Shown piece by piece: positions 1-64,000 of a stretch of DNA of 64,000 bases. The number at the start of each line of letters is the position of its first letter. Positions within the stretch are counted from its first letter, which is position 1. The notes beneath the pieces were generated by a model. It was not told the DNA's origin. It searched no databases and saw only the letters and a program-made list of their open reading frames with translations. The position numbers and the translations under genes were made by a program. Origin of the DNA: Chitinophagales bacterium (GTDB taxonomy: Bacteria; Bacteroidota; Bacteroidia; Chitinophagales; CAIOSU01); contig BPHB01000002.1 of the NCBI GenBank assembly GCA_026003335.1, positions 434,001 to 498,000 of the forward strand, given 5' to 3'.

Positions 1-1
1 A

Positions 2-511
2 AGGGCTGGTAATATCATCGGAGGGGGAGACTGGTCCACACACCGCTTAATACCGGATTGTATAAGGCACTGGCAGCAGAACAAGCCCGTCCCGATTCGC
101 AACCCTCGGGCTATCCGCCCCTGGCAACACGTTCTGGATGCCATATATGGGTATTTGCTGGCAGCATACCGCCTGCACGAAAAACCCGAACTAAACGGTG
201 AAGCCTATAATTTCGGACCTCCCGCAGAAGCTGCCTTAAGTGTTTTAGAAGTAGTTAAAGCTTTCTCTGCTTATTTTAAACTACCTGACCTCACGTATCA
301 GACCATTACCTCATCAGAATTCAAAGAGGCCAGTACACTGAAACTCAATAGTGACAAGGCACATGCGCATTTAGGCTGGAAAGCACAGCTCAATATAAGC
401 GACACACTAAAGCTTACAGCACAATGGTATAAAAGCTTTTTGTCAGGAAACAAAAATATGCGTGCATTTACTCAAAACCAGATAAGAAATTTTCTCAGAG
501 AGGCACAATGA
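2..511 (+). CDS. rfbG: CDP-glucose 4,6-dehydratase, C-terminal part (5' end outside window)
   Basis: The frame is open from the first bases of the window, so the N-terminal Rossmann part lies upstream; 169 residues are visible. The opening residues RAGNIIGGGDW, followed by RLIPDCIRHW and then RNPRAIRPWQHVLD, are the typical C-terminal half signature of CDP-glucose 4,6-dehydratases (extended SDR family). These convert CDP-D-glucose to CDP-4-keto-6-deoxy-D-glucose, the precursor of 3,6-dideoxyhexoses and related O-antigen sugars, in the cytoplasm. The end (LNSDKAHAHLGWKAQL) also fits the family. The stop overlaps the ATG of the decayed glycosyltransferase that follows, as in an operon. The family call is firm; catalytic Tyr/Lys residues are outside the window. 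Confidence 0.9.
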   Translation, partial: RAGNIIGGGDWSTHRLIPDCIRHWQQNKPVPIRNPRAIRPWQHVLDAIYGYLLAAYRLHEKPELNGEAYNFGPPAEAALSVLEVVKAFSAYFKLPDLTYQTITSSEFKEASTLKLNSDKAHAHLGWKAQLNISDTLKLTAQWYKSFLSGNKNMRAFTQNQIRNFLREAQ

Positions 512-870
512 TGAAAAGTATAGCTATAGTCTGCATGGAGGACGGTTTGAGTGAAAAAGAAAGCATTCCGAGGATGGTGGATGCATGAACAAAAACCGGA
601 TTTGATTTTTTAAAGTGATGGAGAATCTACAGACGTCACTTTGCATATAGCCAGCAGAAATGGAATGAAATATTGTTCCGGCAGATATCCTAAAAGGATA
701 TGGCACCGGAATACGGCAAGCCTGGGGCAGCACCAAATCGAGAATAGAAAATAATCGTAATTACAGATTGTGATTCCACGTATTCCATTGATCCTATGCC
801 GGAGTTACTGAAATGCTTACCTGAATATGATATGGTAATTAAAAGCGGAAATTGTAAAGAAGATGATTAA
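508..870 (+). pseudogene. Decayed GT2 (dolichol-phosphate mannosyltransferase-like) glycosyltransferase remnant
   Basis: An ATG at 508 overlaps the rfbG stop and opens a frame reading MMKSIAIVCMEDGLSEKESI followed by PRMVDA, then TGA at 586. This resembles the N-terminal beta strand and the 'NEEESIPRLVDAL' segment of GT2 enzymes. In another part of the region, positions 751-870 read ITDCDSTYSIDPMPELLKCL and then PEYDMVIKSG. This matches the metal-binding DxD-like strand and the 'LPELLKALEEYDMVIGSR' segment of the same family, in the right order and roughly the right spacing. The stretch between is broken by stops and frame changes, and everything after about residue 100 of a normal GT2 is gone. 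I read it as a real gene in decay rather than non-coding DNA. Sequencing or assembly error could explain single frameshifts but not the missing C-terminal two thirds. Confidence 0.6.
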
Positions 871-914
871 TCTCCCCATTAGTTTCACAACAAAAAACGA
901 TTACACCCCTGGAT

Positions 915-1898
915 TCACGTGCTAAGATACTTTGCTTTGAAAGCATAATATTGATTCCAGAGTGTTTCCAATCTATAAGTTTTGTCCAAGCCAAAAACAA
1001 CTGCCCCACAAACGATAAAGCCAATGTATATCATAAGATGTATGATACTTATAGCAGAGGCAATCTCAGCAGGTACCCTAAGTTGTAACAATGCAAAAAG
1101 GAGCACTGCCTCAGGCAGACCCAGCCCCTGAACACTTAAAGGAACGATAAAACTTAAACTCATCAACGGTATAATGAGCAATAAGATCAGCGGATTAAGA
1201 GACACGCCCATGGAGGAAGCAAGACAATAAATGACCACCGAGCTGAACATGTGATACAGGAGAGTCATCCCAACCAACGAAATATATTGAGCAAAACCAG
1301 GACCATCATGGACAGTCTGTCCAAGCAACAAACGCAATGGCTTGTAGCTTATCATTCCTGCGAGCATCTTTAACCAGAAGCGATGAGTAAATAAACCCGC
1401 CAGTAAAAAAGACACGACCACAAGACCTACTTTAGCGCTTATCCCGGGAAGCTCAAACACCTCAAAAAACCAAAAGCCCGAAAGAAGGAGAAACAGTGTG
1501 ATCATACCAGAGACCCGCATAGCTATGATCACCTTTGTAATATCAGATAGACCAAGTCCTTGCATTTTTAAAAATAACGCTCTGAAAACATCCTCTGCAT
1601 CCGGTACAGGAACCACAAATTCCATAAACAACAACTTTAACTCATTAATAAGGAAAGACCACAAGGACTGATATGTGCTTAGCGCTCTGGTTGCCAGATA
1701 AAATTTGAAGCCCAAAGTGATAAATCTCAAAAACATGAAAAATATTGCCGCCCCAAGAAAAAGATAATCAGCCTTACCTATATACATACTTACCTCTCTC
1801 CAACTCACATTAAAGAGCAGAAAACGATACATCAAATAAAAGAATAAAGCAAAAAGCGCAACCTTTACGACCAATTGAATTAATGCCGTATTCCTCAA
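915..1898 (-). CDS. Lysylphosphatidylglycerol synthase TM-region / AglD-like flippase family protein
   Basis: This 327-residue polytopic membrane protein has about eight hydrophobic segments. The segment IVPLSVQGLGLPEAVLLFAL is the hallmark of the LPG_synthase_TM (UPF0104) family, which includes the flippase half of MprF and archaeal AglD-like proteins. These act in the cytoplasmic membrane, and several are linked to moving or modifying lipids or lipid-linked sugars. It lies beside a sugar-nucleotide dehydratase and a dead GT2, so a role in surface glycan assembly is inferred. The first in-frame start after an upstream TAA is TTG (1898), so the start is non-ATG or lies further inside the frame. 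Length is normal for the single-domain family. The substrate is unknown. Confidence 0.75.
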   Translation of the reverse strand: MRNTALIQLVVKVALFALFFYLMYRFLLFNVSWREVSMYIGKADYLFLGAAIFFMFLRFITLGFKFYLATRALSTYQSLWSFLINELKLLFMEFVVPVPDAEDVFRALFLKMQGLGLSDITKVIIAMRVSGMITLFLLLSGFWFFEVFELPGISAKVGLVVVSFLLAGLFTHRFWLKMLAGMISYKPLRLLLGQTVHDGPGFAQYISLVGMTLLYHMFSSVVIYCLASSMGVSLNPLILLLIIPLMSLSFIVPLSVQGLGLPEAVLLFALLQLRVPAEIASAISIIHLMIYIGFIVCGAVVFGLDKTYRLETLWNQYYAFKAKYLST

Positions 1899-2235
1899 GC
1901 GTATAAGTATATTTTACTTCATTTTGGTATTATGCACTTATCCTGCAGGATAAGAAAAAACGCCAATTGTGCATCCGGCAATAAATTTAGGGGTTTATCT
2001 TTCCAGTTGCCGTTTGCTGATTGGCTTACGGTTCACCGAAAACCGTTTTACCCGTTCATCGTTCTGCCATTCTCGGATTTATTCCATGTCCTCTCGGTTA
2101 ATCGTTCCGAGAGTGGTTTGGAGATGGATAATTTCCATGCACCCTGATTAACTCTTTTGAGGTCCGCCTCTCAAAATTGAAAAAACCTTTTAAATGTTTC
2201 CTTATATCATAAGGCATGTTAATGATCACGCAGGG
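1899..2235. other. Intergenic stretch with three small inverted repeats
   Basis: No gene is supported here. I see a perfect 18-bp palindrome cttatcctgcaggataag at 1937-1954, about 40 bp upstream of the minus-strand flippase-like gene. A 7-bp-arm hairpin (TTTTGAG/CTCAAAA, 8-nt loop) lies at 2155-2176. A 6-bp-arm hairpin (CCTTAT/ATAAGG, 3-nt loop) lies at 2200-2214, just beyond the tamB stop. Read in the tamB direction, the last hairpin is followed at some distance by a T-run, so it could be a weak terminator. The first palindrome could be an operator. Short reading frames of 60-71 codons on the plus strand show no family resemblance and are not called. Confidence 0.4.
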
Positions 2236-5200
2236 CTAAGGTTGATTTCCGGATGGTGTCACTTCTTGTTTGTTCTTTTGCCCACGTCTTTCCATCGCAC
2301 GTCTTATACCTGGGAACAGGTCTCTGGGGGAATTAAATTCTTTCTGGAATGAGATACCTACACCCGTTTTATTCTTGTTGCGGTTAGAAAAAATATCATA
2401 TTCACCCTTCCGAAACGCCTTTATCTTGACACGGCCATCTGGGGTTATGCTATATTCAATTTCAAAATCACCGGCTATATTGCTGGCATTGCTGTTGCCC
2501 GAGGCTGACTCCGCACCAAAATCAAAGTTGCCTCCTATATCTACAGAAACACGATTGTTAAAGAAACTTTTGGTCAGCGCAAGCTGAAGCTCCTGGCGGC
2601 TTTGAAAGTCAATTTGCGAAGGGTCACTGGAGCCGTTGCCGTTAATCTCAGTCTGGTACGTACGGTAGTTGATATCAACCTGCAGCTCGGTGACGAATTC
2701 TGATATCCAGTCGCTTAGCAAAATAGATAGCTGGTTGGATAAAAACTCGCTTACCGAGTTATTCACTTCTGAAGCTACATCTGTGTTGCCTATACCGGGC
2801 CGTACCGGCAGAAAACGATTCAGCACCAGCAACCCCACTACCTGCAGATTCATCGCATCCTGATTATATTTTAGCTGTTGAAAGCGGCTGTCTAAAGCGG
2901 CACGGATGGCCGGGTCTGCATCAGGCACCTTGATATCAAACCGTATCTCCGGCTGCGCCAGGGAGCCGGTTATATACAGGTATAGTAACACCTGTACGCG
3001 GTTTTTGGCTTTCAGCTTTTCTTCTTCACTGAGTACAATATCATCCAGCAAATCATAAGGAGATGCCCGCAGCTTATACAGTGCGGCAATATCCAGCATG
3101 GCATTGGTCGGGTCACCACTCCAATTTATGGAGCTACCCTTTTCTATGATGAACCTTTTGGAGATTACATTTTGCATTGAAAACAGATAGTTGCCGCTTT
3201 CTATACGATAGTTGCCGGCAATGAAGAGCTCACCCAGATTGTTCAGCGTTATTTTCAAAGCCCCGGTTCCTTGACCTTTAATGACATCTCCGTCTTCCCG
3301 ATCAATCATCAGGTTTACAGTAGCATCGGTTGTGGCTTCAACATCGCAGTCCAGGGTTACCTTTTTTAAACGGGTGCGGTATTTGGTTTCGTTCGTCTGA
3401 TTTGTATTGATAAAGCGATAAAAAGAATAGCTGCTGACATCCTTTGTTTCCGTGACATCCACCGTCACGTGGGTGGGATCCAGGGTTCTGGCCCTTATTC
3501 TAAAGAGCACATTCTTTCTTACCGGACCCATAATAGAAACCTCACCCCGACCTACCAGTTTTCCGTAAAACGGACTACCCACCATCTGGGGTGTATTCAT
3601 AAAGACAAACTTCCTGGTGGTGATGTTTATATTCAGATTAAGGTCTGCCAGGCTGGTGTAGGTGATTTCTCCGTTAGCAAGGGCGGTGTTCTGCTCTTCA
3701 TCCACTAAGTCCACGTTTTCGAGGCGTATTTTGTGCGGTTCAAAAAGGAGCTCCTCTTGCTTAAAACCATACGTTGTGTTTAACACATTGATTTTTGCTG
3801 CCACATCAGAGGCTGTTAGCCTGCCAGTGATGACAGGCGCAGATAGCTCACCTGTAAGTTTCAGCTCTCCCTTAACATCTCCTTCCAGCTGCGCAACCTC
3901 ACTTTGTATAAAGGGCACCAGATGTGGCAAATGCAGATTCTGCACATTGATGCTAAAATCCAGATTGTTGTATTTCTTTTTTAGGAAGTAATTACCTTCT
4001 ATCTGGATGCTGTTGGCGGCATCTCTCAAACCAGCATTCAGTTCTATACTCTTTTGCTCGGGACGATAGCTGCTGGATATAACAAGCCCTCCCATAAAAT
4101 GCTCGTTGATACGCAGGGTGTCAGCAAAGACAGAGCCCAGTAAGGTGGGCTCGGTCATCAGATGCAATACGGTTATTGTGCCGTTCAACCTGGCATCCAG
4201 GTTAATTTTTGAACTTGCCAGAAACGGGTTCAGAACCATCCCGACATCAAAATTCCGCAGCGCCACCGCTAAATGATTTTGCCCATAGGCATCTAAAAAG
4301 GAGGTCAACCTTATCAAGCCATGATGATTGGACAGCTCAAGGCTGTCAATGATGAGTTTATTCCCATCATAGTAGATATGGTTATCTCTTTGTATATGCC
4401 ACGGCTGATGTTCCACAAAAACAGTAGATGGAAAAAATTCTACAGAAACGGAGCTGAAATCTGTCTGCAGCAATCCTTCCAGGCGCACACGCGAGGGAGC
4501 GGTTTCCGGCATTACCTGAAAGGCGAAAAGAATACTATCAGGCTGAATACGTGCTTTCAGAATGATATCTTCCAGCGTCAGACTATCGAGATAAAGGGCT
4601 GTATCCACCTTTGAAACCACCTCCACAAAACCTGACCCAGAGTACACATCTGCCGACAGGTTTTTAAGTGAAAAATTTCCGTAATCAATTTTTTGTGCTG
4701 TACCGTCCAGGGTTACCAAGTTTTCGGTGCTACTGAAAGATCCTACAAAATCGGCATGCGTGATATTATGCAGTGCAGGATGCAGCAGACGGGTAAGATT
4801 GCGTGTATCAAATATTTGTATATCAAAAGTAAAGTTCTGTTCCCCGGGATCTTCGGCAATCGGATCATCCGGATTAAAGTAGAAAGAGATTAATTTTTTG
4901 AATGCTGCGGGCAGTTTCTGATATTTAAAAGCTCCGGTAAGGCTGCCATTAGCCACATCCGTTCGCAGCCGGATAAATTTTTCGGTTGCATTCAGAGGCA
5001 GCGCACTCAGCATGAAGGAGTCTAATGTAAAAAGCTCCCCGTTTTTTTCAATTCTTGAATTAAACAAACCGGCATATCCGATGAAGTGATCCAGTGTCAT
5101 TCCCTTAAAGTCAATATCCAGTAAGGAAGAAACTGTGATGGAATCATCTGAGAGATTCAAAGCCAGCAGGTCGGCCCTGCGCAGATTTGCATTAAACTGA

Positions 5201-7035
5201 AATACAGGCATGGTATCTATCTGCAGATCAACAGTGCCGGCAAAATCCAGATCCAGGTCTTCATCCCGTATGGTGAGCTGCCCCTTGAAAAAGCGATCAT
5301 TAAACTGTCCGTTAATCACCGCATCCCGGTAATTATGTTGCCTGATGTTTATCCTTTCAATATTACCATCCACCGCAGCTTCTATAGTACCCAGTGTAAG
5401 ACCTGAACCTTTTACATGAGCTCTGAAAGTCAAATCACCAAGCAATTCTGGGAGATTAAAATACTTACCCAAATTAAAATCATGGGTTGCCAGATTTCCT
5501 GAATAGCGGGCAGTGTTATCCATTGGATTAAATTTAAAGTTCAGGTCTGAGCTGACGTCTCCGATTGCCGTATGCATCTTACCATCGGCAACGAAGTCAT
5601 AACTGAAACCGTTAAAGGCGCCACTGAAGTGCACCACACCCAGCTGATCCAGATTTTGCGGATAGGTGAAATAAGGATAAAAGCGCTTCAGATCGACTGC
5701 CGTTGTCTGGATATCTTCAATATCCAGGGAGATAAAGGTTTCCCTGAACTGTGGTAGTCCTTTCATGCTTATATTACCCTTGAAGCGCGTGGTATTGCCC
5801 ACAGCCAACTGCAGGTCTTTGCCTTTGAGGTTGCTGACTGTACCCCGCACCACTCCGGTAAGCTCCACGGAATTATGAGCAATACGTTTCAGCGCATTCA
5901 TTGCAAAATAGTTGATATCAAGCAGAGACACCCGCGACTGCTTGAAGTTGCCTTCCATATGTACTTTATTCACATAATCCCTAAAGTCCGCAAACGATTC
6001 ATAGGTAAAATGCAGATAATCCGAAATCACACTGTTGTCGGTAATCAGCAACAGATTTTTACACTCAATGCCGGTAGTAGATACACGCGCATCCGCGGCC
6101 ATAGTTTTAATTGCAAAACCACATTTTTCGCGTGCACTCAGGCACTCAATGGTTCCGCTGATTGTATCTCCTTCTATGCACCCATTCCGTAAGTCTATGT
6201 GAATAGAGCTGACATAAAGGTCGTTGTAGTTCATACCCCCGTCAAAAGGAGCCCTGTTTTCGTTAAGGTATGCAAATGAAGATGCTTCAACGCTGAGTTG
6301 ATCAGCCTCAATGAGCCAGCCGTCTTTATTAAACACCTGTATGCCCCGTGGTAATTTTTCAGGCTCACATTCTGTAGTGAAGATATCCCGATAGCTGATA
6401 TCAGCTTCCACAAGCTTAAGGTCAGATAGCTTAATTTTCCTCTCAGCCTGATTGATATACAGATTATTGAGGTCTAGTTTTTCAAAGGAAGTTTTAAACT
6501 CCATGTGTTTCTGCTCATCAGTCAGCAGAAAGTACAGATGATGGATTTCCGCGCGTGGCATGCGAAGTTGCAGATTGCCCGATGATTTTTCATCTGTAGT
6601 GCCGGATATCTTCCGGCTGCCGGTTAGCATTTGATAATTAAAATACTCCTGTCCTTTACTGCGTCTTAAAACGATCTTTACATTATCCAGATAAAGACCG
6701 GTTATTTCAATTTTTCGGAAGAGAAGTTTACGCAAGCTCAATCGCACCCTGAGATGACCTGCATCCACCATGGGATGGTTATTCAGGTCTTTTACACGCA
6801 CATCTTTCAACACTATCTGCAGGGGGAACTTGTAGTCTACACTGCCCACAAATATGCTGACTCCGCTTTGTTTATAGATATAAGCGGTTATCTTACCGGT
6901 CAGATAGGTCTGCACATCAGACCTGCTGAGCAGATACAAGAATACATTAAACACCGACAACGCAGCAATGGCAGCAATGAGCATCCTTTTCAGCCGCCTG
7001 CTCTCACCTAATTTTTTAATACCTTTTCTGATCAT
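2236..7035 (-). CDS. tamB: TamB-type translocation/assembly module, AsmA-like bridge protein
   Basis: The 1599-residue protein has an N-terminal signal anchor (about residues 19-37), a long repetitive beta-rich body and a C-terminal TamB (DUF490) domain that includes LYLYITGSLAQPEIRFDIKV. The body is the AsmA/TamB type, which forms a hydrophobic-groove beta-taco. TamB-family proteins are anchored in the inner membrane and span the periplasm. They act in outer-membrane protein assembly and/or phospholipid transport to the outer membrane. Length is typical of Bacteroidota members, which exceed the roughly 1260 residues of E. coli TamB. No BamA-like tamA gene is adjacent here. It is divergent from tsaD, with 63 bp between the two starts, so the two promoters must share that gap. 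The ATG at 7035 is followed directly by a basic N-terminus and the anchor. Confidence 0.9.
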   Translation of the reverse strand: MIRKGIKKLGESRRLKRMLIAAIAALSVFNVFLYLLSRSDVQTYLTGKITAYIYKQSGVSIFVGSVDYKFPLQIVLKDVRVKDLNNHPMVDAGHLRVRLSLRKLLFRKIEITGLYLDNVKIVLRRSKGQEYFNYQMLTGSRKISGTTDEKSSGNLQLRMPRAEIHHLYFLLTDEQKHMEFKTSFEKLDLNNLYINQAERKIKLSDLKLVEADISYRDIFTTECEPEKLPRGIQVFNKDGWLIEADQLSVEASSFAYLNENRAPFDGGMNYNDLYVSSIHIDLRNGCIEGDTISGTIECLSAREKCGFAIKTMAADARVSTTGIECKNLLLITDNSVISDYLHFTYESFADFRDYVNKVHMEGNFKQSRVSLLDINYFAMNALKRIAHNSVELTGVVRGTVSNLKGKDLQLAVGNTTRFKGNISMKGLPQFRETFISLDIEDIQTTAVDLKRFYPYFTYPQNLDQLGVVHFSGAFNGFSYDFVADGKMHTAIGDVSSDLNFKFNPMDNTARYSGNLATHDFNLGKYFNLPELLGDLTFRAHVKGSGLTLGTIEAAVDGNIERINIRQHNYRDAVINGQFNDRFFKGQLTIRDEDLDLDFAGTVDLQIDTMPVFQFNANLRRADLLALNLSDDSITVSSLLDIDFKGMTLDHFIGYAGLFNSRIEKNGELFTLDSFMLSALPLNATEKFIRLRTDVANGSLTGAFKYQKLPAAFKKLISFYFNPDDPIAEDPGEQNFTFDIQIFDTRNLTRLLHPALHNITHADFVGSFSSTENLVTLDGTAQKIDYGNFSLKNLSADVYSGSGFVEVVSKVDTALYLDSLTLEDIILKARIQPDSILFAFQVMPETAPSRVRLEGLLQTDFSSVSVEFFPSTVFVEHQPWHIQRDNHIYYDGNKLIIDSLELSNHHGLIRLTSFLDAYGQNHLAVALRNFDVGMVLNPFLASSKINLDARLNGTITVLHLMTEPTLLGSVFADTLRINEHFMGGLVISSSYRPEQKSIELNAGLRDAANSIQIEGNYFLKKKYNNLDFSINVQNLHLPHLVPFIQSEVAQLEGDVKGELKLTGELSAPVITGRLTASDVAAKINVLNTTYGFKQEELLFEPHKIRLENVDLVDEEQNTALANGEITYTSLADLNLNINITTRKFVFMNTPQMVGSPFYGKLVGRGEVSIMGPVRKNVLFRIRARTLDPTHVTVDVTETKDVSSYSFYRFINTNQTNETKYRTRLKKVTLDCDVEATTDATVNLMIDREDGDVIKGQGTGALKITLNNLGELFIAGNYRIESGNYLFSMQNVISKRFIIEKGSSINWSGDPTNAMLDIAALYKLRASPYDLLDDIVLSEEEKLKAKNRVQVLLYLYITGSLAQPEIRFDIKVPDADPAIRAALDSRFQQLKYNQDAMNLQVVGLLVLNRFLPVRPGIGNTDVASEVNNSVSEFLSNQLSILLSDWISEFVTELQVDINYRTYQTEINGNGSSDPSQIDFQSRQELQLALTKSFFNNRVSVDIGGNFDFGAESASGNSNASNIAGDFEIEYSITPDGRVKIKAFRKGEYDIFSNRNKNKTGVGISFQKEFNSPRDLFPGIRRAMERRGQKNKQEVTPSGNQP

Positions 7036-7098
7036 GCGTTGCTGTTAAACTTCAGGGTAAACCGAAGCCGGCAATATGGCCTAAATTTACGTTTGTAT

Positions 7099-8103
7099 AT
7101 GGACATACTCCTTCTGGCTATTGAATCATCCTGTGATGATACCGCAGCAGCCGTGCTGTGTAATGACAAAGTTCTTGCCAACGTGGTATCCAGCCAGAAA
7201 GTGCATGCCGCACACGGAGGCATTATACCTGAATTTGCTTCCCGTGCACATTTACAAAACCTTGTGCCCGTAGTGGACGCAGCCCTCCATCAGGCAGATG
7301 TAGCACAACACCAGCTAAATGCTATTGCCTTTACCCGTGGACCGGGTCTGATAGGCTCCCTCCTAACAGGTGTTATGTTTGCCAAGGGCATGGCTCTGGC
7401 TTTGCATATCCCCCTTATTGAGGTCAACCACATGCAAGCACACGTATTATCTGTTTTTCTGAATGAGCCCAAACCCCGATTTCCCTTTTTATGCCTTACG
7501 GTGTCCGGAGGACATACCCAACTTGTGCTTGTACAGGATTACCTGCACATGCAGGTGCTGGGTGAAACCCGGGATGACGCTGCAGGAGAAGCTTTTGATA
7601 AAACTGCAAAGTTGCTGGGCTTCCCCTATCCGGGAGGACCGCTGATTGACCGATATGCACAAAAAGGCAATCCGGATGCCTTTCGTTTTGGCCAGCCCAT
7701 TGTAGAAGGCTGGGATTTCAGCTTCAGCGGATTGAAAACCTCTGTGTTGTATTTCCTCCGAAGCCGCCTCCAAGAAGATCCAAACTTTATAAAGAATAAC
7801 CTCCATGACCTTTGTGCCTCCATACAAAAAAGCATAGTGGACATCTTAATAAAAAAACTGGTTAAGGCAGCACAGCAACTGCAGATTACTGAAATTGCCG
7901 TTGCCGGAGGAGTTGCTGCCAATTCAGGTCTCCGAAAGGCACTTGCCGGTATTGAAGCCCAATATGGCTGGAAGACCTATGTGCCTTCTCTTGAATATTG
8001 TACGGATAACGCAGCCATGATCGGCATAACGGGCTATTACAAATACCTGAAAAAAGAATTTGCAGGACACGATATTAATCCCCTGGCCAGATATGCTTTA
8101 TAA
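7099..8103 (+). CDS. tsaD: tRNA N6-adenosine threonylcarbamoyltransferase
   Basis: TsaD (Kae1/Gcp/YgjD family) transfers the threonylcarbamoyl group from TC-AMP to A37 of ANN-decoding tRNAs, acting with TsaB and TsaE in the cytoplasm. The 334-residue protein begins MDILLLAIESSCDDTAAAVL, the canonical N-terminus. It carries the metal-binding HxxxH (NHMQAHVLS), GGHTQLVL, the DDAAGEAFDKTAKLLG motif, YPGGP and a C-terminal CTDNAAMIG. The ATG at 7099 was chosen over an upstream in-frame ATG at 7039, because the family N-terminus starts exactly there and the extra 20 residues have no counterpart. TsaB and TsaE are not in the window. Length and motifs are complete, so it should be active. Confidence 0.97.
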   Translation: MDILLLAIESSCDDTAAAVLCNDKVLANVVSSQKVHAAHGGIIPEFASRAHLQNLVPVVDAALHQADVAQHQLNAIAFTRGPGLIGSLLTGVMFAKGMALALHIPLIEVNHMQAHVLSVFLNEPKPRFPFLCLTVSGGHTQLVLVQDYLHMQVLGETRDDAAGEAFDKTAKLLGFPYPGGPLIDRYAQKGNPDAFRFGQPIVEGWDFSFSGLKTSVLYFLRSRLQEDPNFIKNNLHDLCASIQKSIVDILIKKLVKAAQQLQITEIAVAGGVAANSGLRKALAGIEAQYGWKTYVPSLEYCTDNAAMIGITGYYKYLKKEFAGHDINPLARYAL

Positions 8104-8116
8104 ATCGGGGCCTATC

Positions 8117-9934
8117 ATGTTTTTAAAAACTCCTCTCCCTGCAGCCACCCTGATGGGGTATTTACTTTCAATCAGCAGTATCGTATTTGCACAAAATTAT
8201 CCCATCGGACAGCTAAGTATTCAGCTCACGGATGCAGCACGGAATAACCGACAGGTGCCGGTGGAAATCTTTTATCCGGCCACGGTATCCGGAGCGCAGA
8301 CACCCGTAGCTGCCGGACGCTTTCCGGTTATCGTTTTCGGACATGGTTTTTCCATGAATTTTGATGCTTACAGCAATTTCTGGAATATGCTCGTGCCTAA
8401 TGGGTTTATCCTCATTTTCCCGAAAACTGAAATTGGCCCGCTCCCTTTTCCCAGTCATAGTGCTTTTGCAGAAGACCTTCTTTTCGCAGCGCATTTCCTG
8501 CAAATACAAGACACCATACCGGGCTCGCCATTTTACGGAAAGGTGTCATCCCGCACAGCTGTCATGGGTCATTCTATGGGTGGCGGCTGTTCGTTTCTCG
8601 CTGCAGCCGCTGCACCACATACTATCACCACCGTTGTGGGGTTTGCACCTGCAGAAACTAATCCTTCTGCCATTGCTGCTGCCTCGGGCGTTACTATCCC
8701 TGCCCTGATATTTCACGGAAGCAGCGACAACGTCACCCCTGCCAACGGTAATTCCCTGAGTATTTTTAACGCACTGCAATCTTCATGTAAATCCTATGTT
8801 TCTATCACCAATGGTTCGCACTGCCGTTTTGCTGAATCCAACCTTGCCTGTGAATCGGGTGAAACACTGGTGTGTTTATTGTGTTCTTTTATTCCGCGTA
8901 CACAGCAGCATATGCTCACTTTCCAGCTGCTTTTACCCTGGCTTCGCTTTTTTCTGAAAGAGGAATGCACCCAGTGGGACGTTTTCCAGAATCTGAGCAC
9001 ATCCCACTCCGACATCAGTGTACAAAACACCTGCATCATTAGCCAGCCTGATGCTTCGGTTACCATTACAGTAGATACCGTTTTATGTCCCGGAGACAGC
9101 GTGATCTTTTCGGCAAACGGAAACGATAATTTTCTGTGGAGCACCGGTGACACTACGTCCTCCCTTACGGTTTTTGAAAGCGGAACCTATTTTCTTATAG
9201 CCTCCAACGCTTTTGACTGCCGGGATACTTCTTCTGTTATTCGGGTGGTTCAGTTGCAGCCCGATACACCAAAGCTCATAGCGAGCGGTGACACCACATT
9301 ATGCGAGGGGGAAAATTTGCTTATTACCTTAAATAAAACCTTCAGCACCTATTTATGGTCTGATGGATCAGCCGATTCTTTTATTGTTGCAGACATGCCC
9401 GGCAGTTACTTTGCCGTGGTGACGGATTCAGCAGGATGTTCATACAGCTCCGATACAATTACATTAACTATCCTTCCCAACCCTGTATACTCCTCTTTTG
9501 TTTTCCGTGATGATAGTCTGCTGATTGAAACTTCGGCTCCTTTTATTGCATGGTATCTCAACGACACGCTGATTTACCCCGGTAGGGAAAACTTCTGGAT
9601 ACCCACAGAGCCCGGTAATTATTATGCAATCCTTCAGGATTCTGCCGGTTGTTTTGTCAAAACAGAAACCATAACGGTAAAGGATATTCCTACGTCTCTG
9701 CTGGAGAAACCTGTTGCCTTTATTCAGATTTACCCTAATCCGGCTGCGGAAAACCTATGCGTAAAAGGAATAACCGGAGCGGTAAGCTTACTTGACATAT
9801 ATGGCAGGAAGAAGGAAATTTTGCGTTGGATACATTCAGAAATGCTTGATGTGAGCGCTTTACCTGCAGGATGTTACCTTCTGAAAGCCGAAACCCCTTC
9901 AGGCATTCAAATCATCCGGTTTATTAAACGGTGA
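8117..9934 (+). CDS. Secreted alpha/beta hydrolase with T9SS type A sorting domain
   Basis: This 605-residue protein has a signal peptide ending around residue 25 (SIVFAQ). The hydrolase domain (about 30-310) has an oxyanion segment VIVFGHGFS and the nucleophile elbow GHSMGGG (Ser153). The probable acid and base are Asp204 (HGSSDNVTP) and His235 (NGSHCRF). It resembles dienelactone hydrolase, cutinase-like polyester hydrolase and PAF-acetylhydrolase proteins; the substrate cannot be told. Two Ig/PKD-like modules follow (CPGDSVIFSANG, CEGENLLITL). A T9SS type A C-terminal domain closes it (IYPNPAAENLCV, LLDIYGRK, LPAGCYLLKAE). Known T9SS cargo is exported by Sec, crosses the outer membrane through T9SS and is released or anchored to lipopolysaccharide. 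The start at 8117 gives a proper signal peptide; the longer frame overlaps tsaD. Confidence 0.85.
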   Translation: MFLKTPLPAATLMGYLLSISSIVFAQNYPIGQLSIQLTDAARNNRQVPVEIFYPATVSGAQTPVAAGRFPVIVFGHGFSMNFDAYSNFWNMLVPNGFILIFPKTEIGPLPFPSHSAFAEDLLFAAHFLQIQDTIPGSPFYGKVSSRTAVMGHSMGGGCSFLAAAAAPHTITTVVGFAPAETNPSAIAAASGVTIPALIFHGSSDNVTPANGNSLSIFNALQSSCKSYVSITNGSHCRFAESNLACESGETLVCLLCSFIPRTQQHMLTFQLLLPWLRFFLKEECTQWDVFQNLSTSHSDISVQNTCIISQPDASVTITVDTVLCPGDSVIFSANGNDNFLWSTGDTTSSLTVFESGTYFLIASNAFDCRDTSSVIRVVQLQPDTPKLIASGDTTLCEGENLLITLNKTFSTYLWSDGSADSFIVADMPGSYFAVVTDSAGCSYSSDTITLTILPNPVYSSFVFRDDSLLIETSAPFIAWYLNDTLIYPGRENFWIPTEPGNYYAILQDSAGCFVKTETITVKDIPTSLLEKPVAFIQIYPNPAAENLCVKGITGAVSLLDIYGRKKEILRWIHSEMLDVSALPAGCYLLKAETPSGIQIIRFIKR

Positions 9935-9945
9935 GTGCTCATGGG

Positions 9946-10341
9946 TTAGTCCCATATTCCTTCCTGTGCAATTTCAGCCAGATGTCCGTCAGGATCCCGA
10001 AAATAAAATGAACGCAGCCCGTTTTTCCAGGTAGCCTCATGTTCAATAACAATACCCTCTGACTGCAGCTTTTTTTTCCATGCTTCATAGTTATGCGGTT
10101 TGGTTTCAAAAGCAAAATGCAATCTTCCGCTGCCTTCATGTGCGGGGAGGGTAGATTCCCTGGAGGTTATTTCTGCAACAAAACAGAGCAATACGCTTTC
10201 TCCAACCCGGAAAAAAATGTGCCTTCCCGGGGCAACCCCTATCACCTCAAGGCCCAGCTTACCCGAATAAAATGCACGGGTACGGTCAATATCACGGATA
10301 TAAAGGCAAGTCTCCTTTATTTTTGTAAACTTCAGCTTCAT
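9946..10341 (-). CDS. VOC (glyoxalase/bleomycin-resistance) family protein
   Basis: A single-domain, 131-residue vicinal oxygen chelate protein. It shows the N-terminal beta-alpha-beta module (CLYIRDIDRTRAFYSGKLGLE), the mid segment GRLHFAFET, and the C-terminal FRDPDGHLAEIAQE with the usual metal-ligand Glu. The residue aligned with the first metal-ligand His of many VOC enzymes appears to be Glu (ETCLYI), so metal binding may differ. The family covers glyoxalase I, fosfomycin and bleomycin resistance proteins and dioxygenases, and the reaction cannot be assigned. It converges on the hydrolase gene with only 11 bp between stops, and is divergent from the SDR gene. An in-frame ATG at 10359 would leave under 10 bp to the SDR start, so 10341 is preferred. 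Confidence 0.85.
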   Translation of the reverse strand: MKLKFTKIKETCLYIRDIDRTRAFYSGKLGLEVIGVAPGRHIFFRVGESVLLCFVAEITSRESTLPAHEGSGRLHFAFETKPHNYEAWKKKLQSEGIVIEHEATWKNGLRSFYFRDPDGHLAEIAQEGIWD

Positions 10342-10368
10342 GCTGATAATTAACGACAAAATGAAATT

Positions 10369-11064
10369 ATGGAATTAAAAGGTAAAGCTGCCATCGTTAC
10401 TGGAGCGAGTAAAGGTATAGGCAAAGCTATTACGCAAGCGCTGCTGGAAAAAGGTGTGCGCGTGGCCGGATGGAGTCGCAGTGCCCCGGATATCCATCAC
10501 CCGCAATTTACTTATATCAAAACAGATATCAGCAAAATGCAGGAAGCCGATTCGGCTTTTGAGAAATCTCTTATGGCGCTGAGTAATGAGCTGCATATTT
10601 TGATCAATAATGCCGGATTAGGTTTTTTCGCCAAACTGGAAGATATTACGCCTGAACAATGGCACCAGATGTTTAACACAAATGTGCACGGATTATACTA
10701 TGTAACCCGCAAGGCCATTCCCCTGATGAAAGCACAGCAGTTAGGGCATATTGTAAACATAGCTTCCATTGCCGGACTCACCGGCATAGAAGAAGCTACC
10801 GGCTACTGCGCAACCAAATTTGCCGTACGTGGCATTTCCCAATCACTCTTTAAGGAGCTACGTAAACACAACATTAAAGTTACCAGCATCTGTCCGGGCT
10901 CGGTCAACACCGAATTTTTTAATAACGTGGAAGGTACCACTGCCAATGAAACTATGATACACCCGGAAGATTTGGCTGCTTCTGTAATTCACCTGCTGGA
11001 GACCCCCGATAATTTCCTGCCGGTAGAATTGGAAGTACGGCCGCTGAATGTCAGATATAATTAA
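10369..11064 (+). CDS. Short-chain dehydrogenase/reductase (classical SDR)
   Basis: A 231-residue classical SDR: the cofactor motif TGASKGIG is at residues 11-18, NNAG at 80-83, catalytic Ser133 in NIASIAG, and YxxxK at Tyr146/Lys150 (YCATK). The substrate loop SICPGSVNTEFF follows. The family catalyses NAD(P)-dependent alcohol/ketone oxidoreduction; FabG-like 3-ketoacyl reductase is one possibility, but the sequence is shorter than typical FabG (about 245) and the substrate is not determinable. An Arg in WSRSAP after the second strand is compatible with NADP preference. The gene is followed 41 bp later by pdhB on the same strand and is divergent from the VOC gene. Confidence 0.9.
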   Translation: MELKGKAAIVTGASKGIGKAITQALLEKGVRVAGWSRSAPDIHHPQFTYIKTDISKMQEADSAFEKSLMALSNELHILINNAGLGFFAKLEDITPEQWHQMFNTNVHGLYYVTRKAIPLMKAQQLGHIVNIASIAGLTGIEEATGYCATKFAVRGISQSLFKELRKHNIKVTSICPGSVNTEFFNNVEGTTANETMIHPEDLAASVIHLLETPDNFLPVELEVRPLNVRYN

Positions 11065-11105
11065 AAGGTATTACCCTATTTTTACGGTGAACTAAACCTA
11101 TTCCC

Positions 11106-12086
11106 ATGCGAGAAATCAGATTCAGAGAGGCCCTGCGCGAAGCAATGGCAGAAGAAATGAGACGTGATGAGCGCGTGTTCCTTATGGGTGAGGAAGTGGC
11201 CGAATATAACGGAGCATACAAAGTAAGCGAGGGCATGCTGGAAGAGTTTGGTCCTAAACGGGTAATTGACACTCCCATATCTGAACTGGGATTTGCCGGT
11301 ATTGGCATTGGTGCAGCCATGAACGGCTTACGCCCGATTGTAGAGTTTATGACGTGGAACTTTGCCCTCCTCGCCTTTGACCAGATTGTAAATAGTGCTG
11401 CCAAAATGCGTTCCATGTCCGGTGGACAATTTGCCGTACCCATCGTATTCAGAGGGCCCTCCGGATCGGCCGGACAACTGGCCGCCCAGCACTCTCAGAT
11501 GTTTGAAAGCTGGTTGTCCAATTGCCCCGGACTGAAGGTTGTTTCTCCTTCCAATCCGGCTGATGCCAAAGGTTTATTGAAATCAGCCATCCGGGACGAT
11601 GACCCCGTGCTGTTTATGGAATCAGAGTTGATGTATTCCGACAAGGGAGAAGTGCCCGAGGAGGAGTATCTGATTCCTTTGGGCAAGGCAGCCATCACCC
11701 GTCAGGGCAGCGATGTCACACTGGTTTCCTTTAATAAAATGATGAAAGTAGCCCTCAGGGCTGCCGAGGAACTGGAAAAGGAAAATATCTCTGCCGAAGT
11801 GATTGACCTGCGTACTATCCGTCCGCTGGATATAGAAACCATCGTTCAGTCAGTAAAGAAAACCAATCGCATTGTGGTCGTAGATGAATCATGGCCCTTT
11901 GCATCGGTGGCCTCCGAAATCGCTTACCAGATACAGAAAGAGGCTTTTGACTATCTGGATGCACCTGTCAGAAGAGTCAATGGTGCTGATTCATCCATGC
12001 ATTATGCCCCCACGCTGGTAGATGCTTATCTTCCCGACAGTGCAAAAACCATTCGTGCAGTAAAAGCTGTGCTCTATGCCAATTAA
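11106..12086 (+). CDS. pdhB: Pyruvate dehydrogenase E1 component, beta subunit
   Basis: The 326-residue protein matches the beta subunit of alpha2beta2-type pyruvate dehydrogenase E1. This thiamine-diphosphate enzyme decarboxylates pyruvate and acetylates the lipoyl group of E2, feeding the TCA cycle. Visible family segments are MGEEVAEYNGAYKVSEGM, the DTPISELGFAGIGIGAAM core, RGPSGSAGQLAAQHSQ and the transketolase C-terminal domain (VIDLRTIRPLDIETI). Length is normal. The alpha subunit and E2 are not in this window, so the complex is encoded in pieces. A branched-chain 2-oxoacid dehydrogenase E1-beta is the main alternative, but the N-terminus is of the PDH type. The short gap (27 bp) to eboE means co-transcription is possible but functionally unexplained. 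Confidence 0.92.
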   Translation: MREIRFREALREAMAEEMRRDERVFLMGEEVAEYNGAYKVSEGMLEEFGPKRVIDTPISELGFAGIGIGAAMNGLRPIVEFMTWNFALLAFDQIVNSAAKMRSMSGGQFAVPIVFRGPSGSAGQLAAQHSQMFESWLSNCPGLKVVSPSNPADAKGLLKSAIRDDDPVLFMESELMYSDKGEVPEEEYLIPLGKAAITRQGSDVTLVSFNKMMKVALRAAEELEKENISAEVIDLRTIRPLDIETIVQSVKKTNRIVVVDESWPFASVASEIAYQIQKEAFDYLDAPVRRVNGADSSMHYAPTLVDAYLPDSAKTIRAVKAVLYAN

Positions 12087-12113
12087 AGGCTCAGTTGCCG
12101 ATCAGCTGCATTC

Positions 12114-13316
12114 ATGCGCATAGGCTCTAAATATCAGCTAACCTATTGCACCAATGTGCATCCTGCCGAAAGCTGGGATGAAACCTTTACACAGTTAAAA
12201 CGCCATTTGCCGGTTATCAAAAAAGCCGTTGCCGGCACGGAGTTATTCGCAGTAGGACTCTACCTTTCCGATCAGGCCAGCCGACAAATCCTGCAAGGTG
12301 AGGCAATAGCCGCCTTTCGTGACTGGCTGCATGCTGAAGGTTGCTATATTCTCACCATGAATGGGTTTCCTTACGGGGGATTTCATCAACAGCGGGTAAA
12401 GGATAAAGTATATCATCCCGACTGGCTTCAACTGGAAAGAGTGCATTATACCCAAAGGCTGTTTCGCATTCTTTCGGCTTTGACTCCTGAAGCAGCCGAA
12501 GGCAGTATATCCACCGTACCGCTTTCTTATAAATACTGGTACGAGAATGAAGATGCAAGAAAAATTGCTTGTACCAAAGCAAGCTTGCATTTGGCAACCA
12601 TCGCTTATGAGCTGCATACCCTGCATGCCGAATATGGAAAATTTTTTCATCTTGACCTGGAACCGGAGCCGGATTGTTTTCTTGAAAATGCAGAAGACGT
12701 AATACATTTCTTTGAATACCATCTTCTTCCTGAAGGAAAATCCTTTCTCAAACAAAAAGGCTTCACTGCCATACAGGCTGAAGATCTCCTTCGCAGACAT
12801 ATCCAGCTCTGTTATGACGTGTGCCATTTCTCTGTGAAATTTCAAGACCCGGATCAGGCTTTGAAAAAAATCATCGCTGCCGGAATTAATATCGGAAAGG
12901 TGCAGGTCAGCGCAGCACTGAAAGCGATATGCACAGAAGATACCCTTCAGGAAATTACAGATTCGCTCAAGCCATTTGATGAACCCCGTTATTTTCATCA
13001 AAGCGTAATACGAAACAAATCGGGTCAGCTTAAGCACTATCGCGACCTGGGTGAGGCGCTGGATAACATCCAACCGGATGCTGAGGAACTAAGAACCCAT
13101 TTCCACATACCGGTTTTCACACACAATTACGGGCGGCTGCATTCCACACAGCAAGATATATTGGAGACTTTTGCTGTTATAAAAAAGCATAACCTGAATC
13201 CGCATTTTGAAGCCGAAACCTATACCTGGGAGGTGTTGCCTGAAAATCTGAAAACTGAGCTGAGCCAGTGTATCACCCGGGAGCTGAAATGGATCATTCA
13301 AAATCTCAGCCCATGA
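12114..13316 (+). CDS. eboE: EboE-like metabolite traffic protein (xylose isomerase-like TIM barrel)
   Basis: A 400-residue TIM-barrel protein of the sugar-phosphate isomerase/epimerase type. Segments typical of EboE are the N-terminal QLTYCTNVHPAESWDE, the FPYGGFHQQRVKDKVYHPDW loop, HLDLEPEPDC with acidic metal-ligand candidates, CYDVCHFSVKFQDP, and the late FTHNYGRLHSTQQDI. EboE belongs to the widespread ebo cluster, shown in Nostoc to be needed for moving a scytonemin precursor to the periplasm; its own reaction is unknown. The stop overlaps the next start (ATGA, 13313-13316), so translation of eboE and eboF is coupled. The remaining ebo genes lie on the opposite strand just downstream. 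Confidence 0.85.
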   Translation: MRIGSKYQLTYCTNVHPAESWDETFTQLKRHLPVIKKAVAGTELFAVGLYLSDQASRQILQGEAIAAFRDWLHAEGCYILTMNGFPYGGFHQQRVKDKVYHPDWLQLERVHYTQRLFRILSALTPEAAEGSISTVPLSYKYWYENEDARKIACTKASLHLATIAYELHTLHAEYGKFFHLDLEPEPDCFLENAEDVIHFFEYHLLPEGKSFLKQKGFTAIQAEDLLRRHIQLCYDVCHFSVKFQDPDQALKKIIAAGINIGKVQVSAALKAICTEDTLQEITDSLKPFDEPRYFHQSVIRNKSGQLKHYRDLGEALDNIQPDAEELRTHFHIPVFTHNYGRLHSTQQDILETFAVIKKHNLNPHFEAETYTWEVLPENLKTELSQCITRELKWIIQNLSP

Positions 13317-14683
13317 AAAAAACGACAGTATTGAATGTAGTAGGGTTGACACCCCGTTTGATTGGAGAGCACACCCCTTTTCTGCGTCAATGGTCTTCTG
13401 CCGGCGCGACAGCTACCATTATTCCCCCCCTGCCCGCAGTAACCTGCACAGCACAGGCAACTTACCTGACCGGCTGTCATCCCAGCGAGCATGGCATCGT
13501 GGGCAATGGCTGGTATTTCAAAGATGAATGTGAAATAAAATTCTGGAGGCAGTCCAACAAGCTGGTGCGGGCAAAAAAAATATGGGAATATGCCAAAGAA
13601 AAAAATCCGGATTTTACCTGTGCCAATCTGTTCTGGTGGTATAACATGTACTCTTCGGTAGATTATGCAGTTACACCTCGCCCGCAGTATCTTGCGGATG
13701 GCCGCAAGTTTCCGGATTGCTATACCACCCCTCCCACCCTACGCGACCTGCTGCAAAGCAAGCTCGGCACATTTCCCCTCTTTGATTTCTGGGGACCGAA
13801 AACATCCATCCGCTCCAGTCAATGGATTGCGGAAGCCGCCAAAATCGTTGAGAAACTCTACGCTCCCACGCTGACACTGATTTACCTCCCGCACCTGGAT
13901 TACAACCTCCAGCGCTTTGGTAATGCATTCCCCGGTATTGAAAAAGACCTGCAGGAAATAGATTCCGTATGTCGCGATTTGATACAATTTTATGAACAAC
14001 GCCACACGCAGGTGATTGTCCTTTCTGAATATGGCATCACCCCGGTTCAGCAGCCCAGTGCGCTTAACCGTATTTTCAGAAAGCACAATCTGATAACCGT
14101 AAGAGAAGAGCGGGGCCTTGAACTTTTAGATGCGGGTGCAAGCAAAGCCTTTGCTGTTGCAGACCATCAGGTAGCACATATTTACATAAATGATTCATCG
14201 GCTTTATCACAAATACGTTCTTTGCTGGAAAACACTCCGGGTATTGAACTGATTCTGGATGAAACCGGCAAAAAGCAATATCATCTCCACCACGAACGTG
14301 CCGGAGATCTGGTGGCTGTAGCCGATGCCCAATCGTGGTTTAGCTATTATTACTGGCTGGATGACCGCAAGGCACCCGATTTTGCCCGCACTGTAGACAT
14401 CCACCGTAAGCCGGGATATGATCCTGTGGAGCTTTTTACTGACCCCGGGTTAAATCTGCTACCCTTGCGGATAGCTTTCAAACTACTCAGCAAAAAACTA
14501 GGCTTTCGTACACTGATGGACATCATTCCGCTGCGTGCTGAGCTGGTGGGTGGTTCCCATGGCAGGGTAAATAATTTACCGGAAGACCAGCCGGTTTTTA
14601 TCAGTCGCGACAGGAATCTTGTCAAGAACACCCTTCAGGCAGCTGATGTTTTCAACCTGCTGTCAGCGCATCTGGCAATATGA
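13313..14683 (+). CDS. eboF: Alkaline phosphatase-superfamily protein, EboF/NPP-like
   Basis: The 456-residue protein belongs to the type I phosphodiesterase/nucleotide pyrophosphatase branch of the alkaline phosphatase superfamily. The nucleophile region CTAQATYLTG, followed by HPSEHGIVGNGWYF, aligns Thr44 with the NPP catalytic Thr. YLPHLDYN and GGSHGR supply further metal-ligand candidates. Two usual metal sites are altered: the first strand reads NVVGLTPRL where many NPPs have a metal-binding Asp before Gly, and SEYG stands where SDHG is expected. Activity may therefore depend on fewer metals or differ from NPP. The ATG at 13313 overlaps the eboE stop; upstream in-frame starts inside eboE are not needed. 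The EboF name rests on context and overall type, and is less certain than the fold. Confidence 0.75.
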   Translation: MKKTTVLNVVGLTPRLIGEHTPFLRQWSSAGATATIIPPLPAVTCTAQATYLTGCHPSEHGIVGNGWYFKDECEIKFWRQSNKLVRAKKIWEYAKEKNPDFTCANLFWWYNMYSSVDYAVTPRPQYLADGRKFPDCYTTPPTLRDLLQSKLGTFPLFDFWGPKTSIRSSQWIAEAAKIVEKLYAPTLTLIYLPHLDYNLQRFGNAFPGIEKDLQEIDSVCRDLIQFYEQRHTQVIVLSEYGITPVQQPSALNRIFRKHNLITVREERGLELLDAGASKAFAVADHQVAHIYINDSSALSQIRSLLENTPGIELILDETGKKQYHLHHERAGDLVAVADAQSWFSYYYWLDDRKAPDFARTVDIHRKPGYDPVELFTDPGLNLLPLRIAFKLLSKKLGFRTLMDIIPLRAELVGGSHGRVNNLPEDQPVFISRDRNLVKNTLQAADVFNLLSAHLAI

Positions 14684-14684
14684 T

Positions 14685-15044
14685 TTACGACTGCCTTCTG
14701 CGATAGGCAGCATAAAGGTAAATAACACAAGCAAAGGCCACAATAGCCAATCCGAAGGACTCGCGGGCAGTTTCAATTTCCATAGTTTTCATTCCCTGCT
14801 TAAGAGCCACACCTTCATAGTGTCCGTAAGGGAAAAAAGTAAATGCTCCGGCAAGCGATCCGAGTAAAATCATCCAGATTAACTCCACATTGAACTTTTC
14901 ACGGAATGCGGCAAATGAAACATAGGCGGGTACAGCATAAGCAAAAATCCATAGCGGAAAATCCGGATCGTTATATTGCACTGTAGCAAAGCCCACAAAT
15001 AAGGCTCCGAAAGCTAGAGATAGAATTTTCAACAAGCTTTGCAT
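14685..15044 (-). CDS. TMEM220-family small membrane protein
   Basis: This 119-residue protein has four predicted membrane segments and the TMEM220 family hallmark near the N-terminus (FVGFATVQYNDPDFPLWIFAY). The family occurs in bacteria and eukaryotes and its function is not known. It converges on eboF with a single base between the two stops and follows eboC by about 50 bp on the same strand, so it is probably the last gene of the eboA-B-C arm. A role with the ebo cluster is inferred from position only. No catalytic residues are evident; the QYNDPD motif faces a membrane boundary. Confidence 0.8.
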   Translation of the reverse strand: MQSLLKILSLAFGALFVGFATVQYNDPDFPLWIFAYAVPAYVSFAAFREKFNVELIWMILLGSLAGAFTFFPYGHYEGVALKQGMKTMEIETARESFGLAIVAFACVIYLYAAYRRRQS

Positions 15045-15095
15045 AGGGAAATTTTTTTCTCAAAGCTACTACCTCTTGCACAGCTTCGCCATGAC

Positions 15096-16034
15096 TTAGG
15101 TCACCGCAAAATTTTTGGCAATTAACACCGACAGGGGCAGCAACAACACTATCAGCAAACCATAATCCCACCCGGAAAAACCCGCGGCAATAGCCGCATC
15201 CATCAATATCAGCGCCAAAACACCTGCTTTAACCGCACTGCGGATATCGGCAGGCTGCCTGCTGCTCTGCGCTCTTTTGAGTCTGCTGAATATGACGCCT
15301 GCAAACAATACCAGATAAGGAAGGGAAAGACGCAAATGAAAAAAAGGAATAGCCGAAAGAGAAAGGATGAACATTATGGTCAAGGCGTAAAGCCAGCCGG
15401 CAATACGCAGAGAGCCTGATGTGGAGCCCTTGACCTCGCCTCTGCTGATCATAGTTATTGCAGCAATATAGATTACCGGTATGAAAGCAATAAACCAGAA
15501 CCGCTGCATAGCATAGGGTACAGCGCTGATGCCCAGAAGCAGATTGCCGCCACGGCATAATCCCATGTTCAACGGCCCAAAAACCGAATGGTGTTTGCTT
15601 AAGCCATTATAGGCAGCTATCAGTAACGCTACCCCCACGGCAACACCCACGCTGATGAGCGACACAAAGGCAGCTACCTGAATACCTATAGACAATAGCA
15701 CGACCCCCAGAAAGAAAGCAACCGTCCGGGGAACAAGTCCGCTGGGTATGGGGCGTTCGGGACGTTCTTTTTTATCCAGCTCGGCATCAAAAAAATCGTT
15801 TAACACTACACCTCCTGCATAGAGACTTGCAGAACTGAGAACTAAAAAACTGATTTTGCCCAGCTCAGGAATGAAGAACCATCCGTTGCCCCGATCAGCT
15901 AATTCAACCGTAAGGCCTGACACGGCCACACCGGCAAGGATATCCGCAACGGCTGTTAATACATTGGCCGGGCGCATCAGTTGCACACAGGCCTTAATCC
16001 GGGCAATCAAGGAATGTTGAGAAACAGCATCCAT
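15096..16034 (-). CDS. eboC: EboC, UbiA-family prenyltransferase-like protein
   Basis: The 312-residue integral membrane protein has about eight or nine hydrophobic helices. It carries the first UbiA Asp-rich motif, NDFFDAELDKKERPERPIPSG-like, at roughly residues 70-90 (NDxxDxxxD). The second Asp-rich motif is not obvious; the matching region reads YNGLSKHHSVFGPLNMGLCRGGNLLLG-like, which I associate with EboC proteins. UbiA enzymes attach prenyl groups to aromatic or sugar acceptors in the cytoplasmic membrane; the EboC substrate is unknown. ATG 16034 is used because the longer frame to 16049 begins with TTG. It lies 31 bp after eboB in a minus-strand run eboA-eboB-eboC. Confidence 0.87.
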   Translation of the reverse strand: MDAVSQHSLIARIKACVQLMRPANVLTAVADILAGVAVSGLTVELADRGNGWFFIPELGKISFLVLSSASLYAGGVVLNDFFDAELDKKERPERPIPSGLVPRTVAFFLGVVLLSIGIQVAAFVSLISVGVAVGVALLIAAYNGLSKHHSVFGPLNMGLCRGGNLLLGISAVPYAMQRFWFIAFIPVIYIAAITMISRGEVKGSTSGSLRIAGWLYALTIMFILSLSAIPFFHLRLSLPYLVLFAGVIFSRLKRAQSSRQPADIRSAVKAGVLALILMDAAIAAGFSGWDYGLLIVLLLPLSVLIAKNFAVT

Positions 16035-16064
16035 GTTGGATAACCGCAATTCACGGCAACCGGT

Positions 16065-16979
16065 TCAGCGGATGATTTCAGACTTACCCGTTCTGGGGGT
16101 TTGTCCACGCAAAACAGAATTTCCTTCAAAAAGCCTGGTTTGATCCACTTCAGCCGGATTCAGCCAATGCTCTTCTTTAATCTGGCCGCTCTGACCATAA
16201 GCCGTGAGCGCATTTTGATAACAGGTCATTTTTACCGATTCCATTGAAATGCCGCGCTGAAGCATCAGACGAGCCGTTTTTGGAACAGCCAATGGATCGC
16301 TCACCCCCCAATCAGCGGAGCTGTCAATCATAATGCGTGTATGTCCGTATTTCTTCACGATTTCTACCATGCGTTCATTACCCATCTTGGTTTTGGGGTA
16401 AATGGTGAAAGCTGCCCAGTAGCCACGGTTCAACACTTCCTGCACGGTTTCTTCATTATTGTGATCAATAATTACGCGGGTTGGATCCAATCCGTGTTCT
16501 TCACATACATCCATACTGCGCAGGGTGCCTTTTTTCTTGTCCCGGTGAGGGGTGTGAATCTGTACGGGAAGATTCAGCTCTTTTGCCAGTTCAAGTTGTA
16601 ACCGAAAATATTTGTCTTCTAATGGAGTCTGGTCATCGTATCCTATTTCACCGATAGCCACTACACCCTCCTTGGTAGCGAATAAGGGCAGCATGTCCAT
16701 GACCTGCTCGGCCAGGGGTTCATTATTAGCTTCTTTTGCGTTGAGTCCGATGGTACAGTAATGACGGATGCCAAACTGACTGGCCCGAAAACGCTCCCAC
16801 CCTATCAGGCTGCTGAAATAATCTTTAAAGGTTCCTGCTTCGGTACGGGGCTGCCCCTGCCAGAACGAAGGTTCAATGACAGCCACGATGCCGGCAGCTG
16901 CCATTGCTTCATAATCATCCGTAGTGCGCGACACCATGTGGATATGCGGATCAATAAGCATTAAATGGGTATCATCCAT
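16065..16979 (-). CDS. eboB: EboB, TatD-family metal-dependent hydrolase
   Basis: A 304-residue amidohydrolase-superfamily TIM barrel of the TatD type. Metal-site candidates are all visible: HxH in DPHIHM near the N-terminus, Glu in VAIGEIGYD, His in VQIHTPH, His in IIDHNNEE, and Asp in MIDSSADWG. TatD proteins are known as DNases or phosphoesterase-like hydrolases, but the EboB substrate is not established. It sits in the eboA-eboB-eboC run, 36 bp after eboA. The ATG at 16979 places the first metal motif at about residue 10, as usual for the family. The protein should be catalytically intact. Confidence 0.87.
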   Translation of the reverse strand: MDDTHLMLIDPHIHMVSRTTDDYEAMAAAGIVAVIEPSFWQGQPRTEAGTFKDYFSSLIGWERFRASQFGIRHYCTIGLNAKEANNEPLAEQVMDMLPLFATKEGVVAIGEIGYDDQTPLEDKYFRLQLELAKELNLPVQIHTPHRDKKKGTLRSMDVCEEHGLDPTRVIIDHNNEETVQEVLNRGYWAAFTIYPKTKMGNERMVEIVKKYGHTRIMIDSSADWGVSDPLAVPKTARLMLQRGISMESVKMTCYQNALTAYGQSGQIKEEHWLNPAEVDQTRLFEGNSVLRGQTPRTGKSEIIR

Positions 16980-17015
16980 AGCTCATCCTGATTTTTATTT
17001 GTTCCTGCAAATGTG

Positions 17016-17924
17016 TTATCCCACGGTTGAAGGGTTCATCTTTTCCTTCAGCCATTGCTCAGCAATATGCTGCCAGGTGATTTTCTTTTGCTCAACTTCC
17101 TGTTTCAATTCATCCTTTATTAAGGCCTTTGCTTCAGGAAACTTAGCAGATAAAAGGGCCAGCGCTGCTGCCTGCTTCTCAAGAGGAGATCCCTGCTCCA
17201 GCAGGCGCTTTACATCGTTAAGCAGCAGAGAATCCAAAAAGGGTGCTACCGGACGCCACAACTCAGGCGTTACCGGCCGGGAGGCGGCCCAGCGTTCGTG
17301 TGCATAGTCAGAAAGCATATAGGCGAGCTTTTTATTAGCCCGCTCATCCAGGCCGTAAATTTTCCACAGCGGCCGTTCAATAAATACTGCTTTCAGCACC
17401 ATCTGGTTCCAGGCATCTTCGCTGAGGTAATGAGCCGGATAAGGATTATGCAAGGCAATGGCATCAAAAATCACCGTAATATTGGAGCGTATGCCTTCAG
17501 CAGCACGATTCTGCAATGATGCAGGGTAAGGCATCAGGGCAAGCGCTGAATATAAAGCAGCCTGCTCACCGACTTCACCGGTAGTGAATAGCGTATTTAA
17601 AACAGACTGAAATCGCTTTTGGTCATCATGAGGTATCAACAACGCAAGGAAAATTCTTGCACACTGAAGTATGGAAAAATCACCCGGACAAAATCCGGCT
17701 AACAAACGTTTTGCCTCCTCCTTAAGCTCTGTGGTAAGGTGAATTTTTTCTTTTGAAAAATAGCGTGGCAACAAGCTGAAAGTGAGGTAAAACTCTCTTT
17801 CCACAAAAGACTTTCTGAGCTTTTCCGTTTTATCATCCAGCCAGGATAGAGAAGCTGGGGGTGCATGGGCTACCAAAACGCGGTAGAAAAAAAAGCGATA
17901 TTGACCAGTATCAGCCTGCGTCAT
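17016..17924 (-). CDS. eboA: EboA-domain protein
   Basis: A 302-residue, largely helical soluble protein without signal peptide or membrane segment. Its central and C-terminal segments, such as FPGDFSILQCARIFLALL-like (CPGDFSILQCARIFLAL) and IFDAIALHNPYPAHYLSE, followed by WNQMVLKAVF, are typical of the EboA domain. No catalytic function is known for EboA. It is the first gene of the minus-strand ebo arm, followed by eboB and eboC. The N-terminal 100 residues show less recognisable sequence. About 50 bp separate its start from the end of the methyltransferase gene upstream, which runs in the same direction, so read-through from accC is possible. Confidence 0.82.
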   Translation of the reverse strand: MTQADTGQYRFFFYRVLVAHAPPASLSWLDDKTEKLRKSFVEREFYLTFSLLPRYFSKEKIHLTTELKEEAKRLLAGFCPGDFSILQCARIFLALLIPHDDQKRFQSVLNTLFTTGEVGEQAALYSALALMPYPASLQNRAAEGIRSNITVIFDAIALHNPYPAHYLSEDAWNQMVLKAVFIERPLWKIYGLDERANKKLAYMLSDYAHERWAASRPVTPELWRPVAPFLDSLLLNDVKRLLEQGSPLEKQAAALALLSAKFPEAKALIKDELKQEVEQKKITWQHIAEQWLKEKMNPSTVG

Positions 17925-17974
17925 GCCGCCAAAGTTACCATTTAGCGGAACGCTAAGCCAAATCCGGATGTGAT

Positions 17975-18718
17975 CTATAAATAACCTGCCTTAAAAAATA
18001 TAGGCCACACAATTTCGCGTTCTTCCTCCGGATTGCCCCATGCTTTCAAAAGATCTTTTTCTATCAGGTCAACCGGATTATGTCCCTTATCCTGAATGTA
18101 TCGCTGTGTGCTGGACCATGTGTTGAGATATCCCAGCAATTCATGCATATTCCATTTCCATCGCAGATGGAAAGCGGGGGCATTTATCAATGGAAAGGGG
18201 AACCGAATGTTTGCATATCCTTCATCAACCAGTTTGCGCTCTGCCGGCCAGTAGGGGCCTACCAGCTGCTCATCAAATCTGCGGGTAATGATGTCAATTC
18301 TTTCGCTAATAGTGTGGATACGATAACCCCATGCGGCAAAGAGTGCACCTTTCCTACCTACCCGCTTTACCTCTTCAAAAAACGGCTCCAGGTTGAGCCA
18401 ATGCAGCGCCTGCCCTACAGTAATCAGCTCGGCATAATCGTCCGGAATACCGGAATTTTCGGCTGTGCTCACCAGATAAGTAATCCGCGGATGTACAATA
18501 GCGTGCTTAATCTGATTTTCGCTGGCATCGGTGGCTATTATCCGGTTGAACTGTGTTGCCAGCATAATGGCAACCTGACCATTGCCGGTAGCCACATCCC
18601 ACGCTACATTCTTTGCCGGCACATGACTGAAAAGAAAATCGTATAGCTCGCGTGGGTAATGGGGCCTGAACTGAGCGTAACCGGCCGACTGAGTTGAAAA
18701 GTAATCTTTAAACTTCAA
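17975..18718 (-). CDS. Class I SAM-dependent methyltransferase
   Basis: The 247-residue protein has the Rossmann-like AdoMet-binding fold. Motif I reads WDVATGNGQVAIML (about residues 40-53), then an acidic residue at the end of strand 2 (IATDASENQI) and AENSGIPDDYAELITVGQALHW for motifs II/III. The start, FSTQSAGYAQFRPHYPRELY, is typical of a family that includes trans-aconitate-methyltransferase-like and yeast Crg1-like proteins. The methyl acceptor is unknown. The first codon is a TTG at 18718, since no ATG is available in frame before the conserved N-terminus. Its first codons overlap the accC stop by 11 bp, so it is probably translated with accC. Confidence 0.85.
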   Translation of the reverse strand: MKFKDYFSTQSAGYAQFRPHYPRELYDFLFSHVPAKNVAWDVATGNGQVAIMLATQFNRIIATDASENQIKHAIVHPRITYLVSTAENSGIPDDYAELITVGQALHWLNLEPFFEEVKRVGRKGALFAAWGYRIHTISERIDIITRRFDEQLVGPYWPAERKLVDEGYANIRFPFPLINAPAFHLRWKWNMHELLGYLNTWSSTQRYIQDKGHNPVDLIEKDLLKAWGNPEEEREIVWPIFFKAGYL

Positions 18719-20222
18719 AGCCCAGACGATTTTGTTTCCATTTGGAATGTACTACACCTGTTGTCTGTTGCCCATCCACATGCACTACCAATCTTCCGGC
18801 CTTTGCGATGAGAGCAGCGGCCACAGCAGCAGCGCGCATTTCTTCTTCGTTTTCCGAAAATAGTTGTTCGGCTGAAAAACATTGCTCTATAAAACGCGTG
18901 CTGAACTGGCCCCGGATAAAATCCGGATGCTCCATCACAAACTTTCCGAATTCTAACGTTGTCCGTATTCCTGATATTTTATATTCGCGGATAGCACGGC
19001 TCATGCGCTGAATAGCTTCATCACGATCTTTGCCAAAAGTAATGAGCTTGGCAATCATCGGATCGTAATATACCGGAATATCCAGTCCCTGTTCGTAACC
19101 GTCATCTACGCGTACACCAGGTCCGCATGGACAATGATACACTTTCAGTCTTCCGGGGTTGGGTAAAAAATCATTATAGGGATCTTCGGCATTGATTCGC
19201 AGTTCTATGGCATGACCATGTATGCTCAGATCCTCTTGCGTGAAACTGAGTTTTTCGCCCCGGGCAATTTGAATCTGTTCCCTCACCAGATCGGTGCCGG
19301 TGATGCATTCGGTTACGGGATGTTCTACCTGCAGGCGGGTATTCATTTCCAGAAAATAGAAATTCAAGTTTTCATCCAGAAGGAATTCCACTGTGCCCGC
19401 GTTAACATAACCGCACGCCTGTGCCAGAGCCACTGCGCTCTCTCCCATTCTGGCTCGTAGAGTTTCTGTCATCACAGGGGAAGGGGCTTCCTCAATAAGT
19501 TTCTGATGGCGTCTCTGAATAGAGCACTCTCTTTCAAACAGATACAGGGTATTGCCGTGGGCGTCAGCAAGCACCTGTATCTCCACATGACGGGGCGAAG
19601 CGATATATTTTTCAATAAAAACCGAATTATCTCCGAATGAAGACTGGGCTTCACTCATAGCCCGTTCCAGCTGTTCCGGTAATTCCGAAGCATTTTTAAC
19701 CACACGCATTCCCTTTCCTCCGCCACCGGCTGCTGCTTTCAACAGCACCGGATATCCGATGCGTTCGGATTCCATCAGAGCGGTATGCACATCTCTGACA
19801 GGTTTATCAGTGCCCGGTAGCAGTGGAATGTTTAACTTACGGGCAATACGCTTTGCCTCCAGTTTATTCCCCATCATGCGGATGGCATCTGCTGAGGGGC
19901 CGATGAAGATAAATCCTGCCTCCTGCACCTGTGCGGCAAAATCTTCGCGCTCTGAAAGAAATCCGTAGCCGGGATGAATGGCATCCGCCCTCACCTGACG
20001 TGCAGCGGCAATAATTTTTTCCGCATCCAGATAAGACTGTGCCGAAGGGGAAGGACCGATATGCACTGCTTCGTCTGCAAAGCGGACATAAGGCATCAAA
20101 CGATCGGCATCTGAAAATATCGCAACCGTGCGAATGCCCATGTCCCGAGCTGTACGCATAATGCGGAGGGCTATTTCCCCGCGGTTAGCTACAAGTATTT
20201 TTCTTATCTGCACGATTGGCAA
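18708..20222 (-). CDS. accC: Biotin carboxylase, acetyl-CoA carboxylase subunit type
   Basis: Biotin carboxylase uses ATP and bicarbonate to carboxylate biotin on its carrier protein, the first half-reaction of acetyl-CoA (or propionyl-CoA) carboxylase. The 504-residue protein shows the N-terminal RKILVANRGEIALRI, HPGYGFLSER, the glycine-rich ATP lid AAAGGGGKGMRVV, FIEKYIASPRHVEIQVL, and FLEMNTRLQVEHPVTE with metal and catalytic residues. The C-terminal tail is about 50 residues longer than E. coli AccC (449). No ATG is in frame at the expected start: the candidates are TTG (20222) and GTG (20213), the latter giving MQIRKILVANRG. Neither biotin carrier nor transcarboxylase genes are adjacent. 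Confidence 0.93.
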   Translation of the reverse strand: MPIVQIRKILVANRGEIALRIMRTARDMGIRTVAIFSDADRLMPYVRFADEAVHIGPSPSAQSYLDAEKIIAAARQVRADAIHPGYGFLSEREDFAAQVQEAGFIFIGPSADAIRMMGNKLEAKRIARKLNIPLLPGTDKPVRDVHTALMESERIGYPVLLKAAAGGGGKGMRVVKNASELPEQLERAMSEAQSSFGDNSVFIEKYIASPRHVEIQVLADAHGNTLYLFERECSIQRRHQKLIEEAPSPVMTETLRARMGESAVALAQACGYVNAGTVEFLLDENLNFYFLEMNTRLQVEHPVTECITGTDLVREQIQIARGEKLSFTQEDLSIHGHAIELRINAEDPYNDFLPNPGRLKVYHCPCGPGVRVDDGYEQGLDIPVYYDPMIAKLITFGKDRDEAIQRMSRAIREYKISGIRTTLEFGKFVMEHPDFIRGQFSTRFIEQCFSAEQLFSENEEEMRAAAVAAALIAKAGRLVVHVDGQQTTGVVHSKWKQNRLGFEV

Positions 20223-20352
20223 AAATAGCGGTTTGCTCCATACCCGTTTTCGGGATAATACAGCCCCCCAAAAGTCACCGGGTATGGTACCCTTGCAGGA
20301 ACATTAAGTAATTTTACCGGCAAATAAATTTCATCTGCCAAAATCACTTTGT

Positions 20353-20859
20353 ATGAAATACAAGAAAAGCATTGAACTACTAAACCGTGCAGTAGCTGAC
20401 GAGCTGGCTGCCATACACCAGTACATGTATTTTCATTTTCACTGCGATGATCAGGGATATGACCTGCTGGCCAATCTTTTCAAAATGACAGCTATTACAG
20501 AGATGACCCACGTGGAAAAGCTTGCCGAGCGGATTTTATTCCTTAAAGGGGATGTCAAGATGAACGCAGCCCATGCAGTAAAGGCTGTGAAGAATGTTAA
20601 AGAAATGCTAGAGCTGGCCCGCCAGATGGAAGAAGATAGTGCAAAGGAATATAATCAATGGGCAAACGAATGCGCGGAACATGCAGATGCGGTATCCAGA
20701 CAGCTGTTTGAGTCGCTGGTAGCTGATGAAGAGAAGCACTACGACAACTTTGATAAAGAACTGGATAACATCAATCAGTTTGGGTCGGAGTATCTGGCTT
20801 TACAGTCCATTGAACGCAGCAAAACTATTTCCAAAAACAAAGGCAAATCAGAAGAATAG
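20353..20859 (+). CDS. bfr: Bacterioferritin-like ferritin
   Basis: A 168-residue four-helix-bundle ferritin. The dinuclear ferroxidase ligands are all present: Glu17, Glu50, His53, Glu93, Glu126 and His129. Met51 occupies the position of the haem-ligand Met52 of E. coli bacterioferritin (EMTH), so it could bind haem between subunits. Bacterioferritins oxidise Fe(II) with O2 or H2O2 and store it as a mineral in a 24-subunit shell, giving iron storage and oxidative-stress protection. The C-terminus extends about ten residues past E. coli Bfr with a polar, Lys/Ser-rich tail. It is a single gene, divergent from accC, with no Bfd-type ferredoxin nearby. Confidence 0.93.
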   Translation: MKYKKSIELLNRAVADELAAIHQYMYFHFHCDDQGYDLLANLFKMTAITEMTHVEKLAERILFLKGDVKMNAAHAVKAVKNVKEMLELARQMEEDSAKEYNQWANECAEHADAVSRQLFESLVADEEKHYDNFDKELDNINQFGSEYLALQSIERSKTISKNKGKSEE

Positions 20860-21026
20860 TCTTTGTTTCTGTGCTGTAGTTCGCTCATAATACAAGAGCA
20901 GTAAAGGCCTCTGTTGTTATGTACACGAAATTAACAGTCTCCTGATCTTTAATGCCGAAAAGGGTGTTTTTACAAATTTTAACAGTGTAACTAAAACAGG
21001 TTAAACGCTGCTGTACACAGAACCTC

Positions 21027-21034
21027 TAAATTTG
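21027..21034 (+). promoter_or_regulatory. Candidate Bacteroidota -7 promoter element
   Basis: The sequence TAAATTTG matches the Bacteroidota primary-sigma -7 consensus TAnnTTTG and lies 20 bp upstream of the ATG at 21055 of the thioredoxin-fold gene. No good -33 TTTG is seen at the standard distance, so the call is tentative. Confidence 0.3.
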
Positions 21035-21054
21035 TGATTCGTAAATATCAAAGC

Positions 21055-22545
21055 ATGAAAAATATTCTTTACTCTTTCATACTTGCAACGGCTTCCCTCA
21101 ACTTAGGCTATTCCCAGGCTCAAAATCAGGGCGGCTATGAAATCAAAGTAAAAATTAACAACCTGAAAAATGATACCATTTACCTTGCATACCACTATGG
21201 AGACAAGCAATATATCAAAGATACCGCAGTGCTGGACAGCAAAGGCATAGCTGTATTTAAGGGGCCGGAAAAGTTGCCTGGCGGGTTTTATCTCATCGTG
21301 TACCCGAACAAGAATTTCTTTGAAATCATAGTCAATGAGCAGCGTTTTTATGTAGAGAATGACACGACTGATTTTCAAAAAAATCTGAAAACCAGCGGGT
21401 CGGTAGAAAATAAAATTTTTGCCGAAGACATGGCCTTCATTTCTCAAAAGCAAAAAGAACGTCAGGCGCTGGAGAATGAAAAGAAGGCTGCTGAAGGAGA
21501 CGCTCAGAAAATGAAAGATATTCAGGCGCGCCTTGAAGCCCTGGACAAGGAAGTAAAAAATTTCCGCAACAAACTGGCACAGAACTATCCGAATTCCTTT
21601 TATGTAAAATTTCTGAAAAGCCTGGAAGAAGTGGAAATTCCCGAACCTCCCAGAGATGCTGAAGGTAAACCGATAGACTCATTTTTTGAATATCGTTACT
21701 ATAAAGACCATTACTTTGACAATATTGATTTTACCGATGACAGGATGCTACGTACACCCACCTTTCACAAGAAAGTGATGACCTATCTGGAAAAAGTGGT
21801 GCCCCAGCACCCGGATTCCATAGGTAAATATTGTGATATCATCCTGGAGCGGTCACGGCCTAACCCCGAAATGTTCAAATACTGGTTGATTACCTTACTG
21901 AACTATTACGCTAAGTCCAACATCATGTGCCAGGAGGCTGTTTATGTACATCTGGTTGAAAATTATTATGCCAAGGGGGATGCCACATGGGTTTCAGATG
22001 ATGATCTGTACAGGATAACCGACCGGGCTAAAAAACTGAAACCTACGCTCTGCAACCGTGTAGCTCCCAACATGTACCTTCGGGACCTCAACAACAACCT
22101 TATCCCTCTGCATTCCATCAAGGCAAAATACCTGATGGTTTATATTTATGACCCCGACTGCGGGCACTGCAAAAAGGAAACACCAAAGTTTGTGGAAGCC
22201 TACAAAAAGATTGTTGACAGCATGCATATTGACTTCAAAGTATATGCTGCTCCCACCCTGCATTTACACAAGGGCGAGTATGACGAAAATAAAAATCCCA
22301 TATTCAGTAATGACCCCAAAGACCTCAATGCCTGGCCCGATTTTGTAAAACAATATCATCTGGAGCGTTGGATTAATGTAGCCGACCTCTACTTACAGGA
22401 TAATTTCCGGGCGTTGTATGATATTAACAGTACTCCTCAGGAGTTTCTGCTGGACGCAGACAAAAAAATCATCGCCAAACGCTTTAATGCAGAACAGTTG
22501 GTGAAAATTATTGAAGACCTGGAAAGACGCTCCCGAAGCAACTAA
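21055..22545 (+). CDS. Secreted thioredoxin-fold protein, DUF4369/DUF5106 type
   Basis: The 496-residue protein has a signal peptide (about 1-22, ending GYSQAQ). It then has a beta-rich N-terminal domain of the DUF4369 type (VKINNLKNDTIYLAYHYGDK), a charged helical linker (residues about 125-180, rich in Glu/Lys/Gln, probable coiled coil), a DUF5106-like middle, and a C-terminal TlpA-like thioredoxin domain. The redox motif is CGHC at Cys369/Cys372 (YDPDCGHCKKETPKF), and the cis-Pro segment is STPQEFLLD. Proteins of this build are periplasmic or envelope thiol-disulfide oxidoreductases in Bacteroidota; the partner is unknown. ATG 21055 gives the signal peptide; a GTG 21 bp upstream is less likely. 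It is a standalone gene converging on msrB with three bases between stops. Confidence 0.85.
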   Translation: MKNILYSFILATASLNLGYSQAQNQGGYEIKVKINNLKNDTIYLAYHYGDKQYIKDTAVLDSKGIAVFKGPEKLPGGFYLIVYPNKNFFEIIVNEQRFYVENDTTDFQKNLKTSGSVENKIFAEDMAFISQKQKERQALENEKKAAEGDAQKMKDIQARLEALDKEVKNFRNKLAQNYPNSFYVKFLKSLEEVEIPEPPRDAEGKPIDSFFEYRYYKDHYFDNIDFTDDRMLRTPTFHKKVMTYLEKVVPQHPDSIGKYCDIILERSRPNPEMFKYWLITLLNYYAKSNIMCQEAVYVHLVENYYAKGDATWVSDDDLYRITDRAKKLKPTLCNRVAPNMYLRDLNNNLIPLHSIKAKYLMVYIYDPDCGHCKKETPKFVEAYKKIVDSMHIDFKVYAAPTLHLHKGEYDENKNPIFSNDPKDLNAWPDFVKQYHLERWINVADLYLQDNFRALYDINSTPQEFLLDADKKIIAKRFNAEQLVKIIEDLERRSRSN

Positions 22546-22548
22546 CCA

Positions 22549-23103
22549 TTATTGTTTTCTTTCCTCAAACTCCAACGATAAAGAATTCACACAATAGCGC
22601 AGACCTGTAGGCCGCGGTCCATCTGTAAAAACATGTCCCAGATGAGCACCGCATCGGCTGCAGATGATTTCGGTGCGCCTCATGCCATAAGAGTTATCTT
22701 CCTGCTCTTGAACCGTGTGTGGATCTGCCGGCTGTACAAAACTTGGCCAGCCGGATCCGGAATCATACTTATCTTTTGAATCAAAAAGCACTTGTCTGCA
22801 GCGGGCACAACGATACACTCCATCTCCCTTAAAATTCCAGTAACGGCCGGTAAAAGGGGGTTCGGTTACCTTGTTGCAAATAACCTCATACTGTGCCGCT
22901 GTCAGACGGGCGTTCAACGTTGCGGTGTCAATGGCAATTGTATCCATGGAACCCCTTCCACTCTGAAAATTCCGAACCGGTTCCTGATGTTGCTGCGCAC
23001 AGGACGTCAGCCCTATGATCAGAGTGAAACCTGTTGATAGCATGATAAGACAGCACCGTCCTCTTGTTCCACTTATCATCTTTCGGGTTTTATGCAGAAG
23101 CAT
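22549..23103 (-). CDS. msrB: Peptide-methionine (R)-S-oxide reductase, predicted lipoprotein
   Basis: MsrB reduces the R epimer of methionine sulfoxide in proteins. The 184-residue protein carries the zinc cysteines in CARC (Cys99/Cys102) and CSRC (Cys148/Cys151), the substrate loop DSGSGWPSF, GHVFTDGP, and the catalytic Cys171 in LRYCVNSLSL. An N-terminal hydrophobic segment ends in a lipobox, LTSC (Cys35), so the enzyme is predicted to be a lipoprotein facing the periplasm, where it would repair envelope proteins. No MsrA domain is fused or adjacent. The start could be 23103 or the Met at codon 9; both keep the signal sequence. Convergent with the thioredoxin-fold gene, which could be its reductant, though that is only inference. 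Confidence 0.93.
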   Translation of the reverse strand: MLLHKTRKMISGTRGRCCLIMLSTGFTLIIGLTSCAQQHQEPVRNFQSGRGSMDTIAIDTATLNARLTAAQYEVICNKVTEPPFTGRYWNFKGDGVYRCARCRQVLFDSKDKYDSGSGWPSFVQPADPHTVQEQEDNSYGMRRTEIICSRCGAHLGHVFTDGPRPTGLRYCVNSLSLEFEERKQ

Positions 23104-23245
23104 GAACTAAAACATGGCCATTATTAAAGTTAACGTTTCTTCACCGCTGGAAATAAAGGTATTTCAGAATGCGCAAATACCATACGGGCAAAAATTTCAG
23201 TAGTAAATGAAAGCTTTAAGTTTGTGCCTGATTAAAACTTTTCTT

Positions 23246-24130
23246 ATGGGATATTATTGCTTTCTCAACGGAAAAATCTCTTTGGCTGCCGAAGCGACAG
23301 TGCACATTTCAGACCTCGCATTGCTGCGTGGATACGGTGTTTTTGATTATTTACGAACCTATCATGGCATACCTTTCCGGCTGCCTGACTATCTGGAGCG
23401 CTTTCGGGCATCGGCTGAGTATATGCGCCTACCGCTTCGCTATTCTGACAGCCAGATCAGTGAAATTATTCAGGAACTGCTGATACAAAGTAGCGTAAAA
23501 GAAACCGCGGGTATCCGCCTGCTGCTTACCGGGGGACATTCGCCCGATTCTATGACGATAACAGAGCCGAATTTTGCTATCATCGTGGAAGCGCTGGGCG
23601 AGGGCGACCCCTTGCATTACCAGCACGGAGTTTCTCTCATTACTTATCCGTTCAAAAGAATTTTTCCGCTGGCCAAAACAACCAATTACATAGCAGCCAT
23701 AAAAATGCTGCCTGAGGTGAAAGAGAAAAAAGCTTTTGATATGCTCTATGTTTGGGACAATCACGTGCTGGAGCTTACGCGAAACAATTTCTTCCTGGTG
23801 CAGGGAAATACGGTGATAACCGCAAAAGACGATGTATTGCAGGGCATAACCCGTAAAGTCATTCTAGAACTGGCTGCCGGCAAGTTTAAAACAGAAGTCA
23901 GAGCGGTGCATTACAAGGAGCTGCAATCGGCAAGCGAGGCTTTTCTGTGTGGTTCGGCAAGAAGAATAATACCGGTTGTCAGCATAGACGGCAATCCTGT
24001 CGGAAACGGGCACCCGGGGGAAGTTACACGCTCCCTGATGACAATGTTTGATACGTACGTGGAAGAATACACCAGCGGCATGCAGGAAAACAATCCGGCA
24101 GGATATATCAGTAAACGTGATTTACAATAA
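23246..24130 (+). CDS. Class IV (branched-chain/D-amino acid type) PLP aminotransferase
   Basis: A 294-residue fold-type IV PLP enzyme. It opens YYCFLNGKISLAAEATVHIS and continues DLALLRGYGVFDYLRTY, with the family Arg/Gly pattern. The PLP Lys is in LAKTTNYIAAI, and the conserved ELTRNNFFLV loop positions Glu and Asn near PLP. The C-terminal part has DDVLQGITRKVILELA and EAFLCGSARRIIPV. The family holds branched-chain aminotransferases, D-amino acid aminotransferases and 4-amino-4-deoxychorismate lyases; the pattern here does not decide between them. ATG 23246 is chosen because the conserved N-terminus begins there. Its 3' end overlaps the convergent GT2 gene by 23 bp. Confidence 0.87.
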   Translation: MGYYCFLNGKISLAAEATVHISDLALLRGYGVFDYLRTYHGIPFRLPDYLERFRASAEYMRLPLRYSDSQISEIIQELLIQSSVKETAGIRLLLTGGHSPDSMTITEPNFAIIVEALGEGDPLHYQHGVSLITYPFKRIFPLAKTTNYIAAIKMLPEVKEKKAFDMLYVWDNHVLELTRNNFFLVQGNTVITAKDDVLQGITRKVILELAAGKFKTEVRAVHYKELQSASEAFLCGSARRIIPVVSIDGNPVGNGHPGEVTRSLMTMFDTYVEEYTSGMQENNPAGYISKRDLQ

Positions 24131-25013
24131 AAGGCGGGCGTTTCCGGGCAGCCTCCAGAGTGCGCCAGAGATATTCTGCAATAATGCTGAAATTGACCAT
24201 TAGTATCATGATGAAGAGGGCTATTGCCCAGTGAAAAAGATTGAACCAGTCGGTTACAAACAACAATATCGTTGAAATGAAAAAGCCCACAATAGACAGA
24301 ATGCCGGTGAAGGTAATAAGCCGTATGGGTAGATAGGAAAAAGCCACGAAGGAATCTATTACCAGTTTTAATCTTTTTGAAAAATTCCATTTTGACAATC
24401 CCTCTCTGCGTGCCCTGCGTTTGACGGGAATAGCCACATACGGATAACGCAGCCAGCTAATCAGATAAACCAGATTGGTATTGGTTTCATTCATCGCCAC
24501 CAGATGGTCTTTAATCTCCCGGTCAAAAAGAATTAAATCATAGCCGCCATCGGGTATATAGGGCATAGCATTTTTCATCATGAGATGATAAATCCTGGCA
24601 CTGATGCCATAAAAAAGATCTTCTGCCTCGCGCTCCACGCGATTACCTATTACCAGTTTATAGCCACGCTTCCAGTGGTCAATCATTTCGGGAATATGTT
24701 CGGGAGGATCCTGCAGATCAGCATGGAGCTGCACACAACAATCACCTGTGGCGTAATGGCAGCCAGCAAGCAAAGCATTGTAGGAACCAAAATTTCCGCT
24801 GAGATCTATAATTTTTACCTGGTCGGGAAGCTGTTGTTTGAATTGCTGCAGATAATGGAGGGTGTTATCCGTGGAGCCATCATTCACAAACACAAATTCA
24901 GTGGTGCATCCCTTGGCTTCAATTTTTTTCTTCAATTGCAGAAGCTCATTGAGGCTTTTGGGCAAAACAGCTGCTTCATTGTAACAGGGAATAATGATGG
25001 AGACTTTTTTCAT
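24108..25013 (-). CDS. GT2 glycosyltransferase of the ArnC/GtrB/DPM type with C-terminal membrane pair
   Basis: The 301-residue protein starts MKKVSIIIPCYNEAAVLPKS and has the GT-A signatures VFVNDGSTDNT and HADLQDPPEHIP (metal-binding DxD-like). Two hydrophobic helices near the C-terminus (about residues 225-285) are the topology of GtrB, ArnC and related polyprenyl-phosphate sugar transferases. Such enzymes load one sugar onto undecaprenyl or dolichyl phosphate at the cytoplasmic face. It follows the amidotransferase and aminotransferase genes on the same strand (26 bp gap), so the donor is plausibly the amino sugar they make. ATG 25013 begins the conserved strand; the frame extends six residues upstream. 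A lipid-linked amino sugar product is inferred. Confidence 0.87.
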   Translation of the reverse strand: MKKVSIIIPCYNEAAVLPKSLNELLQLKKKIEAKGCTTEFVFVNDGSTDNTLHYLQQFKQQLPDQVKIIDLSGNFGSYNALLAGCHYATGDCCVQLHADLQDPPEHIPEMIDHWKRGYKLVIGNRVEREAEDLFYGISARIYHLMMKNAMPYIPDGGYDLILFDREIKDHLVAMNETNTNLVYLISWLRYPYVAIPVKRRARREGLSKWNFSKRLKLVIDSFVAFSYLPIRLITFTGILSIVGFFISTILLFVTDWFNLFHWAIALFIMILMVNFSIIAEYLWRTLEAARKRPPFIVNHVY

Positions 25014-25039
25014 ACATCCTCCGCAAAGCAATATATTGG

Positions 25040-26260
25040 TTATTTACCACAATGGAAATATTTGTAGTAAGTAACCTTTGGAATTAAATTCAAATGACTC
25101 AACAGCTTTATCGGATAACGAAAGGCACGAATGTAACGATAGCTTGTAGGATAGTCATAAAAAGTCTTGGGAGGCAGCTGCATAAAGGAATCAAACTCCT
25201 CACGTGTAAGCCCCAGGCGTTTGATGCACAGCTCAATCACCTTAGGGTCTTCAATCTGATAGATACCATGAGCCCGCTGAAGAGCAACCTCGCGTGGCAT
25301 CTGTCCGCTCCTTACCAGGGCTGAGTCGCTATTCATGTTCAGGTCAATATTAAATTTCACCCGATGTACATATTTCACCAGGCTGTGGTAAAGGTCATCA
25401 TAGTAATGCGCCCCGGGATAGACCCAGCCCAGTTCACTTTTGATAATTTCCTCAGCTTCTTTGCGCCTGTAATCAATGTAATAAAAAGGTGTAAAGGTCT
25501 TTATTCCCCGGATAACTGAATAATAAAACAGCTCCCGGATACCGAGATTAAAACCAGCATCTTCTGGTTTCCAGGGACGTAAAGGCACAGAACCAAAAAT
25601 TTTGTGCACATTGCGCAGATAATCTCCGTCAAAATAAGACCAGGACAGAGGTTTGACTCCTTCGGTACGAAACGACTGCCCGATGAGGCAATATTTTATG
25701 TTCTCTTTGGCAGCTACACTATAGATGGAGCTGGCAATCCCGATATCAGTACCCAGATTAATGTCCGGTGTGCTTGCCTTAAGGAAATCAATTTTAAGGT
25801 CTTTGCCTTCCCGGTAATCAGAGGTAATGGTTCTTAACTCAACACCCAGCTTCTTTACGGCATTGACCATATTTTCTCCCGCTACCGGATTATCAAATCC
25901 GTCATTAAAGTGTACTGCCAGTGGACGCAGCTTCCAACGTCTTACCGTATTCCAGAGCAGAAAGGTGCTGTCACGCCCTCCGCTGATGCCTACCACACAA
26001 TCGTATTTCTTTCCTTTTCCTTCTTTTCGTATCCGGCTGAAGATACGCTCCAGAATTTCCTGGCCCTTCTTGCCGCTCGGAAACAAACGACAAAGAAAAT
26101 CATGGAGATGGCAGAAATTACAAACTCCGTTGGCATCAAATTCAATTCCGGGCACAGTAGTATCCTGCACACATCGGGTGCATACCTGCATCTTAATTTT
26201 TAATGGTTTCCCGTTTACCACTACGCAATCATCCGGTATTGTTTGTATCAACGTATTCAT
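25040..26260 (-). CDS. N-acetyl sugar amidotransferase (WbpG/PseA-type PP-loop enzyme)
   Basis: The 406-residue protein has an N-terminal pair of Cys motifs (CTRC at 27-30, CNFC at 47-50) and a PP-loop ATP pyrophosphatase motif SGGRDS (93-98), the layout of the N-acetyl sugar amidotransferase family. Members adenylate an N-acetyl group and convert it to an acetamidino group on nucleotide-activated sugars, for example in Pseudomonas O-antigen or in pseudaminic acid derivatives, generally using ammonia from a HisH-like glutaminase. No glutaminase gene is in this window. Its start overlaps the aminotransferase stop by four bases (ATGA), so the two are translationally coupled. The sugar substrate is unknown. 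Confidence 0.88.
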   Translation of the reverse strand: MNTLIQTIPDDCVVVNGKPLKIKMQVCTRCVQDTTVPGIEFDANGVCNFCHLHDFLCRLFPSGKKGQEILERIFSRIRKEGKGKKYDCVVGISGGRDSTFLLWNTVRRWKLRPLAVHFNDGFDNPVAGENMVNAVKKLGVELRTITSDYREGKDLKIDFLKASTPDINLGTDIGIASSIYSVAAKENIKYCLIGQSFRTEGVKPLSWSYFDGDYLRNVHKIFGSVPLRPWKPEDAGFNLGIRELFYYSVIRGIKTFTPFYYIDYRRKEAEEIIKSELGWVYPGAHYYDDLYHSLVKYVHRVKFNIDLNMNSDSALVRSGQMPREVALQRAHGIYQIEDPKVIELCIKRLGLTREEFDSFMQLPPKTFYDYPTSYRYIRAFRYPIKLLSHLNLIPKVTYYKYFHCGK

Positions 26261-27390
26261 GGTTTAATTCCAAAAAATGCATAAACACTGTCAATGATGT
26301 ATTGTCGTTCATGCTCTGAAAGACTGTAAAATAAAGGCAACCGGATAAGGCGGCTGCTTTCATACAGGGTATTGTGGTCATTTCCCCTGAACTCAGCATG
26401 CTGCTTACCATAATCACTTAAATGCAGTGGTGTGTAGTGAAACTGAGCCGTAACTCCTTTCTTCCGCAGAAAATCAATCATGCGGGTACGGTCGGCCGGG
26501 TTTTTTAATCGTATATGAAACAAATGTCCGTTATGCCGGCAATAGGGCGGTATAGAAGGCAAATCCAGCAACCCTCTCTCTGCCAGAGGTAGAAAAGCTT
26601 GATAGTAGCTCTCCCAGTGCGTGAGAAAAACCCGGTTAATGGAATCTATCTGTTGAAGCTGCGGATAAAGAAAAGCAGCAAGATATTCGGACAACGCATA
26701 ATTGGAGCCCAGTGCTTTCCACTCGTATTTATCCGTTTTGTTTTCAAAGAAATCCATCCTGTTGGTGCCGAATTCATAAGCTATTCTCAAGGATGCGTAA
26801 AAACGATTGTCATTGACAATGAGGCATCCTCCCTGACCGCAGGAAACATTTTTAAGCGAATCAAAACTGATAGCACTCAGATCGCCAAAGCTGCCAAGCA
26901 GTTTTTCTTTGTAAAAAGCGCCAATACCTTGCGCATTATCTTCCACCAGAACGAATCCGTATTTATTTTTCAATTCAATGATAGCATCATATTCACATGC
27001 TACTCCAGCATAGTTCATGGTAATAACCATTCGGGTTCTGGGGGTAATGGCCTGCTCAATGCTTTGCTCATCCAGGTTAAGTGTGTCTTTACGAATATCG
27101 GTAAAAATACATCGTGCTCCCCGTGCCACCACGGCATTGGCAATAGCCACAAATCCATAGGAAGGCAAAATAACCTCATCACCCGGTTTCAACTCTGCTA
27201 CCAGAGCTGAAAGCTCCAGCGCATGCGTACAGGATTTGGTAAGAAAAACCCGGGCGGGAAAGTAAAGTTTTTCCAAAATCGCTGCAGAGGCGGCATTATA
27301 TCTTTTTTCTTCATAACTAAAGTCAGGGGGGAAAAACTCTGCCGAAGGGCCAAGCCGCGTTATTTTACTGAACGGTATATGCCTATTCAT
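26257..27390 (-). CDS. DegT/DnrJ/EryC1/StrS sugar aminotransferase, WecE-like
   Basis: A 377-residue PLP-dependent sugar aminotransferase. The early segment IPFSKITRLG, then LTKSCTHALELSALV and DEVILPSYGFVAIANAVVAR, the PLP-phosphate and ring-contact residues in VEDNAQGIGAFY, and the Schiff-base Lys180 in SFDSLKNVSCGQGG are all present. The SFDSLKN context resembles WecE/RffA (dTDP-4-keto-6-deoxyglucose transaminase; SFHETKN), and ArnB is a related alternative. It should put an amino group on a 4-keto nucleotide sugar in the cytoplasm. It is the first gene of a minus-strand operon aminotransferase-amidotransferase-GT2. The nucleotide sugar 4,6-dehydratase that would supply it is not in the neighbourhood. 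Confidence 0.9.
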   Translation of the reverse strand: MNRHIPFSKITRLGPSAEFFPPDFSYEEKRYNAASAAILEKLYFPARVFLTKSCTHALELSALVAELKPGDEVILPSYGFVAIANAVVARGARCIFTDIRKDTLNLDEQSIEQAITPRTRMVITMNYAGVACEYDAIIELKNKYGFVLVEDNAQGIGAFYKEKLLGSFGDLSAISFDSLKNVSCGQGGCLIVNDNRFYASLRIAYEFGTNRMDFFENKTDKYEWKALGSNYALSEYLAAFLYPQLQQIDSINRVFLTHWESYYQAFLPLAERGLLDLPSIPPYCRHNGHLFHIRLKNPADRTRMIDFLRKKGVTAQFHYTPLHLSDYGKQHAEFRGNDHNTLYESSRLIRLPLFYSLSEHERQYIIDSVYAFFGIKP

Positions 27391-27611
27391 ACATAATTGT
27401 AATCAGGAACCTCATGCGCTTTTCCAATGATTTCTCTAAAGAGGCTTAAAATTATAAAAAGTACGCATCCTCTATCAATTAGCCTATGTAAATGTATTTT
27501 ATCCGCCTGATGCTAAAAAACTGCTGCAGGAAAAGAATTAGCGGTTCTGGATAGTTTACCTTATTTTTAGGAATCCTTTTACAAAGCCCTGGTTCGCTAC
27601 TACGGTCATCT

Positions 27612-29204
27612 ATGAAAATTACCTTTATTGCACTGGGAACCGAACAGCTGGGCATCAGCCAGCTTTCTGCCATTGCGAAAAAAGCGGGACATCAGGTCCA
27701 CATCGCATTTAGCGCTCAACTGTTTCATGACCGTTTTAACCTGGAATTGCCCTCCATTGCACCCTTTTTTGATGATACCCATGAAGTGCTGGATGCTATC
27801 ATTCGGCAACAGCCCGATGTAATTGCTTTCGGAGCCCTCACTTCAACCTACCAGTGGGGTCTGAAGGTGGCTGACTATGCCAAGCAGATCAACCCGAATA
27901 TAAAGGTGATTTTTGGTGGGGTACATCCCTCGGCAGTTCCCGAGCTCGTGCTGAAGAAACCGCAGGTTGACTATGTGGTGGTGGGCGAAGGCGACCTCGC
28001 GTTTCCGAAAATACTGGAACAGATAGAAAAAGGCGATTTCAGCACTCCGATCATAAATACCCGCTATAAAGCTCCGGATGGGAAAATCATTCGGGGCATC
28101 CAGGGCGGCTTTATACAGGATCTTGACGCCCTGCCATTTTATGATAAAACCCTCTGGGAAGACCACGTTCGTATTGGTGACCTGTATCTTACTATGGCCT
28201 CTCGGGGATGCCCCTACCGTTGCACATTTTGCTTTAATAACTTTTTTGCTAAGCTCCCTGACAAAAAAGAGGGCAAATACGTGCGCCTCAGAAGCCCCGA
28301 ACATGTGATGGCAGAGCTGCTGTTTGCTAAAAAAAGATACAAACTCAGATGGATTGACTTTCAGGATGATGTATTTACTACCAGCAAAAAATGGCTTAAG
28401 GATTTTCTGGAGCGCTACAAAAAAGAAATAAAGCTGCCTTTTCAGATCCTGACTCATCCCCGCTACTTTGATGAGGATGTAGCCCGATGGCTCGCAGATG
28501 CCGGCTGCCAGTGGATACAGATGGGCGTACAGAGTATGGATGAAAGTTTCAAAAAAGATACCCTTCTGCGTTACGAAAAAAGTGAACACGTGAGCCAGGC
28601 CCTGCATCTGATGCATAAATATGGACTGAAAGCCAAGGTAGATCATATGTTTGGGCTACCCGATGAGCCCATTCAAGCTCAGCAAACTGCGCTGGACCTT
28701 TACCGGACACATTACCCAAAACGTATTCAAACATTCTGGACCTGCTACCTGCCGGGTACTGATATGATGAAGCAGGCCATTGAAACAGGCAAGCTCACTT
28801 CGGAACAGGCTGAGCGCATCAACGAAGGGATAGATTTTTATTTTTTCAGAAATACGGACAATATCAAGGAACCTGAGATGGTCAGGATGTACAAAGCCTA
28901 TGAGGTAATTTTCCGCATTATGCCTTCACTGCCGGATTTCCTTAAAACAAGATTGCAACCAGACCATGTAAAATGGTTGCCTGATTTTATGATAAGGCCA
29001 CTATCCATGGCTTCCGATATAGTAACCGGCTTTGCCCATGGTAACCCTGAATTCAGAGCTTACACCCTGCATAATTTGTATCATCTGAAAAGATTTTTCC
29101 TGTCTCGTTTAGGGCTAAAAGCAGGAAAAGCTACCAGCCTCCGGGAAGACATTATCCTTGAAGATGTACCCTATCTGGAGCCAGCCTTGCATCAAGGGTT
29201 GTAA
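27612..29204 (+). CDS. Cobalamin-binding-domain radical SAM protein (rSAM-A)
   Basis: The 530-residue protein has an N-terminal B12-binding-type Rossmann domain (about 1-145: VIAFGALTSTYQWG, VIFGGVHPSAVPEL, YVVVGEGDLAFPK). A radical SAM barrel follows with its [4Fe-4S] motif at Cys200/Cys204/Cys207 (SRGCPYRCTFC). The IQMGVQSMDE and FGLPDE segments belong to the AdoMet site. Class B radical SAM enzymes of this build methylate unactivated carbons or do ring-forming or rearranging chemistry (for example BchE, HpnP/HpnR, Fom3). The C-terminal 130 residues are specific and partly hydrophobic. It is divergent from the aminotransferase (221 bp between starts) and convergent with the transporter. It is not one of the tandem triplet: the post-barrel region differs. 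Confidence 0.9.
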   Translation: MKITFIALGTEQLGISQLSAIAKKAGHQVHIAFSAQLFHDRFNLELPSIAPFFDDTHEVLDAIIRQQPDVIAFGALTSTYQWGLKVADYAKQINPNIKVIFGGVHPSAVPELVLKKPQVDYVVVGEGDLAFPKILEQIEKGDFSTPIINTRYKAPDGKIIRGIQGGFIQDLDALPFYDKTLWEDHVRIGDLYLTMASRGCPYRCTFCFNNFFAKLPDKKEGKYVRLRSPEHVMAELLFAKKRYKLRWIDFQDDVFTTSKKWLKDFLERYKKEIKLPFQILTHPRYFDEDVARWLADAGCQWIQMGVQSMDESFKKDTLLRYEKSEHVSQALHLMHKYGLKAKVDHMFGLPDEPIQAQQTALDLYRTHYPKRIQTFWTCYLPGTDMMKQAIETGKLTSEQAERINEGIDFYFFRNTDNIKEPEMVRMYKAYEVIFRIMPSLPDFLKTRLQPDHVKWLPDFMIRPLSMASDIVTGFAHGNPEFRAYTLHNLYHLKRFFLSRLGLKAGKATSLREDIILEDVPYLEPALHQGL

Positions 29205-29236
29205 GAAAGGTCAGTGTCTTTTTTCTGGGTTCTGTG

Positions 29237-29629
29237 TCACTGTTTAAAAAAGAAATACAGGCCGGCAGCCATTACCAGCAAACCCAGGCACTTATTGGGG
29301 GTCAGCGGTTCATTTAAGAGGGCTATGCCAAACAGAAAAGTAAAAATGATATGCAGCGTAATGCTGACCGGATAGGCTGCAGTAAGTTCAAGCCTTGTTA
29401 AGGCCACATATCCAAACATCGGACCCATGCAAAAGGTAAGCACCGCTACCCACACCAGTGGATGCGCGGCAAATACTGTAATATACTCTTTCACCTGCTG
29501 AATGGATTCCAGATCCAGCTTACCTACCGCATTTGCCCTCCACTTAACCACATACAATGTGAAGCAATCAAGAAATGCTGCTATGAAAACAAAACCCCAG
29601 CCGAGCAGTAATTCTCTTTGCAAAACCAT
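29237..29629 (-). CDS. Small EmrE/ArnE-like drug-metabolite transporter protein
   Basis: A 130-residue protein with four predicted membrane helices and the conserved last half of the DMT/SMR fold (LTAAYPVSITLHIIFTFLFG, then IALLNEPLTPNKCLGLLVMA). Single-domain DMT proteins work as dimers; ArnE/ArnF flip undecaprenyl-phosphate-aminoarabinose and EmrE exports cations. In this neighbourhood, with a polyprenyl-sugar-type GT2 and a sugar aminotransferase, an ArnE-like flippase role is the more attractive inference. It is last in the minus-strand radical SAM operon, with five bases between the rSAM-B stop and its start being on the same transcript order inverted: the rSAM-B stop is at 29635 and this ATG at 29629. 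Function is not shown by sequence. Confidence 0.8.
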   Translation of the reverse strand: MVLQRELLLGWGFVFIAAFLDCFTLYVVKWRANAVGKLDLESIQQVKEYITVFAAHPLVWVAVLTFCMGPMFGYVALTRLELTAAYPVSITLHIIFTFLFGIALLNEPLTPNKCLGLLVMAAGLYFFFKQ

Positions 29630-29634
29630 TCTTT

Positions 29635-31167
29635 TCAGTTGGATGCCGTTTGAACGCGCTTTACCCCTGAACGGCTGCGTGTTAACAGCTCGGCAAGGGA
29701 AACTTCCAGCTTAGAGTTATATTGCTTTGTCACGATACCTTTTACCAGCCTGAAAAAACGAGCCGGCCGGAAAAGATAATTAGACCCGTAAAAAACCACT
29801 ATGCCTAGCACCTGATAAAACTGTAGCCATCTTACAGATATGTGGTCATTGTAAAAAGTGTTTCCGAAAAATTCATCTGTACGTACCATTTCGTAAAAGT
29901 AGCGGTCATCATTCATATTGATTTTTCCTTCCTGCTCAAGCCTGTTAAACAATGCGCTGCCCGGATAGGGCTGAAAGGCTGACGGTCCGATTTCATGCGC
30001 CCCTACCCAGCTGCAGCGGACTAGAAACCACATCGTTTTCCATATATCCAGATGCGTATCGTCCGGAAAACCAAATATCATATTGAGACGCAAATGCAGC
30101 TTTTCCTTATTTGCATATTTCATGCTTTGCAGCATGTTTTCCAGATTTACTTTTTTCTTAATGAGCTTCAGAATGCGTTTAGAGCCGGATTCCGGAGCAT
30201 AGGACAGATGGCGGCAACCGGATAAATAAAGATAACGGGCACACTCCCGATCAATGGCTTCTGAACGGGTGCCAGCCGGCAACTGCCAGGTAATATTTAG
30301 TTTTCGCTTTAAAATTTCTTTGGCAAATTCCACGACCCACTCTTTTTTAAGTATGGCCGTGAGATCAAAGAAGTCAAAATTGTCAATGCGGTATTTGTAA
30401 TGGAAATATTCAATTTCATCGGCCACATTCTGGGGAGAGCGTATGTAGTATCGGGTTCCCCACATCTGAGGGCTGGAACAGAATGTACAGCTGTAGGGGC
30501 ATCCGCGTGACGCCAGAAGCGGGAGTGAACGGTTTTTTACCACCCCAAAAACCATCTTCTTTTCATGATAGGTTTCCAGGGGAAACAGATCCCAGGCCGG
30601 CCAAGGGATGTCCTCTATTTGCCGTATGCGGGTTCTTTTTCCGGTGCGGCACAATGCACCATCTGGTTTTTTGTAAACAATACCCGGCACGGTTGAGAAA
30701 TCCCGCTTTTGCTCCCACGCATTTACCAGGTCTACCACCGTTTCTTCGCCCTCACCCAGCACGCACACATGTAGGTGTCTGGTTTGGCGAAGGGATATTT
30801 CCGGTGCTGCGGTAATATGTTCTCCTCCGGCTATTATTAATGTTTGCGGGAAATGATCACCCACGGCATCAATAAGTTTGCGATCCTGAATCCAATTCAT
30901 GGAGAACATGCAGCTGAAACCAATAACATCCGCATCGTGAGGCACTCTGGCGATAATCTGATTTACACTTAAGCCATTGGTCATATAATCGGCCTCAATA
31001 CGATTAAGCTGATCTGGAGCTTCAGCAACGCCATCCACTACCATCACTTCGTGGCCGGCCTCCCGCAGCGAGGCGGCTACCAAAGCCAAGCCCAGTGGTG
31101 CTGCAGGACGCATAGTAATGGCTCCATCAACCATAAAGCGGGGAGGACGTATCAGGCAGATTTTCAT
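29635..31167 (-). CDS. Cobalamin-binding-domain radical SAM protein, tandem paralogue (rSAM-B)
   Basis: The 510-residue protein has a B12-binding-type N-terminal domain (about 1-150: PLGLALVAASLREAGHEVMV, IGFSCMFSMNW, IAGGEHITAAPE, VLGEGEETVV). Its radical SAM cluster motif is at Cys223/Cys227/Cys230 (SRGCPYSCTFC), followed by SSPQMWGTRYY. Further blocks NFDFFDLTAI, WQLPAGTRSEAID and YAPESGSKRILKLIKKKV are nearly identical in the two paralogues upstream. The C-terminal FYGSNYLFRPARFFRLV is amphipathic and shared, suggesting membrane contact. It is third in an operon and its start overlaps the rSAM-C stop by four bases. The reaction is unknown; radical methylation of a lipid or glycan is the family-based guess. 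Confidence 0.9.
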   Translation of the reverse strand: MKICLIRPPRFMVDGAITMRPAAPLGLALVAASLREAGHEVMVVDGVAEAPDQLNRIEADYMTNGLSVNQIIARVPHDADVIGFSCMFSMNWIQDRKLIDAVGDHFPQTLIIAGGEHITAAPEISLRQTRHLHVCVLGEGEETVVDLVNAWEQKRDFSTVPGIVYKKPDGALCRTGKRTRIRQIEDIPWPAWDLFPLETYHEKKMVFGVVKNRSLPLLASRGCPYSCTFCSSPQMWGTRYYIRSPQNVADEIEYFHYKYRIDNFDFFDLTAILKKEWVVEFAKEILKRKLNITWQLPAGTRSEAIDRECARYLYLSGCRHLSYAPESGSKRILKLIKKKVNLENMLQSMKYANKEKLHLRLNMIFGFPDDTHLDIWKTMWFLVRCSWVGAHEIGPSAFQPYPGSALFNRLEQEGKINMNDDRYFYEMVRTDEFFGNTFYNDHISVRWLQFYQVLGIVVFYGSNYLFRPARFFRLVKGIVTKQYNSKLEVSLAELLTRSRSGVKRVQTASN

Positions 31168-32714
31168 TTTGTTTGCATGTTTATTTCTGTTAGCTGTACC
31201 TCAGCCTGTTTAGGCTTATATCGTAAACGTTTCAGTAAATCGCCAATGGCCATTTCGCTGCGGCTCTCGTATCGTTGGGTATAAATGTTGTAAAGCATCC
31301 GGAACAATCGGTGTGGCCGGAACAGAAAATTGCTGCCATAAAAAACCAGATATGCCAGAAACTGATAGCTCTTAAGCCATACAGGATGTATGTGCGCATT
31401 ATAAAACTTGTTGTAAAGGAATGAATCCACAAAAATCAGCTCGTAGAAATAAGCATCATCATTCAGGTTAATTTTGCCTTCTTCACATAGCCTGTTAAAC
31501 AGAGTGCTGCCCGGATAGGGCTGAAAAATAGAAGGAGCCATATCATTGGCGCCTACCCAACTGCATTGAATAAGAAATTTGAAGGTTTCCCAGATGTGTT
31601 TGTGTTTTTCATCCGGAAAGCCCATAATCATATTGAGCTTAATATTCATGCCCTCCTTGCTGGAATAGCGCATGGATTGCAGCATGTTGCGCAGTTTGAC
31701 TTTTTTCTTGATAATGCGAAGCATATCCGGTGATCCTGATTCCGGAGCATAGGTGATATTGCGGCAGCCGGATTTATACAGGTAAGCAGCAACTTCATCA
31801 TCAATGGCTTCCGAGCGGGTACCGGCAGGTATCTGCCAGGTCATTTGTATTCCACGCCTGATAATAGTCTGACAAAAATCAATAATCCATTGTTTCTGAA
31901 TGATAGCCGTCAGGTCAAAAAAGTCAAAATTGACAATGCCATATCGCTTTTGGAGATATTCAATTTCATCGGCTACTTTTTCCGGATCACGCATATAATA
32001 GCGTGTGCCCCACATTTGCGGACTGGAGCAAAAAGTACAGCTGAACGGACAGCCCCGCGTTGCCATGATTGGGACAGACCGGCCTCTGTCAACTCCATAC
32101 ACAATGCTATGTTCAAAATATTTTTCCATGGGGAATAGATCCCAGGCTGGATAAGGCAGCGTGTCTATCTCTCTGACACGTTTGCGAGGTGCCGTCCTTA
32201 TAGTGTCTTTACCGTTTCTGAACACAATGCCGGTGATAGAATGCAGGTCTCTGGTGTTTTCCAGAGCTTCCAGCAGTTCCACCACTGTTTCTTCCCCTTC
32301 ACCCAGCACACATACATCCAAGTGCCGGGTTTTCTGTATGGAAAATTCCGGAATGGCGGTTATGTGCTCGCCTCCGGCAATCAATGTAGCTGCAGGAAAA
32401 GCATCTCCCACCTTATCTATCAGCAGCCTGTCATGCACCCAGTTCATGGAAAACATGCAGCTGAAGCCTATGACATCGGCATCAGATGGGATGCGCTCCA
32501 GAATCTCTTCTATGGACAACCCGATGGTGACAAGCTCTTTATTAAACGGATTAATCTGCTCGGGACTTTCTGCTATGGTATCAATCACACAGACATCATG
32601 ACCTGCCTCCCGGATAGCTGCAGCCACATAAGCCAAACCGAGTGGTTGAGAAGATTTCATAAGGGTGGACAAAATTTTCATCACCTGAGGGGGGCGAATA
32701 AGGCAAACTTTCAT
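31164..32714 (-). CDS. Cobalamin-binding-domain radical SAM protein, tandem paralogue (rSAM-C)
   Basis: The 516-residue protein is the middle member of the triplet. B12-domain landmarks are PLGLAYVAAAIREAGHDVCV, IGFSCMFSMNW, IAGGEHITAIPE and VLGEGEETVV; the cluster cysteines are Cys222/Cys226/Cys229 (TRGCPFSCTFC). It shares SSPQMWGTRYY, NFDFFDLTAI, WQIPAGTRSEAID, YAPESGS and the C-terminal FYGSNFLFRPHRL with its neighbours. Compared with rSAM-B, the regions between blocks differ freely, so the duplication is old and each copy is under selection. It lies 71 bp after rSAM-D and overlaps rSAM-B by ATGA. Substrate and product are unknown. Confidence 0.9.
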   Translation of the reverse strand: MKVCLIRPPQVMKILSTLMKSSQPLGLAYVAAAIREAGHDVCVIDTIAESPEQINPFNKELVTIGLSIEEILERIPSDADVIGFSCMFSMNWVHDRLLIDKVGDAFPAATLIAGGEHITAIPEFSIQKTRHLDVCVLGEGEETVVELLEALENTRDLHSITGIVFRNGKDTIRTAPRKRVREIDTLPYPAWDLFPMEKYFEHSIVYGVDRGRSVPIMATRGCPFSCTFCSSPQMWGTRYYMRDPEKVADEIEYLQKRYGIVNFDFFDLTAIIQKQWIIDFCQTIIRRGIQMTWQIPAGTRSEAIDDEVAAYLYKSGCRNITYAPESGSPDMLRIIKKKVKLRNMLQSMRYSSKEGMNIKLNMIMGFPDEKHKHIWETFKFLIQCSWVGANDMAPSIFQPYPGSTLFNRLCEEGKINLNDDAYFYELIFVDSFLYNKFYNAHIHPVWLKSYQFLAYLVFYGSNFLFRPHRLFRMLYNIYTQRYESRSEMAIGDLLKRLRYKPKQAEVQLTEINMQTK

Positions 32715-32784
32715 GTCGGTACCTATTTAGTTGCAGTTAACCGCAAGTTAGCCAAAAGTGTAACAGAATACAAAACAGCGCTGC

Positions 32785-34374
32785 TTAGGCCGCTCTCCTG
32801 CTTTGCGGTGGTTTGATTGATGCGGATATCATTTTAGCCAAATTTTTGGCTTGAGAGGCTTTTAATTCCAGATAGTGCCGGAGGTTTACTTCAAAACGGG
32901 ACTCAAATCGTTGAGTAGCCACATTCCACAGCACTTTGATCAGACGATGTGGCCGGAACAGAAAATTGCTGCCGTAAAAGAAAATGTAGTACAACACCAA
33001 ATAAAAGATATACCACTTGTGATTGATCTTCTTGTTGTACCACGGCATCCGATTATTGGTATCAATATAGACCATATTGAGATAGTAATCGTCATGCTCG
33101 GGATTAATAACTCCCTGCTCACTCAATTGTCTGAACAAAGCCGAACCGGGATAAGGTAGAAAAATAGATAAGGCTATAGTATTGGCTCCATACCAACTGG
33201 TCTGTACCAGGAACCAGCATGTTTTCCAGATGTCTTTATGCGTTTCACCCGGCAAACCGAGTATCATATTGAGCATCACATTCAGATTCTCGCGATGGGA
33301 ATCACGGATGGAACGGAGCATGTTGGTTATGGTTACTTTTTTCTTTATCTGACGCAACATGCGTATGGAACCTGTTTCCGGAGCATACACAATATTCCGG
33401 CATCCGGTTTTATGCAGGTAGGCGGCTACTTCACGGTCAATGGCCTCTGAGCGGGTACCGGCAGGTATCTGCCAGGTAATCTTCAGATTGTTTTCAAGAA
33501 TACATTGGCAGAATCGTATAATCCAATCCTTTTTGATGATGGCTGTAAGGTCATAAAAATCAAAATTGGTAATACCGAATTTCCGGTTTAATTCCATCAT
33601 TTCATCCACCACATCTTCCGGAGAGCGCATGTAGTAGCGTGTGCCCCACATCTGTGGGCTGGAGCAGAATGTACAGGAATAAGGGCAACCCCGCGTTGCC
33701 AGCATAGGCAAAGAAGGCTCGATGGTTGCGCTCCATACCACACGGTGTTCCTGATAGCTCTTTACGGGAAACAGATGCCAGGCCGGCCTTGGAATTTCCT
33801 CAAGCGATTTTATGCGCTCTTTTTTGGGTGTTGTGCGTACAGAATTTCCGCTTTTATAGGCAATACCGCTGACGGATTCAAGGGGGCTACCCTGAGCATA
33901 CGCATCCAGTAAATGCACGATGGTTTCTTCTCCTTCACCCAACACTACCACATCCAATGCGGATTGTTGCAAGCAGTAAGCATATGCTGCAGTAGCATGC
34001 TCGCCTCCGGCTACAAACAATGCCTTGGGGTAGTAAGCTCGCAGAAAGTTGATAAAGTACTTAACGCTGACCCAGTTTATGGCAAACATGCAGGAAAAGC
34101 CGATAACATCTACTTTCTCCGGCATTCGCTCCAGCAAGTCGTATTCATTCAGACCCCGAATAACAAGTGTTTCATGTTCCGGCAACGGTTTGCCAAAAGG
34201 CCTGAAAGGAGAGTATTTATGAGGAGCCTCACCCACACAATCTATTGCTGTAACATCATGCCCTGCGGCTTCCAGAGCACCGGCTATGTATGCAAGACCC
34301 AGCGGTGGAGAAGGCGACATGGTCACATGTCCTGCATTTTCCAATCTCGGTGGCTGAATAAGACATGCATACAT
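32785..34374 (-). CDS. Cobalamin-binding-domain radical SAM protein, tandem paralogue (rSAM-D)
   Basis: The 529-residue protein is the first of the triplet in transcription order. B12-domain landmarks are PLGLAYIAGALEAAGHDVTA, IGFSCMFAINW, VAGGEHATAA and VLGEGEETIV, and the cluster cysteines are Cys230/Cys234/Cys237 (TRGCPYSCTFC). Shared blocks are SSPQMWGTRYY, NFDFYDLTAI, WQIPAGTRSEAID, YAPETGS and FYGSNFLFRPHRL. It is slightly longer in the B12 domain (an insert around residues 55-75) and at the C-terminus, where a Ser/Lys/Arg-rich tail extends past the others. It lies 132 bp after the dioxygenase gene on the same strand, so it may start its own transcript. The reaction is unknown. Confidence 0.9.
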   Translation of the reverse strand: MYACLIQPPRLENAGHVTMSPSPPLGLAYIAGALEAAGHDVTAIDCVGEAPHKYSPFRPFGKPLPEHETLVIRGLNEYDLLERMPEKVDVIGFSCMFAINWVSVKYFINFLRAYYPKALFVAGGEHATAAYAYCLQQSALDVVVLGEGEETIVHLLDAYAQGSPLESVSGIAYKSGNSVRTTPKKERIKSLEEIPRPAWHLFPVKSYQEHRVVWSATIEPSLPMLATRGCPYSCTFCSSPQMWGTRYYMRSPEDVVDEMMELNRKFGITNFDFYDLTAIIKKDWIIRFCQCILENNLKITWQIPAGTRSEAIDREVAAYLHKTGCRNIVYAPETGSIRMLRQIKKKVTITNMLRSIRDSHRENLNVMLNMILGLPGETHKDIWKTCWFLVQTSWYGANTIALSIFLPYPGSALFRQLSEQGVINPEHDDYYLNMVYIDTNNRMPWYNKKINHKWYIFYLVLYYIFFYGSNFLFRPHRLIKVLWNVATQRFESRFEVNLRHYLELKASQAKNLAKMISASIKPPQSRRAA

Positions 34375-34506
34375 TTTTTATACTTTAGGTTTTTTAATCT
34401 TTATCTGATGGATGTACAATATAATAAAAAATAAAAAAACCAAAACCCAATTTTTATCAAAAGCTGCTTGCAATGTGAAAGAAATTTGGCTGAAGCATGC
34501 AGCAAA

Positions 34507-35325
34507 TCAGGCCGCTGAGTGACTCAAATCTTTATAAAATATTGCTTTCCTCAGCTTTTCCCCAATGCGATAAAAAATACCCATATGCCTGTTAACAGGG
34601 AGATAGATTCTCCACAGAACAGCAAAGAATAGCAGTAACATACGCAACGCCCATTCCGGAAGAGCGTTTATCAGGGGAATTCTGGCATCCATATATTTGA
34701 TCGTAAGGGCTCCAAGAGCCTTAGCGCAAACCCAATCGGCTTTGTGCGCAAATTGATCCTGAATCACATCAAAAACAAGGATAAATCTCCGCTCATCGGT
34801 GTTATTCCATGTTTCGTGAAAGTGTGCATCACTAAACATAAGCACCTTACCCTCCTGATGGCTTCGGGGTTCACCGTTTACCCGAATGCCGCAATCCATG
34901 TCTTTGCCGGGCACTCTCAGCCCGAGGTGGCAACGGATAATGGCGTTGGTTTCACCAATATGCGGTAGTACTCTGGAGCGGGGTTCAAGCACCGTGATGC
35001 CGGCAAAGGAAAGATTGGGTATTTGCCGCAGAATGGAAAAGGTTTTTGGAAACCTTAGACAGTTCTTATGATTTATCCAGCGAAAATTCATGAAATACAA
35101 ATTGCGCCACGCATCCGGAGAGGAGAGATAAGGCGGGTTGAGGTTTGTGGGCATCTCTTCTGTGCCATAAAGAAGGCCTCCTACTTCATTAATAATTTCC
35201 GGATATTTTACCTCCAGCTCCTTTACCCAAGGAAAATCCGCAGTGTTGAAGTAAGGAGGATGTTGTCCATTGTAGCTTTTCTCTTTTAGAAAATAATAAT
35301 CTGGCTCCAAAGCATATTCTTTCAT
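34507..35325 (-). CDS. Aspartyl/asparaginyl beta-hydroxylase-fold (LpxO-like) dioxygenase, copy 1
   Basis: The 272-residue protein has the AspH-type double-stranded beta-helix of Fe(II)/2-oxoglutarate dioxygenases. The core reads VLPHIGETN, IIRCHLGLRVPG, CGIRVNGEPR, EGKVLMFSD, then FHETWNN and ERRFILVFDV. The His of RCHLGL and the His of FHETWN match the two iron-ligand His of AspH, and the Arg residues of CGIRV and ERRF are candidates for 2-oxoglutarate contact. The family includes human AspH and the lipid A hydroxylase LpxO. The C-terminal segment (MLLLFFAVLWRIYLP) is hydrophobic, as in LpxO, suggesting a membrane-bound substrate. ATG 35325 is used because the longer frame begins TTG and this start aligns residue for residue with copy 2. 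Confidence 0.87.
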   Translation of the reverse strand: MKEYALEPDYYFLKEKSYNGQHPPYFNTADFPWVKELEVKYPEIINEVGGLLYGTEEMPTNLNPPYLSSPDAWRNLYFMNFRWINHKNCLRFPKTFSILRQIPNLSFAGITVLEPRSRVLPHIGETNAIIRCHLGLRVPGKDMDCGIRVNGEPRSHQEGKVLMFSDAHFHETWNNTDERRFILVFDVIQDQFAHKADWVCAKALGALTIKYMDARIPLINALPEWALRMLLLFFAVLWRIYLPVNRHMGIFYRIGEKLRKAIFYKDLSHSAA

Positions 35326-35502
35326 AAATGGCAAAGTACAATATCAACTTAACCTTTGAAAATAATAAAAACCAGTCGTTGAGATTGACCCTCTCTCGTG
35401 GTAATCTAAACTGCTAATTTATCTATTTCTACAGCACCATCAGATAACTGTAGTCATTCCCAGGATGATTTTCAATACTTTAAATTTACCCTTTTTCAGA
35501 CT

Positions 35503-36273
35503 ATGTTGAAGCATTACGGGGAGCCCCCTATTTTTTTACTTAAGGAAAATTTTTACGCGGGCAAGCATCCTTGTTTTTACAATCCGGAAACCTTTCCCTG
35601 GGTAAAAGAGGTGGAGCAGCAGTGGGAGGTCATCCGGGAAGAGATCATGGAATATCTCCGTGCAGGAAAAAATATTGAGGGGTTATCGAGCTACACGCCT
35701 CCGGATTTGTCCCAGCCGACCGCATGGAAAAATCTGTATTTCATGAATTTTCTCTGGATACAGTATAAAAATTGCCGAAAATTTCCAAAAACCTGGAATA
35801 TTCTCAGGAAAATACCCGGTGTCACGTTTGCGGCCATCGGCATTCTGGAGCCCCATTCCAGAATATTGCCCCACTATGGAGATACTAATATCAATCTGCG
35901 CTGTCATATGGGAATTCAAATTCCTGCCAACTATCCGGTTTGCGGAATTCAGGTAGGTAGTGAAGCCCGTGGGTGGGAAGAAGGTAAAGTGCTCATGTTC
36001 AGTGATTGCCACCGACATACTACCTGGAATGATTCAGACGAGCGCAGAATCATTGTAGGGTTTGATGTGATAAAAGAAGGGTATGAAACACAACGCACGT
36101 GGTTGTGCGCTCAGTTTCTGGGTGCCCAGACGCTGCGCTTTATTGACTCCTACATTCCCTTTCTGGAAAAAACTCCGCTGTCTGTTCTCAAGCCTTTGCA
36201 CAAGCTGTTTTCAGCACTCTGGTTTGTGTATCTCCCGATACAGGCACGCGTAACGAATTTTTTGCTTGCATAA
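35503..36273 (+). CDS. Aspartyl/asparaginyl beta-hydroxylase-fold (LpxO-like) dioxygenase, copy 2
   Basis: A 256-residue paralogue of the divergent copy, sharing the N-terminal pattern (EP..FLLKENFYAGKHP against EP..YFLKEKSYNGQHP) and FPKTW/FPKTF. Iron ligands are conserved: His135 in RCHMGI and His172 in CHRHTTWN. The Arg of CGIRV in copy 1 is Gln150 here (CGIQV), a possible difference at the 2-oxoglutarate or substrate site; the other Arg (ERRIIVGFDV) is kept. A hydrophobic C-terminal stretch (LFSALWFVYLP) is again present. The two genes are divergent with about 177 bp between starts and each heads an arm containing radical SAM genes. An oxygen-dependent hydroxylation of a membrane lipid or peptide is inferred. 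Confidence 0.87.
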   Translation: MLKHYGEPPIFLLKENFYAGKHPCFYNPETFPWVKEVEQQWEVIREEIMEYLRAGKNIEGLSSYTPPDLSQPTAWKNLYFMNFLWIQYKNCRKFPKTWNILRKIPGVTFAAIGILEPHSRILPHYGDTNINLRCHMGIQIPANYPVCGIQVGSEARGWEEGKVLMFSDCHRHTTWNDSDERRIIVGFDVIKEGYETQRTWLCAQFLGAQTLRFIDSYIPFLEKTPLSVLKPLHKLFSALWFVYLPIQARVTNFLLA

Positions 36274-36370
36274 ATTGCCAAACGGCAAGGGTATTTCCCT
36301 GCCAGAGAATAACAGTATGAAAATAATCTTATTTTACCTTAGTTTGCAGCTATTGAATCCACTGATGGCA

Positions 36371-37750
36371 ATGAAAATACTGTTTCTCAATCTTCCGTCA
36401 GAAATACTGGTTGTGCGCAGATATATGTGTTCATCCTTTGCTGAAACTTTTTTATTTCCTCCACACGACCTGGTAGCTCTGGCTGGGGCAGCTCGCAGCA
36501 TTCCCGGTGTTCAGGTATTCTTTTTGGATGCTGTAGCGGAGCGGAAAAATCTCCATGCAGTTATCCATCAAATCCAGAGTTGTGGACCTGATATCGTAGT
36601 GTCTATAATAAGCTTTGAGCTTTATGAACAGGATGTGCTGACCGTGAAAAAGCTAAAAGAACGTTTTCCTGAAAAAACATTTGTCCTCTTTGGGCATTAT
36701 CCTACACATTTCCCGGAAGATACCTTACACTATTCGGGAGCCGATATGATTATGCTGGGAGAGCCTGATGAAATATTGCTGAATGTGCTTTCCCGTTTGC
36801 AAAAAGGAGAACATCCCGACAATGTGGATGGGGTAGCCACGCGGAAGGAATTAAATATGATACGCGTAAACGGCAATAAAATGCGCGTACCTCATCCTGA
36901 AGCACTGCCGCTTCCGGCCTACGATTTGCTTGTATCAGAACTTTATTCTGAGCCGTTCATGCCTCGTCCTTTTGGTCTTATACAAACTGCCCGTGGATGC
37001 CCCTATCAGTGCAACTATTGCGTGCATTCCTTCGGTACCAAGCTTACTGCTCTCAGCCCGGAAAAGGTTTTTGAACATATTCTCCTGCTGAAGCGCCTGC
37101 ATGGCATCCGGGCACTGCGGTTTATTGATGATACTTTCACCGTGAATCCGGCAAGGGTGATTGAAATCTGCAGATTGATTATTGAAAACAAGATAAACAT
37201 TCAATGGACCTGTTTGGCCCGTGCCGATACGCTGAATGAAGAAATGCTTGGCTGGATGAAACGCGCTGGATGTGTCAGACTCAACATCGGCATGGAATCA
37301 GGCAGCCAGCACATATTGGACTTCCTGAACAAAGGCATAAGGGTGGAAAAGGCGCTTGATCAGTTGAAAAATGTCAGAAAAACGGGTATGGAAATGATGG
37401 GTTTTTTTCTGACTGGCGTACCGGGAGAAACCGAAAAGGATATTCAGGAAAGTGTGGATTTTGCTCACGATGCTGGCTTTCACTATGTGGTGGTTGATAC
37501 CTTAAAGGTCTATCCGGGAACCCCGTTATTCAACAAGGTAAGTGAGTTAGTAGACTTTTCCTTACTGCCCTACCGCAATGAATTTAAAGACCCTGCTTTT
37601 GTTCGCATGGCTCGCAACCACCGTAGCTTGTTCTACCGAAAATTTTATTTCTCTTTACGCTACCTGCACAGAACCCCTATAAAAAATATTTTGAGGCCTA
37701 GACAAATCAAACACGGAATACAATATGTAAAATCCAAGGTTTCTGCCTGA
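36371..37750 (+). CDS. Cobalamin-binding-domain radical SAM protein (rSAM-E)
   Basis: The 459-residue protein has an N-terminal B12-binding-type domain (KILFLNLPSEILVVRRYMCS, PHDLVALAGAARSIPGVQVF, VLFGHYPTHFPED, MLGEPDEILLNV). Its radical SAM motif is at Cys210/Cys214/Cys217 (ARGCPYQCNYC). LRFIDDTFTVNPARV, WTCLARADTLNEEML, RLNIGMESGSQHIL and FFLTGVPGETEKDI are standard for the superfamily. It is not part of the tandem triplet: the QMWGTRYY and GTRSEAID blocks are absent. The start is uncertain. Met codons also exist at 36266 (overlapping the dioxygenase stop), 36317 and 36365; 36371 matches the family's MKILFLN start. It is followed by the GT-C-like gene. Confidence 0.88.
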   Translation: MKILFLNLPSEILVVRRYMCSSFAETFLFPPHDLVALAGAARSIPGVQVFFLDAVAERKNLHAVIHQIQSCGPDIVVSIISFELYEQDVLTVKKLKERFPEKTFVLFGHYPTHFPEDTLHYSGADMIMLGEPDEILLNVLSRLQKGEHPDNVDGVATRKELNMIRVNGNKMRVPHPEALPLPAYDLLVSELYSEPFMPRPFGLIQTARGCPYQCNYCVHSFGTKLTALSPEKVFEHILLLKRLHGIRALRFIDDTFTVNPARVIEICRLIIENKINIQWTCLARADTLNEEMLGWMKRAGCVRLNIGMESGSQHILDFLNKGIRVEKALDQLKNVRKTGMEMMGFFLTGVPGETEKDIQESVDFAHDAGFHYVVVDTLKVYPGTPLFNKVSELVDFSLLPYRNEFKDPAFVRMARNHRSLFYRKFYFSLRYLHRTPIKNILRPRQIKHGIQYVKSKVSA

Positions 37751-37793
37751 GTCCGCCCCTGTTTAGTAGTATCACCGGATGTTTATGCGCCTT

Positions 37794-39386
37794 ATGAAAA
37801 AAAAATATCTGTCATTCCTTATTCCCCTCCTTCTTTGCTTTCTGCTTTTTGGCATTTTAGGATCTTTCTATTCGGATTATGATACCCTCATCTATTTAAT
37901 AGGGTATGGAATTTATACCGACTACCCTTTTCATGATTTTATAATTGATACCTATTTCCTTATCGGACCATATGTGGCCTTCATAAATTCCAGGTTTCCA
38001 GAATTGCAATTTCTTGACATATTCTCCCTTACAATGAACATAGCTGCAATTACCGTTTTAGGCAGCATAGTATTTAAAAAGCTGATAGTACGGCAATACC
38101 AGCCGTTATTTTACTTTACATATTTTCTGATTTTCATAATACTCTTCAGTGACCATATCCTTAATCTTAACACCACCCGGATTGTTTTTCTGGGTATGGC
38201 TGGAGTGTTGATGCTTGATTATTTCGTTCGTAGTAGGTCATGGAGGCACTATTTCGCCTTTTGCAGCTCCATCATTTTACTATCATTGTTACGCCTGGAC
38301 GCAGCCCTGCTGAGCGCAGTGATTTACACACTGTTTATCCTCACGCTGGGAACATTCAGATCATATAGAATAATACCGCTTATCATTACTCTATTTGTAT
38401 TTGCTTTGTTCCACTTCTTGGTTGTCAACTTTACCAGTGAAGCGAAACAAATGTTTTATTATAGCGAACTTGATATGTTTGACAGGAATAATATTGCTTA
38501 TAGCAGGCTATCCGAACAGGATGCTTTGGTAATATCCTTACTGCGATATCAAATTTTTGACACTTATCATTTCTCTCGTGAGTTCGTCAATAAAGTTATT
38601 GATTACAACATAAATCCTTTTTTAAACGGGATTTTACCAAGAAACTTTATATCCACTTTTAAAGAATCGCTCAGTGATTATCGCAATGTTATGCCTCTGC
38701 TCATTACAGCAGTATTATTGAGCATCATTTACTTGGGTACTTCATGCACCCGTCTAAAACATAAGCTCTTCGTTGGATTTTATTTATTTCTTCCATTGCT
38801 GATCAACCTTTACATCATCACACCTACCCGATTTCTAGCCCCCTATTACACCTTGGTTATTTTAATTACCTTAATTAACATCAAGGGGGAAATCCTGGAG
38901 AACTATAAATTTATAATTCTGTTGATAGTGACTTTTGGGCTCAGCCTCAGATCTCTCATGTTATTACATCTTTTTTATACTCAACATGTATCACAGAGCA
39001 CATTGTTTCAGAACAAACTGGATGCCCTGGAGGCTGTCCATCAGGGGCAACCGATTATACTGGAGCGCTTTGCGCCTGAAAACGATTTCCCCAATCCGCT
39101 GGATAAGATGAAAAGAAGAAATATGGCATTCCTAAATATGTTTTATCTGGCATCCTTTGAATGTTATCAATCCAGATGGAAAAGGCTCTGCCAGTGTAAT
39201 CCGCTTTCACTTCGGGAAAAAATGAGTTATATCGCCAACCAGCAGGTGCCCTTTGTTTCGGTTGATTTCATTTTACCTGTTTATGAAAAATATTTTTGTG
39301 AGATGTATGGACTTACCATCCGATTTACTAAGCAACAGAATCTCATGAAGAGGTGGAATGTTTACAAAGTTGAACTTTCCCATTAA
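37794..39386 (+). CDS. Polytopic membrane protein, probable GT-C-fold glycosyltransferase
   Basis: A 530-residue protein with about ten to twelve membrane helices. After the first helix comes a loop SDYDTLIYLIGYGIYTDYPF followed by HDF, very like the PMT_2/GT39/GT83 pattern in which acidic residues are followed by a 'G.lPYrDf' segment in the first periplasmic loop. GT-C enzymes such as ArnT take the sugar from polyprenyl phosphate on the periplasmic side. The C-terminal 130 residues are soluble and contain CYQSRWKRLCQCNPL. Family membership is a pattern-level call with no characterised relative recognised. Base composition is clearly more AT-rich than the neighbours, as is the 600 bp that follow, suggesting later acquisition. 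An alternative ATG is at 37779. Confidence 0.6.
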   Translation: MKKKYLSFLIPLLLCFLLFGILGSFYSDYDTLIYLIGYGIYTDYPFHDFIIDTYFLIGPYVAFINSRFPELQFLDIFSLTMNIAAITVLGSIVFKKLIVRQYQPLFYFTYFLIFIILFSDHILNLNTTRIVFLGMAGVLMLDYFVRSRSWRHYFAFCSSIILLSLLRLDAALLSAVIYTLFILTLGTFRSYRIIPLIITLFVFALFHFLVVNFTSEAKQMFYYSELDMFDRNNIAYSRLSEQDALVISLLRYQIFDTYHFSREFVNKVIDYNINPFLNGILPRNFISTFKESLSDYRNVMPLLITAVLLSIIYLGTSCTRLKHKLFVGFYLFLPLLINLYIITPTRFLAPYYTLVILITLINIKGEILENYKFIILLIVTFGLSLRSLMLLHLFYTQHVSQSTLFQNKLDALEAVHQGQPIILERFAPENDFPNPLDKMKRRNMAFLNMFYLASFECYQSRWKRLCQCNPLSLREKMSYIANQQVPFVSVDFILPVYEKYFCEMYGLTIRFTKQQNLMKRWNVYKVELSH

Positions 39387-39986
39387 TTGCCCTTTTTAAA
39401 GTCTTCTGCTTTTTAAGCAAAATTATTTTAGTGATTAAAAAATTTCCTTCGCATTATTCATACTTTGATGCTCCTGCAAAAACACAAGCTGTATTTCTCC
39501 GCTAATGAATATGCTTTCCCTTATTAATTATAAAAAGTTTCTTATACATTTTTCCCGGTTTTTTAAAAATCTACGCTTCACGCATTTCCTGACATCCGGA
39601 AGAAACGGAGGAAACACTTACGGAAACCGTCCGATTTTTTAAGGTACTAAAGCCATCTCATGTTTTCTTTACTCGTATAGTACCTCTGCCAGTCGTGGAA
39701 ATATTTTAAAAAAAGCGTCCATACCGGTGAATAAGCACCCGGTATCCGGTAATGGTACATGCGCAGGGAAACCGGACACTGCGATTATATAATTCCAGGC
39801 ACGTCAGCTGAATTGATGGATACGTATTTCAGAAAAGCCTTCACTAACTTCTATATATGCTCTGCTGCCATGAAGAACTATCTTTCATTGTTTACCCATC
39901 TTTCCTTTGTAGCCCAAAGAATTTCCATTTTTCTAAAAATGACTTTAGGCAAACCGGTGTTTAAATAAAAACCCTGCGGGCAATGT
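39387..39986 (+). other. AT-rich intergenic stretch without a supported gene
   Basis: About 600 bp separate the membrane protein from the OmpA-family gene. I find no convincing gene. A frame from ATG 39505 runs about 45 codons and continues past two stops to about 39825 with protein-like composition (for example KKASIPVNKHPVSGNG), which could be gene debris, but I recognise no family. A short hairpin TGCTT/AAGCA at 39407-39419 follows the upstream stop and is followed by a T-containing run, so a weak terminator is possible. This is the longest truly gene-free stretch in the window. Confidence 0.4.
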
Positions 39987-41999
39987 TTACTTCTTCAATA
40001 TCTCAAACTCAACCCTACGATTGAGCTGCCTGCCTTCCTCGGTGTCATTTGTAGCCACAGGCCTTGTTTCTCCATAGCCTTTGGCCACCAGGCGTGAGGG
40101 CGAAATGCCTTGTTTAATGAGATAATCCACTACGGCTTTTGCCCGGTTTTGGGAAAGAGCAAGATTGTAGCTGTCACTCCCCCGGTCATCTGTATGTCCG
40201 GAAAGTTCTATCACCACACGCGGGCTGGATTTTAAAAATTCTACCACCCTGTTAAGCTCCGGGTATGATTCAGGGCGAAGGGTTGCCTTGTCATAGTCAA
40301 AGAATATGTTGTTCAGGCGCACAATTTCTCCTACCTCTATCGGAGCAAGGTAAAGATCTTTGCGCACTTCCTTGTATTCCTCTATTTGTGTGAGGTCCAG
40401 ATTATCGGATATGGATATATATCCTTCTGCCGCAGCTCGTATTCCAAAAAACCGTCCATAGGGGAGTGTTATTTTATAAGCTCCCGTCTCCGGCTCAGAA
40501 CGGGCAATACCTGCTTCTTCACCACCGGGCAACACTTCATAAACAATACTGGCATTACCGATAGGTTTGTTATTTTTTTTGTTGTAAACGTTTCCGTAAA
40601 CCAACACTACCGGTTCAGGACGCACCTCCTTGGGCAGGCGAATACGGAAAATGTCTGTTGCACCAATTGCATTTTTGGAAGAAACAAAATAAGCATAATC
40701 ACCTGCAGCAGGAATGCGATAATAGGCATCCATACCTGGGGTGTTGATGCCGCTGCCCAGGTTAACAGGCTCACTCCAGTTTGTCCAGGTGGAATCCTGA
40801 CGTTTGGCCATAAACACATCATAGCTACCAAAACCGCTTCTGCCGTTTGTGGAAAAATAAAGCGTTTTACCATCTGAAGCGAGAAAAGGGCTGGCTTCGT
40901 CCCCAGCTGAATTTACACTGCCCAGATTTACAGGCTCGCTCCACCTTATCTCATCTATACGATGACTTACATAGATATCTCTTGCACCACGGGCATCATC
41001 CCGCTCAACGGTCATCAGCAAAGACTTACCATCGCTTGTGAGGCTGATTTCCATGTAGGGTGCTCGGTTGTAAAAGTTGTCAATCTTCAGATTGCGGGGA
41101 AACTCCCATCCCTTCTTTCCTCTGACAGATATAGACACTCCGCCTGCCGTAGAACCGTCTTTAAAATATTGATTGCCCAGCAGCAGTGTATTCCCATCCG
41201 GGGTTACTGAACACACAAAATTGTGGTGCTCATTATTCAACGGATAACCTACGTTTACGGCTGGTTTCCAGTTTCCGCTGGCATCCTGCTCTGTAAACCA
41301 GATATCATCATTATCGCCCAGATCCATGCCGTAGTTTTCCGGATGATTTTTCCGAACAAAAAAGAGGCTTTTCCCGTCCGGTGAAATCACCGGTTGCGCT
41401 TCCGCATAAATGGAGTTAATAGCGCTACCCAGATTTTCCGCCTCGGAATCAAAAACAAGGTCGGGCACGGTATGGATAATGGCTTCAATGGGCGTCTCGC
41501 TGTCAGAAAGGGCAATGGCATCAATCTGGTTTTTACCGGCAACCAGTGAAGGATTCAGTTCCACGCGCACCCCTGTCACCTTGTAAGCAGTGAGCGGAAA
41601 GGTTATCCTGAAAGTGCGGCAGGTTTCCTGCACGGCTGGTGAAGGGCCGCTGAAAACCTCATGCCGGCTGCCGTCTTCAGCAAGAAGATATATTTTAGTA
41701 ATCGTACCGGGATTAAGGTTTTCAAACACAGCCACTTGAGCTGCCTGCATTGGCCTGGCAAAGCCTACTTCAATAAATTCAGACTTAGATTCCGTATCTG
41801 CGGGCATCCACGCACAAAAACAGTCTCCACACTGCGGCATCACTTCAGGCTTGCCCATTATTTGTATAGCAGCATTATTCTTCTCTCCGGCCTGCGAACT
41901 GAATGCTATTACCCTTGTTGCGTATTGTATATCTTGCGCCTGCCCCGTAACGACCGTAATTATTACAGCACAAAACAGTGACAATCTTCTCTGAAACAT
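39987..41999 (-). CDS. OmpA-family outer membrane protein with PD40 beta-propeller repeats
   Basis: A 670-residue protein with signal peptide (ending TVVTGQAQ), an N-terminal carbohydrate/discoidin-like beta domain ([20 protein letters not shown]), PD40/WD40-like propeller repeats around residues 200-450 ([60 protein letters not shown]), a CarboxypepD_reg-like segment ([15 protein letters not shown]), and a C-terminal OmpA domain. The OmpA motif [20 protein letters not shown], followed by [11 protein letters not shown], carries the Asp and Arg that bind diaminopimelate in peptidoglycan. Proteins of this build are common in Bacteroidota and tether the outer membrane to the cell wall; some work with T9SS/gliding components. 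ATG 41999 gives the signal peptide; the longer frame starts with TTG. Confidence 0.92.
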
Positions 42000-42060
42000 A
42001 GGCCTTATCAATGCTGATTAATCAGGTTACAGTATATACCATGCAGTTGCCAGGGCCTGG

Positions 42061-42501
42061 TCAGGGAATCCACCGCTCCCATGGCACTCCGGCAACCACA
42101 GCAATAAGAGCAAAGGAATAAGCTATTAATTCCCTTCTGAACCGCGTCCTATCCAGAGACGCTTTTTTTGCCCAAACCCGACCGACCGTAATAAAGGCAA
42201 TGGCAACCAACATGAGGGTGACATGCTCCACAGCCCAGAACCTGAGGGTGTCATCACCCATGGCCTTTGAAAAATCGCTTAAGGCTGATTTTATCACGGG
42301 ACTGATCGCATACAATATCAGTCCGAGCAGCAACTGCACATGTGCTGTTATCAGCACAGCCAGAGAAAAACTATTGTCTATAGCACGATATGGCTTTTTT
42401 AAACTGTAACCAATAATGCCTCGTATTACAATTATCACCAGCAAAAGCAGCAGCACATAACGCACTACCGAATGTGTATGAAGAATAGCTGGATACATCA
42501 T
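42061..42501 (-). CDS. Small four-helix membrane protein, 'cytochrome b-like' family of Bacteroidota
   Basis: A 146-residue protein with four predicted membrane helices. Histidines lie in or near helices (ILHTHSVVRYV, LITAHVQLLLG, VEHVTLMLV), which is why such proteins are often labelled cytochrome b; haem binding is not demonstrated. No domain beyond this is recognised. It stands alone about 60 bp upstream of the OmpA-family gene on the same strand. Function unknown. Confidence 0.7.
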   Translation of the reverse strand: MMYPAILHTHSVVRYVLLLLLVIIVIRGIIGYSLKKPYRAIDNSFSLAVLITAHVQLLLGLILYAISPVIKSALSDFSKAMGDDTLRFWAVEHVTLMLVAIAFITVGRVWAKKASLDRTRFRRELIAYSFALIAVVAGVPWERWIP

Positions 42502-42585
42502 TTATCTTGCGAAAGTAGCGTATTTTCTCTATTGACAAAACATGGATGCTACCGCCCCTTCAATCACAAAATACAGGTGCTTTTT

Positions 42586-43218
42586 TCAGTCAAAGTCAAA
42601 CAGATAGCCCAAAGAAACCGTCACCGTACGATTGGTGTGCCAACGACTGCCATAGCGCTCGTAATTACGCAGGCCAAGTCCATAACGCAGTTCAATCCGT
42701 ATAGGCTTGTAGTGTATCCCACAGGCGAAATTCCATCCATAATCCATCGAGCGGGTATCTTCCCGTAGCTTTATCTCACCTTCTTCACGCGATCGGCTAT
42801 CTCCCTGAGTGAAGCGTGCAAGCATAAGAAACCCGATATAGGGGCCTGTGCTGACAAATGGAGATAAATTTTCACGACTCCACACAAACTTGGGCAACAC
42901 CGTGGTTTCCACGTAATAAAAGTTTTCCCACTTGAATTGATTGCCCTTATGGATCTGTGATCCCTTCTGGCTGAAAAGAATATCCTGCTGCACTGATAAC
43001 CATTCTTTAATTATGAAATCTAACTGTGCTCCCGCACTGAAACCCAGATTTAAGCGAATGGTAGTATCCAGATTGGAAACATACGAAAGGCTCCAGCCAG
43101 CTTTGGGACCTACCGCAAACTGAGCGAATACCGTTTGAGATGCCCACAGCAGAACCACCGCAGATAAAGTACTGACTACAAGGAACGATTTCATCCAGCA
43201 AAGATTTTTCTGTTTCAT
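42586..43218 (-). CDS. PorT-like outer membrane beta-barrel protein
   Basis: A 210-residue protein with a signal peptide (about 1-32, ending QTVFAQ) followed by alternating beta strands: FAVGPKAGWSLSYVSN, LGFSAGAQLDFIIKEWLSVQ, QDILFSQKGSQ, FSTGPYIGFLMLA-like and RIELRYGLGLRNYE. It ends YLFDFD with a terminal aromatic, as in beta-barrels. This is the outer-membrane-beta-barrel (OMP_b-brl_2/PorT-like) type common in Bacteroidota; a ligand or transport role cannot be read. ATG 43218 is used, the longer frame starting TTG. It is divergent from the DUF1028 gene, with about 80 bp between. Confidence 0.82.
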   Translation of the reverse strand: MKQKNLCWMKSFLVVSTLSAVVLLWASQTVFAQFAVGPKAGWSLSYVSNLDTTIRLNLGFSAGAQLDFIIKEWLSVQQDILFSQKGSQIHKGNQFKWENFYYVETTVLPKFVWSRENLSPFVSTGPYIGFLMLARFTQGDSRSREEGEIKLREDTRSMDYGWNFACGIHYKPIRIELRYGLGLRNYERYGSRWHTNRTVTVSLGYLFDFD

Positions 43219-43300
43219 TACAGGCCGCAAAGTATTAATTTTTTTGAGTTGAAAAAAGTCTGACGCATGGATACAAGCAGTCTGTTATCTATCTTACAGT

Positions 43301-44281
43301 ATGTTTCTCTTTAAGAAAATATTACGTTTAATCGGACTTCTAACACTGGGCCTTAATGCAACTGCGCAGCATACTTTTTCCATTTGTGCAGTGGATACCG
43401 TCACATTTGAAGTAGGCAGTGCCGGTGCTTCCTGCATCAATAATTCGGCTATTATAAGCGACCTGTTTCCCGGCTTTGGGGTAGTCCATACTCAGGCGGC
43501 ATACATTATCTTCAATCAGATACGCGCACGCAATTTCATGCGCGATAGTTTGACCCCTCAGGAAATGCTGGATTCACTCATAGCCGGTGACAGCCAGCCC
43601 GACATCCGGCAATATGGCATCGTTCAACTGAGAGATGATGGTCCTGCCGCAGCTGCCTATACGGGAGAAAACTGCATGGATTATAAAAATCATATTATCG
43701 GACGCTATTATACCATCCAGGGCAATATCCTGCTGGGTCAACAAATACTGGATTCCATGGAAGCGCGGTTTCTCCGCACACAAGGGAGCCTTGCCTGCAA
43801 ACTGATGGCCGCCCTTCAGGGTGCTAAGGTGGCCGGGGCAGATACCCGCTGTCTCATCAGCGGCAATTCTTCTCTGTCGGCTTTTCTGCGTGTAGCCAGA
43901 CCCTGGGACCCACCCGCTCAGCCTTCGGTTGACCTGAGTGTTCCTTATGGTGCATCGGGCTTTGAGCCCATTGACTCCCTTCAGACTCTTTTTGACCAGC
44001 AACTTGCCTGCCTGTCTCCCTCCACTGTGCCTTACCCTCAGCATGATGAAAGCCTTATCATAAGGTATGACCCTGCTGTAAGTCAAATTCTTTTCTCAGG
44101 ATTGCACGCAACCAATCTGCGCCTGCAAGTCTTTGATGCCTGTGGCCGGTTAAGAAGCCTTACCTCTGATACCCGACCCGTTGAAACCCGTGGATGGCCT
44201 GCCGGCCTCTACATCTGGAAGCTTACTCTTCCGGAAAAACACGTTCTGAGTGGCAAAATATTTCTGCCCGCACATCAATGA
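43301..44281 (+). CDS. Secreted DUF1028-family protein with T9SS sorting tail
   Basis: A 326-residue protein with signal peptide (ending NATAQ). The main domain is DUF1028, a family placed with Ntn hydrolases: it starts HTFSICAVDTVTFEVGSAGA and contains GFGVVHTQAAYIIFNQ, SQPDIRQYGIVQLRDDG, NHIIGRYYTIQGNILLGQQI and MAALQGAKVAGADTRCLISG. The Thr after the signal peptide in HTFSI aligns with the family's conserved N-terminal Thr, but no activity is established for DUF1028. The last 75 residues have type A T9SS features (LRLQVFDACGRLRSL, RGWPAGLYIWKLTL). The C-terminus lacks a strong 'KF' end. Its stop overlaps the convergent GH13 stop by seven bases. Export to the cell surface is predicted. Confidence 0.85.
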   Translation: MFLFKKILRLIGLLTLGLNATAQHTFSICAVDTVTFEVGSAGASCINNSAIISDLFPGFGVVHTQAAYIIFNQIRARNFMRDSLTPQEMLDSLIAGDSQPDIRQYGIVQLRDDGPAAAAYTGENCMDYKNHIIGRYYTIQGNILLGQQILDSMEARFLRTQGSLACKLMAALQGAKVAGADTRCLISGNSSLSAFLRVARPWDPPAQPSVDLSVPYGASGFEPIDSLQTLFDQQLACLSPSTVPYPQHDESLIIRYDPAVSQILFSGLHATNLRLQVFDACGRLRSLTSDTRPVETRGWPAGLYIWKLTLPEKHVLSGKIFLPAHQ

Positions 44282-45999
44282 AAACACACCAATCTTCCTT
44301 CCCAGGGTTGCATGAAGGCACCATTTGATGCATGGGTAGACAATAATAGTTCACCTCCGGAATAAGCCGGTTTTACCGATTTGTTTGACATATTCAGAAT
44401 CACCAGATACTTACCTGATTCATCACTCCTGTAGTAAGCAAAAATTCTGGTGCTGCACAGGTGTGAAGCTACTTCCATACGGCCGGTTTGCAGTGCGGTA
44501 ATCTGCCTGCGCAGATGTAGGATGCGTTTATAAAAGTTCAGCAAAGAATGCTCATCTGCTTTCTGGCGCTCCACATTGATTTCGCTGTAGCAGTCAGAAA
44601 CCGGCAACCAGGGTGTACAGGCAGGATGGCAAAAACCGGCATGAGCCTGATCATTCCACAGCATGGGCGTACGGCACTCATCGCGATTAAGTGACTGACC
44701 TGCCCATCTGATCAGAAATTGAGGTATCCACCGAAACCGCTGCGCCAGCGGGTCTTTAGCTGCCCGCATAGGGATATTGCTTTGCGGCATTCCTAACTCT
44801 TCTCCATAGTAGGTAAAAGGAATACCCCGCACGGTAAACTGAAACAAAGCCAAAAGCCGGGCTTTCTCCATGCTCTCTCCCAGTCGGGAGAAGCTTCTTT
44901 TCCGGTCGTGATTACTGAAAGCATATACCGGAATGAAAGGATCGGGAAACTCTTTTTCAAAAGATTCCACCAATGCCCTTAAAGCCGGGGCGGTAAACCT
45001 AACCGACAGCGTCTGAAACAAAAAAACAGCATGCAAGCCTTTTCGCCCCTGATAATCGCAAAAGCGCTTCAGGGTAGCCGGCGGACCAAACACTTCACCC
45101 ACCAGAAATCTTTCCGGCTCATGAAATTCCTCCACAACAGCTCTTAGCTCGGTGGCAAACGCAAAGCTCTTTTCGTGATTGAGATTATATCTGTATTGCT
45201 GAAAAAAACCATCCGGATTTTCTTCAGAAGGAATCAGGCGAAGACAAAACGGATTATCCTGAAATGAACTGTCTTCGTATATCGCATTGAACATATCCAG
45301 GCGAAATCCGTCCACTCCTTTGCGGAGCCAGAACCGTACTACATCAAACATCGCTTCTTTCACCTGCGGATTGTAGTAATTCAAATCAGGCTGAAAGGGA
45401 AGAAATGCAGCATAATAAAATTGTTTTCGCTGAGGGTGATAAATCCAGGCGCTGCCTCCCAAAACCGATTTCCAGTTATTGGGAGGGCGCCTGTTGTTTT
45501 TCCCTTTTCCGGTACGCCACACATACCAGTCAGCCCGATCGCTATATGCCGAAAGTGCGGAATCCTTAAACCAGGGATGCTCCGCAGAAGTGTGATTCAT
45601 CACAAGATCAAATACGACTTTCATTCCGCGTTGATGTACTGCGCGAATAAGCCGCTCACATGTTGCCATATCTCCATATTCGGGAGCTATGTCGTAATAA
45701 TCGCTAATGTCATACCCGAAATCCTGCTGGGGGCTTTTGAAAAAAGGAGATATCCAGATGGTTTCAAAACCCAGCTCCCGGATATAGTCCAGTTTCTCAA
45801 TAATACCCTGTAGATCTCCTATTCCATCTCCACTACTATCGAAAAATGAGCGGGGATAAATCTGATATACCGTGGTAGCACACCACCAGGGATAGGCTTT
45901 AGCATTACCTGCTGCAGATGTTGTCATAAACCCAAGCAAACAGCAAATTAACAGATACCGGCCTGACTTGCGGCAACAGCGATTTTTCATTGGCCTCAT
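44275..45999 (-). CDS. GH13 alpha-glucosidase-type glycoside hydrolase, exported
   Basis: The 574-residue protein has a signal-like N-terminus (about 1-34) and a GH13 (beta/alpha)8 barrel. Catalytic residues are Asp235 (GFRLDMFNAI), Glu302 (FLVGEVFG) and Asp365 (FSNHDRKRS); region I is DLVMNHTSAEH. YQIYPRSFFDSSGDGIGDLQ at the start is characteristic of the oligo-1,6-glucosidase, alpha-glucosidase and sucrose-isomerase subfamilies. It should release glucose from malto- or isomalto-oligosaccharides in the periplasm or outside. No SusC/D pair is adjacent, so it is not in a typical polysaccharide-utilisation locus. It is divergent from sucC, with under 40 bp between starts. Confidence 0.9.
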   Translation of the reverse strand: MRPMKNRCCRKSGRYLLICCLLGFMTTSAAGNAKAYPWWCATTVYQIYPRSFFDSSGDGIGDLQGIIEKLDYIRELGFETIWISPFFKSPQQDFGYDISDYYDIAPEYGDMATCERLIRAVHQRGMKVVFDLVMNHTSAEHPWFKDSALSAYSDRADWYVWRTGKGKNNRRPPNNWKSVLGGSAWIYHPQRKQFYYAAFLPFQPDLNYYNPQVKEAMFDVVRFWLRKGVDGFRLDMFNAIYEDSSFQDNPFCLRLIPSEENPDGFFQQYRYNLNHEKSFAFATELRAVVEEFHEPERFLVGEVFGPPATLKRFCDYQGRKGLHAVFLFQTLSVRFTAPALRALVESFEKEFPDPFIPVYAFSNHDRKRSFSRLGESMEKARLLALFQFTVRGIPFTYYGEELGMPQSNIPMRAAKDPLAQRFRWIPQFLIRWAGQSLNRDECRTPMLWNDQAHAGFCHPACTPWLPVSDCYSEINVERQKADEHSLLNFYKRILHLRRQITALQTGRMEVASHLCSTRIFAYYRSDESGKYLVILNMSNKSVKPAYSGGELLLSTHASNGAFMQPWEGRLVCFH

Positions 46000-46037
46000 C
46001 TCTTTTTTTTATTTTAGCCAGCCAAAATCCATTTATA

Positions 46038-47246
46038 ATGAATCTCCACGAATATCAGGCAAAAGAAATTCTGACTCAATATGGTGTTCCCGTACAGCGT
46101 GGCATTGTCGTGGAACATGTGGAGGCTGCTGTAGATGCGGCAAAAAAACTGCAAGAACAAACCGGCACCTCTTACTGGGTGGTTAAAGCTCAGATACATG
46201 CCGGAGGAAGAGGCAAAGGTGGAGGCGTTAAGCTGGCCAAAAATTTCAATGAACTGAAAGAAAAAGCATCCTCTATCCTGGGTATGCAACTGGTTACCCC
46301 GCAAACCGGTCCACAGGGTAAAAAAGTCCATAAAATACTCATTGCCGAAGATGTCTTTTATCCGGGTGCACACGAACCCAAGGAATTTTACCTTAGCATC
46401 CTGCTGGATCGTACACAGGGCAAAACAGCCATTGTGTACACTACCGAAGGTGGAATGGATATTGAAGAGGTAGCCGAAAAAACGCCTCATCTGCTGTTTA
46501 AAGAAACTATTGACCCCACGCTTGGGTTGTGGCCTTATCAGGCCAGAAAAATTGCATTCAACCTGCAACTGGAAGGCAATGCCTTTAACGAGATGGTACG
46601 CTTCGTGGAAAACCTGTATCAGGCATATACTTCCATAGATGCCTCACTTGTTGAAATCAATCCTGTACTCAAAACATCAGATGACAAAATCATTGCCGTT
46701 GACGCAAAAGTACAGTTGGATGATAACGCTCTGTACCGCCATAAAGAGCTTGAAGCCTTGCGCGATATTACAGAAGAAGACCCCACAGAAGTAGAAGCCC
46801 GTAAATACAATCTGAACTTCATTAAGCTGGATGGCAACGTGGGATGCATGGTAAATGGCGCAGGACTCGCAATGGCCACTATGGATATGATTAAACTTGC
46901 CGGAGGTGCACCTGCTAATTTTCTGGATGTAGGTGGCACAGCCAATGCGCAAACCGTGGAAGCCGGTTTCAGAATTATATTAAAAGATCCGAATGTAAAA
47001 GCTATTCTTATTAATATTTTCGGAGGTATCGTGCGTTGCGATCGAGTAGCCCAGGGCATTGTAGACGCTTATAAAAACATTGGAGAAATAAAAGTGCCTA
47101 TCATTGTCCGGCTGCAGGGAACAAATGCCGATATCGCCAAAAAGCTGATTGACGAGTCGGGGCTGAAAGTATATTCTGCAACTCTTTTGCGGGAAGCGGC
47201 TGAACTTGTGCAGAAAGTATTGACCGACCCCTCAACTGCCAACTAA
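46038..47246 (+). CDS. sucC: Succinate-CoA ligase (ADP-forming), beta subunit
   Basis: SucC binds nucleotide and, with SucD, interconverts succinyl-CoA and succinate with substrate-level phosphorylation in the TCA cycle. The 402-residue protein starts MNLHEYQAKEILTQYGVPVQ. It has the ATP-grasp residues KAQIHAGGRGKGGGVK, the central LVEINPVLKTSDDKIIAVDA, and the C-terminal VGCMVNGAGLAMATMD, LDVGGTAN and INIFGGIVRCD. ATG 46038 begins the canonical N-terminus; an in-frame ATG 48 bp upstream would add a hydrophobic stretch without counterpart. sucD is not adjacent, as is common in Bacteroidota. It converges on the next membrane-protein gene with a single base between stops. Confidence 0.96.
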   Translation: MNLHEYQAKEILTQYGVPVQRGIVVEHVEAAVDAAKKLQEQTGTSYWVVKAQIHAGGRGKGGGVKLAKNFNELKEKASSILGMQLVTPQTGPQGKKVHKILIAEDVFYPGAHEPKEFYLSILLDRTQGKTAIVYTTEGGMDIEEVAEKTPHLLFKETIDPTLGLWPYQARKIAFNLQLEGNAFNEMVRFVENLYQAYTSIDASLVEINPVLKTSDDKIIAVDAKVQLDDNALYRHKELEALRDITEEDPTEVEARKYNLNFIKLDGNVGCMVNGAGLAMATMDMIKLAGGAPANFLDVGGTANAQTVEAGFRIILKDPNVKAILINIFGGIVRCDRVAQGIVDAYKNIGEIKVPIIVRLQGTNADIAKKLIDESGLKVYSATLLREAAELVQKVLTDPSTAN

Positions 47247-47247
47247 A

Positions 47248-48630
47248 TCATCTTTCAGGCGACTGACGAAATGCAGAAGAATTTAATTGTAACAGGCCAT
47301 ATTCGGCACCTTCCACATGGAAGTAGCAGGAATCCAGTCTTTCCTGCGGATAAGAACCAAAGGGCTCCAAGATTAAATTTTCTCCTACCCCCAACCAGGC
47401 TTCAGGGTCAGATTCTGCCTTTATTGTAATGCTGCCGCGGCTATCCCGCAAAGAGGAATAAAGCAGTGTTTCACAAGGCAGTGCCCATTCCAGGCCCAGT
47501 ACATCTATATCCAAATCATCCCGGTCAACCAGAAATTTACTTTCCCTAAAAGCAGATGCCTGGCTAATCATGCTTCCGATATACTGCAGGCGTTCGCTGT
47601 AAACCTTTGAACCACCTATAAGCATAATAATCTTTATTGTGCATGTCCCGGTAAGAATAAAGGTTCGTAAACCCGGCCTGTAAGCCGGCATGACTTCCAA
47701 AGCAAGCGGTATTGCCACAAACAGGGCAAGCGGTAGAAACAGATTTTCAAAATAAAACTGTAAGTGTTGCCGCATATCCGGATATGCCAGAGTAACCAGA
47801 AGCGCATAACCTGTAAAAAAAACTGCCACCAGTATGCATTTCAGCCTCTCCTGCCTGAAATGATAGTGCACCAATACCCAGCCAAGACCTATGGCCAGCA
47901 TAACGTAATCGGTCACCATCCATTTTAAAAACAAGACAGAGGCCGAACCCTGAAAAAAAAGGGGGAGGTTGTGCCAGAGCTGTTGCAACGATATCCGATT
48001 GGCCTCGTAGGCAGTCCAGGGCAAATGCGACTTGATAAAAAAGAACGCAACCACAACAATTATAACAGCCCAGTGGAAAAACTTCCGGAACGTGCGGGCA
48101 CTGACTAACTCATACCCCATCAAAAACACAATCACCGGCATCATCATCGGGTGGCTGAATAAAACAGGAATCAGTAAAAGCACGAAAAGTATGCGCCATG
48201 AGCCTCCTTTCCGCAGTATGGCATAAGCCACAAACAAAAGCATCAGACCCATGGCAAACTCCGACTGTACCCAAAAGAAGGTATGCAAAACAAAAAGCGC
48301 ATACACCAGCAACATTGCCATTGCTACAGCCTGATCTTTCAGCACATGGACAAGGAGGATAAAAAATAGGTAATGCCACCCGATGAATGACAGGGAGTAT
48401 ATTTTCACCAGAGCCGAAAGTGTTAAGCCTTTTTCTATACCAAGCAACACTGCTGCCTGAGATAAAACCGAAATAAAACGCAGATTCTGTATCTGAAACT
48501 CGCGGGTCTTAATCAGCTCATACAGATGATAAGCGGTGTCGGCAAAGATGACCCGCTCATCAGCAAAGCACCCCGCAAGCATGAGAAGACCAACGAAAAA
48601 AATATGCCCCGTAATGACAACAGGCTTCAT
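47248..48630 (-). CDS. Polytopic membrane protein of unknown function
   Basis: A 460-residue protein with about nine to ten membrane helices and a soluble C-terminal 110 residues. The first loop contains ADERVIFADTAYHLYELIKT with several acidic residues. This faintly recalls the first periplasmic loop of GT-C glycosyltransferases, but the 'PYRDF' element is missing and I would not assign it. No characterised family is recognised. It stands alone between sucC (convergent) and the TonB receptor (divergent). Confidence 0.6.
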   Translation of the reverse strand: MKPVVITGHIFFVGLLMLAGCFADERVIFADTAYHLYELIKTREFQIQNLRFISVLSQAAVLLGIEKGLTLSALVKIYSLSFIGWHYLFFILLVHVLKDQAVAMAMLLVYALFVLHTFFWVQSEFAMGLMLLFVAYAILRKGGSWRILFVLLLIPVLFSHPMMMPVIVFLMGYELVSARTFRKFFHWAVIIVVVAFFFIKSHLPWTAYEANRISLQQLWHNLPLFFQGSASVLFLKWMVTDYVMLAIGLGWVLVHYHFRQERLKCILVAVFFTGYALLVTLAYPDMRQHLQFYFENLFLPLALFVAIPLALEVMPAYRPGLRTFILTGTCTIKIIMLIGGSKVYSERLQYIGSMISQASAFRESKFLVDRDDLDIDVLGLEWALPCETLLYSSLRDSRGSITIKAESDPEAWLGVGENLILEPFGSYPQERLDSCYFHVEGAEYGLLQLNSSAFRQSPER

Positions 48631-48774
48631 CTTCTTTTCGGGCTAAGGTAAGGATTTTAAAAAGCTGCACCCATACCGCGGCAACCTGTTGAAAAAAGCA
48701 CCTGACGGAGCGCATGCAAACGGTTATCTTCGCCAACTCCGGGTTTATCTTAAATCAGCTCAGGGAGGATGAAT

Positions 48775-51093
48775 ATGCTCCGGTTTGGTATCCTTTTTCT
48801 GCTATGTATGAGTGCATCGTATGCCTCCTTTAGCCAGACCGGCACGCTCCGGGGTTTTGTGTATGAAAAGGAAACCGGTGAGCCGGTACTCTTTACCCCC
48901 GTTGTGCTGGAAGGCACTACCATCGGTACAACAACCGATTACAACGGATTCTTTTCCCTGCCCAAGATACCAGAGGGCAGCTATACTCTGCTGATATCTT
49001 CATTGGAGTTTGACTCCCTGCGCGTGCCGATTACTATTACGGCAGGGCAGGTTTTGTCACAAAGTCTATATCTGGAAAAACGGCTCATCAAGCTCAAAGA
49101 AGTAGACATTTCTGCCAGCAGGGAAAACGCTACCACCCAAACCCAGGTTTCCACGATTGCCGTTACACCCAAAGAAGTAAGCTTAATTCCTTCGGTAGGC
49201 GGAGAACCGGATATCACGCAGTTTCTGCAAATTATACCCGGAGTGATTTTCACCGGTGACCAGGGAGGACAAATTTATATCCGCGGAGGCGCACCTATCC
49301 AAACCAAAGTGTTGCTGGACGGGGCAACGATTTACAACCCTTTTCACTCCATAGGGTTGTACTCCGTTTTTGAAACTGACCTTATCAAGAGCGCTGACGT
49401 CTATACCGGAGGCTTCAATGCAGAATATGGCGATCGTATATCAGCTATTATTGACATTAAAACCCGTGATGGGAATAAAAACCGGCTTTCCGGAAAAGTT
49501 GCTGCGAGTCCTTTTCTGGCATCAGCCACTCTGGAAGGTCCTCTGATGAAACCTAAAGAGCGTAACAGCAGCCTTACCTTTCTGCTCAATTCAAAGATTT
49601 CATATCTGAACCGGACTTCCCCCACCTTATATTCCTATGCGAATAAAGACGGCTTGCCCTTCAGTTTTTATGATTATTACGGCAAACTCACTCTCAGCAC
49701 CAATTCCGGTTCAAAGCTGAATCTTTTTGGATTCCATCATAAAGATGACGCCCGCTTCAGAAGCTCCGACTTTGAATGGAACACACTGGGCTTCGGCAGC
49801 AACTTTGTAGTGGTTCCGGGCCAGGCTAAAGTGCTGATCTCCGGCAATCTCTCCTATACCGGCTATAACATCAACCTGCGGGAAGGTGATAACCTTCCCC
49901 GCACCAGCTCGGTCAATAGCTTTACGCTTGGTATGCAGTTTACTTACTTTCTGAAGAACGGAGAATTTAAATACGGCTTTGACGTGAACGGGTTTAAGAC
50001 CATTTATGAATTTTACAACGCCCTTGGCCTTCTCGTTGACCAGAATCAAAACACAACTGAAATCGGCTTTTTCGTACGCTACAGAAAGGTGCTGGGCAAG
50101 CTGGTTCTGGAGCCCAGCTTTCGGGCACAATATTACGCCACACTGGCTACCATCTGGCCTGAGCCACGCCTGAGCATCAAGTTTGCAGCCCATGAACGCC
50201 TGCGGCTGAAGTTGGCCGGAGGCCTTTATTCCCAGAATCTGATCAGCGGCAAATCTGACCGGGATGTCGTGAATCTTTTTACCTCTTTCCTCTCAGGTCC
50301 TGAAGTTACACTCTATAATGCCCGCGGAGAATCAGCGAAAAACAATCTTCAGCTTGCCTATCATGCCGTGTTCGGAGTAGAATATGAACCTGCCCGCTTC
50401 ATGAAAATAAATATTGAGCCCTACTACAAATACTACGGCCGACTGATTGATATTAACCGTAATAAGCTTTATGATGATGTGGCTGCCAACAGCAACGTGC
50501 CGAATGAACTGAAAAGCGACTTTCTGACCGAAACAGGACGTGCTTACGGATTAGATCTGCTCCTGAAACTGGATTATAAAAATTTCTATTTCTGGGGCGC
50601 CTACTCCCTGGCATATGTTGAACATCATGACGGAATTACATCCTATCCTCCCCATTATGATCGCAGACACAATCTGAACCTTGTCGGAGCATGGCGCCTG
50701 GAAAAAAAAGTCAAATGGGAATTCAGCGCCCGCTGGAATCTGGGCACGGGTTTCCCCTTCACACGCACTCAGGCTTTCTACCTTGACCTAGGCAATATCT
50801 TTTACCAGAACGGCATCCTCACCAATTATGTCACGGCTAACCCGCAAAATGCCGAAGACATCGGTATTGTGTATGAAGAGCAAATCAATGCCGGTCGCCT
50901 TCCCGGCTATCACCGTCTGGATTTATCGGCCAAATGCTCCATACCTTTTTCAAAAAGAGTGGCTATGGATATTACTGCAAGCGTGATTAACGTTTACAAT
51001 CGTGCCAACATATTTTACTATGATCGCATAAGGGCAGAAAGGGTAAACCAGCTTCCGGTATTACCGGCCCTGAGTCTTTCCCTTTCATTTTAA
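48775..51093 (+). CDS. TonB-dependent receptor with carboxypeptidase-like regulatory domain
   Basis: The 772-residue outer membrane protein has a signal peptide (ending ASFSQ), a CarboxypepD_reg-like beta-sandwich (GTLRGFVYEKETGEPVLFTP), a plug domain (PDITQFLQIIPGV, then GGQIYIRGGAPIQTKVLLDG and VYTGGFNAEYGDRIS), and a 22-strand-type barrel ending in SLSLSF with a terminal Phe. TonB receptors import bulky substrates across the outer membrane using ExbBD-TonB energy. At this length and without a SusD neighbour it is not a SusC polysaccharide transporter; the substrate is unknown. GGGAGG-like purines (GGGAGG 48763-48768) abut the ATG at 48769 but lie six bases before the ATG at 48775, so 48775 is the better start. 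Confidence 0.92.
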   Translation: MLRFGILFLLCMSASYASFSQTGTLRGFVYEKETGEPVLFTPVVLEGTTIGTTTDYNGFFSLPKIPEGSYTLLISSLEFDSLRVPITITAGQVLSQSLYLEKRLIKLKEVDISASRENATTQTQVSTIAVTPKEVSLIPSVGGEPDITQFLQIIPGVIFTGDQGGQIYIRGGAPIQTKVLLDGATIYNPFHSIGLYSVFETDLIKSADVYTGGFNAEYGDRISAIIDIKTRDGNKNRLSGKVAASPFLASATLEGPLMKPKERNSSLTFLLNSKISYLNRTSPTLYSYANKDGLPFSFYDYYGKLTLSTNSGSKLNLFGFHHKDDARFRSSDFEWNTLGFGSNFVVVPGQAKVLISGNLSYTGYNINLREGDNLPRTSSVNSFTLGMQFTYFLKNGEFKYGFDVNGFKTIYEFYNALGLLVDQNQNTTEIGFFVRYRKVLGKLVLEPSFRAQYYATLATIWPEPRLSIKFAAHERLRLKLAGGLYSQNLISGKSDRDVVNLFTSFLSGPEVTLYNARGESAKNNLQLAYHAVFGVEYEPARFMKINIEPYYKYYGRLIDINRNKLYDDVAANSNVPNELKSDFLTETGRAYGLDLLLKLDYKNFYFWGAYSLAYVEHHDGITSYPPHYDRRHNLNLVGAWRLEKKVKWEFSARWNLGTGFPFTRTQAFYLDLGNIFYQNGILTNYVTANPQNAEDIGIVYEEQINAGRLPGYHRLDLSAKCSIPFSKRVAMDITASVINVYNRANIFYYDRIRAERVNQLPVLPALSLSLSF

Positions 51094-51103
51094 ACTAAAC
51101 AAT

Positions 51104-54100
51104 ATGGCCTGCAGGTTGCCTTTGCTTTTTTATACAAAATCGTTTTTCCATATCCGGGTGATGGCTCTGGTCATCCTTCTGCTCACCGGTTTTCTGAAAG
51201 CACAAGCTCAGGAGTCACTGATTTATGATGACCCCGAGAAAGCTTACAAAAAAGCCCTGGAGTTGTTTGAAGGGAAAAACTATATAGAAGCCAGACGGCT
51301 GTTCAGACAAACCATTGAGCATGAAACCCGCGTACCGGATAATCCAAACCAGACCTTTGTAACCAATGCAAAAATCTACGAGGCTTTCTGCGCTTTTGAA
51401 CTTAACCAGCCCGATGCCGGCAAACTGCTTGAGGAAGCCATGAAGCTGATTTACGGGGAGCCCCCGCTGAAACGCTATGCCTATTACTACATGGGAAAAT
51501 ATTATTTCAAAGAGAAAAAATACTCTGACGCCATTGAGTATTTTGAAAAAAGCGACCCCCAAACACTCAGCCGCAATGAACAGGCAGAGTATAAGTTTCA
51601 GCTTGCCTACTGCTACTTCTACAAAAAACGACTGGATGAAGCCGAATCCCTGCTGAAAGAAACCCGAAACATCCGCAACAAATACTACTATCCTTCCAAC
51701 TACTACTATGGGTACATCGCCTTTCAGAAAAAAAACTTTGATGCCGCACTGGAAAGCTTTGAGCGCATAAAGGATTCAAAAGTATATGCAAAAATTATCC
51801 CCTACTATATCAGCCAGGTCTATTATTTCCGGAAAGAATACACCCAGCTGATTGATTATCTCTCTCCGCTCATTACTGACAGTGATCTGAAGTATTATGC
51901 CGAACTAAATCAGATTCTCGGCCAGACTTACTTTGAACTGGGCCAATACGACAAAGCCATCCGCCATCTCACAACATATATCCGCGAATCCGGTAAAGCC
52001 CGCAACGAAGATATTTATCAGCTTGGCTATGCTTATTACAAAACCGGCAACTGCCATGAAGCCATCCTGCAGCTTGAGCAACTGGATAATCTCAATGACA
52101 CATTAGGACAATTTGCCCTCTTCACGCTTGCCGATTGTTATCTGCGAAACAGCCAGAAAGGCAATGCACGCAGTGCCTTTGAAAAATCGGCTAAGATGCA
52201 GTTTGATCCACTGATCACCGAAGAGTCGCTTTTCAGCTTCGCCAAATTATCCTACGAGCTGGGTTACACCTCCGAAGCCATTACAGCATTTCAGCACTAT
52301 CTGAAGCGCTACCAAAATCCACAGCACACCGAAGAAGCCAAGGAACTGCTTACCGAGCTGTTGCTTACTACGCACAATTATAAAGAAGCCCTGCTGGTTA
52401 TTGAATCTATTAAAAACCCTTCTCCCAGAGTGAAGCAGGCCTATCAGGAAGTAGCTTTCAACCGCGGGGTAGAACTTTATAATGACGGACTCCATGAACA
52501 GGCTATTGCCCAGTTTGATCAATCCCTGCGTCATCCGGTAAACGCCACCATTCGCGCCCAGGCCTATTACTGGAAAGGAGAAGCATGTTTTGCCATAAAA
52601 GACTATGCCTGCGCACTGCAGCAATATCTGCAGTTTATTGACCTCTCAAAAATCACCCCTTTTAAGGGAAAAGATTGGTACGATGCCAATGCCTACTATG
52701 GAGCGGGCTATGCGCTGATGAAACAAAACCGCTATGCTGAAGCATTACCCTATTTTAAAGAAGCCATTAGCCGCTGTAAATCTTCTTCAGATAGAACTCT
52801 GAGCCAGCGCGTGTGGGCTGATGCCCTCCTGCGAGCAGCTGACTGCAACTTTATGATTAAAGACTATCAGGCTGCCCTGAACAGCTATTCCCAGGTTATA
52901 GACAGTAAGCAACCTGGTGCTGATTATGCAGCCTTTCAAAAGGGCATCATTCTCGGATTGATTGGTAAAACGGAGGATAAAGCAGCGATGCTGGAAACGT
53001 TTGAAAACCGCTATCCGGGATCCATCTATGCAGATGATGCGCTCTTTGAAGCAGCAACCGCCTATATCGCCTTGAATAAATACCCAACAGCCTTGCAGCT
53101 GCTAAATCGGATTATTGAAAAATTTCCCAACAGCAATTATGCTTCCAGGGCATATCTAAAGCAGGGCCTGGTCTATTACAATCAGAATGACGTAGAGTCT
53201 TCCATAAAAAGCTATAGGAAAGTCATTGAAAAATATCCCAGCAGTGAAGATGCACAGCAGGCTTTGCTGGCTATCAGGCAGATTTCCATAACTGAGGGCA
53301 ATCCTCATCTTTATTTGGACATTGTAAACGCGACTCCCGGTATGCGCATATCGGCTTCCGAACAAGATTCCATCTCCTATCTGGCCGCAGAAACACAGTT
53401 TGCCTCGGGCAAATGCACCGAAGCAGAAAAGGCTTTTTCCGATTACATCTCTCGGTTTGCAGATGGATATTTCCTCCTGAATGCACACTTCTACCGCGGA
53501 GAATGTTACTATGCTTCAAAAAAATTTCAGGAAGCCCTGCAAGACTATCAGCATATAATTGAGGCCGGCAAAAGTATGTTTTACGAAAAGGCCCTTGCAA
53601 AGGCAGCCTCCATTGCCTTTAACAGTAAGATGTATGCAGATGCTTACAGCTACTTTAAGCTGCTGCTTGAAAATGCGTCTTTCAAGGAAAACATCTATGC
53701 TGCGCGCCTGGGCCTGATGCGGTGTGCCTTTCATATGCAGAAAACCTCCGAACTGAAAGATTATGCGACAATCCTTCTGAATATACCCGATGCGCCTTCC
53801 GATCATAAAACAGAAGCAGAATTTTATCTTGCCAAAGTTGCATTGCAGGAAAAAGATTATGACACCGCCTCCCGACTCTTCCGCAAAACCTCCGAATCCA
53901 CTACCAGTGAAATAGGGTCAGAAGCCAAATACCGCCTGGCAGAAATCAGCTTTATGAAAGGCAACCATCAGCAATCACTGGATGAATGCCTTGCCATGAT
54001 TGAAATGAAGCCTTCCCATGAATACTGGAGGGCAAAAACATTTGTTCTGCTGGCAATGAACTATCATAAACTGGGCAACACCTTTCAGGCCAAAGCCACG

Positions 54101-54301
54101 TTGCAAAGCGTAATAGATAATTATCAGGGAGATGATGATGTAAAAGAATCGGCACGGGCACGTCTGCAGGAAATTCTGAATGACGAAAAGTCCGGCCAAA
54201 AAGTGCAGATTGTTCACGACAGCATGACGTCTTTTGAAGAAGATACTACCGAACGGATAGAGCTCATTATTCCCATTGAATCAGACACAATAAAAGAATG
54301 A
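51104..54301 (+). CDS. Large exported tetratricopeptide-repeat protein
   Basis: The 1065-residue protein has an N-terminal signal (ending FLKAQAQ) and is built almost wholly of TPR-type helical repeats, about 20 or more by eye. Typical repeat ends read YYMGKYYFKEKKYSDAIEYF, LGQTYFELGQYDKAIRHL, YWKGEACFAIKDYACALQQY and AATAYIALNKYPTALQLLNR. TPR arrays are protein-binding scaffolds; the protein is probably periplasmic or on the inner face of the outer membrane. It starts 10 bp after the TonB receptor and ends 7 bp before a beta-barrel gene, so the three should form one operon. A second in-frame Met (51161) also gives a good signal peptide. The partner is not known; cell-envelope assembly or T9SS-associated roles are possible. 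Confidence 0.88.
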   Translation: MACRLPLLFYTKSFFHIRVMALVILLLTGFLKAQAQESLIYDDPEKAYKKALELFEGKNYIEARRLFRQTIEHETRVPDNPNQTFVTNAKIYEAFCAFELNQPDAGKLLEEAMKLIYGEPPLKRYAYYYMGKYYFKEKKYSDAIEYFEKSDPQTLSRNEQAEYKFQLAYCYFYKKRLDEAESLLKETRNIRNKYYYPSNYYYGYIAFQKKNFDAALESFERIKDSKVYAKIIPYYISQVYYFRKEYTQLIDYLSPLITDSDLKYYAELNQILGQTYFELGQYDKAIRHLTTYIRESGKARNEDIYQLGYAYYKTGNCHEAILQLEQLDNLNDTLGQFALFTLADCYLRNSQKGNARSAFEKSAKMQFDPLITEESLFSFAKLSYELGYTSEAITAFQHYLKRYQNPQHTEEAKELLTELLLTTHNYKEALLVIESIKNPSPRVKQAYQEVAFNRGVELYNDGLHEQAIAQFDQSLRHPVNATIRAQAYYWKGEACFAIKDYACALQQYLQFIDLSKITPFKGKDWYDANAYYGAGYALMKQNRYAEALPYFKEAISRCKSSSDRTLSQRVWADALLRAADCNFMIKDYQAALNSYSQVIDSKQPGADYAAFQKGIILGLIGKTEDKAAMLETFENRYPGSIYADDALFEAATAYIALNKYPTALQLLNRIIEKFPNSNYASRAYLKQGLVYYNQNDVESSIKSYRKVIEKYPSSEDAQQALLAIRQISITEGNPHLYLDIVNATPGMRISASEQDSISYLAAETQFASGKCTEAEKAFSDYISRFADGYFLLNAHFYRGECYYASKKFQEALQDYQHIIEAGKSMFYEKALAKAASIAFNSKMYADAYSYFKLLLENASFKENIYAARLGLMRCAFHMQKTSELKDYATILLNIPDAPSDHKTEAEFYLAKVALQEKDYDTASRLFRKTSESTTSEIGSEAKYRLAEISFMKGNHQQSLDECLAMIEMKPSHEYWRAKTFVLLAMNYHKLGNTFQAKATLQSVIDNYQGDDDVKESARARLQEILNDEKSGQKVQIVHDSMTSFEEDTTERIELIIPIESDTIKE

Positions 54302-54308
54302 CGGAACG

Positions 54309-55973
54309 ATGGAAAAACGCCTGAATCTTTTCCTTTTCCTGGCAATCTGGATACTTCCCTACAAAGGGGTGTATGCTCAGAAGGATCAGCTAAAGCCAGA
54401 GGAAATAGAGGTAGTTACCGCTTATACCCCTTTTCTGGCTGATGCCTTTAAAATACATTTCCCGGCATCCGTCTATCCAAGAGAATCTGCTGAAAAACTT
54501 GAACTATTCTATTCCGTTCCGGTGAAGCGGTTACCGATAGCCTTTTCACCGTCACCGCTCAGGCCGCTTGCTATTGGGAAAGAGCCTCCTGAAAAAATAC
54601 AGCCCTCCTACATCAAACTGGGATTTGGCACACAGTATAGCCCTTTGGTAGAAGCGGTTTATAATAGCGGCAAGTTTGAGAAATTGAATTATGGTTTCTT
54701 CTACCGCCATTTTTCGGCCTATGGTCAGAAAATTAAAAACCAGCGACACTCCGAAAATCAGGGAAAACTCTTTGTGAATTATTACCTGAAACGGGCAAAG
54801 CTGCATTCAGAATTTAACTATGATCGCAAGGGCGTTCGCTACTACGGCTACAACCATGCCGATACTTCCATTGACGGAGATAAAATCAAACAGGTATTTA
54901 ATTTCATCAGCTGGTCGGCTGATGTGGCGAACACGGAAAGCAAACATGATTTTCAATATCACATCCTTCTGGGCTTTGGCTCTTACCTTTCCAGAGATGA
55001 CATCGTGGAGTCAGACCCCTGGCTAAAAGCTGATTTTGTTAAGGTGTTCAAAAAAAATCACTACGTGTATCTGCATATCGCAGAAGAAAACATCATCGTG
55101 AAGAAAGACACCTTCCGCCTTAACCGCAACATTTTTACCCTTAAACCCTCCTATATGTATAATGACGGCAACTGGAAAGCCTTTGCCGGAGTGGATTTGA
55201 CGTGGGAAGAAAATATATTCCACCTGTTTCCGGACGTAGGTCTGGAGCGTTCGTTATATAAACAGTATCTGATACTGTATAACGGCTATCGGATGGCATT
55301 GCAAAAAAACAGCTATCTCACACTTACCGGAGAAAATCCCTGGATGAAATTCACATCCGACCTGCGCAATAGCTGGTATGATGACGCTTATCTTGGTGTG
55401 AAAGGTTCAGCAAAAGATTTTTCCTATAACCTGAAATTTTCCAGACGGGTTATCAGGCGCTTACCTTTATTTGTGAATGACACGGTAAATATCGCTCAGG
55501 ATCCCACGGCTATGAAGCGGTTTGCTGTTATTTACGACCGGAAAACGGCCACAATGAATCTGCATGCCGAACTGTTCTATAAAGTCTTTCGCGACCTGTC
55601 GGTAAACTTCACCTTTGATTATTTTCATTATGAAATGGACATGCAGCAAAAGCCATGGCATCTTCCTGCATTCAAAGTAGACCTGAATGCGCAATATATG
55701 ATTAGACAAAAGGTTTACCTTACTCTTGATGTGTTCGCGCGCAGTGGCGTATATGCCCGCATACAGGACACTGCTGTAGATACAGCTTTTGTCCTGAAAC
55801 CCGAAAAACTTAAACCCACCGCAGATATCAACATCGGAGCAGTCTATAAATTTTCCAAGCACTTTTCTTTCTTCTGCAATCTGAATAATCTGGCTGCAAT
55901 AAAATACGAGAAATATTACCTTTACCCCTCGTATGGATTTAACATGGTAGCAGGCGCTATTTTTGCCTATTGA
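54309..55973 (+). CDS. Outer membrane beta-barrel protein of unknown function
   Basis: A 554-residue protein with a signal peptide (ending KGVYAQ), a short periplasmic N-terminal part with a proline-rich stretch (FSPSPLRPLAIGKEPPEKIQ), then many amphipathic beta strands rich in Tyr, Phe and Trp (YIKLGFGTQYSPLVEAVYNS, YGFFYRHFSAYG, FVNYYLKRAKLHSEFNYDRK). It resembles the barrel part of a TonB-dependent receptor without a plug. The TPR gene upstream and the HU-SPOR gene downstream (overlapping its stop region) suggest a conserved envelope operon. No transport substrate or partner can be named. The barrel runs to the C-terminal end (MVAGAIFAY). Confidence 0.75.
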   Translation: MEKRLNLFLFLAIWILPYKGVYAQKDQLKPEEIEVVTAYTPFLADAFKIHFPASVYPRESAEKLELFYSVPVKRLPIAFSPSPLRPLAIGKEPPEKIQPSYIKLGFGTQYSPLVEAVYNSGKFEKLNYGFFYRHFSAYGQKIKNQRHSENQGKLFVNYYLKRAKLHSEFNYDRKGVRYYGYNHADTSIDGDKIKQVFNFISWSADVANTESKHDFQYHILLGFGSYLSRDDIVESDPWLKADFVKVFKKNHYVYLHIAEENIIVKKDTFRLNRNIFTLKPSYMYNDGNWKAFAGVDLTWEENIFHLFPDVGLERSLYKQYLILYNGYRMALQKNSYLTLTGENPWMKFTSDLRNSWYDDAYLGVKGSAKDFSYNLKFSRRVIRRLPLFVNDTVNIAQDPTAMKRFAVIYDRKTATMNLHAELFYKVFRDLSVNFTFDYFHYEMDMQQKPWHLPAFKVDLNAQYMIRQKVYLTLDVFARSGVYARIQDTAVDTAFVLKPEKLKPTADINIGAVYKFSKHFSFFCNLNNLAAIKYEKYYLYPSYGFNMVAGAIFAY

Positions 55974-55999
55974 CCGGTTGCAACGGATTTGCTAACAGC

Positions 56000-57034
56000 A
56001 TGGATATTAGCCAATACATCAGAGAGCTGCTTTATCTGCAGGATTGCGTTATTGTACCCCGTTTTGGTGGTTTTGTAACAAGCTACCTCCCTGCAGAAAT
56101 ACAAAAATCAAGGAATCTGATTTATCCCCCGTCAAAATCCATTCTTTTCAACAGGCGCCTGCAGGCCAATGATGGCATATTAATCCATCACATAGCTGCA
56201 AAAACGGGTATGCCTTACCGGGAGGCGGAAGAAGCAGTGGCTCGCCTGGCAAGACAATGGAACCAGCGGCTTGACAATAAAGGAATGATTTTCATCCCCG
56301 GGGTAGGCAAGCTGTATGTAAATTCAAAAAACACTCTGGTTTTTCTTCCCGCGCTGGGAAAAAACTACCTGATGGATAGCTATGGCCTGCGCCCGGTTGC
56401 ATTTTACGCTGCCGGTACGGAAGCAAAACATTCCACCGGGTCGGAACAAGGATCATTTTCCGGACGAGCGTCAGGAAGACGACTCAGAAAGCTTTCTACA
56501 CGAACCATACTTGCGGCAGCTGCAATAGTAATAGCCGCCCTCTTATTGCCGCAGTTCTTTTTCCAAAACATGTTACCTGAATCTCTGAAAATTAAAAAGC
56601 TGAATCTTCTATCACCAGGCACTGAGATCAACAGCACGGCCCCGGTTAGAAACCCGCTTCGTGAGCCGGATGCGAACCCGAAAAAAAACATACCTCCTGT
56701 TTCAATACGCCTTGGAGTGGATTCCTTCTCAGCGGGTTCTATACTTTCCTCGCAAGAGACAATCGCAGAAAACCTGCCATCCGCATCGGCTGCTACTCAA
56801 TCAGACGAAGCAGGAAACTTCTATATACTATTCGGGCAGTTTAATTACATCTCAGATGCTATCCGTTACAAAAAGCGGCTTGACAGCAAGTATGCCCGAA
56901 TATTTGAAGTATTCAGAACCGATAGCCTTTACGCAGTTGGCCTGTTTGCCGGAACCACCAGGAAAGAAGCGGGCAATGTGCTTATGACGTACGCCCCTGA
57001 AAACTCCGACCTTTCCCTCATTGCAAGGAATTAA
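56000..57034 (+). CDS. HU-CCDC81 / SPOR-domain membrane protein
   Basis: A 344-residue protein with two N-terminal HU-CCDC81-like domains (about 1-60: ISQYIRELLYLQDCVIVPRF, FGGFVTSYLPAEI; and 60-125: FNRRLQANDGILIHHIA, GVGKLYVNSKNTLVFLP). A hydrophobic transmembrane segment lies at about residue 175-195 (TILAAAAIVIAALLLPQ), followed by a disordered linker. A C-terminal SPOR domain is visible (YILFGQFNYISDAIRYKKRL). SPOR domains bind denuded glycan strands of septal peptidoglycan, so the protein likely sits in the inner membrane with HU domains inside and SPOR in the periplasm, linking division or cell wall to the cytoplasm. ATG 56000 starts the HU motif; the longer frame overlaps the barrel gene stop. 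It converges on PorP/SprF. Confidence 0.85.
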   Translation: MDISQYIRELLYLQDCVIVPRFGGFVTSYLPAEIQKSRNLIYPPSKSILFNRRLQANDGILIHHIAAKTGMPYREAEEAVARLARQWNQRLDNKGMIFIPGVGKLYVNSKNTLVFLPALGKNYLMDSYGLRPVAFYAAGTEAKHSTGSEQGSFSGRASGRRLRKLSTRTILAAAAIVIAALLLPQFFFQNMLPESLKIKKLNLLSPGTEINSTAPVRNPLREPDANPKKNIPPVSIRLGVDSFSAGSILSSQETIAENLPSASAATQSDEAGNFYILFGQFNYISDAIRYKKRLDSKYARIFEVFRTDSLYAVGLFAGTTRKEAGNVLMTYAPENSDLSLIARN

Positions 57035-57040
57035 AGATTT

Positions 57041-58072
57041 TTACAACATCGGAGGACAATACTTAACCTGTTGTTTTTTACTCGGGAATGTTCCGGTATA
57101 AATAACGGACACTTCAGGTCCCCCGTTGGCATTGGAGGCAGGAGTCAATCCGGAAAGATTGATGTCATAGCTGAAGCCGATATTGATGCTTCCTATATCT
57201 ACGCGGGCATTGAGAATCACGGCATCCAGCACGCGATACCAGCCACCCAGATAAAACGATATTTTCTCAGACGGAAGCGCAGATTTTTTGATTTTAACCA
57301 GTGTGCCAATGTTGACCTGATTATGCGGGCCCTGATTCATGTAGAGAAAACTGGGAAGCAGATACACCTGCTCATGTAATCCGATATAGCCTCCGCCATG
57401 CACGGTAAACTTAATGTACAGCTTTTCATCCCGTGTTTTGAAAAATGAAAGATTGGGCTGGCTCAGATGTACGGCTGATCCCCCGGCATAGAAATTCAGT
57501 TTATCATTTTTGACAAAATTCCATAACACTCCGGCCCCGACTTCAGGATAGAGCAACTTATTATTTGTCAGATTTTCTCCGGAAGGAAGACTTTGATCGG
57601 GGCCATTGGCTCCGTATTGGCTGTCAAAGATGAAGGCCGAAAAATCCACCGAGCGATGGCCTATGCCTCCCACGATACCCGTAGTGAGAGACTGTGTTCC
57701 TCTTTTATTCAACATCACCGTGTAGGACAGATTCAGGTTAACCTGAGTGGTGCTCAGATTACCATCCCCGGCACGATCATTAAAGAAAAATAAACCGATG
57801 CCCCCGAAGTTTGCCCGCGGACCATGCTTAAATAAATTGACATCAAACGAAGCTGCAAATGTATTATAGGGAGCAAGACCGTTCCATTGATTTTTGTAAT
57901 TGGCCGCAAACCGATAGTTACCACTGTTAACACCTGCCAAGGCCGGATTGAGCAAAAGCGGTGCCGCATTAAATTGTGAGAAATGAATGTCCTGAGCGAA
58001 GGATTTGATTCCTGATATCAGGAACACCAGAACGATGGAATATTTCTTCAGCCTCATAGTCATACCCCTCAT
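57041..58072 (-). CDS. PorP/SprF-family type IX secretion outer membrane protein
   Basis: The 343-residue protein has a signal peptide (ending IKSFAQ) and the PorP/SprF signature just after it (DIHFSQFNAAPLLLNPALAG, YRFAANYKNQW). A beta-barrel follows with FGGIGLFFFNDRAGDGNLST and a terminal SYDINLSGL region. PorP/SprF paralogues work with T9SS to deliver specific large adhesins, typically the product of the gene next to them; SprF with SprB is the known example. Here the start codon overlaps the stop of the giant PKD protein (ATGA, 58069-58072), which supports dedicated pairing. In-frame ATGs at 58063 and 58057 are alternatives that also give a signal peptide. Confidence 0.93.
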   Translation of the reverse strand: MRGMTMRLKKYSIVLVFLISGIKSFAQDIHFSQFNAAPLLLNPALAGVNSGNYRFAANYKNQWNGLAPYNTFAASFDVNLFKHGPRANFGGIGLFFFNDRAGDGNLSTTQVNLNLSYTVMLNKRGTQSLTTGIVGGIGHRSVDFSAFIFDSQYGANGPDQSLPSGENLTNNKLLYPEVGAGVLWNFVKNDKLNFYAGGSAVHLSQPNLSFFKTRDEKLYIKFTVHGGGYIGLHEQVYLLPSFLYMNQGPHNQVNIGTLVKIKKSALPSEKISFYLGGWYRVLDAVILNARVDIGSINIGFSYDINLSGLTPASNANGGPEVSVIYTGTFPSKKQQVKYCPPML

Positions 58073-61000
58073 TTTAAAAGTGTAATGTTGCCGGTCTTTT
58101 GTAAAACCTTCTTATAGAAACAGACCGCTTCCACCACGTATACGAAAACGCCCGTATTAAGTTGCTGTCCGTCCAGATCGGTCCCATCCCAACCCACATT
58201 GACATCGGTTGTTTCAAAAACCAATTTGCCCCATCGGTCAAAAACCCTGTAATAGTTCAGCTTTTCCATACCACGCAAATGCACATAAGCCACGTCATTG
58301 ACTCCGTCATCATTCGGGGTAAATGCATTGGCAACGAATATCAGATCTTCATTGCATTCTACATCTACGGATATGGTCACCTGATCACTGTTGGAGCATC
58401 TCCAGCGGTCATATACCGTTATCGTATAGGTGGTGTTTACATCCGGACCAGCCAGGGGCGAAAGACAATCGGCACAGCTCAGGCTGTCTGCCGGCCTCCA
58501 TACAATGGAATCATATCGGTTGCTATAAGTGGTGAGCTCTATCGTTTCTCCACGCAGAATAGTTCGGTCCTCTATGGTTTCAACTATGGGTGGCGGCATC
58601 ACTACCACCTCCACGGCCACTGAGTCATATGGACACACCCCATTGGTCAGGTGTGCCCAATAGGTGGTTGTAACAGGTGGATTTACAATCGGATTGAAGC
58701 TAAACATGCTATCAATAAACTGGTTAGGAGTCCAGTACACCGTTGTTCCTCCACTGCTGAAAAGCTGTACACTCTGTCCCAGACATATTACCGTATCCCG
58801 CAGAGCTACTGCCACAGCAGGAGAATCAATAATCACTACAGACCGTGTAGTATCCGTACATCCGATGCTATCGGTAATTACCAGCATCACGTCATACTGG
58901 CCTGGGCTGCCATAAGTATGCCCTGCAAACTCACCGGTGCCCGATGTGCCGTCACCGAAATCCCATTGCCAGGATACAATGGGTACATCCGTGCCATAAC
59001 TCAAATCCACGAAATTGGTGGAGTCTCCCAGACAGTTCCGTTCATGCGCCATGCGTGCCTGTAAATTGCTGACAATCACCCTTACACTATCGCGCTGCTG
59101 ACAGCCACCCACTCCGCTAGCCACAACCCGTATAGTTACAGTGCTGTCAGGAAAAGCCAAGGGTGTCGCTATCACCGGATTGCTGACAACGTGAGGCGGC
59201 ACCCACACGTAACTTGTTCCCCCGGTAGCCGCAAGTTGAATGGTATCCCCTGCACAAATGATCGTGTCAGGATAAGGACTGATTGACAGAGGAGGCAACG
59301 GAATAACCTGTACTGTTACTGAGTCCTGGCGAGTACATCCATGACTTTCGGTTATTATCACATAATAGGTCAGGGTGTCCGGAGGCGATGCATAAGGGTT
59401 GTATAGGGTAGAATCGCTGAGCCCAAGACCCGGACTCCAGTCATAGGAAGCATAGCCTGAATCGGCCAGCAGCTGAATGCTATCCCGTAGACAGATCACC
59501 ACCGTATCCGGAGAAAGCAAGCCGTTCGGGGAGGGATACACATTCACCGCAACAGAGAAAGTATCATCACACCCGGCAACATCCGTAACAACCAGATAAG
59601 GCTGATAGGCTCCGGTATCGGGATAAAAATAAGGAAGCGGGGCGCTACCATTATAGGTATCCCCGCTGGTACTATCCCTTCCGTCAAAATCCCAATACCA
59701 TGTAGCCAATGCCGCCTGTGATCCCGGTGTTGAACCATCAGTAAAGCTCACCAGCAGAGAGTCGCACCCGGTCTGGTCAGAAACAGTAAAAAAAGCCGAA
59801 GGTTTGTCCCGCACATATAGAGTATGGCTTACACTGGAACTACATCCGAACCCGTTGGTGGCCGTAAGGGTAATAGTGTGCTGCCCCGCCTGCCGGAACG
59901 AATGTACCGGATTCTGGACGGTATCGGTCGTGCCATCTCCGAAATCCCAAAGCCAGGCAACTATTGTAGAGTCAATATATCCGTAAGAGGTATCCGTGAA
60001 AGGTATGGGATCATCCATACAAACGCTGTCCGAAGGGAACGAGAAACCCGGAAAAACAGTATCTACATAAACCGGCTCATCAATATACAATACATAGCTG
60101 CAGGGCGGGGTTTGAGAATCGGTGAGCACTACTGCCGGAGTGTATATGCCGGGACGCTCATAGACATGACTAATAGTGTCCGCTCCTAATGCGCCAAAAT
60201 TATTGGGATTTCCGTCATTCCATATCCAAAACCGGCTGACCGCATCCGGTGACTGCGCATTGAGCAACACATTCTGTGGAGCACACCCTGAATCCGGCTC
60301 CGCTACAATATCTCCTACTGCCCCCCCCACACTGATATAGGCGCTGCGCCTGACACTATCCAAGCAGCCGTTTTCAAAAGTGGCATACAGGGTTACTTCA
60401 AACAATCCTGCCCTGTTGTAAATGTGACAGGGGTCTTCCAGAAACGAGCCACTGCGGTCACCAAAGTCCCAAAATACACTATCAATATCCAGGTTACTAA
60501 ATCCACAGGTAACATTGAAGCAGGCAAGATGTGGCGGACATACGCTGGTAGTATCAGAGGCTTCAAAGCAGAGTTCGGGATCCTGGATTGTCAAGGTACG
60601 GGGTGCAGCCGTGTCCACACAACCCTGCTGCACAGCCCACATTTTCACCGTATATACTCCTGAGTCATAAGGATGGCACACATTACCCCCTGTTACTACA
60701 GGGCTGCCATCTCCAAAATCCCAATATAGAACCATACCTCCGCCAGGAGTGCAGTTGCGGAATGGTACACATTGATCTACACAGTATAGATTATAATCTG
60801 TGGTGAAACAAGCCTGTGGCCGTTTCATATCCACGTAGTTGGTTTTGGTTTCTGTATCGGTGCAGCCGTCTGTATTTGTAACACGGAGAGAAACCGTGTA
60901 TAAGCCGGCATTATTAAAAGTATGCTGAACAGAAGGCAGCTGTGGAGCTGAATAGGTCAGAGGGGGAGAAGGTGGATCATTGAAATTCCACTCCCAACTG

Positions 61001-63576
61001 GCAAAAGCGGAGTTGACAGATACCGTGGAAAGGTCGTTAAAAGTTACCGTATTGGAATTACCCGTAGGCGGTATGCATCCAAAGCGGTTCGGAGAATCAA
61101 AATCCGCTGTTACCTGCGAAGCGCTCACCACCTCGCTGTAGGTGGATGTGCAGTTATTCACATCTGTTACGGAGAGGGTGACAGTATAATTTCCGGCTGC
61201 ACTGTAGGCATGACATGCGTTCTGAGCAGTGGAAGTGGTGCCGTCCCCGAAATTCCAAAGGTAACCTCCTGCACGTATCTGACCTGTGCTCTGATTTTGA
61301 AAGCAGATGGAATCATTTCCCACGCACATCAGATATTTAGAAGGCACAAACATGGCATTCGTAACTGACACTTCCACCGAACGTTCCCGCTGGTCCGTAC
61401 ACCCGGTGATAGTGCTGGACACCTCCAGGGTAACCTGATAGGTGCCGCTGGTGGGATACGTTACGGTTACGTTCTGGGCAGTGGATGTAGCCGGTACCCC
61501 ACTGGTAGTCCATAAATATTGATCGCCACCCTGTGAAGAATCTCTGAAAATGACTACCCCGGGATTGGCACAATCCTGAATAAAATAGAAGTCGGCTTTC
61601 GGCCCGAGAATGACGATATCCAGCGAGGTGTCGCTGCGGCATCCGTTATACCCGGCCTGTAGAGTAATCGTAAAGGTACCGGTATCGGTAAACTGCCTGA
61701 CATGCGGCCCAAACGAATTAGCTGCCCCGCCCAACCCGAAATTCCATTCCCAGGTAAAAGTGATTCCGGGTGGAAAACCCGATGTATCTGTCAGATTTAT
61801 AAAATTCACATCCTCATTAATGCAAGCCGGTATCGGGTTTGCGGTGAATACCGGCACCAAGGGAGAGCCAAGCCGAATGGTATCCCGATATGTACCCGTG
61901 CATCCAAGAGCCGTGGTAATAGTCAGCGATATCGGGTAAGTGCCAGGATTGTTATAGGTATGAGTGGGACTTTGCAAATTGGAGGTATTGGATGGAGAAG
62001 AGGGATCTCCGAAATTCCACTCGCGCCAAACAATCTGATTGGATGGAGATGAGGAGCTGCAATCACTAAAGTTTACTGTCAAGGGAGCACATCCCTGATT
62101 AGGGGTCATCTGCATACAAACAACTGTAGGCGGAAGCGTGACATAATTGTTTTTTACTATTCTGCGGGTACAGCCGGAGTCACTGGTAACTTCCAGCGTC
62201 ACATTAAAAGAGCCCGTAGCCGTATAGGTATGAGAGGGATGCATGAGGTTTGAGCCCGGGCTGCCATCACCGAAATTCCAGGCATAGCTGACAATATTCG
62301 GGCTGCCCGGTAGAGCTGTAAAATCCACTGTAAAGGGAGCCAGACAGTTGGTCAGCGTGTCTCCAACAAAATCGGCAGACGGCAAAGGATTGATGCATAC
62401 GGCCCGCGGAATGGTTATGGCATCTGTACAGGTACCGTTGCTAATGGTGAGGGTAACATTATAACAACCCGGATTGGTGTACACATGCACAGGGTTGACA
62501 GCAGATGAGGGGGGGGTGCCATCTCCAAAATTCCAGGTTCGGGTGTAACTACCTCCTGATGAAACAGAGGCATCAAAAAACTGCACCGGGCTGCCCGCAC
62601 AGGCAAAAGGTTGCGTAGTGTAGAAATCTGCTTTTAGCTTTTCTACATTGATGTATTGGTTACGTGTAACTGTGGTGGTTTCATTGCAGTCAGTATCGGT
62701 TACTATCAGCGTGACGGTATAGCTACCCAGGCTGTCATAAACATGAGACGGATTGCGCAGGGAAGAACTATCCCCGTCACCGAAATACCATTTATAGTCC
62801 AGAGCATTGCCCGGAGCGCTGACAACGTTACTGGTAAAGTTTACCGTAAAGGGTGTATCACATACCTGTGTTGTGCTTGCCGTAAAGCTGGCTACCGGAG
62901 GTCGATCAATGCAAATGAGGTTTTGATATGTGCGGGATGCCGTACAGCCCCTGCAGCTTTCAGCGAGCACCGTCACCGTAAAACAATTTTGGTTGGGCAG
63001 AAGACTGAATGTGTGGGAAAACGGAGTAGTAGCCTGAGGGCCTTGTAGATCCAGAATTCTTCCATCTCCGAAGTCAGGTCGTACCCGGCATATCCCATCC
63101 GGGGAGGTGATGTTATTGGTGAATGTTACCGTAAGCGGGTTACACCCTGAAGTCAGGCTGGGCGTAATATCAATGGTAGGAGGTGCATACACCGTAAGGG
63201 TATCGCAAACGGTGGTGTAGTTAATACCATCCGCTGTAATGGTCAGGCAGGGAACATAGGTACCCGGCTCAAAATACCCATAAACCGGGTTTTTGATATT
63301 GAGAGTGTTGGGGGTCAGAGGGGGCTTGGGATGATCAAAGTTCCAGAGATGAGAGTTGTAGGGAGAGTTAACCTGCGATATGGGCATGCCATTACAGGTG
63401 GATATATCTGTAAATTGAATGATCATATTCGGCACGCAGCCTTCATTTACCACGACTCCGCCAAGAGTAGTCATCCTGAAGCCAATGGTATCTCCCGGAG
63501 CACAAGGTTGCGCCCATACCTGATTCACCACATACATGGTAAAAATTCCGGTTAGTATGTAATGCCTCATCCCCAT
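58069..63576 (-). CDS. Giant PKD-repeat surface protein with gliding-motility-type C-terminal domain
   Basis: The 1835-residue protein has a signal peptide (ending NQVWAQ) followed by about 20 beta-sandwich modules. Around 15 are PKD domains, recognised by WxFGDG-type cores such as WYFGDGDSS, WNFGDGTPP, WDFGDGSPV and WQWDFGDGT, each ending in a 'H.Y...G.Y.V.L.V.' strand pair. Four or five are Ig/CHU-like modules (YDWSPGLGLSDST, VYWTPNQFID, VWRPADSLSC). The C-terminal 90 residues are the gliding-motility-associated domain (FTPNDDGVNDVAY, FDRWGKLVFETTD, GWDGTDLDGQ), a T9SS type B sorting signal. It should be a cell-surface adhesin, SprB-like in architecture, secreted with the PorP/SprF partner encoded directly downstream. 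Conserved cysteine pairs occur in most modules. Length is not unusual for the class. Confidence 0.92.
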   Translation of the reverse strand: MGMRHYILTGIFTMYVVNQVWAQPCAPGDTIGFRMTTLGGVVVNEGCVPNMIIQFTDISTCNGMPISQVNSPYNSHLWNFDHPKPPLTPNTLNIKNPVYGYFEPGTYVPCLTITADGINYTTVCDTLTVYAPPTIDITPSLTSGCNPLTVTFTNNITSPDGICRVRPDFGDGRILDLQGPQATTPFSHTFSLLPNQNCFTVTVLAESCRGCTASRTYQNLICIDRPPVASFTASTTQVCDTPFTVNFTSNVVSAPGNALDYKWYFGDGDSSSLRNPSHVYDSLGSYTVTLIVTDTDCNETTTVTRNQYINVEKLKADFYTTQPFACAGSPVQFFDASVSSGGSYTRTWNFGDGTPPSSAVNPVHVYTNPGCYNVTLTISNGTCTDAITIPRAVCINPLPSADFVGDTLTNCLAPFTVDFTALPGSPNIVSYAWNFGDGSPGSNLMHPSHTYTATGSFNVTLEVTSDSGCTRRIVKNNYVTLPPTVVCMQMTPNQGCAPLTVNFSDCSSSSPSNQIVWREWNFGDPSSPSNTSNLQSPTHTYNNPGTYPISLTITTALGCTGTYRDTIRLGSPLVPVFTANPIPACINEDVNFINLTDTSGFPPGITFTWEWNFGLGGAANSFGPHVRQFTDTGTFTITLQAGYNGCRSDTSLDIVILGPKADFYFIQDCANPGVVIFRDSSQGGDQYLWTTSGVPATSTAQNVTVTYPTSGTYQVTLEVSSTITGCTDQRERSVEVSVTNAMFVPSKYLMCVGNDSICFQNQSTGQIRAGGYLWNFGDGTTSTAQNACHAYSAAGNYTVTLSVTDVNNCTSTYSEVVSASQVTADFDSPNRFGCIPPTGNSNTVTFNDLSTVSVNSAFASWEWNFNDPPSPPLTYSAPQLPSVQHTFNNAGLYTVSLRVTNTDGCTDTETKTNYVDMKRPQACFTTDYNLYCVDQCVPFRNCTPGGGMVLYWDFGDGSPVVTGGNVCHPYDSGVYTVKMWAVQQGCVDTAAPRTLTIQDPELCFEASDTTSVCPPHLACFNVTCGFSNLDIDSVFWDFGDRSGSFLEDPCHIYNRAGLFEVTLYATFENGCLDSVRRSAYISVGGAVGDIVAEPDSGCAPQNVLLNAQSPDAVSRFWIWNDGNPNNFGALGADTISHVYERPGIYTPAVVLTDSQTPPCSYVLYIDEPVYVDTVFPGFSFPSDSVCMDDPIPFTDTSYGYIDSTIVAWLWDFGDGTTDTVQNPVHSFRQAGQHTITLTATNGFGCSSSVSHTLYVRDKPSAFFTVSDQTGCDSLLVSFTDGSTPGSQAALATWYWDFDGRDSTSGDTYNGSAPLPYFYPDTGAYQPYLVVTDVAGCDDTFSVAVNVYPSPNGLLSPDTVVICLRDSIQLLADSGYASYDWSPGLGLSDSTLYNPYASPPDTLTYYVIITESHGCTRQDSVTVQVIPLPPLSISPYPDTIICAGDTIQLAATGGTSYVWVPPHVVSNPVIATPLAFPDSTVTIRVVASGVGGCQQRDSVRVIVSNLQARMAHERNCLGDSTNFVDLSYGTDVPIVSWQWDFGDGTSGTGEFAGHTYGSPGQYDVMLVITDSIGCTDTTRSVVIIDSPAVAVALRDTVICLGQSVQLFSSGGTTVYWTPNQFIDSMFSFNPIVNPPVTTTYWAHLTNGVCPYDSVAVEVVVMPPPIVETIEDRTILRGETIELTTYSNRYDSIVWRPADSLSCADCLSPLAGPDVNTTYTITVYDRWRCSNSDQVTISVDVECNEDLIFVANAFTPNDDGVNDVAYVHLRGMEKLNYYRVFDRWGKLVFETTDVNVGWDGTDLDGQQLNTGVFVYVVEAVCFYKKVLQKTGNITLLK

Positions 63577-63853
63577 CGGACAGCCAACGTTATTATAATC
63601 CTTTTCAGTATTTGTCAGTTTACACCCGTTCCTCGCGATTTTGATTATTCTCTTTTTGTTTAAACAACCTAAGCTATTTCACCTAAAATAAAATTAGGAA
63701 TCTTAAATACTCTATCCTAAACAAAAGACTAAAACAACGATGTAGAGGTTGATCAATAAACGAAGGATTAAAACAGGGAAGAGGCTTTATTTTCATAGTA
63801 CATAAAGATAGGTGAAAAAGTCAAGAAAAACCTGCACAACGGCCTGAGTGGTA
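63577..63853. other. AT-rich intergenic region upstream of the giant PKD gene
   Basis: About 277 bp with no gene. It holds a perfect 12-bp palindrome TTGTTTAAACAA at 63656-63667, about 80 bp upstream of the PKD gene start, and several A/T runs. The promoter of the PKD/PorP operon should lie here, but no clean TAnnTTTG element at proper spacing was found. Confidence 0.35.
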
Positions 63854-64000
63854 TCAGTCAAAACCCAGAATACTCAGCATGGTATCGGGCTTTTGCTCTT
63901 CGGCAAAAACCCTGCTTTCCAGCTGCCCGTCTTCCCTGCGGCTCACAAGCACGTGACGGGGCGAAGGGATAAGGCAATGTTTAATGCCCCCATAGCCGCT
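63854..64000 (-). CDS. speA: Probable biosynthetic arginine decarboxylase, C-terminal end (partial)
   Basis: The frame is open from the window edge on the minus strand and ends with TGA at 63854-63856, giving 48 residues. The sequence YGGIKHCLIPSPRHVLVSRR, then EDGQLESRVF, then LSILGFD, matches my recollection of the C-terminal end of Bacteroidota SpeA-type arginine decarboxylases (HCLIPxPKHVLI and MLKILGY). SpeA converts arginine to agmatine in polyamine synthesis using PLP. The fragment contains no catalytic residue, so the call rests on tail similarity only. Confidence 0.6.
   Translation of the reverse strand, partial: SGYGGIKHCLIPSPRHVLVSRREDGQLESRVFAEEQKPDTMLSILGFD

Follow-up and report, generated by a model that had tools for sequence, protein, structure and literature searches.

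A Chitinophagales locus of radical SAM, AspH-fold and amino-sugar genes: a candidate pathway for an unusual surface glycan

What could be made by a locus in which five radical SAM (rSAM) enzymes and two AspH-fold dioxygenases are encoded beside enzymes for amino sugars and polyprenyl-linked sugars? The locus lies in a 64,000-nucleotide stretch of DNA from a Chitinophagales bacterium (the window), between an Aminotran_4 gene on the left (23207) and an OmpA gene on the right (39987). It also encodes an amidotransferase of the WbuX type, an aminotransferase of the WecE type, a GT2 resembling ArnC/GtrB, a small SMR-like protein and an unclassified protein with eight transmembrane segments. All of these genes are intact open reading frames (ORFs), and profile searches left the gene list of the first-pass annotation essentially unchanged. 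They occupy both strands, in several transcription units.

The DegT, WbuX and GT2 genes form one operon on the minus strand, with GT2 in last position. The first product (26257–27390, minus strand) is a DegT/WecE-type sugar-nucleotide 4-aminotransferase. Its best model was PRK11706 (WecE-type), with 418.3 bits for an equivalog cutoff of 375. The cutoffs of the stricter model TIGR02379 (397.4 versus 434.85) and of ArnB, PRK11658 (165.2 versus 631), were not reached, and the PDB match was 6blg (E 2e-101). Within the WecE/ArnB type initially proposed, the enzyme is thus of the WecE type. In most relatives the DegT gene is unlinked to WbuX, which counts against a glycan pathway; the two genes adjoin in G038 and are 13 kb apart in G050.

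The WbuX gene (25040–26260, minus strand), which overlaps the preceding gene by 4 nt, was correctly recognized at first reading as encoding an N-acetyl sugar amidotransferase, since the protein scored 210.2 bits against TIGR03573 (cutoff 203.2). Its N-terminus is Cys-rich and its PP-loop (SGGxDS, here SGGRDS) is intact, S93, G94, G95, R96, D97 and S98 being invariant in 19 sequences. WbuX was found in 21 of the relatives' genomes searched, and its usual setting, in 18 of 20 relatives, is a cassette comprising genes for a nitrilase, WbuX and a carbamoyltransferase. The first-pass annotation had seen no glutaminase. None was found at the locus, and no ORF of the window locus matched HisH or HisF, but the genome encodes elsewhere, unlinked to the locus, a nitrilase-type CN_hydrolase (G000:C1:701662, 67% identity) of the kind that partners WbuX in the relatives. 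This protein is a candidate glutaminase for WbuX.

The GT2 (24108–25031, minus strand; PF00535) resembles polyprenyl-phosphate sugar transferases of the ArnC, GtrB and PgfS types. Its scores for PgfS (166.7 bits) and ArnC (131.7 bits) were both below the equivalog cutoffs (529 for ArnC, PRK10714), and the closest PDB entries were Sll0501 (E 1e-42) and ArnC (3e-36). The ArnC/GtrB-type label therefore holds as a resemblance, not as membership of the ArnC or PgfS families. Orthologues adjoin a DUF6056 gene close to rSAM-T genes in G001:C8 and lie near WbuX in G118.

The radical SAM domain PF04055 was detected in five ORFs: rSAM-A (27612–29204, plus strand), the tandem genes rSAM-T1 (32785–34374), rSAM-T2 (31164–32714) and rSAM-T3 (29635–31167), all on the minus strand, and the HpnJ/BchE-like rSAM-B (36365–37750, plus strand; 88.7 bits). 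The ORF of the latter is listed from a TTG codon at 36266; the in-frame ATG at 36365 agrees better with the homologues. All five contain the CxxxCxxC motif, whose Cys residues are invariant in the rSAM-A and rSAM-T alignments. Five cobalamin-domain enzymes had been announced. The B12-binding domain PF02310 was significant in rSAM-A and rSAM-T1 to T3, which are predicted to bind cobalamin; rSAM-B has no Pfam B12 match, and since NCBIfam B12-rSAM models align over its N-terminus too, the count is strictly four plus one likely. All curated B12-rSAM subfamilies examined (HpnJ, BchE, PhpK, ladderane and RiPP methyltransferases) scored well below their NCBIfam cutoffs. No RiPP rSAM cutoff was reached, and no recognizable RiPP cluster was found in a screen that systematically covered ORFs above 90–100 aa, in keeping with the earlier view that this is not a standard RiPP locus.

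The rSAM enzymes have close counterparts elsewhere. rSAM-A was found in 16 of the relatives' genomes searched (53–68% identity) and also occurs in Omnitrophota and Myxococcota; GT-C-like genes directly follow it in Omnitrophota and Chitinophagales. The tandem genes pair one-to-one with a triplet in another family, with conserved orthology and order: rSAM-T1 and rSAM-T3 each have a 1:1 counterpart in G057 (support 1.0), and rSAM-T2 is 72% identical to its G057 copy. The AlphaFold2 model of rSAM-T2 (pLDDT 82) gave its best TM-score with AprD4, whose substrate, paromamine, is sugar-like. Homologues of rSAM-B (40–52%) are present in the loci of relatives.

The two dioxygenases had been described as AspH/LpxO-fold enzymes, and PF05118 was indeed detected in both AspH 1 (34507–35334, minus strand; 123 bits) and AspH 2 (35503–36273, plus strand; 135 bits), together with the catalytic His, His and Arg of AspH-fold Fe(II)/2OG enzymes. 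For AspH 1, these residues are invariant in 10 homologues. AspH 2 matched AspH in the PDB (E 6e-20) and was found in 21 of the relatives' genomes searched. The best NCBIfam model of both was OlsC (122.7 and 114.7 bits; equivalog cutoff 450), and LpxO gave 68.5 and 59.8 bits (cutoff 500). This resemblance to a lipid hydroxylase was counted against a glycan pathway. Membership of the OlsC, LpxO, HpnJ, BchE and ladderane families was rejected on the basis of scores below the curated cutoffs.

Two membrane proteins complete the set. The SMR/EamA-like protein (29237–29629, minus strand), encoded by the last gene of the rSAM-T operon, is a candidate flippase. The gene described earlier as an ArnE/EmrE-like transporter is present, its product giving weak matches to EamA (23.3 bits, below cutoff) and ArnF (25.9 bits, cutoff 99); it had no counterpart in the other loci compared. 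The eight-transmembrane protein (37779–39386, plus strand), which has a C-terminal soluble part, had no Pfam or NCBIfam match. Its Asp33, located around the first loop, is common to DUF6056 and PMT_2-like proteins, and a 30% homologue in G072 is encoded on a 12-kb contig with WbuX, nitrilase, CarbT, GT2 and PhyH genes. The predicted topology and this shared Asp make it a candidate GT-C glycosyltransferase, as first suggested; the AlphaFold2 model was of low confidence (pLDDT 42) and was not used. The restriction of the SMR-like gene to the window and the unconfirmed GT-C fold weigh against a glycan pathway, as does the window locus itself, within which no Wzx, Wzy or Wzm/Wzt gene was found.

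Recent foreign insertion of the locus was rejected: the GC content of the core (0.43–0.46) is slightly below that of the flanks (0.45–0.48), being lower only over the last gene (0.37–0.41), and the window contains no tRNA gene. Direct repeats of more than 31 nt proved to be the paralogous rSAM genes. No empty site could be defined, as the left flank was unmatched in relatives and only distant matches were obtained for the right flank.

The neighbourhood had been expected to recur in other genomes, and repeated co-location across genera and families was observed. rSAM-T and AspH genes co-occur in 8 of 8 genomes (7/7 among 120 relatives; Fisher 1e-6), and WbuX and rSAM-A in 14 of 15 among the 120 relatives (Fisher 8e-13), in tests that treat these kindred genomes as independent. 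The co-occurring genes mostly share a contig, within tens of kb. About ten genomes of Chitinophagales contain AspH, rSAM and WbuX genes together, in many cases within loci of 30–100 kb, and AspH, rSAM-A and WbuX are also linked in other families of the order. Further components of these loci are Wzm/Wzt exporters, glycosyltransferases, GT-C-like proteins, carbamoyltransferase, up to 12 PhyH dioxygenases, and GT2, UbiA, GFO_IDH, SGNH and sulfotransferase genes. Some encode WelO5-like enzymes (PF22814, E 2e-49), of which 8 of 11 contain the HxG motif of halogenases (HCG); no such enzyme is encoded in the window. The window set is a small local part of this much larger locus family, whose neighbours favor a glycan product.

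We consider it reasonably probable that the locus contributes to the synthesis and tailoring of an unusual surface glycan via polyprenyl-linked sugars. Family-level gene identities, conserved co-location and intact catalytic motifs are observations; from them we infer the order of steps, substrates, chemistry and product class (polysaccharide, LPS, glycoprotein or glycolipid). The WecE-type enzyme would aminate a 4-keto-6-deoxy sugar nucleotide, and WbuX, supplied with ammonia by the unlinked nitrilase-type candidate glutaminase, would convert N-acyl groups to amidines, or alternatively carboxylates to amides. The GT2 would load the sugar onto undecaprenyl phosphate. The five rSAM enzymes may alter unactivated carbons by C-methylation or AprD4-like deoxygenation, and the AspH-fold enzymes would hydroxylate. 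Flipping of the lipid-linked sugar may then fall to the SMR-like protein, and its transfer to the GT-C-like protein. In relatives, the same core is embedded in the 30–100 kb glycan loci.

Modification of a membrane lipid (ornithine/sulfono-type lipid, lipid A or hopanoid), with acyl chains 2-hydroxylated by AspH, alkylated or cross-linked by B12-rSAMs, and the amino sugar as head group, is unlikely. OlsC and HpnJ are the best NCBIfam matches of the AspH enzymes and rSAM-B, respectively, the C-terminal stretches of the AspH and rSAM-T proteins are hydrophobic, and KAS III and fatty-acid desaturase genes in some relatives' loci would fit a lipid part too. Against this, none of the scores comes near the cutoffs of the lipid enzymes (450, 500, 577), the window locus contains no acyltransferase or hopanoid gene, and glycan export and assembly genes are the neighbours across genera. 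Protein glycosylation, in which the GT-C-like protein would move the lipid-linked sugar onto secreted proteins, is likewise unlikely: a PMT_2-type TPR protein recurs among the neighbours and is encoded after rSAM-A in G067 and Omnitrophota, but Wzm/Wzt in many loci indicate lipid-linked polymers and the GT-C assignment is tentative. A diffusible aminoglycoside- or nucleoside-like product, made by the aminotransferase, AprD4-like rSAM, carbamoyltransferase and, in relatives, halogenase, would agree with the AprD4 match of rSAM-T and with the NodU-like carbamoyltransferase and WelO5-like genes of relatives; it is very unlikely, as no NRPS, PKS or small-molecule scaffold gene was recognized and the constant company is polyprenyl GT2, GT-C-like proteins and polysaccharide ABC exporters. 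Accidental assembly of unrelated genes, conceivable from the two strands, several transcription units and shuffled gene order between genomes, was rejected as extremely improbable in view of repeated co-location, the 1:1 conserved triplet and gene overlaps.

A surface-glycan pathway would add radical and oxygenase editing of sugar C–H bonds to what is known of glycan chemistry, on a scale so far known from antibiotic pathways. It would also point to carrier-free halogenases that may act on a sugar or lipid-linked sugar. The nitrilase is a candidate new ammonia source for sugar amidotransferases, in place of HisH/HisF, and the loci offer several orthologous, cloneable enzyme families. Our literature searches, of partial coverage, returned no description of these loci or of this combination of iron enzymes and surface sugars. 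More tentatively, the loci might specify an undescribed class of Chitinophagales glycans, in which polyprenyl-linked amino or amidino sugars are altered at unreactive carbons by batteries of B12-rSAM, AspH, PhyH and halogenase enzymes, yielding C-alkylated and hyper-hydroxylated sugars, with chlorination in some species. Such a class would be widespread in uncultured hosts, with rSAM-A common to Omnitrophota and Myxococcota, and the window genome would carry a reduced, dispersed version.

Several known systems resemble parts of the locus. An acetamidino-sugar system of the WbpG/WbuX type operates in P. aeruginosa O5. Another belongs to a Sphingomonas polysaccharide cluster (PMC11340318). These systems share with our loci a TIGR03573 amidotransferase, DegT and MviM/GFO_IDH (here in relatives) in a surface-polysaccharide cluster. 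They differ in that HisH/HisF ammonia partners were not found in the window locus; the conserved cassette of the relatives has the nitrilase and carbamoyltransferase, unlinked in the window genome. The lipid hydroxylases OlsC and LpxO have the same PF05118 fold and catalytic residues as the AspH enzymes, which differ by their scores (115–123 versus 450, and 60–69 versus 500) and by their location, two or three together, in glycan loci. AprD4, MgmA, TsrM, TokK, CysS and OxsB matched the rSAM-T model (TM-scores to the query of 0.55–0.65), with only 16–20% identity, and rSAM-T reaches no curated family cutoff. Likeness to the carrier-free halogenase WelO5 (PF22814, HxG) is confined to the related loci, which are glycan loci. 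The L-Ara4N (Arn) pathway of lipid A modification is alike in outline, with its sugar-nucleotide aminotransferase, polyprenyl-phosphate GT2 (ArnC), SMR-type transporter and GT-C transferase (ArnT), for which the locus has a GT-C-like candidate that matched no family model. The first-pass annotation had drawn from it a chain of amination, loading, flipping and transfer; candidate genes for this chain are present here but are not conserved elsewhere as a block, because no SMR-like counterpart was found outside the window and the GT-C candidate was found in one other locus. Membership of the Arn pathway, already doubted there, was rejected: the aminotransferase is WecE-type, no ArnA formyltransferase/decarboxylase was found among the scanned ORFs of the locus, no Arn equivalog cutoff (ArnB, ArnC, ArnF) was reached, and an amidotransferase, five rSAMs and two dioxygenases are added. 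The best reading, by analogy, is that the locus would work like the Arn route while standing outside it.

ORFs were called mechanically, and all those named in the first-pass annotation were present and intact. Gene spacing suggests that DegT (a WecE-type aminotransferase), WbuX (a WbuX-type sugar amidotransferase) and GT2 (ArnC/GtrB-like) form one minus-strand transcription unit (27390 to 24108; DegT shares a 4-nt overlap with WbuX, and 8 nt separate WbuX from GT2). The tandem radical SAM genes rSAM-T1, T2 and T3 and the small SMR-like gene would form another on the same strand (34374 to 29237; 4-nt T2/T3 overlap, 5-nt gap to SMR), and AspH2, rSAM-B and TM8 (an 8-TM candidate GT-C protein) a third on the plus strand (35503 to 39386), leaving rSAM-A (plus) and AspH1 (minus) as single-gene units. 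For rSAM-B, the TTG start at 36266 probably lies too far upstream, the in-frame ATG at 36365 agreeing with homologues. In Pfam and NCBIfam searches, both predicted AspH-type dioxygenases belonged to PF05118; of five radical SAM proteins annotated with a cobalamin domain, four had a significant B12-binding domain and the fifth did not. WbuX and the aminotransferase reached curated cutoffs, and the GT2, SMR and TM8 proteins fell below every specific (equivalog) cutoff. A PorE/CHU_0125-like OmpA protein with PD40 repeats is encoded just past the right border (39987-42011).

Among 120 genomes of relatives, most of them metagenome-assembled, rSAM-T homologues occurred in seven beyond the window's own, and all seven encoded AspH homologues (Fisher test uncorrected for shared ancestry, 1.3e-6). 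In a phylum-wide sample of 396 genomes, only the window's own gave an rSAM-T match at E<=1e-90. WbuX orthologues were found in 21 genomes and rSAM-A in 16, with 15 in common, counting the window's genome (Fisher 8e-13 with that genome left out, again uncorrected for ancestry). Physical linkage backs a non-chance association independently of these tests: single loci hold AspH, rSAM-T and rSAM-A in G057, G077, G085, G091 and G109, WbuX lies 2, 8, 16 and 15 kb from AspH in G001, G038, G050 and G057, respectively, and in G002 and G006 it is separated from rSAM-A by 2-3 kb. The triplet members share 49-59% pairwise identity. Since each pairs singly with one copy in G057, a member of another family (support 1.0), and since T2 and T3 adjoin and overlap in both genomes, the triplet is an old one that has been kept.

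Gene clustering and Pfam scans of recurring families showed that the relatives' loci span 30-100 kb. They hold Wzm/Wzt-type ABC exporters, small GT2s, UbiA, DXD glycosyltransferases, DUF6056 and PMT_2-type membrane proteins, GFO/IDH/MocA dehydrogenases, carbamoyltransferase, and SGNH/GDSL and twitch/SPASM radical SAM proteins, these labels being best-HMM assignments that are loose for low-scoring GDSL or SPASM members. Also present are Cupin_8 and WelO5-like proteins, and PhyH dioxygenases numbering up to 12; within 80 kb, G050 has about 20 oxygenases and G067 about 16, plus 14 radical SAM genes. The only oxygenases of these kinds in the window locus are the two AspH. In G001, G067 and G038, twitch/SPASM radical SAM and GDSL genes form a block that directly adjoins the WbuX/rSAM loci. 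The window's genome has a block like this one (seven SPASM-type radical SAM and three GDSL genes; L058, L059) standing apart at C1:1068-1091 kb, and we therefore read the window locus as one of several separated pieces of the system.

Loci rich in AspH and free of radical SAM genes (G028:C321 and G116:C492; L055, L056) constitute a second AspH-rich type, with three AspH, three Cupin_8, sulfotransferase, GT2 and GNAT genes; that of G116 also has KAS III. DUF1501/DUF1800 genes adjoin dioxygenase-rich loci in G057, G077, G085, G091, L066 and L076. Elsewhere in the window, 47248-48630 encodes a 460-aa membrane protein without family, weakly similar to a 13-TM protein of the G001 glycan locus (21%, 9e-7), and 13268-17924 holds ebo-type metabolite-traffic genes: a phosphonoacetate-hydrolase/alkaline-phosphatase-like protein (13268-14683), UbiA-like EboC (15096-16049; 368.6 against a cutoff of 250), a TatD-like protein (16065-16979) and an EboA family member (17016-17924).

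Genes for GT-C-like membrane proteins directly follow rSAM-A in Omnitrophota (L071, L072, L077) and Chitinophagales (L066, L076, G077, G067). The TM8 homologue of G072 (30% identity) lies on a 12-kb contig with WbuX, nitrilase, carbamoyltransferase, GT2 and PhyH genes. Relatives of rSAM-A beyond Bacteroidota (38-57% identity), in these Omnitrophota and in Myxococcota (L075, L078, L079), suggest cross-phylum transfer; in L071 and L077 the gene is doubled, adjoining GT-C-like genes.

AspH residues H135, H172 and R182, which we take to be catalytic by comparison with human AspH, and others were invariant in an alignment of ten homologues. For the rSAM-T model (pLDDT 82), MgmA and TsrM ranked top by E-value and AprD4, which acts on paromamine, by TM-score (0.65/0.73). 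Because AprD4 works without B12, both methylation and deoxygenation are kept as candidate reactions. The HxG pattern typical of chlorinases is present, as HCG, in eight of the 11 WelO5-like proteins, and PhyH members mostly carry HxD, as in hydroxylases; HxG has been invoked in discussing a halogenase (PMC12171316). Those with HCG lie within glycan loci of G057, G077, G085, G091, G109, G050 and L076, and such proteins are possible chlorinases of sugars or lipid-linked sugars.

The first-pass annotation had seen no glutaminase; a candidate for this role, CN_hydrolase (nitrilase fold), is encoded outside the window locus at C1:701662. It stands alone there, with 67% identity to the G001 cassette copy and a readable Glu, Lys, Cys nitrilase triad (E43, K112, C145); a carbamoyltransferase is at C1:1127121 (56% identity). 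In 18 of 20 relatives, WbuX forms a cassette with genes of both kinds. In glutamine-dependent NAD synthetase a nitrilase-fold domain feeds a PP-loop domain, and by this analogy we propose that CN_hydrolase would supply ammonia to WbuX. G038 and G014 encode a further protein joining a glutamine-amidotransferase domain to a WbuX-similar part. In the Sphingomonas WbuX cluster already described, HisF and HisH are the partners (PMC11340318).
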